64,000 nt of DNA from Salipaludibacillus sp. LMS25 (GTDB lineage: Bacteria; Bacillota; Bacilli; Bacillales; Salisediminibacteriaceae). The stretch is from contig NZ_CP093299.1 of the NCBI RefSeq assembly GCF_024362805.1, positions 806,001-870,000 on the forward strand, written 5' to 3'. This document shows positions 1 to 64,000 of this stretch, in pieces (within the stretch, counting starts at the first letter, position 1; each line of letters starts with the position of its first letter). Both the position numbers and the translations under genes were made by a program. The notes beneath the pieces were generated by a model that saw only the letters and a program-made list of their open reading frames with translations, was not told the DNA's origin and ran no database searches.

Positions 1-827
1 ATGGCTATGGCTATCGAACCATATCGAATAACCTTAACCACCTTAAAGTGAAGCCACGCTTGGCTAAAGAATGGAACTTCAATTCTGTTCGAGAGATTCT
101 CATTAATGATATGTATATCGGTGTTTACCGCTGGGGAAGTAAAGTCTTGTATGATCACCATCCCCCTATCATTTCCAAAGCGCTTTTTGATAGTGTGAGA
201 AAGAGGCAGAGTCAGAAAACAACGAACAGCTCCCGTGTCGGAAAAAATCCGTTAACAGGCGTTCTTAAATGTGGTACGTGCGACGGCTATCCTATGCAAG
301 GCTATTTCGATAAACGGGATCAAAAGCTTTATTATAGATGTCTAAAATGTAAACGAATTACTTGGGATAAAAGAATACTAGAGCCGTTATTCGATGAAAT
401 AAACAACCTGATCACATCAAAAGACTATTTTATTTCGAAAATGAAAGGTCAAAGAAAAGATTCATATGAAGATTTGGATCGTATTCAAGCAGAAATCGAG
501 AAGGTCAAAGCTCAAAAGGAAAAATGGTATGACGTTTTTGAGGATGAGAATAATCCCATTCCTAAAGATGTGCTCTTTACTAAAATCAATAAACTGAACG
601 TAAAAGAGCAGGATTTAAACATGCAACTGAATGAATTAGACGTAGATGAGGAGTCACCCGATGAGAAATATATAAGGCTGAAGAAAGTTTCTCACTTAAC
701 CGCCCACTATCATAAATCATCTGCCTATCATCAGAGAGAACTCCTTCACAGCATTTTCGAATCGGTTGTGATTACGAGAGAAAAGGGAAGAAACAAGCCC
801 ATTTTAATCGATTATACCCTCAAATAA
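1..827 (+). CDS. Large serine recombinase, C-terminal part (5' end outside window)
   Basis: The frame is open to the left edge (in-frame codons from base 3 read GYGYRTIS...), so this is the 3' part of a longer gene and the GTG at 48 is not a real start. Visible parts are the end of the Recombinase domain (GYGYRTIS, then IL.NDMYIGVYRWG), a zinc-ribbon with paired cysteines (LKCGTC...CLKCK) and a charged coiled-coil tail. That order is typical of large serine integrases/resolvases of phages and conjugative or site-specific elements. The catalytic N-terminal resolvase domain is not in the window. It is followed by a hairpin and two convergent secreted-protein genes that may be element cargo. Confidence 0.85.
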   Translation, partial: GYGYRTISNNLNHLKVKPRLAKEWNFNSVREILINDMYIGVYRWGSKVLYDHHPPIISKALFDSVRKRQSQKTTNSSRVGKNPLTGVLKCGTCDGYPMQGYFDKRDQKLYYRCLKCKRITWDKRILEPLFDEINNLITSKDYFISKMKGQRKDSYEDLDRIQAEIEKVKAQKEKWYDVFEDENNPIPKDVLFTKINKLNVKEQDLNMQLNELDVDEESPDEKYIRLKKVSHLTAHYHKSSAYHQRELLHSIFESVVITREKGRNKPILIDYTLK

Positions 828-862
828 TTTAGAGATTGCAGATATTTTTTGGTTGAGAAAAA

Positions 863-891
863 AAGATACGTCATTTGATAGGACGTATCTT
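863..891. terminator. Bidirectional hairpin between recombinase and lipoprotein genes
   Basis: AAGATACGTC pairs with GACGTATCTT around a 9-nt loop, between two convergent genes. There are A/T-rich flanks on both sides, so it could terminate transcription from either strand. Confidence 0.6.
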
Positions 892-902
892 AAATATCTT
901 TA

Positions 903-1292
903 TTAATTATTGTTATTTAGCGGCAATTCAGTTGTCACGCCATAATGTTTTCCTTCTTCCATATCAATAAATCGGCCAGTTGTCCCGCTGAAATTTTTTT
1001 CTTCACTATAGTAACCGAGCTCTCGCACAATGCTGTCACCATTTAAAAATAACAAACGATAATCTGGATGAGTTATATCAATATTTGCTGTTGATGCCGT
1101 ATTTGCGGATTCTAATTCTGCTGTTAGATCATTGATTAGACTTTCATCTGTAATAGTACTTATTTCTTCGTCATTTTCCCATTGCTGTACTTTAATAGAC
1201 GTTATAGTTTCATTAAAAAGTTCATTTTGTTGGCAAGCAACCAAAGAAAGTGTAAATATGCAAAAAATAAGAATGGTTATTGTACGCATCAT
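903..1292 (-). CDS. Small putative lipoprotein of unknown function
   Basis: About 129 residues. It has a hydrophobic N-terminus ending in the lipobox LVAC, so it is predicted to be lipid-anchored outside the membrane. The start is placed at the ATG at 1292 because GAGAGG lies 6-7 nt upstream; a TTG two codons earlier is in frame but overlaps that site. The mature part is acidic and low in cysteine, with no motif I recognise. It lies 15 bp downstream of the metalloprotease gene on the same strand, so the two are probably co-transcribed. It could be an accessory or protective partner of the protease, but that is only a guess from position. Confidence 0.6.
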   Translation of the reverse strand: MMRTITILIFCIFTLSLVACQQNELFNETITSIKVQQWENDEEISTITDESLINDLTAELESANTASTANIDITHPDYRLLFLNGDSIVRELGYYSEEKNFSGTTGRFIDMEEGKHYGVTTELPLNNNN

Positions 1293-1307
1293 TTCCAACC
1301 TCTCAAA

Positions 1308-2426
1308 CTAATTAGATTGATTATACAGGTTTTCCTCAAACTCTTCTTTCGACCATTGGTTAACATCACCTGTTAATTCATCTATTATTATATTATCCGT
1401 TACTAAAACTTTACCTGCTGGACCACCTACAGGATAATACTCATAAGGAACTTCATAATTATAATCTGCAGGATCTACTTTTTCTAAAAAGAGGTAATAA
1501 GATTGACCTTTTTCAACTATTTCATTGTTAAAGACTGAATATTGTTCAGTGTCCTGATAGTAGCCTCCAACATCCCCCATTTTTATGTTCTCATCACTTT
1601 GTAGCTGTTGTGTGTCAGAGTTGTTTTTGTATATTTTACTAATGTTTAAGTCACTGATTGTATATGGTTCTTTGTTTTTATGCAATTCTACTGTATCAGA
1701 TTGATTAATAGTAGCTTTCACCACTAAATCACTTTTTTCGTACATTTCCTCAATGTTATCATATTGTACCCAGTCTATAATAGCTTCTGGTTTTGTGATA
1801 TCAATTGTATGAGATATATCTATCGAATTGGAGCCAAGTCCTGTATTGGTATAACGAAACTCAATCCAGTCCAGATCGCTGCTTTGCACCGTTGAATATC
1901 CATTCCATCCCTGTTGCATAATAGATACTCTACTAGAATCTGAAGGATGAGCAAGACCTAACGTATGACCTATTTCATGAGTTGTCACTTTTTGTCTAAC
2001 AGCTGTAGGAGTTCCATTATCTATAGAATTTTCAATAGTCCTAGAGTTTACAATAGCTGCAGCAGTTATGAGGTGAGTGTCCGAAGTAGATTGCCATGAT
2101 GGGTTTGTAACAGCTTGCCCCCAAGAATCCATAGCCCTGGAGTCTACCACAATGTCTAAAAATGGTTGGGGATATTGAGAACTATCCCATGGTACAAAAT
2201 TAATATAACTCTGACTACTGTCCCAATCATTTACCGAACTTGCAACATTGTAATTACCTCCTGAATCATTTACAATATCAATATTATATTGCAAGTTTTC
2301 TCTATCGCTTTCACTCCAATATACATGCCAATAATCATTGGCTGTTCCATGATGGGCACTAACCGCACTAAAACTGATTAAGAAACCAAACACCAGCGTA
2401 CCAAGACTGACAATGAATTTCTTCAA
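1308..2426 (-). CDS. Secreted metzincin-type zinc metalloprotease (matrixin-like)
   Basis: The protein starts with a signal peptide (KKFIVSLG...SAVSA). It carries the zinc site HEIGHTLGLAH at residues 153-163, numbered from the upstream in-frame TTG at 2435, and a Met-turn (SIMQQGW) about 10 residues later. This HExxHxxGxxH plus Met-turn pattern is diagnostic of metzincins such as M10/M57-like peptidases. The C-terminal half (about 190 residues, acidic) is unrecognised. The start is TTG at 2426, because GGAG is 9 nt upstream; the TTG at 2435 directly abuts the ribosome site. The gene lies between a serine recombinase and a truncated ABC gene, which suggests it is cargo of an integrated element. 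Substrate unknown. Confidence 0.8.
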   Translation of the reverse strand: MKKFIVSLGTLVFGFLISFSAVSAHHGTANDYWHVYWSESDRENLQYNIDIVNDSGGNYNVASSVNDWDSSQSYINFVPWDSSQYPQPFLDIVVDSRAMDSWGQAVTNPSWQSTSDTHLITAAAIVNSRTIENSIDNGTPTAVRQKVTTHEIGHTLGLAHPSDSSRVSIMQQGWNGYSTVQSSDLDWIEFRYTNTGLGSNSIDISHTIDITKPEAIIDWVQYDNIEEMYEKSDLVVKATINQSDTVELHKNKEPYTISDLNISKIYKNNSDTQQLQSDENIKMGDVGGYYQDTEQYSVFNNEIVEKGQSYYLFLEKVDPADYNYEVPYEYYPVGGPAGKVLVTDNIIIDELTGDVNQWSKEEFEENLYNQSN

Positions 2427-2722
2427 AAAAAACAACTCCTTTTAAAAATTAAGACAAATTTATACTTTTTTGTAATTTGTCTTCTCTCGACATTTCCCCT
2501 TTTTTTAATTAAATAAACAACAATTTTTAGAAAAGAGTGTCAATTTCATAGTGGCGTTATTTGAACAATCAAACGAATAATTTGTATTAAATTTCATTCA
2601 AATAAATAGATATTAAGTTCAACGAATTAAAAGTACAAGAAATAGTAAATTTTGTTATCTTCCTCCCCACATGAAAGCCCTTTGTACCCGCCTTTTCAAC
2701 TAAATAACTTCCCGGCATTATA
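2427..2722. other. AT-rich gap containing the probable element/host junction
   Basis: No coding sequence is seen. The sequence is very AT-rich up to about 2640. From about 2660 its composition changes, and homology to a substrate-binding protein begins abruptly near 2729. The right boundary of an inserted element or a deletion end-point should lie in roughly 2640-2730. No obvious direct repeat could be identified without the other junction. Confidence 0.4.
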
Positions 2723-3409
2723 GTGTGTTTAGGGCAACTAACAAAAACAGATGGCACATTTTTAGTCTCCCGAGACCGAACAGATAATTTTCAATGGGAA
2801 GACTTGAAGGGAAAAACATTTCTCGGCCAACGAAAAGGTGGCATGCCACAGATGGTAGGTGAGTATGTACTGAAGGAAAACGGCGTTGATCCACACCGCG
2901 ATGTGGAGATGGTTCAAAATATTGATTTTGGAAATATTCCTTCTGCCTTCGCTTCAGGTACAGGTGATTACGTGCAATTATTCGAGCCGCAAGCCACCCT
3001 ATTTGAACAAGAGGGCATCGGCCATATTGTCGATTCATTCGGCACACAGTCAGGTGATGTTCCGTATACTGTTTATATGGCAAAACAAAGTTATCTCGAT
3101 GATCATGAAGACGTTATTAAACGCTTCACTCGGGCCATATATCGGGCGCAACAATGGGTGGAACAAACAGATCCTGCCACTATCGCTAAAACGATTGAAG
3201 CGTATTTTGATGACACGCCGCTTGAGGTCATTGAACAAGTTGTAGAACGCTATCAGGACCAAGGTTCATACGCCTCATCACCAGTGTTAGAAGAAGAAGG
3301 GTGGTATCACTTACAAAAAATGATGGCTGAAGCTGGCGAGTTACCAGAAGAAATCACCTATAATACTTTGGTAAATCGGGATATAGCTGAGCAGATCATG
3401 GAGGAGTAA
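2723..3409 (+). pseudogene. 5'-truncated ABC transporter substrate-binding protein (YtlA/SsuA-like)
   Basis: The readable product resembles the C-terminal two thirds of a nitrate/sulfonate/thiamine-precursor type substrate-binding protein. It begins abruptly at GQLTKTDGTFLVSRD, continues through KGGMPQMVGEYVLKENG and ends normally at EQIMEE. A full member is about 330 residues with a signal peptide or lipobox; here about 100 N-terminal residues and any export signal are missing, and an in-frame stop lies at 2705-2707. No proper ribosome site precedes the GTG at 2723. It is followed by intact ATPase and permease genes. The product, if made, could not be exported, so the transporter is probably non-functional unless the 5' part lies elsewhere. 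Confidence 0.75.
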
Positions 3410-3444
3410 CGATGGTGCACATTAATGAAAGGTAGGGGAAACAT

Positions 3445-4218
3445 ATGGCCTTTCTTGAACTGGAAAACGTGGAGAAAACATTTTTCTCCTATAATTCTAT
3501 GACAACAGCCGTTGAAAATATATCCTTTACACTTAAAGAAGGGGAATTTGTATCGTTAATAGGACCGAGCGGATGTGGAAAAACAACGCTTCTTTCGTTA
3601 ATTTCCGGTCTATTTCACCCCACAAAAGGTGAGATTCTATTAGAAGGAACAACTATAAAAAAACCGACGCCTCAAACGGGATACATGCTTCAACAAGATT
3701 ATTTGTTTCCTTGGTTAAACATCGAAGAGAATATTACCCTTGGACTTAGAACAATGGGGAAAACAGCTGAGGAGGACGTAGCCTTTGCGTTTGATATGCT
3801 CACTACTCTTGGCTTAGCAGATAAACGCCACCATTACCCGTCTCAGCTATCAGGTGGGATGCGGCAACGAGTTGCACTTGTACGAATGTTGTCCACTGAT
3901 CCGAAACTTCTATTACTTGATGAGCCTTTTTCTGCTCTTGATTATCAGACAAAATTAAAGCTTGAAAATCTTGTTTTTTCTACCATTCGTACGCACGGTA
4001 AGACTGCCATTCTTGTCACTCATGATATCGGTGAAGCCATCGCAATGAGCGACCGTATTATTTTACTTACCGGCAGGCCAGGATCGATAAAAAAAGTATT
4101 TGATATTCCCTTACCTTTAGCAGACGATCTGCCGTTTAACGTGAGGTTAGCTGACGACTTTAATCCGTTATTTCAGCAAATTTGGAAGGAGATGGAGGTT
4201 AATGGCAACCATTCGTGA
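3445..4218 (+). CDS. ABC transporter ATP-binding protein (YtlC/SsuB-like)
   Basis: A 257-residue nucleotide-binding subunit of an organic-solute importer. Walker [10 protein letters not shown] is at residues 40-48, the Q-loop region ([10 protein letters not shown]) near 81-90, signature LSGGMRQR at 135-142 and Walker B LLLLDE at 155-160. The sequence is closest to the nitrate/sulfonate/taurine/thiamine-precursor group. It overlaps the permease gene by 17 bp and follows the truncated binding-protein gene, so the three formed an operon. Gene order and sizes match what I remember of B. subtilis ytlA-ytlC-ytlD. The substrate is unknown. Confidence 0.9.
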
Positions 4219-5005
4219 AGAGCTTCATCAGCAATTTCGTCGTCGAACGACTCACGAAAATCGACAAATCCGCACGCTTCAACTCGCCATCTTACTTCTC
4301 TTTTTCACCAGTTGGGAGATCACTGCTTCACTTAGATGGATTGACCCCTTACTATTTAGCTCACCAAGCAAGATTTGGCATCTGTTTATGGAGAGAATTC
4401 AAGATGGCAGTTTATTAACCCACACATCAGTCACTCTTTTTGAAACCGTTGCAGGCTTTTTATTAGGTACGCTTTTAGGGACATGTCTAGCTGCAACTTT
4501 ATGGTGGTCACCATTTTTATCTCGCGTCCTAGACCCTTATCTCGTCGTGTTAAATTCTATGCCAAAAGTAGCGTTAGGACCTCTACTGATTGTTGGGCTC
4601 GGGCCGGGTTTGGCTTCTATTATTGCAATGGGAGTACTCGTATCGTTAGTCATTACAACGATGGTCGTATATAACGCCTTTAAAGAGGTAGATGATAATT
4701 ACTTAAAAGTGATGAGGAGCTTTGGTGCCACGAAGCGACAGTCTTTCTTTCATGTCATTTTTCCTGCGTCTTATCCTACCATGATATCCACTTTGAAGGT
4801 AAATGTTGGGCTCGCTTGGGTAGGTGTCATCGTCGGGGAGTACCTCGTCTCAAAGCAAGGTTTAGGGTATTTAATCATCTATGGGTTTCAAGTCTTTAAT
4901 TTCACGCTAGTCATGCTTTCACTTGTCATCATTGCCATCTTAGCTACTGCTATGTATCAAACCGTTGAATTAATTGAAAAGAAGCTCATCGGTCATCGCA
5001 TTTAA
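4202..5005 (+). CDS. ABC transporter permease (YtlD/SsuC-like)
   Basis: A 267-residue integral membrane subunit with about six hydrophobic segments. The cytoplasmic coupling loop is of the EAA type ([19 protein letters not shown]), as in binding-protein-dependent importers of the SsuC/TauC family. The ATG at 4202 lies inside the end of the ATPase gene behind AAGGAGATGGAGG, an overlap consistent with translational coupling. The coding end forms the left arm of a terminator. With the binding-protein gene truncated, the pair lacks a functional receptor in this window. Confidence 0.9.
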
Positions 5006-5020
5006 GACCGTGAGCTTTTT
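4982..5020 (+). terminator. Rho-independent terminator of the ABC operon
   Basis: AAGCTCA-CGGTC (one bulged T) pairs with GACCG-TGAGCTT, followed by TTTTT. The left arm lies inside the last codons of the permease gene and the stop codon is in the loop. Confidence 0.8.
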
Positions 5021-5101
5021 CGCAAATAATCGTAAAGGGCATTAGAAACCTTACAGTTCACCTTATATTTCAAAACAATGCTCTAACTTTATTCATGCTG
5101 A

Positions 5102-5602
5102 TCAAGAATTATGTTTAGCTATTAAAAATCGGCGCTTCACTTCACTTAGACTTAAATAAAGAACATTGTCTTTCATAATAAAGCTGTACTGCTTATTTTC
5201 TTTTACATTATCAGGTAACTGTTTAATGAGCTTCGGTCCTTTAGTTTCAAAGTAATTTTTTTTAGAAATAAGTTCACTAATTTCAGCAAAGTAAACATTC
5301 TTTATAACTGTTTCACTTTTCCCCTCTACCTGATATTGCCCTATGTAATGGAGGTTCGTCACACGTCCGCCAGTTTCTTCAAATACTTCACGCATGGCAG
5401 CCTCGCAAGCTGTTTCTCCTTTTTCCACCTTCCCTCCTGGAAATTCAAGACCTCTAGAAGGATGGAGCGTTAAGAGCCAGCTACCTTTATAACGTGCTAT
5501 AATCCAAACGTGCCGCGGCTCCTTTGAGTACGGATGATCTTTAGTGGAAAATCGGACATTGTTATTATAATAGTCTTTAAATAAGTGCTCTTTTATCATC
5601 AC
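5102..5602 (-). CDS. ytkD: Nudix hydrolase, YtkD/MutT-like nucleoside triphosphatase
   Basis: 166 residues with a complete Nudix box at residues 57-79: G57, E63, R71-E72, E75-E76, G78, fitting GX5EX7REUXEEXGU. Length and flanking sequence resemble B. subtilis YtkD, which hydrolyses 8-oxo-dGTP and other nucleoside triphosphates and limits oxidative mutagenesis. Translation may start at GTG 5602 or the adjacent ATG 5599; GGAGG is upstream of both. It converges on the ytl-like ABC operon. The specific substrate cannot be read from sequence. Confidence 0.8.
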
Positions 5603-5719
5603 GGTTAACCTCCAAAAGGAAACGAAAATACTAACGGGCAGTCAGCTTCAGTGACATTTAGATGTGTTAGCGATCTAAATTCTAATAGCTAAAGTTCCCT
5701 AATCAGTTTCTCCTCAAAC

Positions 5720-5883
5720 GATAAAGCTAAGCTTCAATCAGTGGGAGTTTTCATTCTTCTCCCTCTGATTGGCAGTTGAGTGAATCAGGACATGAGCGTC
5801 CGTTCATTATCTCCCGCCTAAGTAGATTTGTCTTTGCTCTCTATTTTGACCCGGGAGGTTTACGGACGGTTATCTGTGATAAA
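5720..5883 (+). repeat. Hairpin repeat R1, subfamily B, full length
   Basis: Begins GATAAAGCTAAGC and ends CTGTGATAAA. Module 1 is an imperfect hairpin (CAATCAGTGGGAG with CTCCCTCTGATTG). Module 2 starts with a second CAATCAG and forms a long stem (GCGTCCGT with ACGGACG, CTCCC with GGGAG, and an inner AGA/TCT zone). Lies between the divergent-side flank of ytkD and tatA. Same orientation as all other copies in the window. Confidence 0.85.
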
Positions 5884-5971
5884 CGTTTGTTAGCAACTAA
5901 TAAAGAGAGATACCAGTCCATTCACTGATCTTGCTTGTGAGCTGGATTTCCGGCCTCAATCATTCAGACTT

Positions 5972-6190
5972 TCAAACGTTTTCCTCTACTTCTTTAGTCG
6001 ACGACTTCACATCTCTTTTTACCTCATTAGGACCCGTGATATCCTTTGTTAATTCATTTGTTGATTTTCTAAATTCTCGAACCGTTTGTCCAGCTGCCTT
6101 GCCGATCTCCGGAAGTTTTTGTGGTCCAAAAATAATGAGTCCGATAGTTAATATAAGTAACAAGCCAGGGAAACCAATATTTGCTAACAT
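5972..6190 (-). CDS. tatA: Twin-arginine translocase subunit TatA/TatE family
   Basis: 72 residues: an N-terminal membrane helix ([17 protein letters not shown]) directly followed by the [14 protein letters not shown] hinge and amphipathic helix characteristic of TatA, then a charged C-terminal tail. It forms the pore of the Tat pathway, which exports folded cofactor-bearing proteins. The start is ATG 6190 with AGGAGG 8 nt upstream. It lies 23 bp downstream of mobA in an operon with fdhE, which suggests service to a Tat-exported molybdenum or tungsten enzyme such as formate dehydrogenase. No tatC is in the window. Confidence 0.93.
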
Positions 6191-6213
6191 TATCTTTTCC
6201 TCCTTAGTGGATA

Positions 6214-6858
6214 TCACCTATAATTTTTATTAACATAGCGCTTTACTCGCTCGTAATCCTCTCTTGAATTCATATTAAAAAAGTTTCTCTCAACTGTACC
6301 TGCATTAAGCCCGGCTTTTAAAAAGTCTTGTTCAGTTATAATCTCATAATCTAATCCGGTTAAAACCTCTGATACTTTCAGCTTATTTTTCATTAAACAA
6401 TCTGTTATAAACGGTAAAGAAGACGTATGATAAAGGGCACTCAATGGCTGTTTCTTCTTACCTATTTGTGGCACAATCACTTGCTTATAAGGAAGTTTAC
6501 CTGCTCTTGTTAAAAGTACCTCTACAACTTGATAAGTTAGAAAGGGCATGTCACACGCCGTAATAAAATTCCACTCTGTGTTAGAAGCCGCCAGTCCAGC
6601 TTGGATACCTGCTAAAGGCCCCTTATTCTCATAGTTATCATGAATGAGCGGTTGTTTCAAAAATTTGTAACTTTCTGTCTCATTAGTCACTATTATTAAA
6701 CGATCAGTTAAAATTAAAAGCTCATTCCTAAGCCTTTGAATCGTCTCGTTTCCATGAATAGGTAATAACGCTTTGTTCATCCCCATCCGACTTGACTTAC
6801 CACCTGCAAGAATAACTCCCGTAACATTTAATCGTTTAGATTCATTAATGATTGTCAT
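6214..6858 (-). CDS. mobA: Molybdenum cofactor guanylyltransferase MobA
   Basis: About 214 residues. The nucleotide-binding motif [10 protein letters not shown] lies near the N-terminus and a conserved CDMPFL segment sits mid-protein; both are hallmarks of MobA, which attaches GMP to molybdopterin to give the bis-MGD form. The start is ATG 6858: AAGGA is about 7 nt upstream, and the start lies 14 bp inside the fdhE coding end, implying translational coupling. Operon order is fdhE-mobA-tatA. The context indicates maturation and export of a bis-MGD enzyme that is encoded elsewhere. Confidence 0.92.
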
Positions 6859-7636
6859 CGCCAAATCCTTCTTCTTGAGCGGCAAAATCGAGATGAATCG
6901 TTTGTAAATCCAATAACGAGGCCGATAACGTTTCTGGATAGCGGCTTTTCTCTATCAGCTTTAAATAGTTATTGCATGAGCTGCATATTTCAATATGCAC
7001 GGAGTCATCTTCTTTAATCGTCAGGTGAAAGGTATTCTCTTGTTTATCATCACCGCAATGCACACATGCTAAACGTAATTTATACCATTGAGTTTCACAT
7101 CTAGGACAGGCTAACCCTATCTTCTGATCACGGGTTACCTTTCCAAGTCTTGGGGGTTCACCACAGCAAGGACATGTCCCCATGACATTAAATTCATGGA
7201 TGACCGGTGCATATAACTGAGCAACCCCTTGAGCAAAAGGTCTAAATGCTTGCTCAGCAAGAAAATGAGGAAGCCATTCTGACACGTTCTTCTGTTCCGC
7301 TAAGCCATGAAAGTAATCCACCTCATATTTAATCGCTGCCTTAACCCATTGATACGCTTGGTGATCAGTTAGTTCACTAATCAGCTTATAAACGTCTCGT
7401 TTTATGTGAGGTTCATTATTAATCACTATGTCACTTAACACTTCCAATGCCACCTTATATAAATCAATTGGCACTGGATGGGGTAACTGCATAAGTACGG
7501 GCACTTCTCGATTTAAGGGCCTATCTCCAAACAGCTCTTTTATATGAGGGAGAAATTGCTCTTTTAATGATTGCTGCTCGTTAAAAATGGCCCTTTGCAA
7601 TTGGATATAGTCATCAGATACCACATGTGGATCCAT
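6845..7636 (-). CDS. fdhE: Formate dehydrogenase accessory protein FdhE
   Basis: 263 residues with four CxxC pairs in the C-terminal half (CPCCGEPP, CPRCETQW, CVHCGD, CSSCNNY), the rubredoxin-like metal sites of FdhE. FdhE family proteins are needed for assembly of active formate dehydrogenase. The start is ATG 7636 behind GAGGGGG. It is the first gene of a three-gene operon with mobA and tatA. No formate dehydrogenase subunit is encoded in the window; the 680 bp upstream contain only non-coding or decayed sequence. Confidence 0.88.
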   Translation of the reverse strand: MDPHVVSDDYIQLQRAIFNEQQSLKEQFLPHIKELFGDRPLNREVPVLMQLPHPVPIDLYKVALEVLSDIVINNEPHIKRDVYKLISELTDHQAYQWVKAAIKYEVDYFHGLAEQKNVSEWLPHFLAEQAFRPFAQGVAQLYAPVIHEFNVMGTCPCCGEPPRLGKVTRDQKIGLACPRCETQWYKLRLACVHCGDDKQENTFHLTIKEDDSVHIEICSSCNNYLKLIEKSRYPETLSASLLDLQTIHLDFAAQEEGFGDDNH

Positions 7637-8315
7637 CGTTATCCCCCTCAGATTGTTGACTTATGACCATTATAGCTCTAGCGCTCAAAACATGTCTACA
7701 TTGTATGATTGATTCCATCAAAGACATGAGCTAGTTTAGAAAGAAGTTGACAACCCTCCTACGTCTACCCTGGTTTCCATCCCTCTTTAACTAAAGTGAA
7801 TAACGCATCACGAAATTTTTTTTCTTTCATTCACAAACTTTCATAATAGAATAGAACATCATATTTAGTTATCAAGAAAGGTTGCTCCTGTAACATCACT
7901 TATATTTTCTATGGATCCTACATACAATCAAATAACTTTGGGGAATCACTACGTAGAACTTGTTAATAGCAGATCTCTCATATAACAGGGTCCACCCCAT
8001 CAACTCTTATTACCTTGATGTCTACTCTTACTTCGGCATGGAGAAGCTCACCTGAAAAGGTCTAAACAAATCTCTCAGCTTTACAATATTTTAGCGGCTT
8101 ATATTTAGCATGTAAAAACACGCTTATGTATGATTTTATCAAAACACTGCTCTATAGCATCGTCTTTTAACACGGCTTCAAGATGGTCTATAATAACTAG
8201 CCATTATAAGCCTATTATGTTCTATAATGAAAGAAACCCTATTAACAGTTGGGCATCAAGTTTAGACTTCTTATTAAGTAACAACTGGTTAACTAGAAAG
8301 GGCGTAATGTAACGA
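7637..8315. other. Long non-coding stretch with no supported gene
   Basis: About 680 bp with stops in all frames. On the minus strand two short readable stretches (around 7865-7915 and 7765-7830) look like eroded coding sequence, but nothing I can name. The promoter of the fdhE operon should lie next to 7640, and a promoter for the deacetylase near 8250. No structured repeat of the R family is present here. Confidence 0.4.
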
Positions 8316-9194
8316 ATGAGCAAATTACGAATCATCTCTGTAGTATGTCTGCTATTATTAGCAAGCGGTGCCTACATGTTACTTTATGAGCAGAACATAC
8401 CGTCAAGCGATACTTATGACGTAGAAAAAGCGATCATTACTAAATCCACTGTAAAGAAGCCTTCTGTTGATCTTCAAGCCCATACGAATGAGGTGTTAGA
8501 AAAGTGGCAAGGTCAGCACATAGAACCCACTGAATGGGGAGAACACATTTCTGGGGTAAAAAATAGAATCGATACGGAAGAAAAAATCATCGCCTTGACG
8601 TTTGATGCATGTGGGGGGGCATGGGGAGAAAAGTATGATGAGGTGTTAATAAACTTTTTAAAAGAGGAAGACATTCCTGCCACGTTGTTTATAAACGCTC
8701 GCTGGATTGCAGCTAATAAAGAGGCATTTATGATGTTAGCTGAAGAGCCTTTATTTTCAATTCAAAATCACGGGACACAGCATCTCCCTCTATCTGTTTC
8801 TGGGAAAACAGCTTGGGGAATTGAGGGAACGGCATCCGTCGAAGAAATTATACATGAGATTATGGATAATCAGTCATTGATTTATGAGCTGACCGGTCAT
8901 TCACCTGCCTTTTTTCGATCTGGTACAGCTCATTATGATGACCTTGCTGTCCAAATAACTCAAGAACTTGGCTTAACAATCGTCAATTATGATGTTCTCG
9001 GGGACGCAGGTGCTACTTATTCAGCTACCGAAGTGGAGGAAGCCCTCCTGACTGTTGGTCCTGGCTCAATTCCGCTGTTGCACATGAACCAGCCGACTAG
9101 TGGAACAGCAGAAGGAGTGATGGCCGCTATTCCTCAGCTTAAAGAACGTGGCTTTACTTTCGTTCATTTAGCTGATCAACCGTTGATTGATTAA
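8316..9194 (+). CDS. Membrane-anchored or secreted polysaccharide deacetylase (NodB homology domain)
   Basis: 292 residues. The N-terminus has a signal-anchor (IISVVCLLLLASGAYMLL). The NodB domain carries motif 1 as TFDACGG, motif 2 as NHGTQHLPLS (the metal-binding HxxxH) and a motif-3-like FFRSGTAHYD. Family members remove acetyl groups from peptidoglycan or other cell-surface sugars. The usual second Asp of motif 1 (TFDD) is Ala here, a substitution that exists in some family members but may alter metal use. The ribosome site AAAGGG is rather far (about 13 nt) from the ATG. It stands alone, with repeats R2/R3 downstream. Confidence 0.85.
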   Translation: MSKLRIISVVCLLLLASGAYMLLYEQNIPSSDTYDVEKAIITKSTVKKPSVDLQAHTNEVLEKWQGQHIEPTEWGEHISGVKNRIDTEEKIIALTFDACGGAWGEKYDEVLINFLKEEDIPATLFINARWIAANKEAFMMLAEEPLFSIQNHGTQHLPLSVSGKTAWGIEGTASVEEIIHEIMDNQSLIYELTGHSPAFFRSGTAHYDDLAVQITQELGLTIVNYDVLGDAGATYSATEVEEALLTVGPGSIPLLHMNQPTSGTAEGVMAAIPQLKERGFTFVHLADQPLID

Positions 9195-9276
9195 ACGTCG
9201 TGAAACTAAGCTAAAGTCAAATAACGTGTCTCCCACGTATAGAAGAGGTAATAAATCTCACATAGGACCTGTTCAT

Positions 9277-9389
9277 TATAAAACGATCCTTCAATCAGGA
9301 CTTTAGCGTCCGTTTTCTCCCACCTTAATAGATTTAGCCCTCCTCTCTATTTTAACCCGGGAGGTTTACGGACGGTTATCTGTGATAAA
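9277..9389 (+). repeat. Hairpin repeat R2, subfamily B, lacking module 1
   Basis: Starts ATAAAACGATCCTTCAATCAGGA and ends CTGTGATAAA. Compared with R1 the first hairpin is missing, exactly as if recombination had occurred between the two CAATCAG segments. Module 2 is intact (GCGTCCGT/ACGGACG stem). It is fused head-to-tail with R3, sharing the GATAAA junction at 9384-9389. Confidence 0.8.
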
Positions 9390-9543
9390 GCTAACCTTCA
9401 ATCAGTGGGAGTTATCCTTCATCCCCCACTGATTGTTCGTTTAACTTATGGGACCTTTAGGGGCAGTTTATCCCCCACCTAAACGTTTCGATCTTCTTAA
9501 GTTTTGAGATGGGGGTTTTACTGACCCTTAAGAGTGGGAGAAA
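9384..9543 (+). repeat. Hairpin repeat R3, subfamily A
   Basis: Module 1 is an ATCAGTGGG/CCCCACTGAT hairpin; module 2 is a long stem with TTTAGGGGCAGT paired to a slightly changed ACTGACCCTTAA, and the inner CCCCCACCT zone facing AGATGGGGG. It follows R2 directly. The 3' end is GAGTGGGAG rather than GAGTGGGATAAA. Confidence 0.8.
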
Positions 9544-9586
9544 AAAACAATAGACACCAAGCGTACACGTTTCAGAAAGCTGAAAA

Positions 9587-9630
9587 AACGTTTAATTAGG
9601 TGGCGTCGGGACGCCACCTAATTAAACGTT
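9587..9630. other. Perfect 21-bp inverted repeat with 2-nt spacer
   Basis: Arm 9587-9607 (AACGTTTAATTAGGTGGCGTC minus its last base, i.e. ending GGCGT then C) is the exact reverse complement of 9610-9630. The two arms are separated by only GG. It is unlike the R-family stems, has no T-tract and sits between R3 and the yuzF terminator. Could form a cruciform or a very stable RNA hairpin. Confidence 0.7.
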
Positions 9631-9661
9631 CTCACCTACGCTACGTATTGAGATGAGGGTT

Positions 9662-9692
9662 AAAAGGAATGCATTGAATGCATTCCTTTTTT
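9662..9692. terminator. Terminator downstream of yuzF (bidirectional)
   Basis: AAAAGGAATGCATT pairs with AATGCATTCCTTTTTT; there is an A-tract on one side and a T-tract on the other. It is suitable for ending yuzF on the minus strand and rightward transcripts. Confidence 0.75.
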
Positions 9693-9702
9693 AAACGACG
9701 CA

Positions 9703-9945
9703 TTATTGAGGCATAACCCAAATAATTTGTTGCGTGCGAATAAAATAAGTCACACCATCCGAATCAATGACCACATGATCGGGTTTGACCTCCGCAACTC
9801 TGCCTCTAATGTTTCCTTGACAAGTTTGAACCACTACCATAGAGCCTTGGACAGATTGGAGTGTCTGGTAGACAAATGGGTCATACAGGCTAACATATTG
9901 GAGCGTATCATTGTATTCTGTATGTCGTGACTCGTCATTATGCAT
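9703..9945 (-). CDS. yuzF: YuzF-like DUF2642 protein
   Basis: 80 residues; the core LYDPFVYQTLQSVQG...VVVQTCQGNIRGRV and the end YFIRTQQIIWVMPQ resemble B. subtilis YuzF and related DUF2642 proteins with an Sm-like small beta fold. Function is unknown; several relatives are spore-associated. The start is ATG 9945 with AAAGGAATG upstream. Monocistronic, flanked by a terminator and hairpin repeats on both sides. Confidence 0.75.
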   Translation of the reverse strand: MHNDESRHTEYNDTLQYVSLYDPFVYQTLQSVQGSMVVVQTCQGNIRGRVAEVKPDHVVIDSDGVTYFIRTQQIIWVMPQ

Positions 9946-10087
9946 CTAATCATTCCTTTCCTTTTGTGTCTAACCATTCTCATCATATGCCCATTAATAA
10001 AAATGGTGTATGGTTCCCTAATCTTTACACATGTCTTTCACATTAAAATGAAACGGCCGCCCTATTCCGGACAACCGCTTCATTATC

Positions 10088-10243
10088 AAATAAACGAACC
10101 TTCAATAGAGTTTTCGTTCCTCTCCCACTGATTGTTAGTTGAGTCAATCAGGACATTACCGTCCGTTTTCTCCCACCTAAATAGAGTTAGCTCTCCTCTC
10201 TATTTTGACTCGGAAGTTTTACGGACGATTATCTGTGATCAAA
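10088..10243 (+). repeat. Hairpin repeat R4, subfamily B, full length
   Basis: Runs from AATAAACGAACCTTCAAT to CTGTGATCAAA. Module 1 is degraded on its left arm; the module 2 stem CCGTCCGT/ACGGACG is kept. Lies between yuzF and a chemoreceptor gene. Confidence 0.75.
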
Positions 10244-10270
10244 CCGTATAAGTAAAGGAGACTATTTCAA

Positions 10271-11962
10271 TTACAAGCTAAATTTACTGACAGAGGCCTG
10301 TAATTCCTCGGCCATTTTCGCTAATTGATTAGCGGACGCACTAATTTCTTCCATAGAAGCATTCTGTTCTTCAGCGGAAGCTGCCACATTTTGTGTATAG
10401 CCAGCGGACTGCTCTGCAATTGACGTTGTTTCTTGGACAGAGGATTTAACCTTATTAACACCCTTTTCCACCTGTTCAATAGCTGCTGTCACTTCTTGCA
10501 TTTGAGATGACACACCATGTATCGCTTCTGACAGTTCTTCAAACGATTTACCTGCATCCTCCATATAATTCATGCCGGTTTGGGCTGCTTCACGTCCCTC
10601 TTTCGTATAGGAAACCGAGTGCTGAATATCCTGCTGTATATGAGCAATTAAGCTACTAATTTCATTCGTTGCGTTCCCGGTTTGTTCAGCTAATTTTCTA
10701 ACTTCGTCTGCCACGACTGCAAACCCTTTCCCATGCTCTCCAGCCCTGGCAGCTTCGATAGCTGCATTTAAGGCTAATAAATTGGTTTGTTCTGCAACAT
10801 CTGTAATAAGAGAAATGATTGAGCCAATTTTTTCAGAGCTGACAGCCAATCCATTGACTGAGCCGGCAATTTTATCTGTCAGCTGTTGTATAGATGTCAT
10901 TTGAGACACCGTGGAAGAAATAACGTCAGTTCCGTGTTCTGCTTTTTGAGCAGATGCCATTGATGACTGATTAACAGTCTGTATGCTAGACGCGATTAAT
11001 TCAATGCTTTCTGATATGTCATTCACAGTCCGTTCATTGTCGGCTGCTTTCTCCACTTGTGAGTCAGCTCCTGAGGCCACTTCCTGAATTGATTCTGTAA
11101 TCTCTTCCGTTACTTTCGTTGTCTCTGTGGAACTGGCCGATAATTGCTCTGAATTAGCCGCTACTTGATCTGATGTCCGGCGTACTTCCGTAATCATCGT
11201 CGAGAGATTATCGATCATTCGATTAATAGCCAGTCCAATTTTCCCTGCTTCGTCCTGTGATTCGATCTCAATTTTTTCAATAGCTAAATTGCCTCTACTT
11301 AGTTGTTCAGCTGTCTTAACAACATTGTTTAATCTTCTAGAGAGGTTTCGTGTCACAAACCAGAAGATACTACCTCCTCCAACAATGACAATTAAAACCA
11401 TCATAACAAAAATAATTATATTCGATGAAATAATGTGATAAACCTTCTTTTCTACCGCTTCCGCCTCTTCAAGCATCAGTCCCGAAAGGTTTAAAGCATT
11501 ATCAACGACTGTAGCTCTCGTTTCAGTCAATTCCTGTAACCGTTGATTTTGGAGAGGTCCTGAGTCACCAGGAATCCGTTCCACTCTCTCGTCGAATTCT
11601 ATTATTTGTGCTTGAAGATACTGAAATAACTCCTGGGATTCTTCAGTATACATTCTTCCTTCAAGCGCTGTGAGATGAGTCGTCAACTCGCTCGAAAAGT
11701 CATCATACCTCGTAAGATTGTCCTCTTCTCCAGTATGGTAAAAATCACTTATAGCAATATACTTCCCCCTTATAGAAGAAGCTACGTTAGTTGCAATAAC
11801 TGCTCTCTCGCTTTGATCAGCATACGCATCCATTTCTCGTTCAATCCCACTAAGCTGGTAATAGGTCACAACGGCCCCAATGATGAGTAAGAGGACTGTA
11901 AATGCAAATGTACCTAACACTTTCATTCGTATAGACATTGTCACATTAGCTAGAATTTTCAC
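10271..11962 (-). CDS. Methyl-accepting chemotaxis protein
   Basis: 563 residues. TM1 lies near residues 15-35, then an extracellular helical sensor of about 145 residues resembling a four-helix-bundle domain, TM2 near 185-205, a HAMP linker, and a long coiled-coil signalling domain with the highly conserved hairpin tip [19 protein letters not shown]. Senses an unknown ligand and controls CheA. The start is GTG 11962 behind AAAGGGTG; an internal ATG is nine codons later. Its neighbour at 12.2-13.8 kb is a second receptor with a different sensor but a very similar tip, so the pair probably arose by duplication. Confidence 0.93.
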
Positions 11963-12152
11963 TCTTTTTCACCCTTTTAAACGATTTTATAAAATAATAG
12001 TCCAAAAAACACAGTACAAAAGACTCTTATCTAGTAAAATAATCATATCATATTTCTTTCAGCTTAGGGTTAGATAGGTCTAAAATATCATAAAAACCAT
12101 CCCTAATAGCCAAAAGTCCTATTGTGATTTAATGTAAAAAATAATGACTAAA

Positions 12153-12183
12153 AAAACATCTGGTCCGGGCCAGATGTTTTTTA
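12153..12183 (-). terminator. Terminator of the second chemoreceptor gene
   Basis: CATCTGG TCCGGG CCAGATG hairpin, flanked by A-tracts (T-tract in the minus-strand RNA) just after the stop codon at 12190. Confidence 0.75.
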
Positions 12184-12189
12184 ATAGTG

Positions 12190-13848
12190 CTATAGTTTAA
12201 ATTGCTGTACTGCTTTTCTTAAGTTCTCTGACATGTTTGCCAATTGTTCTGAAGAGGCATTAATTTCTTCAAGTGTGGCATGTTGCTCTTCAGTAGCTGC
12301 TGCTACAGATTGCATGGCATCTACAGAGACTTTGGATAAGTCAGATGTTTGATCTGCTGTTGTAAGCATTTTTTCAGTATCTCTCTCCATTAATTGCATA
12401 CCATCGGCAATAGAGCTTAATTGTTCCCTCATCGCACCTATAGCAAGAGAGATCTCATTAAATACGTTACCTGCTTTATTGACCATTTTTTCGCCGTCTT
12501 CGACTGACATATAACCTTCTGTCATCACCATCGCTGACGATTCAATTTCGTTTTGAATTGTTTCGATGAGACCTTGCACATCCCCTGAGGCACTCGTCGT
12601 TTGTTCTGCTAACTTTCTAACTTCATCTGCTACAACAGCAAAGCCTTTACCGTGTTCACCAGCTCTCGCAGCTTCAATTGCCGCATTGAGAGCTAGTAAA
12701 TTGGTTTGTTCTGCTATTCCCGTAATCATTTCTAATATAGTCCCTATCTCGTTTGACTTTTGCGCAAGTCTTGTCACAGACATGGACATCTTATCTGTCA
12801 TCTCGCGAATATTTTTCATTTGATCAATACTGTCTTGAATCATCTGTTCACCTTCTTTAGCAGACACAACAGACGTTTCAGAAGTGTGATTAACTTTCTG
12901 TATATCCTCGGTATATGAGGCAATATTAACAGACATCTCTTTTACAACATTTTTATTTTCATGGGCGAATTCAGATTGTTTTTCTGCGCCTCCGCTCACC
13001 TCTTGAACAGACGACGTAATTTGTTCAGAAGCGTAACTTGACTCATTAGCGCTTGCTGTTAATTGTTGTGAGGAGGCAGCTAGCTGAGTAGACATATCAT
13101 TCACTTGTCCTAACAAAACCTTCAGCTGAGTGACCATTTTGTTCACTGCTTTTGCTATTTTTCCGATCTCATCATCAGACTGAACATCTAACAGATCAAC
13201 TTGTAGATCACCTTCGCTTATGTTAGTAAGGGTCGTAATCACGTTATTAAGAGAGCGTGAAACGATTAAGCCAATTGTTATAAATACTATGGTGCCAATT
13301 AGCAAAGCGGCCCCCATTGTACTTATAATAATAAATTTAGTACTCCCTATTTCAGATGAAACTGATTGTGTTGAAGATGTAACATGCTGATCAAAATGGT
13401 CATTTAACTGCATTAACCCACTCAAGCTTTCATCTCGATAACCGGCCAGTTGCTGAAGAGCTGCTTCAGTCACATTCCCATTTGAAAAAACTTGCTCACT
13501 TTCTGCAACAAAGTTGGCATAGGCAGCCGCTGAATTGGAAAAAAGTTCTTCTTGCTCGTCGGCTGTCAATTGTCCTTCTAGCCATTGTTGTTTATCGTCA
13601 AATCTGTGTTGTAATTCTTGAAGTTCTGTTAATGACGCCCCTTCACTTACCAGCAATGATTGCTGTTGAAGGTTTGTCATTAATTCTTGTACAACCGTTA
13701 ACCGCTCTGTATCTTTTTGTAACTGCTGTGCTTCACTGTCTATAGCATTTAAGTAATAAAAACTACCTATAAAGCCAGCTAAAAATAAGATAATTACTAA
13801 TGCAAAACCGGTGAGAAACTTCGTTTGAATCGATCTGTTTTTCCACAT
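12190..13848 (-). CDS. Methyl-accepting chemotaxis protein
   Basis: 552 residues. TM1 is near 13-32; an extracellular helical sensor rich in Gln, Glu and Ser follows (about 33-172). TM2 lies near 173-195, then HAMP and a signalling domain with tip [19 protein letters not shown]. The start is ATG 13848 with AAAGGAA about 10 nt upstream. The ligand is unknown. It has its own terminator, so it and the downstream receptor gene are separate units despite lying in tandem. Confidence 0.93.
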
Positions 13849-14235
13849 AACTGTCGGTTCCTTTCAATTTGAATAGTTAAGTTCTGTCAGCGTTAAACGG
13901 CTATCTCTCAATAAAGTAACTCGATCCTCTTTTTTGATATTTTCCTGTTCATGTGTTATATCCTGTTGATCATGTCCATGATAACGTGTAAGGAAACCCT
14001 TACATCTCACTTAAGCGTTACCATTATAGCAACTTTCGACCTATGTATATAATACCATACCACACCCTTTTTACCTATCACACTTTTCACTATAATGAAA
14101 AATATCTTAAATAGTCCCTACATCTCACCGGACCTCTAAACTTTTCTAATCTTGCTATATTACCTATCATTAACACAACATGATATAATTAAGCCAAGTA
14201 CTCATATATTGTAGAATAGACTCTCGAGGTGAAAT
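13849..14235. other. Divergent regulatory region, no gene
   Basis: 387 bp between the chemoreceptor (minus) and the anchored protein (plus). It contains a small inverted repeat (TGTAAGGAAACCCTTACA near 13988-14005) and AT-rich promoter-like DNA. No coding potential seen. Confidence 0.4.
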
Positions 14236-14985
14236 ATGGAAAGAAATAAACTGATCATATTAATTGCCGGTTTTGTTATACTTATCATCTTAATTTTTTT
14301 ATTAATTGTTCTGGAGAGAGAAGATAATCCTGCGAATCCAGGACCCAATACGAACAGTGGCAATACTGAAACGGAGCTTAATAACTCTACTTCTAACAAC
14401 ACTGAAACGTCCAATAATGTCTCTCAAAGTGCTGTTGACGAGTCAACACTCACCGAAAGTGAGGAAGAGTTGCGCACTTATGCAAAAGAAGCTATATCTA
14501 ACACTACTTTCAATGATCAAGCAGAAGAATTAACACAAGAAACTCTTTATGACCATGCCCTACTTTACCAACAATATACACTTCTTTTTGAAGACCAAGC
14601 GGCTGAAGAAGGCTCAGCAGAAGACGATGCTCGCTGGATGGCTCTTGAGTTAAAAGCTTGGTACGATTTTGCACAGGAGAATTATGGTTTTTCTTATGAA
14701 CCTGAGGAGCTTGCCACTTTCGTTAAGAACGATACGGATACTGAAGAAGAAACAAGCACAAGATTATTACTAGAAGAACTAGCCTCCGTTAATGATCATC
14801 TGTATTATCGGCAGTTAGAATTTCATTATTTAAGACCTTACATTTGGGCAACGATCAAAGACGATGTAGCTCAGGAAAATGGAGAAGATCCTGACGATGA
14901 CCTTACGTATTTATATTATGAGGTTGATCAACAAGTCATGGAAGAGTTAATGAAAAGTCATCCAGATTTAATTGATGCACACTAA
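14236..14985 (+). CDS. Membrane-anchored acidic protein of unknown function
   Basis: 249 residues. After a short basic start there is one membrane helix (about residues 7-28) followed by an Asn/Ser/Thr/Glu-rich linker to about residue 75. A soluble, strongly acidic helical domain (about 76-249) contains many Asp and Glu, a feature common in extracellular domains of salt-adapted bacteria. No family motif recognised. The ATG at 14236 is preceded by GAGGTG. It ends at a strong bidirectional terminator shared with the convergent gene. Confidence 0.6.
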   Translation: MERNKLIILIAGFVILIILIFLLIVLEREDNPANPGPNTNSGNTETELNNSTSNNTETSNNVSQSAVDESTLTESEEELRTYAKEAISNTTFNDQAEELTQETLYDHALLYQQYTLLFEDQAAEEGSAEDDARWMALELKAWYDFAQENYGFSYEPEELATFVKNDTDTEEETSTRLLLEELASVNDHLYYRQLEFHYLRPYIWATIKDDVAQENGEDPDDDLTYLYYEVDQQVMEELMKSHPDLIDAH

Positions 14986-14986
14986 T

Positions 14987-15035
14987 AAAACGGCTGAATT
15001 CAACGTACACAACGATGTTGATTTTCAGCCGTTTT
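14987..15035. terminator. Bidirectional terminator
   Basis: AAAACGGCTGAA pairs with TTCAGCCGTTTT; an inner CAAC/GTTG pair extends the stem. It ends both convergent genes. Confidence 0.8.
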
Positions 15036-15044
15036 ATCATACTA

Positions 15045-15683
15045 TCATGGCGTATATTTATCAAAATCTAAAGAAAATACGTCTACTTGAGAAGAATCCA
15101 CTCTATCCACAGCGTTAATAGTTAGTGGTTGCGAAAAATCCAACTTTCCTACATCTAAATAGATTGTTTTGGCTGTACCACCACGTGTATTATCTATTTT
15201 ATAGGGCTGAATACTATCACCACCTTGTCCGATTTCTACATCATAAATGTAAGCCTTATTTCCATGAAAACGAACGTGCACCGGTAAATACTGATCCATT
15301 AAGTTAGGTTTTACATCTTCCAGCACAGGCCTTCTACCGGTATAATCATATAGTTTACGCGCTTCTTTTACTACTGTTAAATAAGGTGTTTCAACATATG
15401 CAAAAGCGGTGGCTGAGCGATTCCCTTGTTTCTCATCTTCTAAAAGAAAGTTTTCAATTAAGTCAACAGTAGTCGTACTTGTTTTGATCGCTTTCTGAAT
15501 TTGTGAATCTGTCAAATAGTACATATACGTATCATTTTCAAACGTGTTAGGTAACATGCCTCGGCTACTTGAGTCTGTTTTCCCAAACAGTCCTTCTGTT
15601 GTGGAGTTAAAATAAAATAACAACCCCCCAACTATTAAAACCGTCATAAATATCATGCTCATTAACATTTTTTTAAACATCAT
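15045..15683 (-). CDS. Membrane-anchored extracytoplasmic protein of unknown function
   Basis: 212 residues with a single N-terminal membrane helix (about 8-26) and a soluble remainder containing beta-rich segments (TAKTIYLDVGKLDFSQPLTINAVDRV). No catalytic motif is seen. Start may be the first or second of two adjacent ATGs (15683 or 15680). It converges with the acidic anchored protein. I do not recognise the family. Confidence 0.55.
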   Translation of the reverse strand: MMFKKMLMSMIFMTVLIVGGLLFYFNSTTEGLFGKTDSSSRGMLPNTFENDTYMYYLTDSQIQKAIKTSTTTVDLIENFLLEDEKQGNRSATAFAYVETPYLTVVKEARKLYDYTGRRPVLEDVKPNLMDQYLPVHVRFHGNKAYIYDVEIGQGGDSIQPYKIDNTRGGTAKTIYLDVGKLDFSQPLTINAVDRVDSSQVDVFSLDFDKYTP

Positions 15684-16018
15684 TATCCCGCCTCTTAATG
15701 TTTATTATACAAAACAATCAGCGGTGTCGAAACAAAGTGTGACAAGTTTAGACAAAACTCACAGATACGTTCCCTTCTATGAAAGATTTCTCTATAAGCG
15801 ATGTTCTGGCTCCATTGGCATGAAAGACACGCGATGATTTTCATCAAATAAACCAACCATTTTCCACTTGTTTCTGCTTACCATTTAACTTAAAACATTT
15901 GTAAACGCTCCCTATTTTCTCAATATTAAAACTTTATTTTTTTGCCCCTTAAGCCTGTTGGGTTGACGCCATTGCTGTGTTATACTTCTTTCGTCTTAAA
16001 CATAAGGAGGGGATAACG

Positions 16019-16906
16019 ATGGCACGGCTTTTTCAAGGCATTAAATTGCGACCAATTTTAATCATTTTCATTGGAACAACGATATTCGGATTCGGTATTA
16101 TTCATTTTAATTTACAAAACGGACTTGCTCATGGAGGCTTTACTGGGATTACCCTATTACTTTACTATCTCTTTAAAATTGAACCGTCGTTATCAAATCT
16201 AGTACTAAATATTCCGCTTTTTTTAATCGGTTATAAACTATTTGGGCGCCTCATGCTAATGTATAGTCTAATCGGAACTGTCTCATTATCCGTCTCGTTA
16301 AGAATTTTTGAATTATATCCTGTTACAGAGCTACCGCTGCAAGATGATATGATTCTCGTTTCTATTTTTGCAGGCGTATTTGTCGGCACAGGTTTAGGGA
16401 TGATTTTTAGAGCGGGGGGCACCACAGGAGGTGTGGATATTCTTGCCAGGTTAGCAAATAAGTACTTTGGTATTAGCATTGGTAAATTTATGCTATGTTT
16501 CGATGCCATTGTTATTATTATCTCTCTTATTCATTTATCTATTCCCCATGCTATGTACACGCTTGTGGCTGTGTTCGTTGCAAGCAGAGTGATTGATTTG
16601 ATTATCGAAGGCGCAAATGCCGCTAAATCAGCCATGATCATTTCCTCGAAAACAGATGAATTGTCTCAAGTTATTATTGAGCGTATGAGCAGAGGTTCCA
16701 CCGTGCTTACTGGAAAAGGCAGTTTTACAGCAGATGAACGCCAAATTCTATACTGTGTCATTCATCGAAATGAACTAGTTCAATTAAAAAATTTAATTGA
16801 TGACGTGGATCCTTACGCTTTCTTTTCCGTCAATGATGTAAAAGAAGTGTCAGGTGAAGGCTTTACATTCGATAAACAGCGCCAACCGCTAAAGCCAACT
16901 TCATGA
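16019..16906 (+). CDS. YitT family membrane protein
   Basis: 295 residues from ATG 16019, chosen because AAGGAGGGG lies 6-8 nt upstream; an in-frame upstream ATG has no site. There are five or six hydrophobic segments with the glycine-rich family motif (GLAHGGFTGI, FRAGGTTGGVDI) and a C-terminal soluble DUF2179 domain (about residues 205-285). Bacilli carry several paralogues; transport function is suspected but not established. A promoter-like TTGGGT-17-TATACT precedes it. Monocistronic, followed by repeat R5. Confidence 0.88.
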   Translation: MARLFQGIKLRPILIIFIGTTIFGFGIIHFNLQNGLAHGGFTGITLLLYYLFKIEPSLSNLVLNIPLFLIGYKLFGRLMLMYSLIGTVSLSVSLRIFELYPVTELPLQDDMILVSIFAGVFVGTGLGMIFRAGGTTGGVDILARLANKYFGISIGKFMLCFDAIVIIISLIHLSIPHAMYTLVAVFVASRVIDLIIEGANAAKSAMIISSKTDELSQVIIERMSRGSTVLTGKGSFTADERQILYCVIHRNELVQLKNLIDDVDPYAFFSVNDVKEVSGEGFTFDKQRQPLKPTS

Positions 16907-16915
16907 TCGTCATTT

Positions 16916-17074
16916 ATAAAGCTAAGCTTCAATCAGTGGGCGTTTTCCTTCATCCCCCACTGATTGTTCGTTTAACTTATGGGACCTTTAGGGACAGGTT
17001 ATCCCCCACCTAAACGTTTCGATCTTCTTAAGTTTTGAGGTGGGGGTTTTACTGCCCCTTAAGAGTGGGATAAA
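16916..17074 (+). repeat. Hairpin repeat R5, subfamily A (near-consensus)
   Basis: ATAAAGCTAAGC to GAGTGGGATAAA. Module 1: CAATCAGTGGG pairs with CCCACTGATTG. Module 2: the CCCCCACCT arm pairs perfectly with AGGTGGGGG around a 30-nt loop, with an outer AGGGACAG/CTGCCCCT stem containing a wobble or mismatch. Confidence 0.85.
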
Positions 17075-17166
17075 TGAGAATTTTCATAAATCAGCTATTT
17101 ACATAGAGAGAGATTTTCTATACGCTATTGGTTAATAGAATCTGTACATAAGACTGGAGGATTGTC

Positions 17167-17949
17167 ATGAAAGCCATCTTTTTCGACTTGGATGATACAT
17201 TATTATGGGATGAAAAAAGTGTTAAAAAAGCCTTTGAACTGACATGTGGATATGCAGCTTCTAAGTATGACATAGATGTTGAGGGATTAGAGCAGGCAGT
17301 GAGAGAAAGTGCACGAGAATTATACAGCAGTTATGACACTTTTAGCTTCACACAAATGATTGGGATTAACCCCTTTGAAGGTCTGTGGGGCCATTTTAAC
17401 GATCCCGGCCCTCAATTTAACAAAATGAAAGAGATTGTTCCAGCATACCGGCGTGACACTTGGACACAAGGTTTGAAAAAAATAGGAATAGATGATCCCT
17501 TATTAGGCGAAAAATTGGGCGAACGCTTTCCCGAAGAGAGGAAAAAGGTACCATTTCTGTTTGATGATGCGTTAACCGTTCTAGGAGAATTACAAGGAAA
17601 ATATAAGCTCCTCATGCTGACGAATGGCTCTCCTGAGTTGCAAAATACGAAGCTGACTATCACACCTGAATTGACCCCTTTTTTTGATGAAATCATTATT
17701 TCAGGAGAATTTGGTAAAGGCAAACCTGACAGAGCGATCTTTGACTATGCACTGAAAGTTATGGACGTTAATGCTCGCGACACTCTCATGGTCGGAGACA
17801 ATCTTAACACGGATATTCTTGGTGCTAATGAAACAGGAATCACATCCGTCTGGCTTAATCGCTTCAACAGAGAAGAGAACCATATCCAACCAGATTATGA
17901 GATTGAACAATTGATGGAACTTTTTCCACTCCTAGATAAGCTAGAATAA
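17167..17949 (+). CDS. HAD-superfamily phosphatase (YsaA-like)
   Basis: 260 residues with the full HAD motif set: motif I DLDDTL at residues 7-12, motif II LTNGSP mid-protein, the motif III lysine in GKGKPDRAIF and motif IV VGDNLNTDILGA. Length and the helical cap inserted after motif I match the B. subtilis YsaA group. Substrate is unknown; a sugar-phosphate or phosphoserine-type substrate is possible. The ATG at 17167 is preceded by TGGAGG. It ends before an unusual overlapping hairpin pair. Confidence 0.85.
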   Translation: MKAIFFDLDDTLLWDEKSVKKAFELTCGYAASKYDIDVEGLEQAVRESARELYSSYDTFSFTQMIGINPFEGLWGHFNDPGPQFNKMKEIVPAYRRDTWTQGLKKIGIDDPLLGEKLGERFPEERKKVPFLFDDALTVLGELQGKYKLLMLTNGSPELQNTKLTITPELTPFFDEIIISGEFGKGKPDRAIFDYALKVMDVNARDTLMVGDNLNTDILGANETGITSVWLNRFNREENHIQPDYEIEQLMELFPLLDKLE

Positions 17950-17962
17950 CAGTGTAAGTAAA

Positions 17963-18036
17963 AAGGCTATATGCCGTGTAAAAGAGCATAGCCAAGTCAT
18001 TCCAACCCCTACTAAAACTTGGAATGTCTTGGCTAT
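17963..18036 (+). terminator. Overlapping alternative hairpins after the HAD gene
   Basis: An 18-nt arm at 17988-18005 (ATAGCCAAGTCATTCCAA) pairs with 18019-18036 with one mismatch. The same ATAGCC can instead pair with GGCTAT at 17965-17970 (AGGCTATATGC with GCATAGCC). The two foldings exclude each other. It probably acts as the terminator, though the T-tract is poor. Confidence 0.5.
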
Positions 18037-18041
18037 AATAT

Positions 18042-18216
18042 CTATTTAGCTGGGCATCCGCTCGCTTGAAGTAACGAAAATGTAAAGGCAGCTTCTTCTT
18101 CTTTCAGTTTCGAACCATATCTTGCATAGGGTCCTATGTTTCTGTGCCTCTGCAAATTGGTTAAATGATTAATAACGTTTTTCGGTTCATTCAATCCACC
18201 TTTTTGATATTCTTCT
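18042..18216 (-). other. Short unrecognised open frame, possible gene remnant
   Basis: On the minus strand about 57 codons are open between stops and read coherently, with a core of KNVINHLTNLQRHRNIGPYA and the end LLQASGCPAK. No start codon with a ribosome site is visible. It looks like the C-terminal end of a decayed or frameshifted protein. I do not recognise the family. Confidence 0.3.
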
Positions 18217-18363
18217 CTTCAAAACAATGACACTTCCCCACTTAGCTCCCTTTTGGGATGAATTGAGTACACGACTGAGTTTCTCCATTAACACTGGATT
18301 TAGTGTAAATACTAACATCAACCCCCAACATTTTGGATAACGCAAACCAATTCATCACAAAAA

Positions 18364-18525
18364 CGACTCGTACATGCCTCTTCCGCAACAGACGAACGCT
18401 TTCCCGATGGCTCGTTTTCAGCTATATGCGCCATTAAATCTTTCGTATCATTGCACCTTCAGACGTTGTTGATCCTCCGGGAGTCCCCGTCTTTCACTGC
18501 AGCTCTTTTTAAAAAACGACCATTT
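18364..18525 (+). repeat. Dispersed repeat C, copy 1
   Basis: Segments such as CTTCCGC.ACAGACGAACGCTTTCC, AGCTATATG.GC, CTTCAGACGT, TGATCCTC..GGGAGTC and TGCAGCTC followed by TTAAAAA.CGAC recur in inverted orientation at 32955-33120. The last part also occurs near 22915-22980. No coding frame spans it. Confidence 0.6.
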
Positions 18526-18589
18526 AATAAAGAATAGTTAGTATTTTTCGCTCATTCATGTTGAAAAACCAATTGTGACATTTCACCCA

Positions 18590-18685
18590 ATAAAACGCCC
18601 CTTCAATTAGGCCATTAGCGTCCCGCCTATATAGAGTTACCTCTCTATTTTCGAGCGGGTGTTACGGAGGGTTATCTGTGATAAA
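18590..18685 (+). repeat. Hairpin repeat R6, subfamily B, lacking module 1
   Basis: ATAAAACGCCCCTTCAAT to CTGTGATAAA. Stem variants GCGTCCCGC/GCGGG...ACGGAGG differ from R1 and R2 while pairing is largely kept. Ends directly at the terminator of the fru operon. Confidence 0.75.
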
Positions 18686-18724
18686 AAAGATGGTCCCCTT
18701 AAAAGTAAACTTTTAAGGGGACCT
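18683..18724 (-). terminator. Terminator of the fructose operon
   Basis: GGTCCCCTTAAAAGT and its exact complement ACTTTTAAGGGGACC around two bases; on the minus strand it is followed by ATCTTTTTT. Located 27 bp after the fruA stop. Confidence 0.85.
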
Positions 18725-18751
18725 CTTTACTTAATACATTATGAATACTTT

Positions 18752-20611
18752 TTAGACAACTTTTTTCTTTAATACTCCTAGCAACGTAGCGGTCACGGCT
18801 GCCCCTGCTAAGATAGCGACGATATACATCGGCCAGTTGTTAACAAGTAATATGACGAAAGCCCCGCCGTGTGGCGCTTCTGTTGCGTTCCCGAATAACA
18901 TCGATAAGCCGCCAGCAACTGCTGAACCAGCAACAATAGCCGGAATAACTCGTCCTGGATCAGAAGCAGCGAATGGAATCGCTCCTTCCGTAATAAACGA
19001 AGCCCCGAGAACATAGTTCGTTTTCCCTGCTTCCTTTTCTTGCTTTGTAAATTTATCTTTAAAGAACGTCGTTGCAAATGCAATACCTAACGGTGGCACC
19101 ATACCACCTGCCATTATGGCTGCATGAGGTTCTAAATTACCAGCAGCAATCATGGCAATACCAAATGTATAAGCAGCTTTATTAATTGGACCACCCATGT
19201 CGATCGCCATCATGGCCCCTAACAAAATGCCTAGTAATACGATATTTCCCGTACCTAATCCTTCAAGCCAGTTAACGAGTCCACCTTGCACATCAGCCAA
19301 AGGTGTCACGATGAAATACATGATAAGACCAGTAGAGAAAATACCAAATAGCGGTAACAATAGAATCGTTTTAATGCCGTCTAACGACTGTGGAACGAAA
19401 GCGAATGCTTTTCTCAGAGCTACAACTAAATATCCAGCTAAGAAACCGGCAATAATTCCCCCTAAGAAACCGGCGTCCCCACTACTTGCCATCAAACCCC
19501 CGACCATACCAGCAGCAAAACCAGGTCGATCAGCGATACTTCGAGCGATAAAGGCAGCTAACACTGGTACCATAAGAGTAAAGGCATTCGCGCCGCCAAT
19601 TTCCCTTAATATCTCTCCAAATGGTGTTAATGTCCCTTCTACTTGATCTTCAAAGAAGAACGATAAGGCAATGAGAATCCCGCCCCCGACAACGAATGGG
19701 AGCATGTTTGAAACCCCATTCATTAAGTGACGATAAAAAGCTGGACGCTTATCTTCTTCATTAGAGCTTCCTGACTCTTTACTATCTCCTTGATAAACTT
19801 TAGCATCACCTGCAGCCGCTTGTTTCAACAATTCAGCTGGACGGCGAATCCCCGCCGTTACCGGTGCACTAATAAGCTTTTTCCCTGAGAATCGTGCTTT
19901 TTCTACTTCAGTATCTGCTGCAATAATGACAGCATCAGCCCGTTCAATATCTTGAGCAGTCAATTTATTTCTGACGCCATCAGATCCATTTGTTTCAACT
20001 TTAATATCATAACCTAATTCTTTTGCCTTATCTTTCAGTCCATCAGCTGCCATATACGTATGGGCAATACCTGTTGGACATCCTGTCACTGCTACAAAAT
20101 AAGGTCGATTTGCGCTTGGCGCAGTAGCTGTTTCTTTTTCTACCGAATCCAGTTTTTCTTTTTCTTTCTTATTCACTGCAGTTAGAACATCTGAATTTGA
20201 ACGCGCTTCCATTAATGTGCTGCGAAATTCTTCATCCATAAGCAATGTAGAAAGGCGAGAAAGTGCTTGAAGATGGACCTCATTTGCACCTTCGCTCGCC
20301 GCAATCATAAAGAATAAATGACTTTTTTCGCCATCTAATGCATCATAATCAATGCCTGCTTTTGAGCGGCCAAATACGATAGCTGGATCTTTTACTGCTT
20401 TCGTTTTAGCGTGAGGAATAGCCACGCCATCCCCTATTCCCGTGGAGCTTTGGCTTTCACGGCCATGAATCTCTTTTATAAAAAGATGTTTATCACTTAG
20501 CTTTCCAGCAGTGTCTAGTTTTTCCGCCAATTCATCAATGACCGCGTCTTTGGTTGTTGACGTCAAATCTAGCAAAATCGTCTCTTTCGTTAATAATTCT
20601 GTAATCCTCAT
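18752..20611 (-). CDS. fruA: Fructose-specific PTS transporter, fused IIA-IIB-IIC
   Basis: About 619 residues. The IIA domain comes first with phospho-His in GVAIPHAKT (about residue 67). The IIB domain (about 165-265) has the active cysteine in VTGCPTGIAHT, and a long IIC membrane domain follows. The protein takes up fructose and phosphorylates it to fructose 1-phosphate. The start is placed at ATG 20611 (AAAGGG upstream); a GTG at 20620 overlaps the fruK stop. It is the last gene of fruR-fruK-fruA and ends at a strong terminator. Confidence 0.95.
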   Translation of the reverse strand: MRITELLTKETILLDLTSTTKDAVIDELAEKLDTAGKLSDKHLFIKEIHGRESQSSTGIGDGVAIPHAKTKAVKDPAIVFGRSKAGIDYDALDGEKSHLFFMIAASEGANEVHLQALSRLSTLLMDEEFRSTLMEARSNSDVLTAVNKKEKEKLDSVEKETATAPSANRPYFVAVTGCPTGIAHTYMAADGLKDKAKELGYDIKVETNGSDGVRNKLTAQDIERADAVIIAADTEVEKARFSGKKLISAPVTAGIRRPAELLKQAAAGDAKVYQGDSKESGSSNEEDKRPAFYRHLMNGVSNMLPFVVGGGILIALSFFFEDQVEGTLTPFGEILREIGGANAFTLMVPVLAAFIARSIADRPGFAAGMVGGLMASSGDAGFLGGIIAGFLAGYLVVALRKAFAFVPQSLDGIKTILLLPLFGIFSTGLIMYFIVTPLADVQGGLVNWLEGLGTGNIVLLGILLGAMMAIDMGGPINKAAYTFGIAMIAAGNLEPHAAIMAGGMVPPLGIAFATTFFKDKFTKQEKEAGKTNYVLGASFITEGAIPFAASDPGRVIPAIVAGSAVAGGLSMLFGNATEAPHGGAFVILLVNNWPMYIVAILAGAAVTATLLGVLKKKVV

Positions 20612-20616
20612 CGTAA

Positions 20617-21543
20617 TCACCCTTTCTGTCTTGTTTTAATTGTAATATGAGATAATAATGACTTGACTTTCTCTTCTGTACACATGCCATCGGAGAAAGC
20701 CGTGGCACTTCCAGCCGCCACACTAAAGCGAAAAGCTTCCTGTAAATCGTGGGACTGAGAGTAAGCATATATAAAACCGGCTACCATTGAATCCCCTGCT
20801 CCAACAGAGTTTTTGACAGTACCTTTAGGGACAGTAGCGGTATATACCTGAGATGGTGAAACTAATGCGGCACCTTTATCAGCCATGGACACTAACACAT
20901 GCTCGGCACCATCTTCAACTGCTTTTTCAGCAAAGACAATAGCTGAATCAAGGTCAGTTATCTTCCCTTCATATAAATACTGCAATTCTTTTTCATTTGG
21001 TTTAATGAGAAACGGCGACGCTTTCAAAACATGTCTCAGTGGTTCACCACTTGTGTCAGCGAGCACGTGAGCTTGTTTCTTTTTAGCGTGAGCAATTAAT
21101 CGCTTATAAAGGTCTGCTTCTAATACAGTTGGTAGACTTCCAGATAAGACAAGTAGATCGTCTTTTTGCAATTTATCAAGCTGTTGAAATAACTGATTAA
21201 TATGCTCTTGTTTAATGTTTGGAGCAATCCCATTAATTTCTGTTTCTGTCGCTGCATCTGTTTTAAGCTTTACATTAATACGGGTATGCCCCGGTGTATC
21301 GATAAATTGACAGTTAACGCCTTCTTTTACAAGCTCCTGCTTAAGATACTGACCGGTGAAGCCAGCTGTAAAGCCGAGAGCCACAGACGTCATACCGAAA
21401 TTTTTTAAGACTTTTGAAACATTAATTCCTTTTCCACCTGGCACCATGCTCTGAGTTTCTGCACGGTTTGTTTCGCCTAATTGAAAATTGTCTACGTTTA
21501 CTAAATAGTCGATAGACGGATTAATCGTTACTGTATAAATCAT
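20617..21543 (-). CDS. fruK: 1-phosphofructokinase
   Basis: About 308 residues of the PfkB/ribokinase family, with the N-terminal TINPSIDYLV, glycine-rich GGKGINVSKVL and C-terminal GAGDSMVAGF signature containing the catalytic Asp. It converts fructose 1-phosphate (from FruA) to fructose 1,6-bisphosphate. The start is the second of two adjacent ATGs, inside the end of fruR (overlap about 23 bp), indicating coupled translation. The first ATG at 21546 is also possible. Confidence 0.95.
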   Translation of the reverse strand: MIYTVTINPSIDYLVNVDNFQLGETNRAETQSMVPGGKGINVSKVLKNFGMTSVALGFTAGFTGQYLKQELVKEGVNCQFIDTPGHTRINVKLKTDAATETEINGIAPNIKQEHINQLFQQLDKLQKDDLLVLSGSLPTVLEADLYKRLIAHAKKKQAHVLADTSGEPLRHVLKASPFLIKPNEKELQYLYEGKITDLDSAIVFAEKAVEDGAEHVLVSMADKGAALVSPSQVYTATVPKGTVKNSVGAGDSMVAGFIYAYSQSHDLQEAFRFSVAAGSATAFSDGMCTEEKVKSLLSHITIKTRQKG

Positions 21544-22297
21544 CATCCTTCACCACCTCAAGTGTCACCATTTGTTCAAGCCTGTTAAAAAATTCATTAT
21601 CCTCGCCTTCAGTCGTAATGAGAACGGCTTCATTTAAATCTGCAAATTTAGCGAACGTCACATCACCGAATTTTGACGAATCTGCTAATACAAATGATTC
21701 ATTAGATTGTTTAATTGCTAGATGTTTAATCTGCGCTTCTTCTGGGTCCGGCGTGGAATAACCAAAACTTAAATCTACCCCGTTTGTTCCTATGAATGCT
21801 TTATCAAATTGAAATTGTTGAATAGCTTCTACAGCGCCTTTACCGACAAAAGCATGGGTGCCTGATTTGACATATCCCCCTAATACATACGTGCGAAAAT
21901 TAAGATTAATCGCTTCCTCAATAATATTGAGACCATTCGTTACAATCACGACATCTTTCGCTTTAATGTTAGAGAGTATGGCCTGTGTAGACGTCCCTGC
22001 ATCAATAAACAAGCTGTCTCCATCCTTTATAAAACTAGCAGCCTTTTCACCCATTTGTTGTTTTTCCACAGGGAATTGCTGTTGTTTTTCCACCATGGAT
22101 GGTTCTTCTACTTTTCTTTTTAGCAGTGAAGCCCCACCATGAATGCGCTTAATTTTTTTCTCATTTTCGAGAATCGTTAAATCTCTGCGTATCGTTGATT
22201 CAGAAGCGCCTGTTTCATCAACTAATTCTGCAAGCTTAGCGATTTTTTGTTTCTTTAGCATTTGTAAAATAGCTTCATGTCGTTCATAAGTTAACAT
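21521..22297 (-). CDS. fruR: DeoR-family repressor of the fructose operon
   Basis: 258 residues. An N-terminal winged HTH (about 5-57, with SESTIRRDLTILE) is followed by the DeoR C-terminal sugar-phosphate sensor domain (DAGTSTQAIL, VTNGLNI). It is expected to repress the operon and respond to fructose 1-phosphate. The ATG at 22297 has AAGGTG 8 nt upstream; a GTG three codons earlier overlaps that site. First gene of the operon; operator-like repeats overlap its promoter. Confidence 0.92.
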   Translation of the reverse strand: MLTYERHEAILQMLKKQKIAKLAELVDETGASESTIRRDLTILENEKKIKRIHGGASLLKRKVEEPSMVEKQQQFPVEKQQMGEKAASFIKDGDSLFIDAGTSTQAILSNIKAKDVVIVTNGLNIIEEAINLNFRTYVLGGYVKSGTHAFVGKGAVEAIQQFQFDKAFIGTNGVDLSFGYSTPDPEEAQIKHLAIKQSNESFVLADSSKFGDVTFAKFADLNEAVLITTEGEDNEFFNRLEQMVTLEVVKDDDLYSND

Positions 22298-22327
22298 GGT
22301 CGTCACACCTTTTCACTTATTAATGTC

Positions 22328-22356
22328 ATTATACAATCAAAAACATTCAAAATCAA
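22328..22356 (-). promoter_or_regulatory. fru operon promoter with putative FruR operator repeats
   Basis: On the minus strand TTGATT (-35, 22351-22356) and TATAAT (-10, 22328-22333) are 17 bp apart. The spacer and flanks carry repeated TTTTGAWTG units (TTGATT, TTTTGAATG, TTTTGATTG) of the kind bound by DeoR-type fructose repressors. Further TGATTG-like units lie upstream to about 22430. Confidence 0.7.
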
Positions 22357-22430
22357 TCATAATTCGTCAAATTTTTTATAAATATTTATAAAAACGATCA
22401 TAATTGTTCATAATCATTAAAAAACAATCA

Positions 22431-22460
22431 AAGAAAAAGAAAGCCTCCCATGGCTTTCTA
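22431..22460 (-). terminator. Terminator of the CstR-like gene
   Basis: GAAAGCC...GGCTTTC hairpin with a T-rich run in the minus-strand RNA, about 20 bp after the stop codon. Confidence 0.7.
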
Positions 22461-22480
22461 GCATAATCTGATATTTATTC

Positions 22481-22741
22481 TTATCTGCTTTTTACAAGCA
22501 TTTTGATGGCTTCCTCAATGATTTCTTCGCGTACTTCTTCATTTTCTGATTCATTTCGCAGACACGATTCCAAATTTCTTGCTACTACATAAGCAGTCGC
22601 TCGATCAAGAGCCGTCCGTACTGCACTCATCTGCGTAATAATTTCTTTACAATCCTTTTCTTCCTCCATCATGCGTAAAACACCACGTATTTGACCTTCA
22701 AGGCGCCTTAGACGGTTTTTCATATCTTTTGAATATTCCAC
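22481..22741 (-). CDS. CsoR/FrmR-family regulator, CstR/YrkD-like
   Basis: 86 residues, all-helical DUF156 fold (NRLRRLEGQIRGVLRMMEE). The two cysteines fall exactly at positions 31 and 60, the positions of the reactive cysteines of the persulfide sensor CstR. The copper-ligand His of CsoR is replaced by Asn56. A persulfide or other thiol-reactive signal is therefore more likely than copper. In other genomes such regulators sit beside rhodanese, sulfurtransferase or sulfite-export genes; here none is adjacent and it has its own terminator. Confidence 0.8.
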   Translation of the reverse strand: MEYSKDMKNRLRRLEGQIRGVLRMMEEEKDCKEIITQMSAVRTALDRATAYVVARNLESCLRNESENEEVREEIIEEAIKMLVKSR

Positions 22742-23128
22742 TTGCCAGTACCACCTTTCTTAATAAAACTTACCAGTGATTTAATACCTAATTAACGTTA
22801 TCTGAACCAATTTCATCATACTACATACACCTGTAAAAAACGACCCATACAGTGATCTACCCCTTCAGACGGACGGTTATCTGTGATAAACTCCTTGCGC
22901 ATCACTGGATATACAGACGTCGCTAATCATCCTTTTGGAGTCACCATCTTTCACTGCAGCACTGTTTAAAACGAACATTTGATATAGGCCTTATCATTGT
23001 TCATATGGAAAGTCGAATTGTAACGTTCATCTATGAAAAAATATTTAAATTCTATCTTCTCTGATCATTTTACTATATTTTTACTATGTAAGCTAACATT
23101 AACTCTCACTAGTTCGAATGCCATACTT
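22742..23128. other. Intergenic region with repeat remnants
   Basis: No gene seen. It contains R7, a 3'-end fragment of subfamily B (about 22867-22890, GACGGACGGTTATCTG then TGATAAA), immediately followed by a fragment of repeat C (about 22915-22980, with GGAGTCACC and CTTTCACTGCAGC). The remainder is AT-rich. Confidence 0.5.
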
Positions 23129-23286
23129 ATAAAACGAGCCTCCAATCAGTGGGCGTTTTCCTTCATCCCCCACTGATTGTTCGTTTAACTTATGGGACCT
23201 TTAGGGACAGTTTATCCCCCACCTAAACGTTTCGACCTTCTTAAGTTTTGTGGTGGGGGTTTTACTGCCCCTTATGAGTGGGATAA
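23129..23286 (+). repeat. Hairpin repeat R8, subfamily A
   Basis: ATAAAACGAGCCTCCAATCAG to GTGGGATAAA. The left 12 bases match the B-type start (ATAAAACG) while the body is A-type, which shows exchange between subfamilies. Stems of both modules are intact apart from single changes. Confidence 0.85.
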
Positions 23287-23333
23287 AGAAACTAAATTGC
23301 CATTCTTCTAAGTCCCGTTCATTCTTAGAAATG

Positions 23334-23357
23334 AAAAAACCCACCGAGGTGGGTTTT
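23334..23357 (-). terminator. Terminator of the ddl-like cassette
   Basis: CCCACC GAG GTGGG hairpin flanked by A6 (T6 on the minus strand), about 10 bp after the stop codon at 23368. Confidence 0.8.
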
Positions 23358-23367
23358 AATAAGATTG

Positions 23368-24564
23368 CTAGTTTGTTTTTGAACCTTTAGAGCCTCCGCT
23401 CTTTTGTAATGAAAAGAGATTTGAATCAATCGAAAACATTAAGCGACTGCGGTCACGCTCACGTTTCAAAGCTAGTTGAATGAGTTCATCAAGCAGCTGT
23501 GGATATAGTTTGCCTGCCGGCTCCCATAAATAGAAGGAGAGTGAACCTGGAATCGTATTAATTTCATTAATATAAACATGATCGGTGTCTTTATCTATTA
23601 GGAAGTCAATACGTGACACGCCACTACATCCAAGAAGCTGAAATGACTTTTTGGCCAGTTCCTGGACTTCCTTCGTTTTGTCATCACCAATCTCTGCAGG
23701 TATAATACGGTTCGTTGCTTCCATCCCTTTACTTGCACCGCTGTCTTTTGCGCCGCTGCCTGCATATTTATCTTCATAAGAGAGAAATTCATCACTACCT
23801 AGTACTTGTTCACAGACTGATGCTTCCACGTGTTCATAGTCCCCAACAACAGAGCAATTAACTTCAGTCATGTTTTGCACCATTTTTTCCACGACAATTT
23901 TCGTGGCAAACTTACTTGCTAAATCGACCGCCTCTTCAAGTTCTTCACTGTTCTCTGCTTTACTTATTCCCACGCTCGAACCGAGGTTAGCTGGCTTTAC
24001 TATAACCGGGAAATCAAGCGTTTCTTTTACCTTTTTCGTCCAAGCCATCGGGTCATCAGCCCATTGCGTACTATAGAACCAGAGATAATCAAGAATTGGC
24101 AATCCAGAATCGCGATAAACATTTTTCATAATGACTTTATCCATACCCGTGCTAGATGATAAGACATCGCAACCAACATACGGAAGGTTTAATAGCTCTA
24201 AGTACCCTTGAAGCACACCATCTTCTCCAAATGTCCCATGAATAATCGGAAAGGCCACATCGACCTCGTGCAGGATGCTTTTGCCAAAACGAGGGCGCGG
24301 TTCTTTTTGAACGACGACACGCCCCTCGTCATCACGTGTTAACACTACTTTTTGTGCTTTTTGTAATAACGATGTGAGATTTTTATAGTTTTCAATATCT
24401 AATAATTCGTCACCTGTAAACCAAACTCGCTCTTTCGAAATATATAAGGGAATAATGTCATACTTATCTTTATTCATATTCTGAATGGCTTGAAGTGCAG
24501 AAATGACCGACACTTCATGCTCAACTGAGACGCCACCAAAAATAACTGCTACTCTTGTTTTCAT
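23368..24564 (-). CDS. D-alanine--D-alanine ligase family protein (ATP-grasp)
   Basis: 398 residues. The N-terminal GGVSVEHEVSVISA, the IHGTFGEDGVLQGYLELL segment and the ATP-grasp core with INEINTIPGS match Ddl enzymes, which join two D-alanines for peptidoglycan. The protein is about 35-40 residues longer than typical Ddl at the C-terminus (basic, Ser/Gly-rich tail, KSGGSKGSKTN). Third gene of a cassette with an alpha/beta hydrolase and a membrane-anchored Mur ligase. It may be a second, specialised ligase or the housekeeping one; the window alone cannot decide. Confidence 0.88.
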   Translation of the reverse strand: MKTRVAVIFGGVSVEHEVSVISALQAIQNMNKDKYDIIPLYISKERVWFTGDELLDIENYKNLTSLLQKAQKVVLTRDDEGRVVVQKEPRPRFGKSILHEVDVAFPIIHGTFGEDGVLQGYLELLNLPYVGCDVLSSSTGMDKVIMKNVYRDSGLPILDYLWFYSTQWADDPMAWTKKVKETLDFPVIVKPANLGSSVGISKAENSEELEEAVDLASKFATKIVVEKMVQNMTEVNCSVVGDYEHVEASVCEQVLGSDEFLSYEDKYAGSGAKDSGASKGMEATNRIIPAEIGDDKTKEVQELAKKSFQLLGCSGVSRIDFLIDKDTDHVYINEINTIPGSLSFYLWEPAGKLYPQLLDELIQLALKRERDRSRLMFSIDSNLFSLQKSGGSKGSKTN

Positions 24565-24597
24565 GATTTAAACCATCCTTTTCTATCTCTAGCGTCA

Positions 24598-26196
24598 TTA
24601 CTCATTAAATGTATCAGGTAAATCATTTGCCAGAAGAACGACTGTATTTTCCTGAGCTACTTCGTGCATTTTTCGGAGAGCGTCCTGTAGATCATTCGCT
24701 ACGTAATATTGATTCTCAGGATAACCAGCCTCTTTTAATCCTTCCTGTAATGGTAATGTCTGTTTTTTACCAACGAGTATGATAAAATCACATTTATCTG
24801 CTGAGTAACGAGCCCATTCTTTATTAATATCAAATTCTTTATCACCAAGTTCAATCATACCAGGCGTGATAAGCATGCGGTAGCCTTCCATACGCCCAAG
24901 AACATCCACTGCCATTTTGGAGCCCACAGGATTGGAGTTAAAGCTGTCATCAATAATCGTAATATTTCCGGTAGAACGTTTCAATTCTAAACGATGAGGC
25001 ACTGGATCCATTTGTTTAACTGCACGTGCCATGTCTTTCAACTTTAGCCCCATTTCTAAGCCGATAGCAAGTGCCGCAAGAATGTTATACACATTATGTT
25101 TACCTAATAGCCGTGTCAAAAAGCTTTCTGTTTCACCGTTCGCTGTCGTAACTGTAAACGTCATCCCTTTTGAACTGAATGCAATGTTACTAGCATGGAG
25201 ATCCACATCATCACGCTCTACACCATAATAAACTTTACGACAAGGGTTTTGTGGTGTATAGGACATAATGTTTTTATCATCTTTGTTCAAGATAGCTACA
25301 CCACTGTCTTCTGGCAATGTTTCAACGATTTCATGCTTCGTTTTCTTAATATTATCAAGTGTTTTAAATGTGTCTAAGTGCTGTTCTCCAACAGCCGTTA
25401 AGATGCCATATTGGTGATCTACAATGTCACATATTTCTTTAATGTCCCCTACTTGCTTAGCTCCCATTTCTGCGATGAAAATGTCATGGTATGGCTTTAA
25501 CTGTTCATTTATCGTCCTTGTAACGCCAAGTTTTGTGTTGTAGCTTTCAGGTGTCATTAAGACATTATATTTAGCAGATAAGACCGCATGAACAAAGTGT
25601 TTAACACTTGTTTTGCCAAAGCTTCCAGTAATTCCGATCACTTTTAGATCTGGGGAGGCTTTAAGCAATCGTTTCGCATCATTCACAAAGCCCTGGCTAA
25701 TCCTCGCTTCGATAGGGCGGTTAATCGTATTGGCAAACATGATAATATAGTAAGGAAACACCGCGGCCACAGTTAATATGATGAGTGCTGTTAATAAGTT
25801 AAGGTAAGCCCCCGTTAAAATGGCCCCTGCCGCCGCTAAACCATATACAATATAGGTCGTTCCGAGCAGGCGTTGCACTCGCTGTGTATAAACGAGTTTT
25901 TTCTTTTCTGTTTGCTGATTGTTTTTAAAATGAAGATATACACCTAAAAATATGAGCACACCCATTCCTAATACAACGGCTGGAGAGTCAACTAAGAGCG
26001 CCAGCACGATAGGGATAAGGTATACTCCTTCTGAAGGAGGAAAGACCTTCGGGCGGTTTTGGCTAATCCATTTTCCATATCTTTCATTCCGATATGAGTT
26101 CAACTGAAGCATGTGCACACTGCGTTTTGTTTTTAAAACGACAGGTAATATCCACGTGATTAATAGTAATGTAAAAAAAATAATTTGTATGGTCAT
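24598..26196 (-). CDS. Membrane-anchored Mur ligase (MurF-like)
   Basis: 532 residues. The first about 160 contain three or more membrane segments (residues 4-20, 58-90, 112-156). The rest is a Mur ligase with ATP loop GITGSFGKTS near 188-197, EMGA, HxxxH-like DHYQ..GEQHLDTF and the C-terminal ligase domain (DDSFNSNPVG). Ordinary MurF is about 455 residues and cytosolic, so this is a distinct membrane-tethered subgroup. It precedes ddl by 33 bp and follows the hydrolase by 1 bp, so the three genes form an operon. Confidence 0.85.
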   Translation of the reverse strand: MTIQIIFFTLLLITWILPVVLKTKRSVHMLQLNSYRNERYGKWISQNRPKVFPPSEGVYLIPIVLALLVDSPAVVLGMGVLIFLGVYLHFKNNQQTEKKKLVYTQRVQRLLGTTYIVYGLAAAGAILTGAYLNLLTALIILTVAAVFPYYIIMFANTINRPIEARISQGFVNDAKRLLKASPDLKVIGITGSFGKTSVKHFVHAVLSAKYNVLMTPESYNTKLGVTRTINEQLKPYHDIFIAEMGAKQVGDIKEICDIVDHQYGILTAVGEQHLDTFKTLDNIKKTKHEIVETLPEDSGVAILNKDDKNIMSYTPQNPCRKVYYGVERDDVDLHASNIAFSSKGMTFTVTTANGETESFLTRLLGKHNVYNILAALAIGLEMGLKLKDMARAVKQMDPVPHRLELKRSTGNITIIDDSFNSNPVGSKMAVDVLGRMEGYRMLITPGMIELGDKEFDINKEWARYSADKCDFIILVGKKQTLPLQEGLKEAGYPENQYYVANDLQDALRKMHEVAQENTVVLLANDLPDTFNE

Positions 26197-26197
26197 A

Positions 26198-26971
26198 TTA
26201 CGGTCTCCTTTTGTCCTTTTCTAAAAATGTGTTAACAATCACATTAAACTGATGTAACTGGTCGAGATAAGCAAAGTGCCCTGCATTCTTTAAGACAACA
26301 AGACCGGCATCAGGAATAAGTTCTTCCATTCGCTTACCGTGAGACACAGGGGTTGCTGTATCGTTTTCACCAAAAATAAGCAAGGTTGGAACAGTTATTT
26401 TAGGCATCAAATGTTGTAAATCTTCATTGACTACTTGCACAAGTGTTTGCTGCATGACACCACTGGCATTTTTATAATCAGTGGACCCTACTTTAGATTT
26501 CATATTAGATAAGATTTTCTCTCTATACTTGTTCAGCCCTGGTAGCTTCAGGATGTTTTTTGCCGCTTTATATGTGTAAACTTTTACGTAATAGCTCGCT
26601 TTACGCTTCGGTTTTATACCAGCACTGTCTACGAGAATAACTTTATTAACATCCCCATAAGTGGCGGTGTACATAATAGCGATCCTCCCTCCATGGGAGT
26701 GGCCCATAAGAATAGGGTGTTTAATTCCAATTTTTTCAACAAATTCACGTAGCGCATTCATGAAATCTTTAACACCCCATTGCGTAGGAGGCTCAGTACT
26801 TTCACCAAATCCTGGTAGATCGAGGCTATATACTTTAAAGTGTTGTTCGAGATTTTTATGAACTGGGGAAAACGCTGCAATGTTAGCTCCCCATCCATGT
26901 AAGAGGATAACTTCCTGTCCTTCCCCTGAGACATGATAATTAAGCGTGACGTCTGTTAATTCAATCTTCAT
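26198..26971 (-). CDS. Alpha/beta hydrolase
   Basis: 257 residues. Oxyanion region HGWGAN, nucleophile elbow GHSHGG (Ser about residue 92), acid in FGENDTATP and catalytic His in NAGHFAYLD: a complete alpha/beta-hydrolase triad. The start is ATG 26971 with GAGGAG upstream. First gene of the hydrolase-MurF-like-Ddl-like operon. Its substrate is unknown; linkage suggests a cell-wall precursor or an ester/amide attached to one. Confidence 0.85.
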   Translation of the reverse strand: MKIELTDVTLNYHVSGEGQEVILLHGWGANIAAFSPVHKNLEQHFKVYSLDLPGFGESTEPPTQWGVKDFMNALREFVEKIGIKHPILMGHSHGGRIAIMYTATYGDVNKVILVDSAGIKPKRKASYYVKVYTYKAAKNILKLPGLNKYREKILSNMKSKVGSTDYKNASGVMQQTLVQVVNEDLQHLMPKITVPTLLIFGENDTATPVSHGKRMEELIPDAGLVVLKNAGHFAYLDQLHQFNVIVNTFLEKDKRRP

Positions 26972-26986
26972 ATTGGCGCTCCTCAT

Positions 26987-27368
26987 TTAGTTCTCCGCAT
27001 TGTAAATCTTATCTTTTCAGTCCTTATATGTACGCTGTAAACTCATTTGTTTATTCGTTCTACATATGGTTTAACGCCTATTTTACCGTATATTATTTTA
27101 TCATATTCTTCCGCATGAAAGAAGGTGTCAGAATCAGCCATAGCTGTAGCCGTCTAACACCTGGAAGGCATCATCGCGAAGTTTCTCTAATGTATAGTGA
27201 CGTCATTCACTCGGAAACGTCACACTTCTTTCGTAAAAAGATATGTTTAAGTATACTACATTTTTGGAGACGTTTATATAAAAGCTATTTTCACGAATAG
27301 GTCACCGCAAAACATAGAAGCCTCCCACCGATCGTTTGTCATAGAAACAACTGGTGTAGAGGCTCATT
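26987..27368. other. Intergenic region upstream of the hydrolase operon
   Basis: AT-rich promoter DNA for the minus-strand operon near 27000-27110. An open plus-strand frame at 27028-27300 has no ribosome site or recognisable content. R9 follows. Confidence 0.4.
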
Positions 27369-27525
27369 ATAAAGCTAAGCTTCAATCAGTGGGCGTTTTC
27401 CTTCATCCCCACTGATTGTTAGTTTAACTTATGGGACCTATAGGGGCAGTTTATCCCCACCTAAACGTTTCGATCTTCTTAAGTTTTGAGGTAAGGGTTT
27501 TACTGCCCCTTAAGAGTGGGATAAA
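27369..27525 (+). repeat. Hairpin repeat R9, subfamily A
   Basis: ATAAAGCTAAGC to GAGTGGGATAAA; both modules complete with a few stem changes (GAGGTAAGGG in place of GAGGTGGGGG). It ends 14 bp before the stop codon of the aldehyde dehydrogenase gene, so it lies in that transcript's 3' end. Confidence 0.85.
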
Positions 27526-27539
27526 GGAACACGAACTCC

Positions 27540-29000
27540 TTAAGACGCCCCCCACATGCTATCAATCTTGAAGCACACTACTTTTGGCTCTGTCATTTCG
27601 TAGATCGCATAACGTACACCTTCTCTACCTAGACCTGAACCTTTCACCCCTCCAAACGGCATGTCATCAATCCGGTAATCACTACTGTCATTGACCATCA
27701 CACCACCTGTCTGAAGATGGTGTACAGCATAAAAAGCATGATCCATATTTTTCGTGAAAATGCCTGCCTGTAAGCCATAGTTCACATCATTTGCTTTTTT
27801 TATCGCCTCCTTCAGATCTCTTACCGATTCAATGATAACGACAGGTCCGAAAACTTCCTCCAGATAAATAGTAGACTGAGAGGAGACATGGGATAGCACC
27901 GTTGGATGAATATAAGCTCTCTCACGTATGCCCCCCGTCTCAATGACAGCTCCTTCAAAAACCGCTTCCTGGATCCATTTTTCTACTCGCTTAGCTTCTT
28001 TCTCATTAATTAACGGGCCCACATCCGTCCATTCTGACATTTTGTCACCAACAGTTAGTTCTTTTGTTCGGTTAACAAATGCAGAAATGAAGGGCGTATA
28101 AACAGCGTCCTCTACGAAGATTCGTTGAACTCCTAAACAGTTTTGACCTGCTGCCGAGAACGCGCCTGACACAGTGGAAGCAATAGCATCCGATAGACAA
28201 GCATCCTTTAAGACTATAACAGGAGAATTAGATCCTAACTCCATTGCAACCTTTTTTAAGCCCGCCTTGTGGGAAATTTTTTCCCCTGCTTCATAGCCGC
28301 CTGTAAAGGACACCATTTTTACAAATGGATGGGTTATAAGAGTATCTCCAATTTCACTCCCAGCCCCTGTCACAACAGATAAAAACCCTTTCGGAACACC
28401 TGCATGATCTAACGCTTTTGCTAGCATTAAGGCACTTAGCGGTGTAGCAGAAGCAGGTTTAACGATAATCGGATTGCCTGCTGCCAAAGCTGGCCCCACT
28501 TTATGCGCTACGAGGTTCAAAGGATCATTAAATGGGGTAATAGCAGCAATAATACCAATAGGAAATCGGTAATAGTACCCTGTCCTATTCTCACTTCCTT
28601 CCCTTTGATCGAAGTTCAACGTTTCACCCGTTAACCGTCTCACTTCTTCCGCACTAATTCTTAACGTTTGAATCGTTCTTGTCACCTCGCTTCTTGCTTC
28701 GTTAATCGTTTTACTTCCTTCTAAAGCAATGGATTCAGCAAATCTCTCATGATAATTAGCAACATAGTCAGCTGCTTTTTGCAGCACCTTTATACGTTCA
28801 TGTGTGGGCCAAGAAGCCAAATGCCGAAACACCTCTTCTGCTTTCTCAATGGCTCTAACCATATCCTCCTCTGCTGCTTTAGGAACTCTTGCTATGACCT
28901 CATTGTTTTGGGGATTGGTAACATCAAACATTGTTCGTGTCTCCTGCCAGTCTCCTGCAACCAACATTTTTTCAGTTCGTACTTGTATCTGCATGCTCAT
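27540..29000 (-). CDS. NAD(P)-dependent aldehyde dehydrogenase
   Basis: About 486 residues. Catalytic Cys in SAAGQNCLGVQR, general-base Glu in AMELGSNSP, NAD-binding TPFNDPLN...KPASATPLSAL and SFTGGYEAGEKI. It belongs to the succinate/aspartate-semialdehyde-type branch; the substrate cannot be fixed from motifs. Start at ATG 29000 or 28994, just behind AAAGGTGG and inside the homoserine dehydrogenase end. In this operon (PLP gamma-enzyme, homoserine dehydrogenase, this gene) oxidation of aspartate 4-semialdehyde to aspartate is the most economical role, comparable to DoeC in ectoine breakdown; this is inference. Confidence 0.85.
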   Translation of the reverse strand: MSMQIQVRTEKMLVAGDWQETRTMFDVTNPQNNEVIARVPKAAEEDMVRAIEKAEEVFRHLASWPTHERIKVLQKAADYVANYHERFAESIALEGSKTINEARSEVTRTIQTLRISAEEVRRLTGETLNFDQREGSENRTGYYYRFPIGIIAAITPFNDPLNLVAHKVGPALAAGNPIIVKPASATPLSALMLAKALDHAGVPKGFLSVVTGAGSEIGDTLITHPFVKMVSFTGGYEAGEKISHKAGLKKVAMELGSNSPVIVLKDACLSDAIASTVSGAFSAAGQNCLGVQRIFVEDAVYTPFISAFVNRTKELTVGDKMSEWTDVGPLINEKEAKRVEKWIQEAVFEGAVIETGGIRERAYIHPTVLSHVSSQSTIYLEEVFGPVVIIESVRDLKEAIKKANDVNYGLQAGIFTKNMDHAFYAVHHLQTGGVMVNDSSDYRIDDMPFGGVKGSGLGREGVRYAIYEMTEPKVVCFKIDSMWGAS

Positions 29001-30057
29001 GCACCACCTTTTGACTAGCTTGATAACAACCCGATTTGTAGCCGTGAATAAGATCAATGAGTAAAGCATAAGCCGTTTCGGTTAAGCCTGCTCCTGCCCC
29101 TGTGATCATAATGGGCCCAGCTAAATCACAGTCGTAAACGATGGCATTGGTCGCACCGGTAATCGTTGCTAATGGATGATCCTTATCAAGTAATTTTGGC
29201 CCTACACATGCTTTCACTCCTGTTTCATGACGTTTCAGTGTGGCGATTAACCGCCACCGTTTATTATTAGACACCGCTTCTTTTACCATAGATGCCGTAA
29301 TATCCTCAATTCCTGTACACTCCACCTCTTCTGCTGTTATGGGATGATTTAGAATAACATTCGCAAGTATCACCGCTTTGTAACGAGCATCATAACCTGC
29401 CACATCACTCGTTGGGTCTGCTTCCGCATACCCTCTCGCTTGAGCTGTTTTTAAGGCGTCTTCATAGCTAAGCCCACGTTCCATTTCAGTGATCATATAG
29501 TTGGTCGTGCCATTCAAAATACCATTTATTTCTGTTATTGTATTTCCAGTTAACGTTGTGAATGGCAGCCTTAGCGCAGGTGTCCCACTCATGACGGTTC
29601 CTTCAAATCCCCAAAAAAGAGTATTTTTTTCCGCCAATGCTTTGAGCTCTTTATAGGCCACAGCCACCGGTCCTTTGTTAGTCGTGACAACACTTTTACC
29701 GTTTTCAAATGCTAGGCGGCAATGATCACTAGCAGGCTGTCCTGTTACCACATCGGTGTAAGTGACTTCAACAATTACATCTGCATTTGTATGCTTAATT
29801 GTTTTAAAGCTATCCATCCCTTTCACAGTTTGAGGCGTATCAGGGTAATACCTTAAATCCTTATGCCGTGCAATGGTGTCTAGAAGAAGCGGACCGTCAA
29901 GTCCATTTGGGTCATAGACAGCCCCTTTCATCATATCTGATACAGCTACGATATCTATTTCCATCCCTATCTCCTCTAATAACGTGTTCTTCGTGTCATC
30001 AATCATTTGCACAAGAGCTTGCCCTACACCCCCGAAGCCAATAAATGCTACTTTCAT
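28972..30057 (-). CDS. Homoserine dehydrogenase family protein
   Basis: 361 residues: Rossmann motif GFGGVGQAL at residues 7-15, conserved TTNKGPVA and the catalytic-domain signature GILNGTTNYMITEMERG. There is no C-terminal ACT domain, so no threonine feedback site, unlike the biosynthetic Hom of B. subtilis. It overlaps the aldehyde dehydrogenase gene by about 29 bp and follows the PLP-enzyme gene by 39 bp. The absence of ACT and the catabolic neighbours suggest it runs in the homoserine-to-aspartate-semialdehyde direction; not proven. Confidence 0.87.
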   Translation of the reverse strand: MKVAFIGFGGVGQALVQMIDDTKNTLLEEIGMEIDIVAVSDMMKGAVYDPNGLDGPLLLDTIARHKDLRYYPDTPQTVKGMDSFKTIKHTNADVIVEVTYTDVVTGQPASDHCRLAFENGKSVVTTNKGPVAVAYKELKALAEKNTLFWGFEGTVMSGTPALRLPFTTLTGNTITEINGILNGTTNYMITEMERGLSYEDALKTAQARGYAEADPTSDVAGYDARYKAVILANVILNHPITAEEVECTGIEDITASMVKEAVSNNKRWRLIATLKRHETGVKACVGPKLLDKDHPLATITGATNAIVYDCDLAGPIMITGAGAGLTETAYALLIDLIHGYKSGCYQASQKVVHEHADTSTN

Positions 30058-30096
30058 ATCGGCACCTCCGTTCGAATTAGCTCTTCCTTCACAACA

Positions 30097-31296
30097 TCAC
30101 GCTTTGACACTAATAGTCACCGGTAAAGCAGAAAATGCTTGCTGTAAATCAGCAATAAGATCCTCAATGTCTTCAATTCCTGCCGAGTAACGAATTAAGC
30201 CTTCTGGAATTCCCATAGCGGCCCGCTCTTCTGGTGTACATTCCACATGACTAGTCGTCCTGGATGGACCAACAATCGTTTCTACTGCTCCTAAATTTGC
30301 TGCACGGTTAGCATATGTTAGCTTTGGCAGTAAATGGCGTACTGTGTCTACACCACCCCGAACAGAGAAACTTAACATACCACCAAACCCTGACATTTGC
30401 TTCTTTGCAATCTCATGTCCCATATGTCCTTCAAGCCCCGGATAAAAAACATCATCCACCATATCAACGGTTTGCAAATAGCGTGCGACGGCTAAAGCAT
30501 TCTCATTTTGTTTATCCACTCGCAACTTCAACGTTTTCATACCTCGTAATAGCAAGTAGGCCGCCATTGGATCAAGCGTCGCTCCATTTATTTCCCGGTA
30601 GTGGTACACCTTTTCTACCAGTTCTTTAGAGCCGCATAAGGCTCCCCCTAGCGCATCAGCATGCCCGCCTAAAAATTTAGTCGCACTATGAATTACGAGG
30701 TCAGCACCTAATGCTAAAGGATGTTGGTTCACTGGCGTGGCAAATGTATTATCTACAATAACAATAGCCCCTGCTTTCTTCCCTGCTTTAGCCAACCGTT
30801 TAATATCGGTGATTTTTACTGTAGGGTTTGTCGGTGTTTCAAGGTACAACACTTGACATCCTTTTGCCACTTCCGCTTCTGCGGCTTCATGATCTCCCGT
30901 CTCGCACAACATGACATCCACTTGCTGTTTAGGTAAAAATTCTGTGAAAATTTTATTCGTTCCACCATAAGTATCTTTAATGGATACGACTCTATCTCCT
31001 GGAAACAGGAACGTACTTAATGTATTACTGATTGCAGCCATCCCTGTGGAGAAGGAAGTAACTGATTCTGCGTCTTCAAGAATTTTAATTTTTTCTTCAA
31101 ATGCCTGAACAGTGGGATTCGTATTACGTCCATAAATATGACCTTCTTTTTTTCCTACCGCAACGTCATACCAGTCATCCATGTCATCATAACCGAAAGA
31201 GACACTATGAACGACTGGTACTTGTGTGGCCCCAAATGCCAGATAGTCATTTTCCCCTGCCCAAATGGCTTGAGTTGCGATATTCGGATGTTTCAT
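30097..31296 (-). CDS. Cys/Met-metabolism PLP enzyme (cystathionine gamma-synthase / gamma-lyase family)
   Basis: 399 residues of fold-type I. GRNTNPTVQAFEEKI and the PLP lysine in SATKFLGGHADALGGA are family signatures, as is the C-terminal SAGIEDIEDLI. Members catalyse gamma-replacement or gamma-elimination on homoserine esters, cystathionine, methionine or related compounds. The ATG at 31296 has AAGGAGG upstream. First gene of an operon with homoserine dehydrogenase and aldehyde dehydrogenase, so its product may be homoserine. The precise substrate is unknown. Confidence 0.88.
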   Translation of the reverse strand: MKHPNIATQAIWAGENDYLAFGATQVPVVHSVSFGYDDMDDWYDVAVGKKEGHIYGRNTNPTVQAFEEKIKILEDAESVTSFSTGMAAISNTLSTFLFPGDRVVSIKDTYGGTNKIFTEFLPKQQVDVMLCETGDHEAAEAEVAKGCQVLYLETPTNPTVKITDIKRLAKAGKKAGAIVIVDNTFATPVNQHPLALGADLVIHSATKFLGGHADALGGALCGSKELVEKVYHYREINGATLDPMAAYLLLRGMKTLKLRVDKQNENALAVARYLQTVDMVDDVFYPGLEGHMGHEIAKKQMSGFGGMLSFSVRGGVDTVRHLLPKLTYANRAANLGAVETIVGPSRTTSHVECTPEERAAMGIPEGLIRYSAGIEDIEDLIADLQQAFSALPVTISVKA

Positions 31297-31310
31297 ATTA
31301 ACGCCTCCTT

Positions 31311-31334
31311 AGTATAGTGAGTAAAGTCTTTACT
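31311..31334 (-). promoter_or_regulatory. Promoter -10 and palindromic operator of the PLP-enzyme operon
   Basis: TATACT (-10, 31311-31316) is directly upstream of the AGGAGG. The palindrome AGTAAAGTCTTTACT at 31320-31334 (perfect apart from the central base) occupies the -35/-10 spacer. A regulator, possibly the nearby PucR-type protein, probably binds here. Confidence 0.5.
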
Positions 31335-31424
31335 AAGCTAAAAATCTCACAATGAATCTTCCTGGATCGCCATGATTGTTACGCTAATTTAGACTGGCTT
31401 ATACAATCTCCTCAAGGACTCGTT

Positions 31425-32633
31425 TCATGATATTTCACCATCTTGATGAGTCATTATAAAAGGATGTTTGACAATTAATTCACGTGAAAATTGAGTTAAT
31501 GTTTCAGAACCATTTTCTGATACTTTGAATGTTTCGCTAATTTCTAAGCCGTAATGATTAAACCAGAGAGCCGGAATAAGGTGAAATGTCATATTCGGTT
31601 GAAGGACTGTCTTATCCTCTCGTCGAATACTCGCTGTATGTTCACCCCAGTCTGGCGGATAGCCTAATCCCACTGAATAGCCAAGCCGGGCTTCTTTTTC
31701 AATGCCATATTTACGAATAATTTTTCGCCACACCTCTTCTAATTCGCCGCATGTAACACCTGGTTTAGCGGCATCAAGTACACGATTGACACCTTCTGTC
31801 ACGATCAGCCCTAGTTTTGCTAATTTAGGAGGAGGCGCGCCTATACTAACAGTTCTTGCAAGCGGTGCATGATAGCGGTGATAACAACCGGCTAGCTCTA
31901 TGACGATTGAATCTCCTTCATCTAGCTTTCTATCTGTCCATGTCAAATGGGGAATACCTGTATTTTTTCCTGAGGGCAATAAGGGAACAATCGCTGGATA
32001 ATCGCCCCCAAACTCCTCTGTCCCAGCTATCATATAGTAATAAATTTTTGCTGCTACTTCGCACTCTCGTACTCCTGTTCTAATTGTTTCAATCCCGTGG
32101 TGCATCGCCTGTTCCGCGAGGCGGGCTGCTCTTTCCATATATTCAATTTCTTTATCAGACTTAATTAAACGTACGCCATTCACTAATAAATCGGCTGAGG
32201 TAAATTCTGCGTTGGGAAGTCCCTGTCTCAACCGTTCAAACGCCTTAGCAGAAAAATAATAGTGATCCATTTCTACCCCGATTCGTCTTGTTCCCTGACC
32301 TATTTCAGATAATATGCTCGCCATAAAATCCATAGGATGATGACTGTCCGAATGAACATAGTAGTCAGGATAAGAGATAATGTTCTTTTCATACAACCAT
32401 GTTTTCACCTTCGCACCGTTAGCATCCTGAAAACGTCCTAACCAAATGGGTTGAGGTTCATCAATAATAACGACTACCATTTGATGGACATAGAACGACC
32501 AGGCATCGTAGCCTGTTAAATAGTTCATATTAGCTGGATCAGTCACTAACAGAACCTCAATACCCTTTTTCACCATTTGCCGTTTTGTGTTATGGAGACG
32601 CTTTTGAAACTCAATCAAATCAAATGGCAGCAT
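31425..32633 (-). CDS. doeA: Ectoine hydrolase-like M24 family protein (DoeA/EutD-like)
   Basis: About 402 residues with the creatinase-like N-domain and pita-bread C-domain. Segments such as LTGYDAWSFYVHQ, FQDANGAK, YPAIVPLLPSGK and GYPPDWGEHT agree closely with what I remember of Halomonas DoeA, which opens the ectoine ring to N-acetyl-diaminobutyrate. The two Asp metal ligands of true aminopeptidases are absent (IELAG and HAPLART at about 247-263), as in metal-free creatinase/DoeA enzymes, so an Xaa-Pro peptidase is unlikely. The start is ATG 32633 with GGTGGAG upstream. Neighbours are a PucR regulator and a Na+ symporter. Confidence 0.78.
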   Translation of the reverse strand: MLPFDLIEFQKRLHNTKRQMVKKGIEVLLVTDPANMNYLTGYDAWSFYVHQMVVVIIDEPQPIWLGRFQDANGAKVKTWLYEKNIISYPDYYVHSDSHHPMDFMASILSEIGQGTRRIGVEMDHYYFSAKAFERLRQGLPNAEFTSADLLVNGVRLIKSDKEIEYMERAARLAEQAMHHGIETIRTGVRECEVAAKIYYYMIAGTEEFGGDYPAIVPLLPSGKNTGIPHLTWTDRKLDEGDSIVIELAGCYHRYHAPLARTVSIGAPPPKLAKLGLIVTEGVNRVLDAAKPGVTCGELEEVWRKIIRKYGIEKEARLGYSVGLGYPPDWGEHTASIRREDKTVLQPNMTFHLIPALWFNHYGLEISETFKVSENGSETLTQFSRELIVKHPFIMTHQDGEIS

Positions 32634-32639
32634 GTTCAC

Positions 32640-33173
32640 TCCACCTTCCTCAAATTGCAGAATTTTTAGATATTTCGTACTATTACTATATTAAAATCGC
32701 TAGCATAATGTCATGTGCAAAGTGTATGAACTTTCCCGCATGTTTTTTATACACATTCATATCTCCGTATCTATCAACATACCTGCTTTCTATCGTAAGC
32801 GCTAACTCCAAATAATTTATCTCATACAAAGAAACCGACTCTTATCATGAGCCGGCAGATGATTAAGTGAGCGTTCCATTTATCTGATTTTTATATTATT
32901 ATCTCGAATGATAGTCACCATTCCCCTTTTCAACACGACTAAGCGACAACTATTTCAAATAGTCGTTTTTAATAAGAGCTGCAATGAAAGGCGATGACTC
33001 CCGAGGATCAGCCACGTCTGAAGACCCAATGATATAAAAAAGTTTGTCGCACATATAGCTATGACAAATCCCCAGGAAAGCGTTCGTCTGTAGCGGAAGA
33101 TCCATCCATGTATGAGTCGTTTCTTACAAGTGTATGCTGTATGATAAAATTGGTTCTATCGCTAAAACTTTAA
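32640..33173. other. Gap between the hydrolase and PucR genes, mostly repeat C
   Basis: No gene. The promoter of the hydrolase gene should lie at 32645-32800. From about 32955 the region is occupied by the inverted copy of repeat C. No clear terminator of the regulator gene is visible. Confidence 0.4.
32955..33120 (-). repeat. Dispersed repeat C, copy 2 (inverted)
   Basis: The reverse complement aligns over about 160 bp with 18364-18525, sharing ACGACTC.TACATG, ACAGACGAACGCTTTCC, CTTCAGACGT, GGGAGTC and TGCAGCTCTT. Divergence is considerable, so the copies are old. Confidence 0.6.
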
Positions 33174-34853
33174 TTAATTTAGTCGTAATTGCCATAACCG
33201 AATACATAACTCTAACAAAAAGATGTCTTCCCCATTTATTAGTGAAAGCTGAGTTAATGATTCAATGTTTCTTAGTCGATAAATTAACGATTGGCGATGA
33301 AGGTTTAATTCTCTCGCTGTCTGACTGACATTGCCCTTATACTTATTGTACGTCATAAAGGTGTGGATTAAATCTGTCTGTCTTTTGTCATCATACTCAA
33401 TTAGGGGATTAATCGTCTCTTTAACAACATGTATGATATCTCCATGATCAGCCACAGCTAGAAGAATTCGATTAATACGTGTATCTTTAAAAAACGTCCG
33501 CTCTCCTCCACCTTGTTGCTTCTTTCCTAATTCGAGAGCGTTTTTAGCTTCATGATAACTTTCATGAAATCCACCCTGTTCACTTTTTTGTGCCGCAATC
33601 CCCCAAACTAATGCTACTTCCGTTAATAGCTCATTTAACCTTCGTTCGATAGTGTCTAAAAATTCGTTCGCTGTTTCTGTATGAAGGTGGTGATCGGTTT
33701 GTAAATAAATAATCACTTCATCCTCATCAAACGTCGCCATTGTTTTGCGGCCGATAAGTTGTGCTACATGGGTAATTTCCTTTTGAATGTAATAGTTTAA
33801 GCTTTGCAAAGAGGATGTAGGGGGACGATCTTGCTTAAATTGAGCAAATGATGCTGTTTTTTCTCGAAGACGGATTTCACCGACAATACAAATATAGGTA
33901 AGGCTTAAGTCATAACCTAATAATTCTCCTTGAGACAGAAGCTCCCTTAAATTATCGTTAGGCTGTTTCGCTAACTTTAAAATAAAATTATCCTTTAGTC
34001 TAATTTCTGTCATTTCAATGGCATTCTCTTTCAAAAAATAGAGCGCACAAGCAGTGAGGGCATGTTCAAGCACATTCATCATGAACCACGATAAGGGTTT
34101 ATTATCTGGAAGGGTGAACCATAGAAATCCCTGCTTTCGATGATTCGTCGCAATTAACACTTGATACCACTTTTCACCGTGAACATAATAGCCTTTGATT
34201 TGAGGGTACAATGGATGTTCAATGTAGCTGACATTTGGTGACTCATTAGCAGAAAGAGGAACCTTTTCGTCTTGTTGAAACTTCTTAAGTGTTTCTGGTT
34301 CAACTGGTTTGGCTGCTCGTACGTAACGGGCGTCATCTGTAATGACAATTGGCACATTAATATGCTTTACTATCACTTCCGCTATCTCTTGAAGTCCCTT
34401 GTCTTGCAGAACATCATTAATTAATTCACGACGAATTTCTTCAGTCAACTGCCGTTCTTCTTTCTTCTCTTGATTAATGTCTTCCAAAACTTTGTGCATA
34501 ATATCCCCAAACCGTATTTCCCAAGGAATAGTCACAATAATAAACTGACACTCTTCTGCTAATTGAATAATTTCTTGAGGAATATCAAAAATGTAACGTC
34601 CTGTAGCAATGCCAAGCATGGAAGCTCCCGATTGCATGACATCTTTCACAAACTGTTTTAACAAGAAAGTGTCTCCATGACAACCGATACCCGTTGTCAA
34701 GACACATTCGTTTTCTCTTACAAAATTTTCGACAGGCATTTCTATGACAGATATCCATTCAATTGGTGTATCTTTTAAATAAGAAGCACCCGTTATGACT
34801 AAAGCGTCTTTTAATAAAGGCAATTGAACGATCTTATGAGCCGTTAATCCCAT
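33174..34853 (-). CDS. PucR-family transcriptional regulator
   Basis: 559 residues. The N-terminal PucR sensor domain (about 1-125, with NECVLTTGIG) is followed by a GGDEF-like or GAF-like middle region. The C-terminal HTH of the CdaR/PucR type (YNKYKGNVSQTARELNLHRQSLIYRL) is near residues 500-535. Such proteins activate catabolic genes, for example purine use in B. subtilis. The ATG at 34853 is preceded by GAGGTGAGGG. Divergent from the Na+ symporter and upstream of the ectoine-hydrolase-like gene, so it is the likely regulator of both and perhaps of the PLP-enzyme operon. Confidence 0.85.
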   Translation of the reverse strand: MGLTAHKIVQLPLLKDALVITGASYLKDTPIEWISVIEMPVENFVRENECVLTTGIGCHGDTFLLKQFVKDVMQSGASMLGIATGRYIFDIPQEIIQLAEECQFIIVTIPWEIRFGDIMHKVLEDINQEKKEERQLTEEIRRELINDVLQDKGLQEIAEVIVKHINVPIVITDDARYVRAAKPVEPETLKKFQQDEKVPLSANESPNVSYIEHPLYPQIKGYYVHGEKWYQVLIATNHRKQGFLWFTLPDNKPLSWFMMNVLEHALTACALYFLKENAIEMTEIRLKDNFILKLAKQPNDNLRELLSQGELLGYDLSLTYICIVGEIRLREKTASFAQFKQDRPPTSSLQSLNYYIQKEITHVAQLIGRKTMATFDEDEVIIYLQTDHHLHTETANEFLDTIERRLNELLTEVALVWGIAAQKSEQGGFHESYHEAKNALELGKKQQGGGERTFFKDTRINRILLAVADHGDIIHVVKETINPLIEYDDKRQTDLIHTFMTYNKYKGNVSQTARELNLHRQSLIYRLRNIESLTQLSLINGEDIFLLELCIRLWQLRLN

Positions 34854-35107
34854 TCCCTCACCTCATTTATAGTTGACTTCTTTAATTTAAAATTTATAAT
34901 ATTCTGTCAACGGTATTATTTAAGAAATTTTCTCATGAAATACGTTCGCTGACAATCCTAGCATGAAAGTCATCAGCGCATTTCCACATTATCAGCTTAG
35001 AATAATGATTCCAAAAATCTTAATTAACTGACAAATTTGTTGAACAATATGTTATAGTATTTAAGTTATCATTTTTACACTTCAACGTTTTAAAGGAGGA
35101 AATATTC
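34854..35107. promoter_or_regulatory. Divergent promoter region, PucR gene / NSS transporter
   Basis: 254 bp, AT-rich. For the transporter, CTGACA and TTATAG are 18 bp apart near 35029-35058, followed by AAAGGAGG. The divergent layout is typical for a regulator and its target. Confidence 0.45.
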
Positions 35108-36460
35108 GTGAACGATTTAAACACAGGCCGCGAACAGTGGGGATCAAGGCTAGGCTTTATTCTTGCCGCCATGGGTTCTGCCGTAGGACTGGGAAATATA
35201 TGGCGCTTCGCCTATGTTACAGGTGAAAGTGGCGGAGCTGTATTTTTATTTATTTATATTTTATGTATCATCGCTATTGGAATTCCTATTCTTATGGCCG
35301 AATTTACGATTGGCCGCCGAGCGAAAAGTGATGTTGTGGGGTCATTTGAAACATTAGCGCCAGGTACCCCTTGGTTTGTAACTGGATTTTTAGGAGTGGC
35401 ATCAGCCTTTATCATCTTGTCATTTTATGGGGTTGTTGCAGGATGGGCTTTGCATTACTTCATACAGTACATTTTAGGTGGTCCGGCTATAAGTGGTGAA
35501 GGCGGTTCAGCTGACTATTTCGGACAATTTCATACGAGTACTTACACACCTTTAATATGGCAATCTATTTTTATGGTACTGACGATTGGGATTGTCTACA
35601 TCGGTGTTAAAAAAGGAATTGAGAAAACAAATAAAATACTTATGCCGCTTCTAGCTATTCTCGTTATCCTTTTAGCTGGATATAGTTTAACATTAGGCGG
35701 TACTCAAGAAGCGTTGTCTTTCTTATTTTCACCGGACTGGAGCTCATTAAAAGATCCAGATGTTTATTTAGCTGCTCTCGGTCAGGCCTTTTTCTCATTA
35801 AGTCTCGGAATGGGAGCTTTGATTACGTATGGAAGTTATTTATCAAATGAAGATAAGCTGCCAGGTGCTGCTGTTAGTGTGGTGACACTTGATACGTTGT
35901 TCGCCATATTAGCGGGTTTAATGATATTCCCTGCTGTATTTGCATTTGGCAATGCACCAGATTCAGGTCCTGGACTCGTGTTTATCACACTACCTGATAT
36001 CTTTAGTAGCATGAGTTTAGGCATTGTGTTTGGAGCATTATTCTTCTTCCTCCTTTCTGCTGCTGCCATTTCTTCTGGTGTTTCTTTACTGGAAGTGGCC
36101 GTCGCTTATTTCATGAGGAAGTTTAACTGGTCTAGAAAAAAAGCAGCGATAATTATTGGAGGAATTATCTTCTTAATTGGCGTTCCTTCCTCACTCGGAT
36201 ATGGAGCGCTAGACCATGTGACGTTAATTGGCGATCGAGATATTTTAGACTCCATGAACTTTATTGCATCTAACATTTTCTTGCCGCTAGGTGGCTTGCT
36301 TATTGCGTTGTTCGTGGGGATAGGCTGGAACAAAGCAGAGGCTATGGAAGCATCAGATTTTGGAGATACATGGATTGGTCATGCCTGGATACTTATTTTA
36401 CGGACGATCGCTCCTATTGCAATCGTGATTATTTTCTTAAGTTCGATTGGACTAATTTAA
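35108..36460 (+). CDS. Na+-dependent transporter of the NSS/SNF family
   Basis: 450 residues, about 11-12 membrane helices. TM1 carries the NSS signature GFILAAMGSAVGLGNIWRF, which forms the sodium and substrate sites, and TM6 contains the unwound QAFFSLSLGMGALITYGSY. Size resembles LeuT/MhsT-type bacterial members that take up amino acids with sodium. The GTG at 35108 has AAAGGAGG upstream. Its position suggests it imports the substrate of the adjacent catabolic cluster; a solute such as an amino acid or an ectoine-like compound is possible. Confidence 0.93.
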   Translation: MNDLNTGREQWGSRLGFILAAMGSAVGLGNIWRFAYVTGESGGAVFLFIYILCIIAIGIPILMAEFTIGRRAKSDVVGSFETLAPGTPWFVTGFLGVASAFIILSFYGVVAGWALHYFIQYILGGPAISGEGGSADYFGQFHTSTYTPLIWQSIFMVLTIGIVYIGVKKGIEKTNKILMPLLAILVILLAGYSLTLGGTQEALSFLFSPDWSSLKDPDVYLAALGQAFFSLSLGMGALITYGSYLSNEDKLPGAAVSVVTLDTLFAILAGLMIFPAVFAFGNAPDSGPGLVFITLPDIFSSMSLGIVFGALFFFLLSAAAISSGVSLLEVAVAYFMRKFNWSRKKAAIIIGGIIFLIGVPSSLGYGALDHVTLIGDRDILDSMNFIASNIFLPLGGLLIALFVGIGWNKAEAMEASDFGDTWIGHAWILILRTIAPIAIVIIFLSSIGLI

Positions 36461-36547
36461 AAACACCCCTTCAATAATTCGACGTACCATTACCATTTAT
36501 TGGTAATTTTGTGGATTTGGCCATTAGCGACCGTTATCTGTGATAAA
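36461..36547 (+). repeat. Hairpin repeat R10, degenerate subfamily B
   Basis: Starts like R6 (AAACACCCCTTCAAT) and ends GACCGTTATCTGTGATAAA; the central stem-loop is replaced by unrelated sequence with its own small hairpin (ATTACCATTTATTGGTAAT). Confidence 0.6.
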
Positions 36548-36580
36548 GCAAAGCTTCGCCATTGGCGGAGCTTTATCATT
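36542..36580 (+). terminator. Hairpin after the NSS transporter
   Basis: AAAGCTTCGCC ATT GGCGGAGCTTT, extended by GATAA/TTATC, partly built from the end of R10. It could terminate the transporter transcript and, in the other direction, desR. Confidence 0.6.
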
Positions 36581-36805
36581 TTATTACAGACCTACCTGAG
36601 GACAAGGACATAACTAATCAGTCATCATTTAAATTACAAAAATATTATCTTCAATCCTTGATGAAATCATTTACACGTTGTATGAATCGGAAACATTACT
36701 CGAATTCGTTTCTGACCGACGCTTTCTGCGGGCACGGCAAAGTAATGATGATCTGTGTCGAAATAACCTAAGTAGATTTCAACAGCTGCTATCATGGATT
36801 CAGGA

Positions 36806-37405
36806 TTATTTAAACCATCCTTTCTCTTTAAATCGGGTAATCGCTTCAATTCGATTGCTTACTTCAAGTTTTTCAAGAATAGAAGAGATATAGTTTCGTA
36901 TTGTACCGTTAGTTAAGTGAAGCTGATTCGCAATTTCTTTTGTACTTTTTCCGTCAGCCATTAAACGAAGAACATCATTTTCACGTTCAGTAAGAGGATT
37001 AGGGGTACTATAAAATTCGTCCACTAGCTCTGGTGCATAAATGCGCCGTCCAGATATGACACTTCGAATCACACTCACAAGCTCTTCACTCGGGCTATCT
37101 TTTAACATGTAGCCATTTACTCCTGCCTTAACCGCTCGTTGAAAATAACCTGTTCGGGCAAAAGTCGTTAAAATGATAACTTTACACGCCATGTCTTTCA
37201 GTTCTTCAGCAGCATCTAGTCCCGTTTTAATTGGCATTTCTATATCCATAATGCATACATCTGGTTGATGCTTATAAACTAACTCTAAAGCATCTTTCCC
37301 ATTACTGGCACTCCCCACAACCGTCATATCTTCTTCTAAATCAAGTAAAGCAGCAAGAGCACCGAGTAACATCTTCTGATCTTCGGCGATAATAATTCGT
37401 ATCAA
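36806..37405 (-). CDS. desR: DesR response regulator
   Basis: 199 residues from TTG 37405. This start has AGAGG 8 nt upstream and places the phospho-acceptor Asp (VCIMDIEMP) at position 54 as in B. subtilis DesR; a GTG three codons earlier is also in frame. Receiver domain 1-120, LuxR-type HTH near 135-190 (GKSTKEIANQLHLTNGTIRNYI), ending EKGWFK like the B. subtilis protein. With DesK it activates the desaturase gene when membrane fluidity falls. Spaced 5 bp after desK. Confidence 0.93.
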   Translation of the reverse strand: MIRIIIAEDQKMLLGALAALLDLEEDMTVVGSASNGKDALELVYKHQPDVCIMDIEMPIKTGLDAAEELKDMACKVIILTTFARTGYFQRAVKAGVNGYMLKDSPSEELVSVIRSVISGRRIYAPELVDEFYSTPNPLTERENDVLRLMADGKSTKEIANQLHLTNGTIRNYISSILEKLEVSNRIEAITRFKEKGWFK

Positions 37406-37410
37406 TTGGT

Positions 37411-38532
37411 TCACCTCTTTCGATGGCTTATAACAGGTACCTTTATGATGACGCTCGTTCCATTAGTATCCTCTATTTTCAAATGCCCGTTTACGAACTC
37501 TAGCCTTTCTTTCATCCCTTGCAAACCGCTATTTTTATCGTAATGTTCGGCGTTTGCTATACCGATCCCATTATCAAAAATGCTAATTATCAATTCTGTT
37601 TTTAACGCCTCTATGGTGAGAGCGCACATGGACGCTTGACTGTGTTTAACAACATTCGTGACCGCTTCTTTCACACACATGCTCACAACATTTTCAATGA
37701 TAAGCGGAACACGTGGGAGTTGATCTGGCTTTTCAAGATGAAAACGAATATTTGCCGCTTGCAAAATTTGTTCTACACGCTGAATTTCATCATTCAGTTT
37801 TGTCCCTCGCATTTCCACAACAAGTTCTCGCACTTCCTTTAAAGCAATTCTAGCTGTCTGCTGAACATCTTTTATCTCAGTCTGTGCTTTTGTTGGATTT
37901 TTTTCAACTAATTTTGCTGCTAAATCACTTTTTAAGCCAATTAAAGAAAGCTTCTGTCCCAGTGTATCATGGAGGTCTCGTGATATACGCTGTCGTTCCT
38001 CTAATTTTACTAATTCGGCAATACGTTTATTTGCATCGTTAAGCTTTCCTTGGAGCTGCTCCTCTTTATTTTTGTTATACGTCCTAACAGGAAGTAGGAT
38101 CACAGCAATAATACTTAGAAAAACAAATGGTAGCTGAGTAATAAAAACACTATGCATAAGAAACCCATAGTAACTCGTTCCAAAGGTGGTAATGAGTAAA
38201 ATAATATATAACGTAAAAAAGGCAACTCTATTTTTGAGGTTGCCGATAAAAAATGCCAGAAATAGAAAAAAATAAATGTAGCCAAACAACAAACTCATGG
38301 CAGTTGAAATGGCAATTTGCATGCTAGCTCCCAAATAAACTAACCACCCATGGGAAGCGAATGATAAGACATAACATAGAAAAAAACCAACGGTCATAAC
38401 AATACCAATCATCGTTTCCCACGTAGAGGAGTCTTGTAAAATAAAATAAAAAGGCAGGATGTAAAAAACGACCCAAACAAAAGGACTAAGTCCCGTGTTT
38501 TTCCGAAATTTTTGCGTCCAATTTTTCATCAT
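37411..38532 (-). CDS. desK: DesK sensor histidine kinase
   Basis: 373 residues: four or five membrane helices in the first 150, then a coiled linker and the HisKA_3 site RISRDLHDTLGQKL. His188 is at the same number as the phosphorylated His of B. subtilis DesK. The ATPase domain at the end has GxGI (DNGIGIANAE) and GLQGMKERL. It senses membrane thickness/fluidity on cooling and phosphorylates DesR. Part of the des-desK-desR locus. Confidence 0.93.
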   Translation of the reverse strand: MMKNWTQKFRKNTGLSPFVWVVFYILPFYFILQDSSTWETMIGIVMTVGFFLCYVLSFASHGWLVYLGASMQIAISTAMSLLFGYIYFFLFLAFFIGNLKNRVAFFTLYIILLITTFGTSYYGFLMHSVFITQLPFVFLSIIAVILLPVRTYNKNKEEQLQGKLNDANKRIAELVKLEERQRISRDLHDTLGQKLSLIGLKSDLAAKLVEKNPTKAQTEIKDVQQTARIALKEVRELVVEMRGTKLNDEIQRVEQILQAANIRFHLEKPDQLPRVPLIIENVVSMCVKEAVTNVVKHSQASMCALTIEALKTELIISIFDNGIGIANAEHYDKNSGLQGMKERLEFVNGHLKIEDTNGTSVIIKVPVISHRKR

Positions 38533-38632
38533 CCCACCTCTTTTCCATTTATAGCGTCTTTTGTTCCTCTATATTATAGCTTATATGAGGCGTTATATAG
38601 GCATGTTTTCCCCTTATTACCGCTCACTTCAC

Positions 38633-39649
38633 CTATACTAAGTCCGTTTTCTTCATCACTAACTTCTTGGCTTCTTTAAACGTGACAAAAGAATTTGTCG
38701 TTTCATCCCAAAGACGATAGCGTAATGATTTGAAGCTCGTTGCAATCGTAATTGTCGTTGCTTTTTGGAGAGGTGGTGTAGCTTTATGCGCTTTCTCCAA
38801 ATTATAGTTAGGAACTCTCGGACTTAAGTGATGGACATGATGAAAACCGATGTTACCTGTAATCCATTGCAACACCTTTGGAAGCTTATAGTAAGAGCTT
38901 CCTTCCACAGCTGCCTGTACGTAACTCCATTCGTCATCATGTTCAAAATACGTATCTTCAAATTGATGCTGGACGTAAAATAACCAAATACCTAACATGC
39001 CAGAAACAAGTAGGATCGGTCCTTGAATTAATAAAAAGGACTGCCAACCAATAGCCCAACATAATGCCCCGTACAAAGCTACGATAGACACATTTGTCAC
39101 ATACGTATTAAGCCTTTCTTTACGTTTTGCGCCTTTTACGTTAAAGCGATAATCAATACAAAAGACTGCAAGGGGACCAAGCCCTAGCATGACAACAGGA
39201 TTTCTATAAAGGCGATAAGCTATTTTTCGCCAGATGGAGGCTGCTGCATATTCTTCAATCGTTAAAAGCCACATGTCTCCTGTGCCACGTTTATCAAGGT
39301 TACTGCTCGTTGCATGGTGAATGTTATGACTATTTTTCCATTGTTGGTAGGGAACCAATGTTAGAATTCCTGTGATTGTTCCAAGTATATCATTCGCTTT
39401 GCGATTTTTAAAAAAAGATTGGTGACAACAATCATGAAAAATGATAAAGGTACGAACTACAAAACCCGCTGCTATAATGAGTAAAGGGATTGTTAGCCAA
39501 TAGGATATTGCAAGGCTTAAATAAGCTCCATACCACAAGATGAAAAGGGGGCCTAACGTATTTATCATTTGAATGATGCTCATCTTTCGTTCTGTTCTTT
39601 CAAAAGGTGCCATCTCTTTCTTTAACTTAACAATACTTTCTTTACTCAA
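38633..39649 (-). CDS. des: Acyl-lipid desaturase Des
   Basis: About 338 residues. Three histidine boxes bind the di-iron centre: HDCCH, HNIHH and HHVHH, between paired membrane helices. It introduces a double bond into phospholipid acyl chains at low temperature. The start is TTG 39649, with AGGAGG 8 nt upstream; the upstream in-frame GTG at 39682 would place that ribosome site inside the gene. A DesR-type operator and a TATACT box lie upstream. Confidence 0.92.
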   Translation of the reverse strand: MSKESIVKLKKEMAPFERTERKMSIIQMINTLGPLFILWYGAYLSLAISYWLTIPLLIIAAGFVVRTFIIFHDCCHQSFFKNRKANDILGTITGILTLVPYQQWKNSHNIHHATSSNLDKRGTGDMWLLTIEEYAAASIWRKIAYRLYRNPVVMLGLGPLAVFCIDYRFNVKGAKRKERLNTYVTNVSIVALYGALCWAIGWQSFLLIQGPILLVSGMLGIWLFYVQHQFEDTYFEHDDEWSYVQAAVEGSSYYKLPKVLQWITGNIGFHHVHHLSPRVPNYNLEKAHKATPPLQKATTITIATSFKSLRYRLWDETTNSFVTFKEAKKLVMKKTDLV

Positions 39650-39700
39650 GGCACTCGCCTCCTGAACAATTTTAAAGGACACATTTTTGTCACTTTTATT

Positions 39701-39769
39701 AGTATACCTACCGCCTGATTCCCATATAAGTCACAAGCGTCAGATAAATGATATGACAAATGTCATATC
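39701..39769 (-). promoter_or_regulatory. des promoter with putative DesR operator
   Basis: GATATGACA and TGTCATATC form a perfect 9-bp inverted repeat around AA (39750-39769). A TATACT -10 box lies at 39701-39706 with no good -35, as expected for a promoter needing an activator. The site lies about 100 bp upstream of the des start. Confidence 0.6.
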
Positions 39770-40010
39770 GACAAATTGGTGAAGCGCCTTTTCGCTTCTA
39801 ACTCTATCTCCCCCATGAATAGTTAACCATAACCGTCAATAAACGCCCTTTTAATTGTCATAAAATTTTCATAATTAAAACCAATTATCATAGGCTGGTG
39901 ATAATTGTTATTGTCATGACACTTTTGTGTTGATACGATCTGTATAGGTCATGTTAAGTAAACATATTCTTACCATTGACCTCTACTGACATAATAAGAG
40001 GGTGAGTTTA

Positions 40011-40988
40011 ATGGAATTACCACAACTAAAAATCGCACAGATGAAACCGAAAGTACCGATCATTCAAGGGGGAATGGGGGTAGGTATATCCCTCAGTGGC
40101 CTAGCAGCAGCCGTTGCAAACGCTGGGGGAATCGGTATCATTTCTGGAACAGGTATTCCGATCGAGGAAATGAAAAGCCACATTAGAAGAGCTCGCGAAT
40201 TAACGCAAGGTATCGGCTATATAGGTGTAAATGTTCTGTATGCCATGACAGATTTTGCTGACACGATGAAAGCTGCCCTTGAAGAGAAAGTTGACTTTAT
40301 AATTTCAGGTGCTGGTATATCTAGAGATATGTATGCCTGGGGGAAAGCATACGACACACCTGTTATTTCCATTGTTTCTTCTGGAAAATTAGCAAAAATG
40401 TCTCAACGATTAGGAGCGTCTGCTGTCGTTGTCGAAGGATTTGAAGCCGGAGGGCATTTAGGTACAGACCGGCCACTTTTTGATATATTGCCGGAAGTCG
40501 TCAAATCCGTTGATATTCCAGTTATTGCTGCTGGTGGTATCATTAATGGCAACGATGTCAAAAAAGCGTTATCTTTGGGAGCATCTGGCGTCCAAATGGG
40601 TTCCCGATTCGTTGCTAGCACTGAATGTGATGCTCCGCAATCTTTCAAAGAAAAGTATCTTTCTAGTAAAGAAGGGGACACCACTTTAATAACGTCTGTC
40701 GTTGGTTTAGAGGGCCGTGCCATTAGAAATACATTTACAAACAAAATAAGCGATGGAAAGAAAGTGAAAATTGATAAATGTGTGTCATGTTTAAAAAAGT
40801 GTTCACATCGCTTTTGTATTTTAGATTCTTTGTTAAAATCTCAGTCGGGCGATGCCGAAGAAGGTCTTGTCTTTAGCGGATCTCGCGTTCATGAAATCAA
40901 TGATATACTTCCTGTGAAAAAAATAATTGAGAACATTAAGCAAGAGTACTGGGATTTAACGCGTGCAATTTCTAATCAAACTAATTAG
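40011..40988 (+). CDS. Nitronate monooxygenase / FabK-like FMN enzyme
   Basis: 325 residues: N-terminal PIIQGGMGVGIS, phosphate-binding VIAAGGIINGNDV and GASGVQMGSRFVAS are typical of the 2-nitropropane dioxygenase/NMO and FabK (enoyl-ACP reductase) flavoprotein family. A cysteine-rich segment CVSCLKKCSHRFC near residue 260 could bind a metal or Fe-S cluster. The ATG at 40011 follows GAGGGTGAG. It is divergent from the desaturase gene. Either nitronate detoxification or an FabK-type role is possible; the extra cysteines favour a non-FabK subgroup. Confidence 0.8.
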   Translation: MELPQLKIAQMKPKVPIIQGGMGVGISLSGLAAAVANAGGIGIISGTGIPIEEMKSHIRRARELTQGIGYIGVNVLYAMTDFADTMKAALEEKVDFIISGAGISRDMYAWGKAYDTPVISIVSSGKLAKMSQRLGASAVVVEGFEAGGHLGTDRPLFDILPEVVKSVDIPVIAAGGIINGNDVKKALSLGASGVQMGSRFVASTECDAPQSFKEKYLSSKEGDTTLITSVVGLEGRAIRNTFTNKISDGKKVKIDKCVSCLKKCSHRFCILDSLLKSQSGDAEEGLVFSGSRVHEINDILPVKKIIENIKQEYWDLTRAISNQTN

Positions 40989-41229
40989 CTAAATCAGGTT
41001 CTACGTCCAATGTTGGGGTGGAAGGTTCTTTCTCCCCCCAACAAATATTATAGAGCCTCACAAGCACCATCAACAGCGACCTTTTCACCGCTTTTATGAC
41101 ATGCGGCAATAGAAAGGTCGCTGTTAATTTAGGATCAATTTCACTTAGTAATGTTAACAGCCTAACTTTAGTCCCAAAAGCCATCTCTTTAACAATGTCA
41201 CCTGATTCTCCTGTTACATACTCACACAA
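40981..41229 (-). CDS. Doubtful small hypothetical protein
   Basis: 82 codons, starting with TTG directly at AAAGGGG (no spacing) and overlapping the end of the NMO gene by 8 bp. There is one hydrophobic stretch and no recognisable motif. The region also forms a 10-bp stem (AGCGACCTTT/AAAGGTCGCT near 41077-41125), so it may be non-coding. Listed for completeness. Confidence 0.2.
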   Translation of the reverse strand: MCEYVTGESGDIVKEMAFGTKVRLLTLLSEIDPKLTATFLLPHVIKAVKRSLLMVLVRLYNICWGEKEPSTPTLDVEPDLAN

Positions 41230-41286
41230 CCCCTTTGTTCAATTCACCTTCCAGCAAAGGAAATGGTAGTATATGGTTAACCTATG

Positions 41287-41478
41287 TTATACATGGAGGA
41301 GTTAGTATGACACATCCATGGCCTTGTTAATAAAGAGGTTAATCAGTGGATTATTCACCAATTGATGAAGGTATGTTGGCGAAAGGGACGACTATTCTAG
41401 CAGCCACAGCTTTTAACTTTTTAATGAGATGACCTGATGGTACAACGTGTTCCTATAGTGGAACACGTTTCTTTTTAT
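41287..41478 (+). ncRNA. Possible short transcript with a 7-codon ORF and strong terminator
   Basis: GGAGGAG is followed by ATG ACA CAT CCA TGG then Pro-Cys-stop (41307-41330). About 115 bp later a perfect terminator occurs (AACGTGTTCC TATAGT GGAACACGTT TCTTTTT, 41444-41478). A promoter-like TATAC box precedes the ribosome site. It may be a decayed small gene (an SPIDEGMLAKGTTILAATAF stretch is readable in another frame, 41352-41428) or a small RNA or leader peptide. Confidence 0.35.
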
Positions 41479-41566
41479 ATAGACGTTTTCCCCATTGTCT
41501 ATATACTCTTTACTGAGCAAAGGAAGACGGTAATAATAAATAGTGTAAGACCACAAAGGAGGGCGA

Positions 41567-41641
41567 GTGGTGTTTAAAAGACACGATACGTTAGCACAAA
41601 TCGAGACAACGGAGACTTTCTCCTCTAGAAAACTTGCTTAA
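41567..41641 (+). CDS. Possible 24-codon small ORF
   Basis: AAAGGAGGGCGA precedes a GTG GTG start (41567 or 41570) of a short basic peptide (FKRHDTLAQIETTE...). The ribosome site is excellent; nothing else supports it. May be the remnant of a longer gene. Confidence 0.3.
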   Translation: MVFKRHDTLAQIETTETFSSRKLA

Positions 41642-41743
41642 AGACATTTAGTTTTTATCATCACGGGCATGCCTACAGTGCAAATCAAAGCTTAAGAAGA
41701 AACCAGCTCCTTAAAAAATAAGGAATGTGTGCATCACACTAAT

Positions 41744-42466
41744 TCATAACTTTTCAAACACTATCTTCCCCAGCGTTTCAATTAAATAGAGAACAGGGAG
41801 CTGGGTCGTCACATTCGAAATATCATTAAATTCGGTGTTGATGTAATACGCTAATGGGTAGTCAGATAACTGTGCTACTGTACAGCTTTTGGTATTCGTA
41901 ATACTTACAATCGTGGCACCTTCTTCTCGAAAGCGATGTAGCTTGGAAATAATGTGCTCGGTTTCACCAGAGACAGACAAAATAATAGCGAGACTATGAC
42001 GTATTTGCTTTCCGTTTATCGGATAAAATGGATCACTTATAGCTGACGAAAACGTGTTTAAGCTTGAAAAATAGCGAGCACCGTACTCCGCTAGTATGCC
42101 TGAACTGCCACTTCCGATAAAGACAACTTGTGAGGAAGATACTATTTCATCTGCTATGGCACTTAATTGAGCCTGATAATCTGATTTCAATGTCCGTTCC
42201 AAAAATTCATTCATTGATTCATAACTATGATTTAACCATTTCGTTTCCGTTTTCTCTAAATAAAGCTTTAACTTAGTTTTAAATTCTGAAAAACCGTCAC
42301 AATCAAGCTTCTTACAGAAACGTAAAATGGTCGTTGGAGAAACATGTGTCACTTCTGCCAGTTCTCTAATTCGCATATAAGCTACTTTTTCGCCATGAGC
42401 TAGTATGTATTGATATAACAGTGTATCTAAGTCAGAGAACTGGGCAAGCTGCTTCGGTGTAAACAT
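41744..42466 (-). CDS. RpiR/MurR-family transcriptional regulator with SIS domain
   Basis: 240 residues. The N-terminal HTH_6 domain (TPTTILRFCKKLDCDGFSEFK-like, about 40-65) is followed by a sugar-isomerase (SIS) sensor (VFIGSGSSGILAEY, SVSGETEHIISKL). Such proteins sense sugar phosphates. It diverges from the GH4 6-phospho-glycosidase gene with 150 bp between, which makes that gene its likely target and a 6-phospho-beta-glucoside the likely effector. Confidence 0.88.
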   Translation of the reverse strand: MFTPKQLAQFSDLDTLLYQYILAHGEKVAYMRIRELAEVTHVSPTTILRFCKKLDCDGFSEFKTKLKLYLEKTETKWLNHSYESMNEFLERTLKSDYQAQLSAIADEIVSSSQVVFIGSGSSGILAEYGARYFSSLNTFSSAISDPFYPINGKQIRHSLAIILSVSGETEHIISKLHRFREEGATIVSITNTKSCTVAQLSDYPLAYYINTEFNDISNVTTQLPVLYLIETLGKIVFEKL

Positions 42467-42618
42467 TTAGCATCGTCCTTTTTACATTGACTTACGTCAT
42501 ATTATCATGATTTAAGTGTCTTTTTAACGTATATACGCTTGTCTTACTTTTCTATTATACAAATGAAATGGCTTTCGTACATCTCATCTTACCCTAAAAG
42601 ATTAAAGGAGTGTTGAAC

Positions 42619-43935
42619 ATGGCTAAAACAGGCTTAAAAATTGCAACTATTGGTGGGGGTTCCAGCTATACACCAGAATTAGTCGAAGGATTTATTAAAC
42701 GATATGACTCATTACCGATCAGTGAGTTATGGTTACTTGATATTCCAGAAGGAGAAGAAAAACTGACTATCGTGGGTAATCTTGCAAAACGAATGGTAGA
42801 AGAAGCTGGCGTTCCCATGACGATTCATCTCACACTTGACCGTGAAAAAGCATTAAAAGACGCCGATTTCGTCACAACTCAATTTCGTGTCGGCCTGCTT
42901 GATGCCCGTGCTAAAGACGAACGAATTCCATTGAAGTACGATGTGATCGGACAGGAAACAAATGGACCAGGCGGACTTTTTAAAGGGTTAAGAACTATTC
43001 CGGTGATTCTCGATATCATTCAAGACATGGAACGCCTATGTCCCCATGCATGGTTAATTAATTTCACAAATCCTGCCGGCATGGTTACAGAAGCCATTTA
43101 CAGACATTCTAACTGGCGCAAAGTCGTTGGACTATGTAACGTACCCGTAGGAATTAAAATGGGGGTGGCTAAAGCTCTCGAAGTGGAGGCAAATAGAGTA
43201 CACGTTGACTTTGCCGGCTTAAACCATATGGTATACGGCATGGACGTTTATTTAGACGGCAAGTGTGTCACAGAAGACGTTATTAATAAAATAACGTCAG
43301 GAGATTCCTCAATGACGATGAAAAACATCGTTGACATCGGATGGGAACCTGGATTTTTGAAAGCATTAAATATGCTTCCTTGTCCATACCATCGTTATTA
43401 CTATAAAACGTCTGATATGTTGGCAGAAGAAAAGAAAAACGCAGCCGAAGAAGGAACTCGGGCAGAAGTTGTTCAAAAATTGGAAAAAGAGCTCTTTGAA
43501 CTATATAAAGATGAAACTTTGCGTACCAAACCTGAACAACTAGAAAAACGCGGTGGTGCTTATTATAGTGACGCAGCTTGTAATCTTATCGATTCCATTT
43601 ATAATGATCGTGGTGATATTCAACCTGTCAATACGTTAAATAAAGGGGCGATTGGCAGTATACCAGATGATTCTGCTGTCGAAGTAAACTGCATCATTAC
43701 GAAGGATGGCCCTAAACCGTTAGCAGTTGGCGATCTTCCTGTCTCTGTCAGAGGGCTTGTACAACAAATTAAATCTTTCGAACGCATTGCTGCTGAAGCG
43801 GCAGTTAGTGGCGACTATGATCAAGCATTGCTGGCAATGACGATCAATCCACTTGTCCCATCTGATACAACCGCTAAACTTATACTGGACGAGATGCTGG
43901 AAGCTCACAAAGACTATTTACCTCAATTTCAGTAA
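42619..43935 (+). CDS. GH4 6-phospho-beta-glucosidase (LicH-like)
   Basis: 438 residues. NAD-binding ATIGGGSSYTPEL at the N-terminus, GQETNGPGG, NFTNPAG, metal-ligand Cys in GLCNVPVG and His in AGLNHMVYG: the GH4 fold using NAD+ and Mn2+. It hydrolyses phosphorylated beta-glucosides delivered by a PTS. The start is ATG 42619, with AAAGGAG about 8 nt upstream. No PTS gene is adjacent, so uptake must be encoded elsewhere. Likely controlled by the divergent RpiR regulator. Confidence 0.9.
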   Translation: MAKTGLKIATIGGGSSYTPELVEGFIKRYDSLPISELWLLDIPEGEEKLTIVGNLAKRMVEEAGVPMTIHLTLDREKALKDADFVTTQFRVGLLDARAKDERIPLKYDVIGQETNGPGGLFKGLRTIPVILDIIQDMERLCPHAWLINFTNPAGMVTEAIYRHSNWRKVVGLCNVPVGIKMGVAKALEVEANRVHVDFAGLNHMVYGMDVYLDGKCVTEDVINKITSGDSSMTMKNIVDIGWEPGFLKALNMLPCPYHRYYYKTSDMLAEEKKNAAEEGTRAEVVQKLEKELFELYKDETLRTKPEQLEKRGGAYYSDAACNLIDSIYNDRGDIQPVNTLNKGAIGSIPDDSAVEVNCIITKDGPKPLAVGDLPVSVRGLVQQIKSFERIAAEAAVSGDYDQALLAMTINPLVPSDTTAKLILDEMLEAHKDYLPQFQ

Positions 43936-44101
43936 GTCCCTACGGGAGGCCCATCAACAGTGAAAGGCTTCCCTTTTCTAGTCAAAATTGACCTCATGAT
44001 GATGGTCAAAAATCTTCGTCTTTTACTTTTAATGGAGCCTACACTCGTCTCTTATTGGCTCTGTCACAATTGGTGGAAGACACTACACCTTATTAGTGTA
44101 T

Positions 44102-45610
44102 TTAAAGACCGTCATGATTATCTATCCATTTCACGATACGTTCTCTAGCAAAACGGGGATAAACCCATAAATCAGGCTCTATGCCAACTGCCTCCTTTTC
44201 CAAAAATTGCGGGTGATAGCGTAACATACTAGGTATACTCACTTTCGCTCCTGAATGAGGAAGTTCTATATGTTGGTTATTTCCTGAACTCATGGCACCT
44301 CCACTAGGTGCCCCTACGATGTAAACGTCGGGATGCTGCCGTAAATAGGCCACAAGTATTTCAGCGGCTGCACTCGTCGCTTCATCGATTATAATATAAA
44401 TTGTCTTATCAAGTTCAGTTAAGTCACCTGTCTTCATCTCTTCAATCTGCCATTCCCAATGAGTCTCATCCTCATATTCATTAATGTTAAAAGGGTCTTC
44501 AGCATCTAAAAGGCCTTCCCATTCGACTCCCGCTTCTCTGTTCCTTTCTACTTTATCATTTAAGAAAGTGAGCGTAGCAGGTGTAATTAATTGAGCAGAA
44601 TAGCTTTTTATACTCGGTTCTTGGGATGTCAACCTCTTGTACCATTCTTGCGCAAACTTAATGTGTCCCTGATTGTTATTTCGTAAATCAAGGATGAAAG
44701 TTGGTGCTTCAGCTACTTGATCCGCTGATTCTAACATATCTTCATAGCTATGAGAATCTTCTTTATAAATCAACATATTTCTTAACTGAATGATTGGTAT
44801 TTCCTCGTCTTCATAAATATCAAACGATGTGTCTCTTAATCGGTCTAATCCAGATCGGCGTACTGCCACCTCTATCGTTTCTTGATTTTCCATGGCAATT
44901 TCCCATGAGTGTTGCGATAACTCATCTGTATACACACCTGGAAAATAGACTAGTTCCCCCTCAAAATTGAGACTAGGGAGCAAATATGCATCAGGCTCAT
45001 CCCCATTGATGGTTACGACCTTGTCCTTTTTCTGATGATCTTTATAAAGCCAGTAAGTTCCCTGATCATCTTTCACAAAGGTCACTTCCTCTGTAATAAA
45101 AAACTGATGCTCACGGTCAAAAAATGGGGAACCATCAATTGATATCTGTTGATCGGTTATAAAAGCATAATGATCGCTAATAAGGGCAATAAACTCATCA
45201 TAATTAACCTCTTCCCCTTCAGCATACTCGCCTTCAATGGTCTCTGTTAATTGCTCATGTGCTTGATTAAAACTGTCTTTACCACCATACACCTCATATA
45301 ATGCATAAGACTGAGACCACAATTCATTCAATACATGAATATCCAGTAACATCTCTTCTTTTGTAACTGTCTCCGCTCTGTCATCAGAAATTCGTAGCAT
45401 ATTTAGGTCATCTCGCTCAATCCCATTATCATTATCTTCAAAATTATATAAGTAATTGTGGATATCACTTCCCGAAACTGATTCAAAAAAACGATCTTCG
45501 CTAGTAGCCTCACGAAGTTTCTCTATGTCACTTAGCGGTTCTACTACTGATTCACTGCATCCAGCTACAAGGCTACATAGAATAAGAAGGCTAATTATAC
45601 ATGTTATCAT
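44102..45610 (-). CDS. S41-like peptidase domain lipoprotein
   Basis: 502 residues. Lipobox LVAGC at the N-terminus predicts lipid anchoring. The C-terminal half has the tail-specific protease (S41) core: FILDLRNNNQG, then IIIDEATSAAAEILVAYL with the candidate nucleophile Ser, then VGAPSGGAM. No PDZ domain is evident and the N-terminal 250 residues are acidic and unrecognised. The ATG at 45610 follows GGGAGGG. Stands alone. Could be a degenerate or specialised family member; the catalytic Lys should be checked. Confidence 0.75.
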   Translation of the reverse strand: MITCIISLLILCSLVAGCSESVVEPLSDIEKLREATSEDRFFESVSGSDIHNYLYNFEDNDNGIERDDLNMLRISDDRAETVTKEEMLLDIHVLNELWSQSYALYEVYGGKDSFNQAHEQLTETIEGEYAEGEEVNYDEFIALISDHYAFITDQQISIDGSPFFDREHQFFITEEVTFVKDDQGTYWLYKDHQKKDKVVTINGDEPDAYLLPSLNFEGELVYFPGVYTDELSQHSWEIAMENQETIEVAVRRSGLDRLRDTSFDIYEDEEIPIIQLRNMLIYKEDSHSYEDMLESADQVAEAPTFILDLRNNNQGHIKFAQEWYKRLTSQEPSIKSYSAQLITPATLTFLNDKVERNREAGVEWEGLLDAEDPFNINEYEDETHWEWQIEEMKTGDLTELDKTIYIIIDEATSAAAEILVAYLRQHPDVYIVGAPSGGAMSSGNNQHIELPHSGAKVSIPSMLRYHPQFLEKEAVGIEPDLWVYPRFARERIVKWIDNHDGL

Positions 45611-45783
45611 TCACGTTCCCTCCCTTCTATCATTACGAATGAACTTATAAAAAAGTTTCTCTTAGTCACGCTTTTAACGCCATATTTTTTAAAAAATAGA
45701 AAATGTCACTTCCTATACTTAACGAGTGCTTTACAGACGGTCTATCATCAAGTGTTAAATTCTGGCTCCATTCTTAGCATGTA

Positions 45784-45808
45784 AGAAAAGCTCGCCACTA
45801 GGCGAGCC
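45784..45808 (-). terminator. Terminator of the 118-residue gene
   Basis: GCTCGCC ACTA GGCGAGC hairpin with a TTTTCTT run in the minus-strand RNA. Confidence 0.75.
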
Positions 45809-45879
45809 AAAATAAACTATCAAATTCTTACATCATCACCTTTAGTATGAACGTAACTGTTGAAGTAGGCACTTGACAA

Positions 45880-46236
45880 TTAAGGAGAACCATTTATCTC
45901 AGGATCAATATACGCATTCGCTTCCTTTAGCTTATTAAATGCTTCTTTAAATTCCTCTTTTGAAACAGTAACTTCCACAATGTGAGTAAACGTCTCGCTC
46001 TTATTACTTCCCATATTCCCCATTTCTTCCACACTACCTAAAAAGCCAGGTGCTCCAAAGTTCCCCATACCGCTTCCCGTACTACCTAAATTAGCTACAG
46101 GGAAAAGAATTAATTTATTCCTATCTTCTGGAAGTTCATCCACTACTACGTTGGAAATAGACATTTTCTGCAAATGTGCTACTGCTTTTTCAGCATCATT
46201 CTCAGTTTTGAAATACGCTTGAATCTTTTGACTCAT
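45880..46236 (-). CDS. Small stress-type protein of unknown function
   Basis: 118 residues. The N-terminal segment (KIQAYFKTENDAEKAVAHLQKM) and the C-terminal ferredoxin-like half (VEVTVSKEEFKEAFNKLKEA) flank a glycine-rich middle (LGSTGSGMGNFGAPGFLG). The pattern recalls general-stress YflT/GSP17M-like proteins, but the match is weak. The ATG follows AAAGGAG. Monocistronic. Confidence 0.55.
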   Translation of the reverse strand: MSQKIQAYFKTENDAEKAVAHLQKMSISNVVVDELPEDRNKLILFPVANLGSTGSGMGNFGAPGFLGSVEEMGNMGSNKSETFTHIVEVTVSKEEFKEAFNKLKEANAYIDPEINGSP

Positions 46237-46575
46237 ACGTAAATCTCCTTTCTAGTTTTAGTCATGTATTCCCTTCTACAGTTACTTTAAACCATGAAGA
46301 ATACCTGCCTCAGCTAAGTATTGTCAGGAAAATGATTGATACACAAAATGATGATGTGAGGCAATGTGGGTGGAAGATAGACTAATATCCGCTATGGTAG
46401 ATTAAACTGTTAACAAATCACTTTACCTTTCGCACATTTATTCTCGTATGTAGGCATATGCCATTCTCTTCTAAACTTCCAGTTCCAGAATAATGATTTG
46501 AATTGTGATCGCTTTCAAAAACAAAGGCACGATATATAGGTTTATGTTTGTTCGCTAACTCATTTGTTTAACACC
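46237..46575. other. Non-coding gap
   Basis: About 340 bp without a gene. A near-cre site (TTGTGATCGCTTTCAA, one mismatch from the CcpA consensus) lies at 46503-46518; its relevance is unclear because it is downstream of the decayed arabinanase gene. Confidence 0.35.
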
Positions 46576-47266
46576 CTACGATTCTATAGAGACATCATCA
46601 AATAATGGAAGATCTGGATCTGACATAACATGAATCATATCATTGCCCTCTGCATCATAATAAGGACCATCTGGATGCTCAGAGCGAGCCGCTCACATGT
46701 TATAACCACCATCAGCATCTAAACCACCGAACGTGACAGCAACTAGTAATAGTTTGTTTCTGAACTATATACAATATAAGGGGCTTCGATCCTACTATGA
46801 TTACCATCCATTAATTTTTTCCCATATCCTTGATCTGGCTTCGGTTTACCTGTTTCTTCATCCATCTCTAAAATAAAAATACCACCTGAATATGAACCAG
46901 ATACAAGCCGAAGGTCACCATCATTATCATAAAGCTAAGCTTCAATCAGTGGGCGTTTTCCTTCATCCCCCACTGATTATTCGTTTCACTTATGGGACCT
47001 TTAGGGGCAGTTTATCCCCCACCTAAACTTTTCGACTTCTTAAGTTTTCAGGTGGGGGGTTTACTGACCCTTAAGAGTGGGATAAAATGTCCATCCACTT
47101 CAATAACTGAAGGGGCGTGGACAGTTGCCTCAGTGAATTGAGCAAACGCATCTAACCTTTTTTCATCTGCCGTAACGGAAGATGAAGCGAAAGAAATCAA
47201 TCCAGACAAACCCACACATCCTATTAATAATAATGTAACTAAGCTTTTCAATCTATTCTTTAACAC
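46576..47266 (-). pseudogene. GH43 arabinanase pseudogene interrupted by repeat R11
   Basis: The 5' end (GTG 47266) encodes a signal peptide (SLVTLLLIGCVGLSGLISFA) and the start of the mature enzyme (ATVHAPSVIEVDGHF). R11 follows, then the reading resumes as DNDGDLRLVSGSYSGGIFIL and NHSRIEAPYIVY, diagnostic of extracellular arabinan endo-1,5-alpha-L-arabinosidases. The 100-plus residues normally between these parts are gone. Beyond that there is a frameshift near 46757, an in-frame stop near 46695 and a truncated end. No functional product is possible. Confidence 0.8.
46929..47086 (+). repeat. Hairpin repeat R11, subfamily A, inside a pseudogene
   Basis: ATAAAGCTAAGC to GAGTGGGATAAA with both modules. 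On each side is arabinanase-like coding sequence in the opposite direction, so this copy shows that the element can land in, or replace part of, coding DNA. Confidence 0.85.
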
Positions 47267-47668
47267 TTAAACGCCTCTTTCTAAAGATGAATTTACTATA
47301 ACACCGCTCCCTCTCTAGACGTCTTTGGCTTTGGATAACAAAGCTAATTAAACCATTTAACCTTGTTAACAGCCTCCATTATATGGTTAAATATGCATTC
47401 AAGCAATGGCCTTTTCCTTCTATATTCTGACTAATTACACACTAAATTTAACGCTATTTCTTTATCATGCTAAAAATTGATATAATCCTTTGTCCTGTCC
47501 CTTTCTCAAAAAAGTTGAATAATGCTAAGCATTTGTAGTATTTTAGAGTAAACGGTACTCGACACAATTCTGGCCACTTTCCACTATTAACACGCTTTTG
47601 TTAAAAATTAGACTGGTCGAATACCAGTGATGACATGAGCTTTGGGATAAAACCAAGGAGGAAACCAT
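47267..47668. other. Non-coding gap upstream of the synthase
   Basis: About 400 bp of AT-rich DNA. No gene seen; promoters for the arabinanase remnant (minus) and the synthase (plus) should lie here. Confidence 0.35.
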
Positions 47669-48496
47669 ATGAAAAATGAGAAACAACTACATAAAGACGC
47701 GATGGGGCAATTAAAAAAAACAAGTAGGACCTTTTACATTCCAATTACATTATTAGAACCCACATTAAAAAAGACAGTGGCTTCCGCCTATTTATGTATG
47801 CGGGCAATTGACGAAATTGAAGACAATGAGAAACTGGAACCATCGACAAAATCTCATCTTCTTTCTAAAACAAGTACTTTATTAAACAACACGTTTAACA
47901 ATGACGCATACCTTGAACTAATTGATCCATACAAACAACTGCTCCCTGAAGTCACGTTAAGACTAGGAGACTGGCTTTCAGTTTGCCCTGCAGATATTGT
48001 GGAAAAAGTGAAGGAATCTACAAGTACTATGGCTCAAGGCATGGCAAAATGGGCCGAAAAAAATTGGGATATTCAAACGAAAGAAGATTTAGACGACTAC
48101 ACCTATTATGTAGCCGGCCTTGTTGGTGTTATGCTTTCTGATATTTGGGAATGGCGAGATGGCACGAAAACTGACAGAAACTTTGCTATCGCATACGGCC
48201 GAGGTTTACAAACAGTGAACATACTTCGCAACCAAGAAGAAGATAAAGAGCGGGGAATTTCATTTATACCTAATAATTGGAATAGTGATGATACCTTTCA
48301 GTATGCTGAAGCCAACCTTGCCCTCGGAGATGAATACATGAAGGATATAACTAGTAAAAATATAAGTCTCTTTTGCAAAATCCCTCTAGAATTAGCCAAG
48401 AGAACACTTAAGGTGCTAAAGTCTGGGCGCGAAAAAATGTCTAGAGATGAAGTAAATCAAACGGTTGAGGATATTAAAAACTATCATTATCACTAA
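47669..48496 (+). CDS. Phytoene/squalene synthase family protein
   Basis: 275 residues, all-helical trans-prenyltransferase of the head-to-head type. First Asp-rich motif RAIDEIEDN (about 47-55) and second motif as NILRNQEEDKERGI near 190, with DYTYYVAGLVG between. Members couple two C15 or C20 diphosphates (squalene or phytoene), or in B. subtilis YisP release farnesol. The Asp/Glu residues look complete in motif 1; motif 2 has EEDKE rather than DxxxD. The ATG follows AAGGAGG. No other isoprenoid gene is nearby. Confidence 0.85.
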   Translation: MKNEKQLHKDAMGQLKKTSRTFYIPITLLEPTLKKTVASAYLCMRAIDEIEDNEKLEPSTKSHLLSKTSTLLNNTFNNDAYLELIDPYKQLLPEVTLRLGDWLSVCPADIVEKVKESTSTMAQGMAKWAEKNWDIQTKEDLDDYTYYVAGLVGVMLSDIWEWRDGTKTDRNFAIAYGRGLQTVNILRNQEEDKERGISFIPNNWNSDDTFQYAEANLALGDEYMKDITSKNISLFCKIPLELAKRTLKVLKSGREKMSRDEVNQTVEDIKNYHYH

Positions 48497-48585
48497 AATG
48501 CAGATCTATTCCGCTTATCTAAACACACTGAATGGCTGTAAAATAGACAAAATCACGGACTAAATTCTGTTAAACCGTCCATAGT

Positions 48586-48615
48586 AAAAAGCGCCTTTCT
48601 ATATCGGCGCTTTTT
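48586..48615 (+). terminator. Terminator of the synthase gene
   Basis: AAAAAGCGCC and GGCGCTTTTT around a 10-nt loop, about 90 bp after the stop. Confidence 0.8.
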
Positions 48616-48790
48616 ATACGTTCTTTAATTGTCATTTAAATAACCTTCTCGAGGATGACAATTAACTTCATTAAGAAGCTCTTACTTTTCACCCCCAGTT
48701 AAGCAATACATGTACAGAGAAAAGGAATCAGGAGTGATTACGCTTACAAAATGTAATAGTCACTTGAAGTGAGATTATAATTAAGTGATA

Positions 48791-48845
48791 ATAAAGCTAA
48801 GCTTCAATCAGTGGGAGTTTTACTGCCCCTTAAGAGTGGGATAAA
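48791..48845 (+). repeat. Hairpin repeat R12, subfamily A with internal deletion
   Basis: The left 27 bases (ATAAAGCTAAGCTTCAATCA then GTGGGAG) are joined directly to the right end TTTTACTGCCCCTTAAGAG then TGGGATAAA. The intervening 100 bp are missing, so only the two termini remain. Confidence 0.85.
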
Positions 48846-49135
48846 TGAGTAAATGTTTCATGAGGTTTTCAAACGTTGTTAATAACATTATAAAATAACT
48901 TACCAGAGATATACATCAAACATTATAATTATGACCATTTTCAAACGTTATCATTTCCTCAGAACTTCAGTCACTTTAACACTTTTTAAAGTTTCCTATG
49001 ATACCATGTGTATACTACTATTAACTAGTGACTTCAATCTAAGTTTGTTAGCTCACTATCCGTTCTTTTTAACTGTCGTTTTTCTTTAAAATAGACTATA
49101 GTACAAGAATGAGCTTGAATGAAAGAGGGATAAAT

Positions 49136-49795
49136 ATGGAAATGCCAGGTGTGATGGGTGGATTTTTTCGAATTAGTGAATGGATCATGCGATTTGCTTA
49201 TGCTAATTTGGTTTGGCTCTTATTCACCTTGATGGGCGGTGTTATTTTAGGTGTTTTCCCAGCAACCATTGCCTTATTTACATTAACGAGAAAATGGCTT
49301 AGAGGTGAACCAGATACTCCGGTATTCTCCACATTTTTCATCACGTTCAAACAAGAATTTATTAAAGGTAATTTATTCGCTCTAACCTTTGCTGCTATCA
49401 CTTATGTTCTCTTTATTGATTTTCAATATTTAGCGATTGTGACCGGAAACCTCTACATGTTTCTTTTATTTACCTTTATCCTTGTAGCGATATTATTTAT
49501 TATTTTATTCATGTATATTTTTCCCGTATATGTGCATTTCCAATTGTCTTTTATAAACTATTTAAAATATGCTTTACTAATAGGGATTACAAACCTTCAC
49601 CTTACAATTGGGACAGGTGTCATACTCGCTCTTTTTTATTATGTGCTTATGCTCATACCAGGATTGATTCCTTTTTTCGCGGTGAGTCTTCCTGCTTATG
49701 TGACGATGTGGTCCGCTAATACTGCCTTTAAATTATTAGAGCGTAAAAAGGAAAAGATACTAGCTAAAGAAGAAACTCGCCTACAAGCCGAGTGA
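49136..49795 (+). CDS. DUF624 (YesL-type) membrane protein
   Basis: 219 residues with four or five membrane helices and the family N-terminus (MGGFFRISEWIMRFAYANLVWLLF). The start is ATG 49136 (AGAGGG upstream); an in-frame ATG at 49109 lacks a ribosome site. In other bacilli DUF624 genes accompany sugar ABC transporters and glycoside hydrolases. Here the nearest such genes are the GH43 remnant and the GH4 gene. Function unknown. Confidence 0.82.
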   Translation: MEMPGVMGGFFRISEWIMRFAYANLVWLLFTLMGGVILGVFPATIALFTLTRKWLRGEPDTPVFSTFFITFKQEFIKGNLFALTFAAITYVLFIDFQYLAIVTGNLYMFLLFTFILVAILFIILFMYIFPVYVHFQLSFINYLKYALLIGITNLHLTIGTGVILALFYYVLMLIPGLIPFFAVSLPAYVTMWSANTAFKLLERKKEKILAKEETRLQAE

Positions 49796-49937
49796 ATAAT
49801 AACTAAAGCTTTATCTTAACTTTACAAGCTGCTTTATCCCAAATAGGCTAAGATATGGCTTCTTTCTCAAATAAAATGTCAGAAATGAAAACCTATTCCT
49901 TAGAGTGGAAAGTCTTTAAAGAGCAATAATCATACTT

Positions 49938-49976
49938 AAAAAGTGAAAGACGACGCTTACCGTCTTTCACTTTTTT
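49938..49976 (+). terminator. Strong terminator after the DUF624 gene
   Basis: AAAAAGTGAAAGACG pairs perfectly with CGTCTTTCACTTTTTT around 8 nt. Confidence 0.85.
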
Positions 49977-50029
49977 GGGTTCTTTACTATTCCACTAGTG
50001 TTGCAGAAATAATAATTTAGGAATGATTC

Positions 50030-50235
50030 CGTCGTCAGTTTCTTCGTATAGAAATCTAATTTCAATGTTTTCACTTGTTTTTCAAATAATTGAAGATTTA
50101 TTGGTGAAAACCATTGTCAAAATGACGTTTTTCGTGTTATCTTATCCATGCGTTTGTCCTTTTTATTGGATTTGGAGGGGATTACCACCTGCCTTTCCAT
50201 TATAAAAAACTTTTTCTTTGCAATAAACAAGATTT
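50030..50235 (-). mobile_element. IS4-type element remnant (left end and first ~40 codons)
   Basis: The minus strand reads MDKITRKTSF-stop-QWFSPINLQLFEKQVKTLK and then stops matching. The upstream sequence (TTATTGCAAAGAAAAA...GGATAAG-like and CAGGTGGTAA) matches the IS copy at 63600-64000. It is a short relic marking the left border of the accessory zone. Confidence 0.75.
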
Positions 50236-50328
50236 ACAAAGATTTTGAATGTTTTAAATATTAAGTTTTAATTAATGCAATGTTAGTGATGAAAGTTTAG
50301 CATTGTTCACTAAAATCTAGTAAAAAAA

Positions 50329-50357
50329 TTGACAAATTTCACTATGTATTATATTGT
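50329..50357 (+). promoter_or_regulatory. Promoter of the secreted-protein gene
   Basis: TTGACA (50329-50334) and TATTGT (50352-50357), spaced 17 bp: a strong vegetative-type promoter. Confidence 0.65.
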
Positions 50358-50358
50358 T

Positions 50359-50396
50359 AAAAAGGTCGTTTATTCATATGATAAACTACCTTTTCA
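50359..50396 (+). promoter_or_regulatory. Leader hairpin in the 5' UTR of the secreted-protein gene
   Basis: AAAGGT.GTTTAT pairs with ATAAAC.ACCTTTT, with one mismatch, just after the predicted transcription start and followed by a short T-rich run. It could stabilise the mRNA 5' end or act as an attenuator. Confidence 0.5.
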
Positions 50397-50435
50397 ATAT
50401 TTTAAGTTAGATTATAAAACGGAGGCTATGTAACT

Positions 50436-50864
50436 ATGAAAAAACTAAATAAGACTATTTCCACCGTGGCATTAAGTGCACTTGTTGTCACAAGTTTGTT
50501 TGCAGGAGCGCAAGAGACGAAAGCATATTCAGGGTCATACTCGTTTGATATTAATAATGTTGTTCAAGGGAAGACTAAGCATAATCTATCTTCCAAGCGC
50601 ACAACCACAACTGTACGAGCTCAAACTTATAATAAAAATGATAAGGTTCAGAGTGAAAAAAGCCCTTTCAATGTAAAAATCAAGCGAGTAGAGGGACTAG
50701 GATTTGAATATTCTGTGAATTCAAAAGCTGATAATAAAAAACATACGCACCTTCTTACAAATTCACCAAAGAAGGGAAAGTATAACGTAATCGTTAAAAA
50801 AACAAGAGATGGATGGAAAAATGTTCCTGGTTACATTAAAGGTTCTGGATCAATAGATCAATAA
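50436..50864 (+). CDS. Small secreted protein, bacteriocin-like by context
   Basis: 142 residues: a clear Sec signal peptide with AxA-type cleavage (GAQETKA), then about 110 basic, Lys/Ser/Thr-rich residues without cysteine (for example YSGSYSFDINNVVQGKTKHN). No family recognised. The ATG follows CGGAGG. A strong promoter, leader hairpin and its own terminator indicate high-level separate expression, and an ABC ATPase plus a large FtsX-type permease follow. That layout resembles lactococcin-972-type loci, where the transporter protects the producer, but the sequence is not a clear member. Confidence 0.6.
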   Translation: MKKLNKTISTVALSALVVTSLFAGAQETKAYSGSYSFDINNVVQGKTKHNLSSKRTTTTVRAQTYNKNDKVQSEKSPFNVKIKRVEGLGFEYSVNSKADNKKHTHLLTNSPKKGKYNVIVKKTRDGWKNVPGYIKGSGSIDQ

Positions 50865-50877
50865 AAAACACATTTAT

Positions 50878-50908
50878 GAAGGCTGCGTTTTGAGCGCAGC
50901 CTTCTCCT
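50878..50908 (+). terminator. Terminator between secreted-protein and ABC genes
   Basis: GAAGGCTGCG TTTTGA GCGCAGCCTTC hairpin. The T-tract is weak (TCTCCT), so some read-through into the ABC genes is likely. Confidence 0.7.
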
Positions 50909-50948
50909 ACTTATATTGGACATTCATAGAGAGGAGCCTTATTAAAAC

Positions 50949-51614
50949 ATGTTATTGCAAGCAAAACAAGTGATGAAACAATATCCAAATACCGCAGGCC
51001 CTGTTGTCAAAACAACATCAATTACCATAGAAAGAGGAACAATTCATGTCATCCGAGGTAAAAGTGGCTCGGGGAAATCGACCATATTAAGCATGCTAGG
51101 TGGAATGGAGCCGCCAACAACGGGGGAGGTAATTGTTGATAGGAATTCCCTGTATCAGTTATCTGATAAAAAACAAGCAAAAATAAGAGGGGAACAATTC
51201 GGATTTGTATTTCAGTCATTTCATCTTGTTCCTGAAATGACCGTTGAAGAGAATATTGTATTACCTCTTCGCTTTACGAAACGTGCCATACATAAAGAAA
51301 AGGTACATGCTTTAGCTGAACAACTAGGTATTGTTGAAAAATTGTCGGTGCGTCCTGCCTTCTTATCTGGTGGCCAACAACAACGAGTAGCTATTGCTCG
51401 GTCCATGATTGCTGAACCGAAAATTATTTTTGCAGATGAACCTACGGGAAACCTTGATCAAGAAACGAGTAAGGTCGTTATTGAGCAATTGACAAAACTA
51501 TGCAAGAAAAATAAACAAGCACTCGTTGTGGTAACACACGAAAAATCACTCATTAAATCCCCCGATAATCTGTATTGGATGGAAGACGGTGTATTAAAGG
51601 AAGTGACACCTTGA
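50949..51614 (+). CDS. ABC transporter ATP-binding protein (MacB/LolD/BceA-like)
   Basis: 221 residues with Walker [10 protein letters not shown] (about 37-45), signature LSGGQQQR and Walker [21 protein letters not shown] is typical of ATPases partnering FtsX-type permeases (MacB, LolD, BceA). It overlaps the permease start (TTGA), so the two are translationally coupled. Likely drives export or removal of the adjacent secreted protein or another peptide. Confidence 0.92.
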
Positions 51615-54175
51615 AAATGATGAAGCTTGCGTTTGCCACGTTGTTGCGGCGAAGGCGTTGGTTTTTGTTATTACTAGCCATGACAACACTATCCATTGTT
51701 GCCGTTATTTCAATTTTTACGGCAAGTGAAACGATCAAAATATCCATATTAGAGCGCAATTATGATAAACATGGAAAATTTCATGCAGTCGTCGTAGATG
51801 CAAATGATGAAGTAATCGAAAAAATATCACAAGCTTCCTTTGTAGAGGCAGTGGGCCAAGTAAACCTTCTGGGTACAACCTATATTGATCAAGCACAAAC
51901 GCGAGAAGTAACTGTTGGTTCATTTGATGAAGAAGCGGTTCGATTAGGTCGATTGAATCTGGTTGAAGGTAGAATGCCTGAGAATGCTGGCGAAATTGCT
52001 TTGGAATTTTTTTATGCTCAAACCTCAGATCGCTTATCTGCACTTGGTGATGAAGCGGTAGTAACGATTGCCGGGGAAAAGCAACAGGTGGAGGTGGTAG
52101 GAATTGTTGAAAACTATATTCATCAATGGCCCCAATCTGGAGAAACGGTACGTGGTATCAATGATTTCCCGAATGTTTTTCTGAGTGAAACTGATATGGC
52201 TCAATATAAAGAATTCCAAACGAATGTGTTGGTCACATATGCAGGCCATCCAACTCGTGTACAAGATCGATTTACAGGGTTAGATTTAATATTATCTTCC
52301 AATGATATAGAAATATTTGAGCATACTTATTTATTTCATAGTCTTTACCTGTACGATTCTCTCTCTAAAGCAACACTTTTGTTTCAACTGTTAGTGCTTT
52401 TAGCTGTCACACTGTGCATGCTAAGTTTATTTTCATTTTATTTCCAAGACCAATCACAAAAACTCGCAATTTTTCGTGCTTATGGTGCAACAAAAAAAGA
52501 AATGTATCAACTTGTCAGTTGTCAAAGTGGGCTCATTTTCATGATAAGTACCGGACTGGCATTACCCTTTGTATTGTTAGTCCATCATGGAATGACAGCC
52601 ATTGCCTATGATGCGTCTTCATTTTTATCTATTAATTTTCACACGTTAATCGTTTGGGCGTGTGTGTTATTTAGTTTAATCCTAACCACAGCCCTTATCA
52701 TGGTTTTTTTGTTACGTAAACGATCCATTTCCTCTTTGTTACGAGAGGTTAAATGTTTACAAATGAAGCAAAATAAGGAAATCATCTCTAATCGTTTTCC
52801 GTGGTTCGGACGTCAAATAATATTGCAAATTATTCAGTCATGGAAACAGGCGTTCATCACGGTAATTTGTATCATTGCTGTCATTGTGTATGCTGTGTTA
52901 GGTGTGTATTCGATACAACAGACTGAAGTATTGAATCCCATGGAAGATTCTATTGAAGATGTAACATATTCATTGTATTCACAAGTGGTTCATATAGGGG
53001 ATACGCTACATGGCTTTTATTATACGAGTCAACTTGGATCATCCTTCTCGCCTGCAGATACACATTTACTTAAAAAAACACCAGGGATTGCTTTTGTTGA
53101 TAACCAACCCTTTATGATGGACACACAAATATTGTTGCTAGATGATCAACTGACTCCTACATTACGGAATATAGTTGTTGAAGAACTTAATCAGGAACAG
53201 TCTTTTTTAGAAATGGAAGAAGGATTACTAGATCGTCCTTCAAAAAGGGATCTCAAAATTGCTGAAGACCTTTATGCGATCCCTCATAATTTAGTGGAAT
53301 ATGTTGTTGTCGATGAAAAAAAATATGAACAGATTTATAAAAAATATTTCGGAACAAATGGGGACTATCTAGCTTTTAAAGAAAAAGAATTAATTTTATT
53401 TGTCCCTGAAGATGAAGAACAGCTCCAGTCTTTAATCGGTGAAACAGTACAATTTGGTCAATTGCGTCTAAATGAAGATGAGGATTTTCAATTCAGACAT
53501 TGGGATTACAAAGTCCAACAGGTTTATGCAGGAGTATTTAGTCTTGATATTACAGATCGCATTGAACAAACTCGTGAGGCACCAATTGTCATTGTATTGG
53601 ATCATGAAAAAGCAATTGAACATGGTTTAGTTGAAGGATACCAGTTTGTAAGTGTCTACTTAGATGAGGACGTTACAGTAGCAGAGAAAGAGGAAATTGA
53701 ATCAAAATCCATTGATCTAGCATCAACGGTCCCGACAGGTATATTCAGCGATTGGGCTCAAGAGGAACAAGAGGAAAAACACTTCTTCAGTTTTATAAAA
53801 ATTATTAGTTACTTCATGCTCACTGTTACCCTCATTCTATCTGCTGTCAGTATTGGTGTCATGATGTTTAGTCGTTTTATGGTAAGACGTCAAAAGTGGG
53901 GACTCTACCTAGCCGCAGGGATGACGAGAAGTCAGATGCGCATGATTGTATTTGGTGAACTTTTTGTTTATTGGTTGCTTTCTACCATCATCAGTCTACC
54001 TATTCTTTTCTGCTATATTAAAAGAATGTTCGACCAAGTGAACCCTGCGTTGTTTTTAGCAAACACTGGCGCTGTATTCGTTAGTGGTTTGATCATATTT
54101 ACAATCATTGGAATAGCATTGAATCGTTTCATGACCAGCCATTCGATATTGTCTTTGCTTCGTGTTACCGAGTAA
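51611..54175 (+). CDS. Large FtsX-type ABC permease
   Basis: 854 residues from TTG 51611, with AAGGAAG 7 nt upstream; the TTG overlaps the ATPase stop. It has two copies of the layout TM, extracellular domain, three TMs: TM1 near 15-40, TM2-4 about 260-380, TM5 about 420-440, TM6-8 about 730-850. The large extracytoplasmic domains are typical of permeases handling peptides or lipoproteins at the membrane face, such as bacteriocin-associated or BceB-like proteins. Followed by an IS256 copy inserted 90 bp downstream. Confidence 0.82.
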   Translation: MKMMKLAFATLLRRRRWFLLLLAMTTLSIVAVISIFTASETIKISILERNYDKHGKFHAVVVDANDEVIEKISQASFVEAVGQVNLLGTTYIDQAQTREVTVGSFDEEAVRLGRLNLVEGRMPENAGEIALEFFYAQTSDRLSALGDEAVVTIAGEKQQVEVVGIVENYIHQWPQSGETVRGINDFPNVFLSETDMAQYKEFQTNVLVTYAGHPTRVQDRFTGLDLILSSNDIEIFEHTYLFHSLYLYDSLSKATLLFQLLVLLAVTLCMLSLFSFYFQDQSQKLAIFRAYGATKKEMYQLVSCQSGLIFMISTGLALPFVLLVHHGMTAIAYDASSFLSINFHTLIVWACVLFSLILTTALIMVFLLRKRSISSLLREVKCLQMKQNKEIISNRFPWFGRQIILQIIQSWKQAFITVICIIAVIVYAVLGVYSIQQTEVLNPMEDSIEDVTYSLYSQVVHIGDTLHGFYYTSQLGSSFSPADTHLLKKTPGIAFVDNQPFMMDTQILLLDDQLTPTLRNIVVEELNQEQSFLEMEEGLLDRPSKRDLKIAEDLYAIPHNLVEYVVVDEKKYEQIYKKYFGTNGDYLAFKEKELILFVPEDEEQLQSLIGETVQFGQLRLNEDEDFQFRHWDYKVQQVYAGVFSLDITDRIEQTREAPIVIVLDHEKAIEHGLVEGYQFVSVYLDEDVTVAEKEEIESKSIDLASTVPTGIFSDWAQEEQEEKHFFSFIKIISYFMLTVTLILSAVSIGVMMFSRFMVRRQKWGLYLAAGMTRSQMRMIVFGELFVYWLLSTIISLPILFCYIKRMFDQVNPALFLANTGAVFVSGLIIFTIIGIALNRFMTSHSILSLLRVTE

Positions 54176-54368
54176 TAACTGTAGCTAATTGTGAAGTATT
54201 GTTTTAACTTAATTAGGCGAAGAATGAGTAATAAATCTTTTTAAGATATCTCAAAAGTGTTATGGGATGACGTACAATAGTTTGTGTAAGAAAAATGTTT
54301 AAGCCGAAAAAAAGGTAGGGTATCCTCATTGTTAACGATGAAATCAACTGAGAGGAGATGCCCTACCT

Positions 54369-55544
54369 ATGACTACTAGTATAGGACAAGAATCACTAGA
54401 AAATCAACTAGATCACATGGTGCGTGACTTCGTGAAAGAAAAACTAGAAGTGATCATGAAAGAAGAAATGACAAACTTCTTTGATCACGAACACCCAGAG
54501 TTAAAAAACGCAAAGAATGGTCATGACAAGCGTCAATTGGACACGAAGTATGGTCGAATCGATTCTTTACAAGTCCCACGTGATCGTGATAATGCCTTCC
54601 AAACGGAGATGTTTCAGCCTTATGAACGCCACCAAGCATGGCTAGGCGAAACGATCATTCAAATGTATCAAAAAGGCATGAGCACGCGAGAAATCAGCCA
54701 TTTCCTTGAGCGTATCTTGGGTCATACCTATTCGCCAACGACGATCAGTAACATCACCGACGTCGTGGGAGAAGATATCGAATCATGGCAACAACGAGAG
54801 CTTCAAAAGCGTTATTCCGTCGTCTATTTAGACGGAACGTATCTCAAGCTACGACGAGATGATGTCGCCAACGAAGTCGTTTATGTCGTGGTTGGCGTGA
54901 CCGAAGAAGGCTACCGAGAAATCCTTGGATTCTATGTCGGTGGGAAAGAAAGTGCGCTTGGTTGGAAGGAAATCCTCCTAGACCTCTATGAAAGAGGCGC
55001 AAAAGAAGTTCTCCTCGGGATCTTTGACGGGTTACCTGGTTTAGAAGAAGCGATGAAGGAAGTCTATCCAAAAGCGGATATCCAACGCTGCGTCGTGCAT
55101 AAAGTTCGAAATGCCCTTAATGTAGCACGTAAAAAGGATCAATCGGCCATGGCGGAAGATCTTAAACCGATCTACCAGGCAAACACGAGAGGGGAAGCTG
55201 ACAAGTGCTTTCAAGCATTCAAAGAAACCTGGTCAAAGAAATACCCGAAAGTCGTTCAATCATGGGAACGAGACCTGGATGTTCTTTTGACTTTTCTTCA
55301 GTATCCGTCATCGATTCAGCCGATGATTTATACCACGAACATCATCGAACGAACGATGAAAGAGATCAAGAAGCGAACCAAGACAATGAACAGTTTACCG
55401 ACAGAAAAAGCGGCAGAAAAGATAGTTTACCTTCAATCCGTTGAATACAACGAGAGATGGGCCCAGCGGAAACTAAGAGGTTTCAGCACGGCTCAGCCGG
55501 TTTTACAAGATCTATTCAAAAAGCGTTATGGAACAGAAGACTAA
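54369..55544 (+). CDS. IS256-family transposase (copy 1)
   Basis: 391 residues, intact. The DDE triad is visible as VYLDGTYLKLRR, GIFDGLPGLEEA and NIIERTMKEIKKRTK; also QRCVVHKVRN and the Zn/DNA-binding N-terminal helices. Start ATG 54369. Differs at a few per cent of residues from copy 2 (for example NGHDKRQ versus NGYYRRQ), so the two copies are not a very recent duplication of each other. Confidence 0.95.
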   Translation: MTTSIGQESLENQLDHMVRDFVKEKLEVIMKEEMTNFFDHEHPELKNAKNGHDKRQLDTKYGRIDSLQVPRDRDNAFQTEMFQPYERHQAWLGETIIQMYQKGMSTREISHFLERILGHTYSPTTISNITDVVGEDIESWQQRELQKRYSVVYLDGTYLKLRRDDVANEVVYVVVGVTEEGYREILGFYVGGKESALGWKEILLDLYERGAKEVLLGIFDGLPGLEEAMKEVYPKADIQRCVVHKVRNALNVARKKDQSAMAEDLKPIYQANTRGEADKCFQAFKETWSKKYPKVVQSWERDLDVLLTFLQYPSSIQPMIYTTNIIERTMKEIKKRTKTMNSLPTEKAAEKIVYLQSVEYNERWAQRKLRGFSTAQPVLQDLFKKRYGTED

Positions 55545-55569
55545 GAGGGGAAACTGGAAATGTCTTCAT

Positions 55570-55605
55570 TTCAGGTATGGGCCCCCGCGGGGGCCCATAC
55601 CTGAA
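55570..55605. other. Perfect 36-bp GC-rich palindrome inside IS256 copy 1
   Basis: Two 18-base arms with no spacer, centred at 55587/55588 (TTCAGGTATGGGCCCCCG and its complement), 26 bp after the transposase stop. The other IS copy has the same structure one base shorter (62251-62285). Probably an IS-internal transcription barrier. Confidence 0.85.
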
Positions 55606-55675
55606 CCTCCCCCCTTCTAGTACTGAGTGATACCCTAACTAACTTACACAAACTTATTGACACTACCTGTTATGG

Positions 55676-56268
55676 CCGTTTCATTCACCTTTGACCATAC
55701 CATGGAGAGAAAAAATATAAATAGCTATGGATCTATTAGATGAAAAGTTGATGATACGACACAATATTTCCAGTACCCTTCACATCATCTTAAACCATTA
55801 CGAACAAACACCTCAATCAGAAGGGTTGGAAGCGAGAGAATATCATTAAAATTTTCCAAAAAAGACAATAGATCTATGGGTATTTACAAATAATGTATCT
55901 ATTAAGTGATTTGTGGATATTTTACCTACTTGCAAGGGGGAAGGGAACTACCTTGGAAGTCCAACACCTTATCAAGTAGGGGCTGTATAAAAGCCTTAGC
56001 GAAAAACACCATGTTCACCACCTCTAGAGATGGTGAACATGGTGTTTTTTCCCTGTTTATACTCCTGTTTTTTTGATGGCGTGTCCCCACCGGCACAAGA
56101 GCAGGAGATTCAACGATCGTTTTCCCCATTAGCAGAATCCTTGTCTACGGACTAGTAGACAAGACAACGTAATCTCTAACCAATATCTCATGTTATCTTT
56201 TATTACCTTTAAGTAATAGGGGGCATCTTTGTTAGAAAATTTCTAACATCTCGCCTCTTTCTGGTTAA
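55676..56268. other. Decayed intergenic DNA with a strong terminator
   Basis: No intact gene. A 19-bp stem (AAAAACACCATGTTCACCA with its complement ending in T6, 56002-56050) is a strong terminator of unknown parent gene. Short readable stretches on both sides (for example MGKTIVESPALVPVGTRHQK on the minus strand) look like relics I cannot assign. Confidence 0.45.
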
Positions 56269-57798
56269 TTAAACCGTTGTCTCTTTATTCAATAAATTCG
56301 TTAACGCTTCCTTCATCCCTTTTTCTCTTATATTATGAAGCTGATAAGTGACTTCCTCATGTAATTCCGATACAGCTGTTAAATCTCGCCCCCATATTTG
56401 CTTGCTTTTTAATACGGCTTCCACCAATTCTTCAAGGGACAGAGTCTTGCTTTCAATTTTTCCCCAAAGACTTGTCAACATGTTTAATACGTCCTGATTT
56501 TCAAGAATACTATACGTCTCATCTCCCCTTTTGCCGAACCATCTTCCTTCTTTCTGATGATCTGGGCGATAAAAAGCAATAATAGCTGCTAGGGAGAAAA
56601 CCATTGTCTCTGGCAAACGACCGTCACGATCATAAAATGATAAAAGAGATGGCAAAATTCGCGAATGATACTTAAATAACGCATTCATCCCTATATCAGT
56701 TAAGTAGTGTTTGTTAAATGGATTTAAGAACCGCTCTTTAATGTCTTCTACAAAATCTCTCTTCACACTCTCTGTCGTGTTGACTGTTGGTAATAATTCA
56801 TTAAAGCTGCGCTGAACATAGTCAGCTAATTTCCCCTCTTCCATAACATCAAGAACTGTATCAGCTCCATAGAGGTAACCTGTTGCAAACATCATCGTGT
56901 GAGGGGCATTTAATAGCCTCACCTTTAATTCTCTGTGCAGCACGACATCCCCCACTTTATATTCAGCCCTGCCTGATGAAATGGCAGAATCTCTTTCACA
57001 TGATCAGGGGCATCCACCGCAAACATATGATAAGGCTCTCCAACGGTCATTAAGTTATCTTTATATCCTAGCGCTTGCTTATATTCTTCGACTGCATCTT
57101 TTGGATAACCAGTGACTATTCGATCTACAAGTGTATTACAAAATGAATTGTTATTTTCCACCCAATCTTTGAACGCATCTGACAACTGCCAGTCATCTGC
57201 TTTCCTTAATACAAGTTCTTTTAATTTATCGCCATTTTGTTCAATTAATTCGCATGGGATGATGGCAAGACCACCAACCGATTTATCCGCAAATGTTTCA
57301 TACCAATGAAGGAGGAACATCGTTCATTTCCCGGGAAATGAATCAATGACATTCTCAGCACCTGGATACCCCTCATCACGATAGGTAATGCCTGCTTCCG
57401 TTGTATTTGAAAAAATAACTTCAAGATCTGGTGATTCAGCAGCTTTCATTAAAACTGACCACTCGTCTATGGCATGTATCGTCCGGGAAATTGACGACAC
57501 AATCTCTTTTTTATCAATTATTTTCCCCTTTTGTCCTCCTCGAAGTACGACTGTATACACATAATCCTGTTCCTTCAGCATATAATCACTTCACTACCTG
57601 CCACATGTGATTGAACAATCGCCACTTTCCCATTAAATAATTACTGTTGTTTAATTCATGAATCAACCAAGCTATGAATCCTCTTAAAAAGTTATCTCCA
57701 CCGAACTGTATCGCTTTCTCGGGTAAATCAGGTAGATGATCATGGATAATATCTGTAGACATATCATTCATAATTAAAGATTTATTTAACTGTTTCAA
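56269..57798 (-). pseudogene. uxaB: Tagaturonate reductase pseudogene
   Basis: Reads as UxaB (altronate:NAD oxidoreductase, mannitol-dehydrogenase superfamily): FGGDNFLRGF at the N-terminus, SNTTEAGI, IPCELIEQNGDKL, NTLVDRIVTGYP, HQAGLNIKWGDVV and RLLNAPHTMM in order. The frame is broken at least four times: two shifts around 57590-57640 (GKVAIVQS readable only out of frame), an in-frame TGA at 57324, and a one-base change in the G-run near 56950. The start is probably TTG 57798 behind AAAGGGG. Non-functional; the hexuronate pathway is being lost. Confidence 0.85.
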
Positions 57799-57832
57799 AA
57801 TAGCCACCCCTTTCAAAATATAAGCGATGAAG

Positions 57833-58396
57833 TTACAAAATAACACCGTCTTAAAAAATGGAGATCTCCTTGAAGCCAAATTGCTCATTTCTGGCCTTTA
57901 CCGTTCCAGAAGCAATATCTAACATGTAATCGAAAAATTCATCCATCAGTTCCTGCTTATTTTTTTCGCTAATCATTTGTCCTGCATCAAAGTGGATTCA
58001 TTTCTCCTTTTTCTCTGCTAAAGCTGTGTTAGTTGATACTTTGATAGTCGATACCGGCCTCAAAACGGGGTTCCTCTACCAGTCGTAAAAAAATCAGAAA
58101 AACCGTCTAATAATGGATTACCTGTTATACCTGAAAAAGCCGTCAGATCCTCCACATTTTAGCCCGACCTTTAATTCCGAGGCAGATATATCCTCACGAT
58201 CCAATGTTTTAGCTTAATCCACTAGCTCTTCAACTAAATCAAGTACTTCACTAATTTCATCACCACTTTCTTGCACCGCAATGAATTTGACACGCTCTTC
58301 ATCATAATCGCCGAGAACCTTTTTAAATTCAGCAATATGATTGTTCTCACAGCCCAGTCCCATGACTAAAATAGCAGCAGTATTTGGATGCAGCAC
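57833..58396 (-). pseudogene. uxaA: Altronate dehydratase pseudogene, 5'-truncated
   Basis: The minus strand reads VMGLGCENNHIAEFKKVLGDYDEERVKF, LKVGLKCGGSDGF, STNTALAEKKEK and FDAGQM...ASGTVKARNEQFGFKEISIF: the C-terminal part of UxaA (mannonate/altronate hydrolase family). There are several in-frame stops (58214, after KKEK, and a Lys-to-stop before the last residues) plus shifts near 58080-58140. About the first 300 residues are missing. The gene ended 34 bp before uxaB, so the two formed a uxaA-uxaB operon. Confidence 0.82.
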
Positions 58397-58564
58397 TAGA
58401 TTTCACAAGATTTTTTGCATGTTATGCAGGTCATCATCAAGTAAAGTTTAAATCTTATAATATGATCTATAAGCCTCTATATCAGCTTTTCACTCTAGTA
58501 ACATGAAATATACGTGTGTTCACCGCTCTTATCCTATGTTACAGTGGAGATGAGAGGAGGCAAT

Positions 58565-58894
58565 ATGACTGAAATCAATGTTTTTCTTGATGATTACAGA
58601 ACTTGCCCGCCAGACTATTTATTAGTTGAGACGATTGATGAGTGTTTAGACACGTTACAACAGAATGAAGTGAATCATCTGTCTCTTGATCACGATTTGG
58701 AAAACAAGCATCGAAACGGCTTCATGCTTGTTGAAATGATGGTTTCCCAGCAGTTATTTGCAAAATCAATCACGATACATTCCGCCAACGCAAGCGGAGG
58801 AAAAGCAATGTACTACTTCTTAAAACAAGCCCAAGCAAATTCCCAAATCCCCCCTACTATTCTTATTAAACTACGCCCTCTTCCTTTACGTTAA
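58565..58894 (+). CDS. cREC-type receiver-like protein (cyclic-phosphate processing family)
   Basis: About 109 residues from ATG 58565, chosen for GAGAGGAGG 8 nt upstream. INVFLDDYRTCP at the start and LSLDHDLENKHRNGFMLVEMM, followed by IHSANASGGKAMYYFL, are features of a compact receiver-like fold predicted to act on cyclic phosphates or nucleotides. Function is not established. Monocistronic with a terminator. It lies between decayed uxaA and the flavin-oxidase gene. Confidence 0.75.
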   Translation: MTEINVFLDDYRTCPPDYLLVETIDECLDTLQQNEVNHLSLDHDLENKHRNGFMLVEMMVSQQLFAKSITIHSANASGGKAMYYFLKQAQANSQIPPTILIKLRPLPLR

Positions 58895-58976
58895 CTTCCT
58901 AATCATGTTTTCTGCTAGATTGTCCGCTCATACTAGTTCATTTTCACACCAACACTTTCACACAGATAAAAAGTGT

Positions 58977-59022
58977 AAAAGCCTGAACTGACGGTAATCA
59001 TCTAGAAGTTCAGGCTATTTTG
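58977..59022 (+). terminator. Terminator of the cREC gene
   Basis: AAAAGCCTGAACT pairs with AAGTTCAGGCT followed by ATTTTG. Confidence 0.7.
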
Positions 59023-59081
59023 CTTTGTATGCTTATTGAGGCGTTTAGAGGTCATAATTTAGCCCCCCCGTCATTTCAACA

Positions 59082-59121
59082 AATAAAAAAAGTATTTAAA
59101 AGTTGGATCACTTCTAAATAC
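59082..59121 (-). terminator. Terminator of the flavin-oxidase gene
   Basis: On the minus strand GTATTT.GAAGT pairs with ACTTTTAAATAC, followed by T7. Confidence 0.7.
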
Positions 59122-59138
59122 CTTACAATCTTATAATA

Positions 59139-59777
59139 TTAGTAAAGCCTTTTTTCATAGCTTTCTTTTAATAATTCAGACATATCGTTTTCAGTCAGTG
59201 TGTTATCTTTTACATGATCTTTTAATATTTTGGCGGCAGAGGGTCTATCCTTATTATTAAGCCATGAATCTGGCTTCCAAAGAGAGGGACGTATGAACGC
59301 TTTGGCGCAGTGAATAAAGCATTCCTCAACTTTCACTCCGATACCTAGGGAGGGGATATTATCATTCACAGCCATTTCGCTTAATAATCTCTCATCAGTC
59401 GTGACACACGCCTTTCCGTTTACTCTTAATGTTTCTCCAAGGCCAGGTATCATAAACAGCAAGCCGATGTGAGAATTTTCCATAATATTGGTTAAAGAAT
59501 CACCCCGGCGATTTCCCGGTCTTTCAGGAATAACAAGATGATGATCATCTATTACATGAACAAAGCCTGGCTGATCTCCTCGTGGTGAAGCATCACATGA
59601 TCCACTGTTATTAGCCGTTGATATGATGACAAATGGAGATAATGCCAAAAACGACCGACAATGATGATCTAAATAGGACACGACTTTTTGATTCGCCACT
59701 TTACTAGGAGTTCCTATCACATTTCTTAGTTCTTCTTCTGTCGCCACAATTTTTTCAAACGGCCGCTCACTCAACAA
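59139..59777 (-). CDS. Pyridoxamine 5'-phosphate oxidase-family flavoprotein
   Basis: 212 residues, split-barrel FMN-binding fold: SPFVIISTANNSGSCDASPRGDQPG, then PERPGNRRGDSLTNIMENSHIGLLFMIPG and TLRVNGKA. The length and SLTNI..NPHIGL pattern fit the MSMEG_1061-type subgroup rather than PdxH. The substrate is unknown, probably a flavin- or F420-independent small-molecule redox reaction. The ATG at 59777 follows AGGGAGAAG. Monocistronic. Confidence 0.82.
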   Translation of the reverse strand: MLSERPFEKIVATEEELRNVIGTPSKVANQKVVSYLDHHCRSFLALSPFVIISTANNSGSCDASPRGDQPGFVHVIDDHHLVIPERPGNRRGDSLTNIMENSHIGLLFMIPGLGETLRVNGKACVTTDERLLSEMAVNDNIPSLGIGVKVEECFIHCAKAFIRPSLWKPDSWLNNKDRPSAAKILKDHVKDNTLTENDMSELLKESYEKRLY

Positions 59778-60042
59778 CTTCTCCCTCTTTTCTTTTTATC
59801 ATCCACAAGCTAAATTAACAACCATAATCATGACACAATTGGTCATCCTCATGTGCCGTTAAAACCATTTTAGCATACCTATTTTTAAAAAATCCTTAAT
59901 GAGATAAACCATCTCTCTAAACAGAAAGGAGTGATAAAAAATCTGCCTAATGGTAGTGATTGTTCCAAGGAGATACGTGGAAAAAAGCAGTTGTAAGACT
60001 CATTTAAAACGTCGAAACGATTAAACGAATCACCCTTTTTCT

Positions 60043-61143
60043 CTAGGAAACGGGCTTATCACCTGTATATAAAGACTGAGGTCGATAAATCCGGTTGTCG
60101 TTCGCTTGTTCAATGATATGTGCTGTCCACCCAGCTACACGCGCCGCTGTAAACGTAGGTGTAAAGAGACTATTAGGCATAGACACAGCACGAAGTACCG
60201 CCGCCGCATAAAATTCTACATTTGTATAAAGCTTTCTTCCTGGTTTATATTCCTCTAACAGTCGGATCGCTGTTTCTTCTACATGTGCTGCTAAATCAAG
60301 CCATGTGTCCTCAGCTGTTAATCCTCTCGTCACTTCTTTCAATGCTTCTGCTCGTGGATCTTTCGTCTTATAAATACGGTGGCCAAAACCCATCAACTTT
60401 TCACCATTTTCCAATCGTTGTCTAAGCCATTTTTCCGCATTTTCTTTCATCCCTACTGACTCAAGCATGGAGGTCACTTCCGTGGGTGCCCCGCCATGAA
60501 GTGGTCCTTTCATCGTGCCGATAGCGCCTGTTACGGCAGATACCATATCAGATTCACTTGAGGTGACAACACGTGATGTGAAAGTAGAAGCATTCATACC
60601 ATGCTCCATCGTTAGCACAAAATAAGCGTCTAATGCCTTAACATGCGCTTTGGAAGGTTCATTACCAGTAAGCATGTATAAATAGTTTGCAACATGATCC
60701 AATGTAGGATGAGGTGCGATCATGTCTTTTCCCTCAAGTACTCGCTGTCTCATCGCAATCATAACTGGTATCACTGCTGTCAAACGAATCGCCTCTTCCA
60801 CAGATGGCGGCCACGCTCGTTCTTTATCTCCCAAAGCTGATACACATGTCCGAATCACACTCATCATAGGCGTTTCTGGTGGGAGAAAATGTATAATTCT
60901 TTCCACATAATCCGACAGCTGCCGAGCATCTCTAAATTCCTGCTTGATTTTGTCCAATTTATTTTTATCCGGTAGATCCCCATACCATAGAAGGTGACAG
61001 GCGGATTCAAACCCTTCGTTGATTGCCAATTCTTTTGCATGATGCCCTCTGTAAATGAGTTCGCCCTGTTCTCCATTAATATAACTCATGGCTGTTTCCG
61101 CTGCTACAACGCCTTCTAATCCTTTTCTCACCTTATTTTCCAT
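60043..61143 (-). CDS. citA: Citrate synthase, CitA-like
   Basis: 366 residues with the catalytic His pair (GPLHGGAP and MGFGHRIYK) and catalytic Asp (TKDPRAEAL). The short form without an N-terminal extension matches B. subtilis CitA, a minor citrate synthase, and related 2-methylcitrate synthases. The start is ATG 61143 (GAGGTG 8 nt upstream) rather than GTG 61152. Divergent from a LysR regulator exactly as citA/citR in B. subtilis, which supports the assignment. Confidence 0.88.
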   Translation of the reverse strand: MENKVRKGLEGVVAAETAMSYINGEQGELIYRGHHAKELAINEGFESACHLLWYGDLPDKNKLDKIKQEFRDARQLSDYVERIIHFLPPETPMMSVIRTCVSALGDKERAWPPSVEEAIRLTAVIPVMIAMRQRVLEGKDMIAPHPTLDHVANYLYMLTGNEPSKAHVKALDAYFVLTMEHGMNASTFTSRVVTSSESDMVSAVTGAIGTMKGPLHGGAPTEVTSMLESVGMKENAEKWLRQRLENGEKLMGFGHRIYKTKDPRAEALKEVTRGLTAEDTWLDLAAHVEETAIRLLEEYKPGRKLYTNVEFYAAAVLRAVSMPNSLFTPTFTAARVAGWTAHIIEQANDNRIYRPQSLYTGDKPVS

Positions 61144-61221
61144 ATTATTCACCTCGAATTAGTCGTTATGTTTACGATACAGCAGCCTTTACATTAATAA
61201 AATTAAATAATTGTTGTATAA

Positions 61222-61244
61222 TTGATTAAAGTTTATAATCAATA
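61222..61244. promoter_or_regulatory. Putative CitR operator
   Basis: ATTGATTA and TAATCAAT form an inverted repeat with a 7-bp spacer in the citA-citR intergenic region, overlapping the likely citR promoter. It fits the T-N11-A dyad style of LysR binding sites. Confidence 0.55.
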
Positions 61245-61261
61245 GAATAGGAGAGAACACA

Positions 61262-62137
61262 ATGAATATCACGTGGCTTCGCACTTTTGTAACCGCTGCC
61301 GAATTCGAGAACTTTTACAAAACCTCAGAAGTGCTCTTTTTATCTCAGCCTACCGTCACAGTGCATATAAGAAATCTTGAAAAAGAATTAGGTATTCCGT
61401 TATTTATGAAGAAAGGAAGGAATGTCAGACTCACGTCTTACGGTCGGGAATTTCTAAAGCACGCTCATACTATTATGACAAATGTAGATGAAGGGCTTGA
61501 CCATATAGAAAAACTACGACAAGGTTATAATAAAACATTAACCATCGCTGTTTCACCTTTGATCGCCTCCACATACCTCCCTTTTTGGATGAAACAGTTT
61601 TTAAAAACTAATAAACATGTGGAAATCGATGTATATGTCCTTGAATCTAACTTAATTGCTGAAGAAGTGGATAAAGGGAAGGCCGATATTGGACTCTCTC
61701 GCCAAGATTCTCGTACACCTGGTCTCGTTTGTGAAAAAATTTACGAAGAACCTGTTAAAATAGTCGCACCTTACGATTTAGACATAACTCCAACAGCAGT
61801 GGAGGTAACACTAGAAGAAATTATTAATACCTATGTTTTGTTAACACATAACCACCCTGAATATTGGGAATCCGTGCTTCTAGAATTGAAAAATACTTAC
61901 AGGCAGGTCCGCACGATGAAGGTGTCTCAAGTCTCAATTACAAAACGATTTATTGAAGAAGGGATCGGATTCTCAATTTTGCCGCATTCTACTCTCAAAA
62001 GGGAGTTAGCAGAACAGAGAATTCGCGAAGTAACCCCTTCCATTATCACGTTGCCATTAGCGGCTACCTATCTTATTCAAAAATTTGATACTGACATAAC
62101 TGTCCAGTTTGTTCAAACGATTAAACAACTTATTTAA
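61262..62137 (+). CDS. citR: LysR-family regulator, CitR-like
   Basis: 291 residues. N-terminal winged HTH (about 1-60, FYKTSEVLFLSQPTVTVHIRNLEKELGIPLF) and the C-terminal periplasmic-binding-like sensor domain. The ATG at 61262 follows AGGAGAG. The divergent gene is a citrate synthase; in B. subtilis CitR represses citA. The IS256 copy 2 target lies about 50 bp downstream of its stop, so the gene is intact. Confidence 0.88.
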   Translation: MNITWLRTFVTAAEFENFYKTSEVLFLSQPTVTVHIRNLEKELGIPLFMKKGRNVRLTSYGREFLKHAHTIMTNVDEGLDHIEKLRQGYNKTLTIAVSPLIASTYLPFWMKQFLKTNKHVEIDVYVLESNLIAEEVDKGKADIGLSRQDSRTPGLVCEKIYEEPVKIVAPYDLDITPTAVEVTLEEIINTYVLLTHNHPEYWESVLLELKNTYRQVRTMKVSQVSITKRFIEEGIGFSILPHSTLKRELAEQRIREVTPSIITLPLAATYLIQKFDTDITVQFVQTIKQLI

Positions 62138-62191
62138 ACCACATCACTAGCATTACATTAACTAAAACTTAATATTTAAAACCTTCAAAAC

Positions 62192-63581
62192 GGTAGTGTC
62201 AATAAGTTTGTGTAAGTTAGTTAGGGTATCACTCAGCACTAGGAGGGAGGTTCAGGTATGGGCCCCCGCGGGGCCCATACCTGAAAAAAATGTCAGACGC
62301 CCTCTTAGTCTTCTGATCCATAGCGCTCTTTGAATAGATCTTGCAGAACCGGCTGAGCCGTGTTGAAACCTCTTAGTTTTCGCTGTGCCCATCGGTCGTT
62401 GTACTCAACGGATTGAAGGTAAACAATCTTTTCTGCGGCTTTTTCTGTTGGCAAACTATTCATCGTTTTCGTTCGCTTCTTGATTTCTTTTATCGTCCGT
62501 TCAATGATGTTTGTCGTGTAAATCATCGGCCGAATTGATGACGGGTACTGAAGAAATGTCAAAAGGACATCCAGATCTTGTTCCCAAGATTGCACCACTT
62601 TCGGGTACTTCTTTTCCCAGGTTTCTTTGAAGGTTTGAAAGCACTCGTCAGCTTCCTCTCGTGTATTAGCTTGATAGATTGGTTTAAGGTCTTCCGACAT
62701 GGCTGATTGATCTTTTTTTCGTGCGGCATTCAGGGCATTTCGAACTTTATGCACCACGCATCGCTGCACATCTGCTTTTGGATAGACTTCCTTCATCGCT
62801 TCCTCTAAACCAGGTAACCCATCAAAAATCCCAAGAAGAATCTCTTTCACACCTCTTTCGTAGAGGTCAAGGAGAATCTCTTTCCAACCGAGCGCACTTT
62901 CTTTACCACCGACATAGAAACCTAGGATTTCTCGATAGCCTTCTTCGGTTACACCCACAACGAGATATACAACTTCATTCGCGACATTATCTCGTCGTAG
63001 TTTGAGATAGGTCCCGTCTAAATAGACGACAGAATACCGTTTTTTGAGCTCTCGTTGTTGCCAGGATGCAATATCCTCTGCCACGACATCGGTCATGTTA
63101 CTAATCGTTGCTGGCGAATAGGTATGACCTACGATACGATCAAGGAAATGGCTGATTTCTCGCGTGCTCATCCCTTTTTGATACATCTGAATGATCGTTT
63201 CGCCTAGCCACGCTTGTTGGCGTTCATACGGCTGAAACATCTCTGTTTTAAAGGCATTGTCACGATCTCTCGGCACTTTTAAGTCCTCAATACGCCCGTA
63301 TTTTGTATCTAATTGACGACGATAATAACCATTTTTTGCGTTTTTTAACTCAGGATGCTCGTGATCAAAGAAGTTTGTCATTTCTTCTTTCATGATCACT
63401 TCTAATTTTTCTTTCACGAAGTCACGTACCATGTGATCTAGTTGATTTTCTAATGACTCTTGTCCTATACTAGTACTCATAGGTAGGGCATCTCCTCTCA
63501 GTTGATTTTGTCGTTAACAATGAGGATACCCTACCTCTTTTTTTGCTTTCAAGTCATTTACACAAACTATTGTACGTCATC
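62192..63581 (-). mobile_element. IS256-family insertion sequence, copy 2 (complete, inverted)
   Basis: 1390 bp, flanked by the 8-bp target duplication TTCAAAAC (62184-62191 and 63582-63589). Same ends as copy 1 in inverted orientation. Because each copy has its own matching duplication, both arose by independent simple insertion. Confidence 0.95.
62305..63480 (-). CDS. IS256-family transposase (copy 2)
   Basis: 391 residues, intact, with the same DDE motifs as copy 1 (VYLDGTYLKLRR, GIFDGLPGLEEA, NIIERTIKEIKKRTK). Probably active, since frame, ends and target duplication are all preserved. Confidence 0.95.
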   Translation of the reverse strand: MSTSIGQESLENQLDHMVRDFVKEKLEVIMKEEMTNFFDHEHPELKNAKNGYYRRQLDTKYGRIEDLKVPRDRDNAFKTEMFQPYERQQAWLGETIIQMYQKGMSTREISHFLDRIVGHTYSPATISNMTDVVAEDIASWQQRELKKRYSVVYLDGTYLKLRRDNVANEVVYLVVGVTEEGYREILGFYVGGKESALGWKEILLDLYERGVKEILLGIFDGLPGLEEAMKEVYPKADVQRCVVHKVRNALNAARKKDQSAMSEDLKPIYQANTREEADECFQTFKETWEKKYPKVVQSWEQDLDVLLTFLQYPSSIRPMIYTTNIIERTIKEIKKRTKTMNSLPTEKAAEKIVYLQSVEYNDRWAQRKLRGFNTAQPVLQDLFKERYGSED

Positions 63582-63599
63582 TTCAAAACCTTCGTAAAT

Positions 63600-64000
63600 A
63601 TTGTTTATTGCAAAGAAAAGGTCCTTTATAATGGATAAGTCAGGTGGTAACCCGTCCAAATCCCTAATAAAGGACCAACAGATGGATAAGATTACACGCA
63701 AAACGTCATTTAGATAATGGTTTTTACCAATAAATCTTCAATTATGTGAAGAACAAGTGAAAACATTGAAACGAGATCACAATACGACAAAATTAACAGC
63801 AGAATTATTTTTGAAATTATTGCTTTTTGCACAACTAGAAGAAATTGAAAGTCTCCATGCATTAGGAGATTGTCTTTTCGACAACGAACTTCAAAAGGCA
63901 ATAGACCTTGATTCTATTAATATTTCTCGCTGTCACGACGATTGAACGATATGAATCCAGACTTATTTCAACGACTTTTCCTTGGTTTAGTCGCACAAAT
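63600..64000 (+). pseudogene. IS4-type transposase pseudogene, runs off the right edge
   Basis: From about 63682 the plus strand reads MDKITRKTSF, then R and an in-frame TAA where Gln is expected, then WFLPINLQLCEEQVKTLKRD...LHALGDCLFDNELQKAIDLD. Near 63928 a frameshift moves the continuation (SLSRRLNDMNPDLFQRLF) to another frame. The upstream sequence from 63600 matches the left end of the relic at 50030-50235. The rest lies outside the window. Confidence 0.8.

Follow-up and report, generated by a model that had tools for sequence, protein, structure and literature searches.

Palindrome-associated transposable elements (PATEs) of Haloquadratum are derived from IS605 and, in their published description, lack terminal inverted repeats, carry subterminal palindromes, cause no target duplication, are too short for a transposase, relate to IS605-type ends and undergo core deletions between direct repeats, a 52 bp PATE being among them (PMC3119063). 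For Haloquadratum C23 the same account gives strain-specific insertions although the IS200-type genes are pseudogenes (PMC3119063). REP and REPIN sequences are non-autonomous palindromic elements, described as served in trans by a Y1 transposase, RAYT (PMC3116915), and REPs are given as 20 to 40 bp (PMC3733652). The group A Bacillus cereus repeat bcr1 is described as short, structured, mostly chromosomal and of high copy number, with TTTAT repeated within the element, and the mobility of B. cereus repeats has been tied to TTTAT motifs and a 'site-specific recombination-like mechanism' (PMC6542083, PMC8725734). The transposons IS608 and ISDra2 are reported to favour the lagging-strand template, and the orientation of family members to follow replication (PMC5371812); as a counterexample, one genome is described whose IS605 elements show no strand preference, with 10 of 22 tnpA genes on the leading strand (PMC7290912).

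The repeat that we compare with these systems was found in the window, a stretch of 64,000 nucleotides from the genome of Salipaludibacillus sp. LMS25. We searched with two covariance models of the repeat (R1 and R2) and a third model (R3) built from nine IS605-type left ends, the E-values of all three being rough owing to short calibration. The initial annotation had counted at least 12 copies in the window, all on the same strand and with no reverse-complement copy; 12/12 were present in a single orientation, and the four opposite-strand R1 matches are weak mirror matches overlying genuine copies. All coordinates below refer to the minus strand, which is the element strand in the window and on which both ends read TTTAT. 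By class, the copies comprise five full type A, one hybrid, one two-hairpin type B, two one-hairpin type B, two remnants and one 55-nt deletion form. The full-length type A copies lie at 9385..9543 (left pentamer TTTCT, right TTTAT; R1 200.6 bits, R3 E 3.8e-6), 16916..17074 (the reference copy; R1 206.1 bits), 23129..23287 (R1 195.5 bits, R3 E 6.3e-7), 27369..27525 (R1 188 bits, R3 E 5.3e-5) and 46929..47086 (R1 194.7 bits, R3 E 2.9e-5), these R1 scores being those of members of the R1 training set. The hybrid at 5721..5883 joins a type B left half to a type A-like right end (R1 72 bits), and the two-hairpin type B copy at 10089..10244 has a decayed right hairpin and the left pentamer TTGAT (R1 52.3 bits). 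One-hairpin type B copies occupy 9278..9389, where the right hairpin is missing (R3 match at 9301-9389, E 0.05), and 18590..18685; a type B left-end remnant lies at 22866..22890 and a type B remnant with an altered middle at 36461..36547. By eye, the 55-nt form of type A at 48791..48845 could have arisen by deletion between the direct repeats AAAACCCCCAC and AAAACNCCCAC. The left TTTAT of the copy at 9278..9389 is at the same time the right end of the neighbouring copy at 9385..9543. Rfam returned no family for the repeat in the window at the gathering score, and in a permissive scan of seven loci none fitted the repeat itself; Bacillaceae-1 RNA matches fell in or near copies at two of those seven loci.

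Along the element strand, the target TTTAT is followed by a left linker and the left hairpin, then by a short linker, the right hairpin, a linker of 10 nt and a TTTAT borne by the element; a full copy, about 155 nt long, is too short for a transposase. The left hairpin is a two-step stem with an internal loop. The earlier description of two-hairpin modules bounded at both ends by (T/G)ATAAA and devoid of terminal inverted repeats was right as to the repeats, which are absent since the two ends share the reading TTTAT on a single strand, but the minus strand, with its TTTAT ends, gives the better reading of the element. Palindromes near both ends are supported by folds and covariation: with three copies folded as DNA, the type A reference copy was clearly better than shuffles (z -5.1), the hybrid less clearly so (z -3.1), while the one-hairpin form had no clear advantage (z -1.7, equalled by 15 of 200 shuffles), and across 29 sequences 25 of 36 base pairs had changed on both sides. 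Many copies are shortened or decayed. By eye, many copies carry YTAAC at the 5' base of both hairpins, the same place as is described for the guide sequence of IS608 (PMC7290912); as a guide sequence it was dropped as evidence, the IS605-type left ends being without YTAAC.

Copy orientation follows the replichore, not transcription, as had been proposed from the window. When strands were assigned to replichores from the sign of the local GC skew, the window genome had 131 against 23 left ends (85%) in an 864-kb sample, and 300-kb samples of two copy-rich sister genomes, G001 and G005, gave 15:2 and 35:2, respectively. A hand count of the best 150 listed copies of the window genome gave 137 to 13 (91%). 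On the lagging-strand template the element reads TTTAT...TTTAT. In the 864-kb sample, copies between convergent or divergent genes were oriented 47:7 and those between head-on tandem genes 10:1, and neither equal numbers of both orientations on one replichore nor orientation tracking the genes, the two outcomes named beforehand as refuting the reading, was seen; the strictness initially claimed holds within the window and becomes a strong bias genome-wide. The intergenic supply of TTTAT does not favour the prevailing orientation (714 versus 793). Intragenic copies, which had also been noted, did not reappear, none of the 118 R1 matches in the 864 kb lying inside an ORF of at least 100 aa by a crude ORF call.

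Insertion occurs 3' of one fixed TTTAT-like pentamer, as seen in 102 near full-length copies and in empty sites, and the target-derived pentamer is the left one, not the right. A variant left pentamer together with a right TTTAT was carried by 22 of the 102 copies, and the same variant at both ends by none (0/102). Orthologous empty sites, a comparison that the initial annotation had suggested, bore on the same point: for 83 of 85 copies of the window genome tested against sister species, 1 site was occupied-like and 7 were empty-like, four of the latter with a gap of exactly 5, the length of the pentamer, and one (L040) with a gap of 6, while two with gaps of 14 and 11 were unclear and left uncounted. 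At L063 the target TTTGT is retained on the left and the element's right end is TTTAT, so target duplication is absent there; at L044 the left pentamer is TTTAT when occupied and TTTGT when empty. Variant left pentamers and sister-species empty sites thus rule out target duplication. The test from the sister side (34 of 35 copies) gave 1 occupied-like and 2 empty-like sites, both of the latter being dropped as one matched another repeat and one was ambiguous. A separate comparison of seven sites included five with replaced or diverged sequence, hence uninformative, and paralogous empty sites were not found within the sample of the window genome.

The left end of the repeat is, as judged by model matches, homologous to the left ends of TnpB-bearing IS605-type elements of Bacillales (L343-L346, L350, L378, L390, L397 and L399). 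Among 33 IS605-type loci, of which five (L343-L346, L350) were known beforehand to match, R2 gave 11 matches, all of which lay on the tnp strand, a short way upstream of the first ORF on the tnp side; matches free of prior choice were obtained at 4/4 TnpB loci of one set and 6/28 of another. By contrast with these, R2 found nothing on the ends of 29 TnpA loci (0/29, L104-L132, E up to 0.1) and one left-end match, L350, among 30 further TnpA loci (L347-L376), where L360 is a decayed repeat copy away from the gene and L359 a weak match (E 0.6); the likeness is thus to TnpB-bearing elements and not to TnpA loci generally. In the reverse direction, R3 gave 137 matches in the window genome (best E 1.7e-10); the best five were checked and all are copies, the top one (L405) being an ordinary copy, and in the window R3 matched the left-end hairpin of the reference copy at 16986..17068 (34.0 bits, E 9.2e-7). 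The input of R3 was loci picked by R2, two of the 11 (L384, L385) having been excluded as their hairpin looked different by eye, which makes the R3 result circular in part; the independent part is that every R2 match at these loci sits at a transposon left end. Like the repeat, the nine elements have a left hairpin with a two-step stem and internal loop, set about as far from the target, and, in five of nine by eye, the left TTTAT. They differ in carrying tnpB (L350 also tnpA) and in another right-end hairpin, several of these IS605-type right ends terminating, by eye, in TAGTTCAA. No resemblance was seen by eye between the right end of the repeat and the IS605 right ends examined.

The initial annotation had found no IS200/IS605-type transposase in the window and had suggested looking for a TnpA_Y1 gene whose IS ends share the layout of the repeat; the absence was borne out, and no cognate gene was found in the window or in the genomes searched. 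Y1_Tnp places in the window genome are four identical intact IS200 copies and two decayed ones, and the intact copies were rejected as the source of the repeats because their ends differ by eye from those of the repeat. G001 and G005 gave no Y1_Tnp match, though both carry many copies, and PF07282 (TnpB) had no match in any of the three genomes. Y1_Tnp presence was discarded as a correlate of the repeats: among 60 relatives it was about equally common in genomes with (9/11) and without (38/49) repeats, and 9 of 51 repeat-rich genomes lacked it. A motif search of 80 named loci gave 57 typical and 23 atypical copies; no copy with an ORF between its ends was seen in these loci or in sampled stretches (listings by eye), and three of the atypical loci, inspected further, held no ORF resembling a transposase gene that could be linked to the repeat. 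Where a left end had no right end close by, the copy was, by eye, one-hairpin, decayed, truncated or interrupted.

We conclude that the repeats are very probably a family of non-autonomous, PATE-like elements that descend from IS200/IS605-type transposons, a reading already put forward with the lagging-strand template as its target and now supported by orientation, the target rule and left-end homology. We infer an enzyme, a single-stranded intermediate and a coupling to the fork: a Y1 (HUH) transposase would act in trans, binding the hairpins of the single-stranded element strand in the lagging-strand template, would cut after both TTTAT motifs, and the resulting single-stranded circle would insert into another lagging-strand template, 3' of an exposed TTTAT-like pentamer. 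Insertion into that template would give one prevailing orientation per replichore. A replication-oriented DNA signal of the Chi, KOPS or ter type, held in one orientation by selection, would share the strong strand bias and the conserved fold, but we consider it very unlikely: the repeat is patchy among close relatives (R1 matches in 3 of 8 genomes of the genus), sister species lack it at individual sites, many copies have been shortened or have decayed, and the bias among the best-preserved ones is no weaker than among the others, which fits insertion bias over later selection. Ordinary MITEs of a DDE transposase are similarly small, numerous and without an ORF, and bcr1-3 have been described as MITE-like (PMC3446304); this reading is refuted by the empty sites, with no target duplication, and given the lack of terminal inverted repeats and the replication-biased orientation we attach next to no credence to it.

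Were the repeat an RNA element, either a UTR structure or a retrotransposed RNA, its orientation would come from transcription or fork priming. Its hairpins covary, and fork-primed retrotransposition could likewise yield strand bias. Intergenic copies of bcr elements often lie within mRNA (84 of 165 and 62 of 155 in two B. cereus strains, for all 18 bcr families; PMC3446304). We nevertheless hold an RNA element to be highly improbable, since orientation is independent of gene direction, the left end has its homologues among DNA transposon ends and the left pentamer is target-derived, the opposite of the prediction for priming on an RNA 3' end. Of 1634 element-strand pairing cells, 36 are G-T and 28 A-C, so nearly equal that neither strand favours wobble pairs, a count that decay of dead copies could also level. 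Mobilisation by an enzyme other than Y1/HUH, such as a different recombinase that works on folded single-stranded DNA, would agree with copy-rich hosts that have no Y1_Tnp or TnpB match and with a right end unlike the IS605 right ends examined. We regard it as unlikely, because IS605-type elements have homologous left ends, the target rule and strand bias match what is published for IS200/IS605 (PMC5371812, PMC4227781), and a transposase may be lost or may visit on plasmids, as the account of Haloquadratum C23 illustrates (PMC3119063).

As a PATE-like family, the repeat shares with the published PATEs the absence of terminal inverted repeats and target duplication, subterminal palindromes, a length too short for a transposase, a relation to IS605-type ends and core deletion between direct repeats (55 nt here, 52 bp there); strain-specific insertion despite broken transposase genes is a likeness documented on the PATE side (PMC3119063). 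It differs in its estimated several hundred copies in the window genome and its spread over many Bacillales genera (122/397 genomes of the order, 62/135 genera), in the two-step left hairpin and TTTAT at both ends, and in that only the left end is shown to relate to IS605-type ends. As the right palindrome is by eye unlike IS605-type right ends, we call the repeat PATE-like and do not file it as a PATE. REP and REPIN elements are likewise non-autonomous and palindromic, but REPs are shorter and no resident RAYT gene serves the copies here, the Y1_Tnp search having given no match in G001 and G005 and IS200-like places only in the window genome. To bcr1, likened by its published description, the repeat is similar in being short, structured and abundant and in repeating TTTAT within the element, whereas reports confine bcr1 to the B. 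cereus group; when two family members were run through blastn, no B. cereus-group plasmid was among the matches listed.

By this analogy bcr1 may belong to the repeat family, and if it does, membership would explain its TTTAT motif. A broader and rather doubtful proposal is that Bacillales-wide single-strand mini-transposons, bcr1 among them, may persist at high copy number without a recognisable Y1 transposase or TnpB, moved by transposases that arrive on transient replicons or else by some enzyme, as yet unrecognised, that acts on folded lagging-strand DNA. The family would provide a single mechanism for a large class of Bacillales intergenic repeats, possibly also bcr1. What moves such elements can be put to the test in the hosts that have no recognisable transposase, and the hundreds of insertions per genome would be a natural record of lagging-strand exposure around the chromosome.

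All 12 copies named in the initial annotation are present in the window and share a single orientation. Read on the minus strand (the element strand), type A opens with TTTAT-CCCACTCTTAAG and closes with AAGCTTAGC-TTTAT; between them lie a two-step hairpin and, after a linker, another hairpin. Its length is ~159 nt including both pentamers; type B has a different left half (TTTATCACAGATAACCG...), and its right hairpin is present or absent. By eye, the 55-nt form at 48791 fits a deletion between short direct repeats of both hairpin arms. We sampled 864 kb of the host genome (G000; single contig, 4,525,667 bp, of which the window is 806001-870000), made up of the window and 40 further 20-kb stretches. 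Left ends with a tail but no recognizable right-hairpin arm number 21 of 91 here for type A and 21 of 63 for type B; this class is defined by motif and contains short forms and decayed copies together with some tandem ones. In 29 copies drawn from several families, both sides have changed at 25 of 36 paired positions, against 5 to 10 in slid controls. Because G-T (36) and A-C (28) cells are close in number among 1634 on the element strand, there is no sign of one strand folding as RNA; neutral decay could be another source of this near-equality. Two other repeats in the window are an inverted insertion sequence pair (54301-55549 and 62300-63548, 87%) with a Mutator-family (PF00872) transposase and a short pair (18472-18514 and 22929-22971, 84% over 43 nt) that by eye is unrelated to the hairpin family.

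The covariance model R1 detects at least 150 copies in G000, and the left-end motif occurs at 154 places in the 864 kb, which extrapolates to perhaps ~800 genome-wide. GC skew in the G000 stretches changes sign at ~1.83-1.92 Mb and ~4.2-4.3 Mb, and these switch points were treated as origin and terminus. On this basis, left ends lie with replication in 79 cases and against it in 12 for type A, and in 52 and 11 for type B (summed p ~1e-19, assuming independent copies). The sister-species genomes G001 (15:2) and G005 (35:2) are biased likewise, as are 118 non-overlapping R1 matches among the top 150 of 172 (99 favored, 19 against). Based on a crude gene call (flanking ORFs of at least 100 aa), the favored:against ratio is 23:2 between convergent genes, 24:5 between divergent genes, 39:10 in tandem genes co-directional with replication, 10:1 in head-on tandem genes and 3:1 at stretch ends. 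Since the same bias holds across these settings, orientation follows replication. The claim that orientation tracks the replichore and not transcription therefore stands as a bias in all gene contexts, but not as the strict rule first described. By hand count, 13 of the 150 best listed R1 copies are contrary (14 with the terminus set at exactly 4.22 Mb); these 13 may have inserted that way or been inverted afterwards. Intergenic TTTAT is not commoner on the favored strand (714 versus 793). The favored strand has the leading sense, which makes it the lagging-strand template; PMC5371812 describes a preference of IS608 and ISDra2 for this template. The six Y1_Tnp matches in G000 all share the favored orientation, though numbers are small. 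PMC7290912 reports guide sequences and a PATE-like element in a genome without strand preference.

Both ends are TTTAT in 65 of 102 near full-length copies; 22 have a variant left and TTTAT right end, seven the reverse, and eight variants at both ends, never the same variant (0/102). The comparison with empty sites proposed at the outset was run against the sister species: 7 of 83 G000 copies compared with G001 and G005 stretches have empty-like sites, four of them with a gap of exactly one pentamer, five bases (loci L044, L047, L056, and L063). TTTGT is the sister-species sequence at L063, where the occupied site has TTTGT on the left and the element's TTTAT on the right; L047 and L056 have TTTAT in both species. 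L044 requires an assumed substitution, since this site reads TTTAT where occupied and TTTGT where empty. The target contributes the left pentamer and the element the right one. Group A IStrons have T-rich pentamers, TTTAT among them (PMC4227781).

A second model of the repeat, R2, matched the left end of 4/4 TnpB loci from genomes G019 and G026, and one of 30 TnpA loci (L350, TnpA then TnpB). With 28 loci added to the TnpB set (33 loci, 100.7 kb), R2 gave 11 matches with E values of at most 0.15 under a limit of 3; six came from the added loci, and none was listed elsewhere in the 100.7 kb. All lie on the transposase strand, and they end anywhere from 156 nt ahead of the first ORF to 17 nt within it; that ORF is TnpA in L350, TnpA-like by eye in L385 and a TnpB frame elsewhere. 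An alignment of nine of the left ends, with L384 and L385 excluded by eye, has 97% of cells paired and both-side changes at 9 of 15 pairs. R3, a model built from these nine alone, had no matches in the window other than eight copies (E 6e-7 to 0.33); in G000 it matched 137 places (best E 1.7e-10), the best five of which were confirmed as copies. Repeat and IS605-type left ends agree in where TTTAT stands and in having an outer stem of ~6 pairs, an internal loop, and an inner stem of nine pairs with a CTCAA...TAGG-like apex. Among the IS605 elements seen, the right end, a hairpin followed in several by TAGTTCAA, is unlike that of the repeat.

The absence of a cognate transposase, noted initially for the window, extends to the searches of G000, G001, and G005: TnpB had no match in any of the three, nor Y1_Tnp in G001 and G005. 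The resident IS200 element of G000 has ends that differ from those of the repeat, and its TnpA is 25% identical to that of L350. The gene for the mover may have been lost or may visit on replicons that the assemblies lack; alternatively, a different enzyme may move the repeat. At L001 and L004, repeat copies follow the right end of a resident IS200 copy immediately or after a few bases, and at L004 part of the TTTAT target seems to come from the IS200 end. Other elements also lie in or beside copies: group II intron domains (L083:1889-2445) and Bacillaceae-1 RNA (RF01690; Rfam matches at L253:4446-4511, overlapping a right hairpin, and L197:2152-2274), with an insert at L083 (within 1501-1712) in the same loop and similar-looking by eye, without an Rfam match. 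This resembles the situation in Haloquadratum, where PATE palindromes are targets of small repeats (PMC3119063, which describes PATEs).

Bcr repeats are treated in PMC6542083, PMC3446304, and PMC8725734; in the literature searched, mainly open-access and without the original bcr1 papers, no listed paper described this repeat family or tied bcr1 to IS605. Matches occur in 11 of 60 relatives (R1, E 1e-3), in 3 of 8 genomes of the genus (R1), and in 122 of 397 genomes and 62 of 135 genera of the order (R2, E 1e-6). Carriers among 80 of the 120 stretches listed include Evansella clarkii, Neobacillus, Peribacillus, Cytobacillus, Lysinibacillus, Psychrobacillus, Sporosarcina, Niallia, and Heyndrickxia. 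Phage records gave zero matches and plasmid records few; a partial copy in a record labeled Klebsiella grimontii plasmid pNY3A (CP079755.1, 221561-221640) reflects either transfer or mislabeled sequence. Type A left ends number 91 in 864 kb of G000 but 6 in 300 kb of G005 and 3 in 300 kb of G001; this far higher density in G000 suggests a recent burst.
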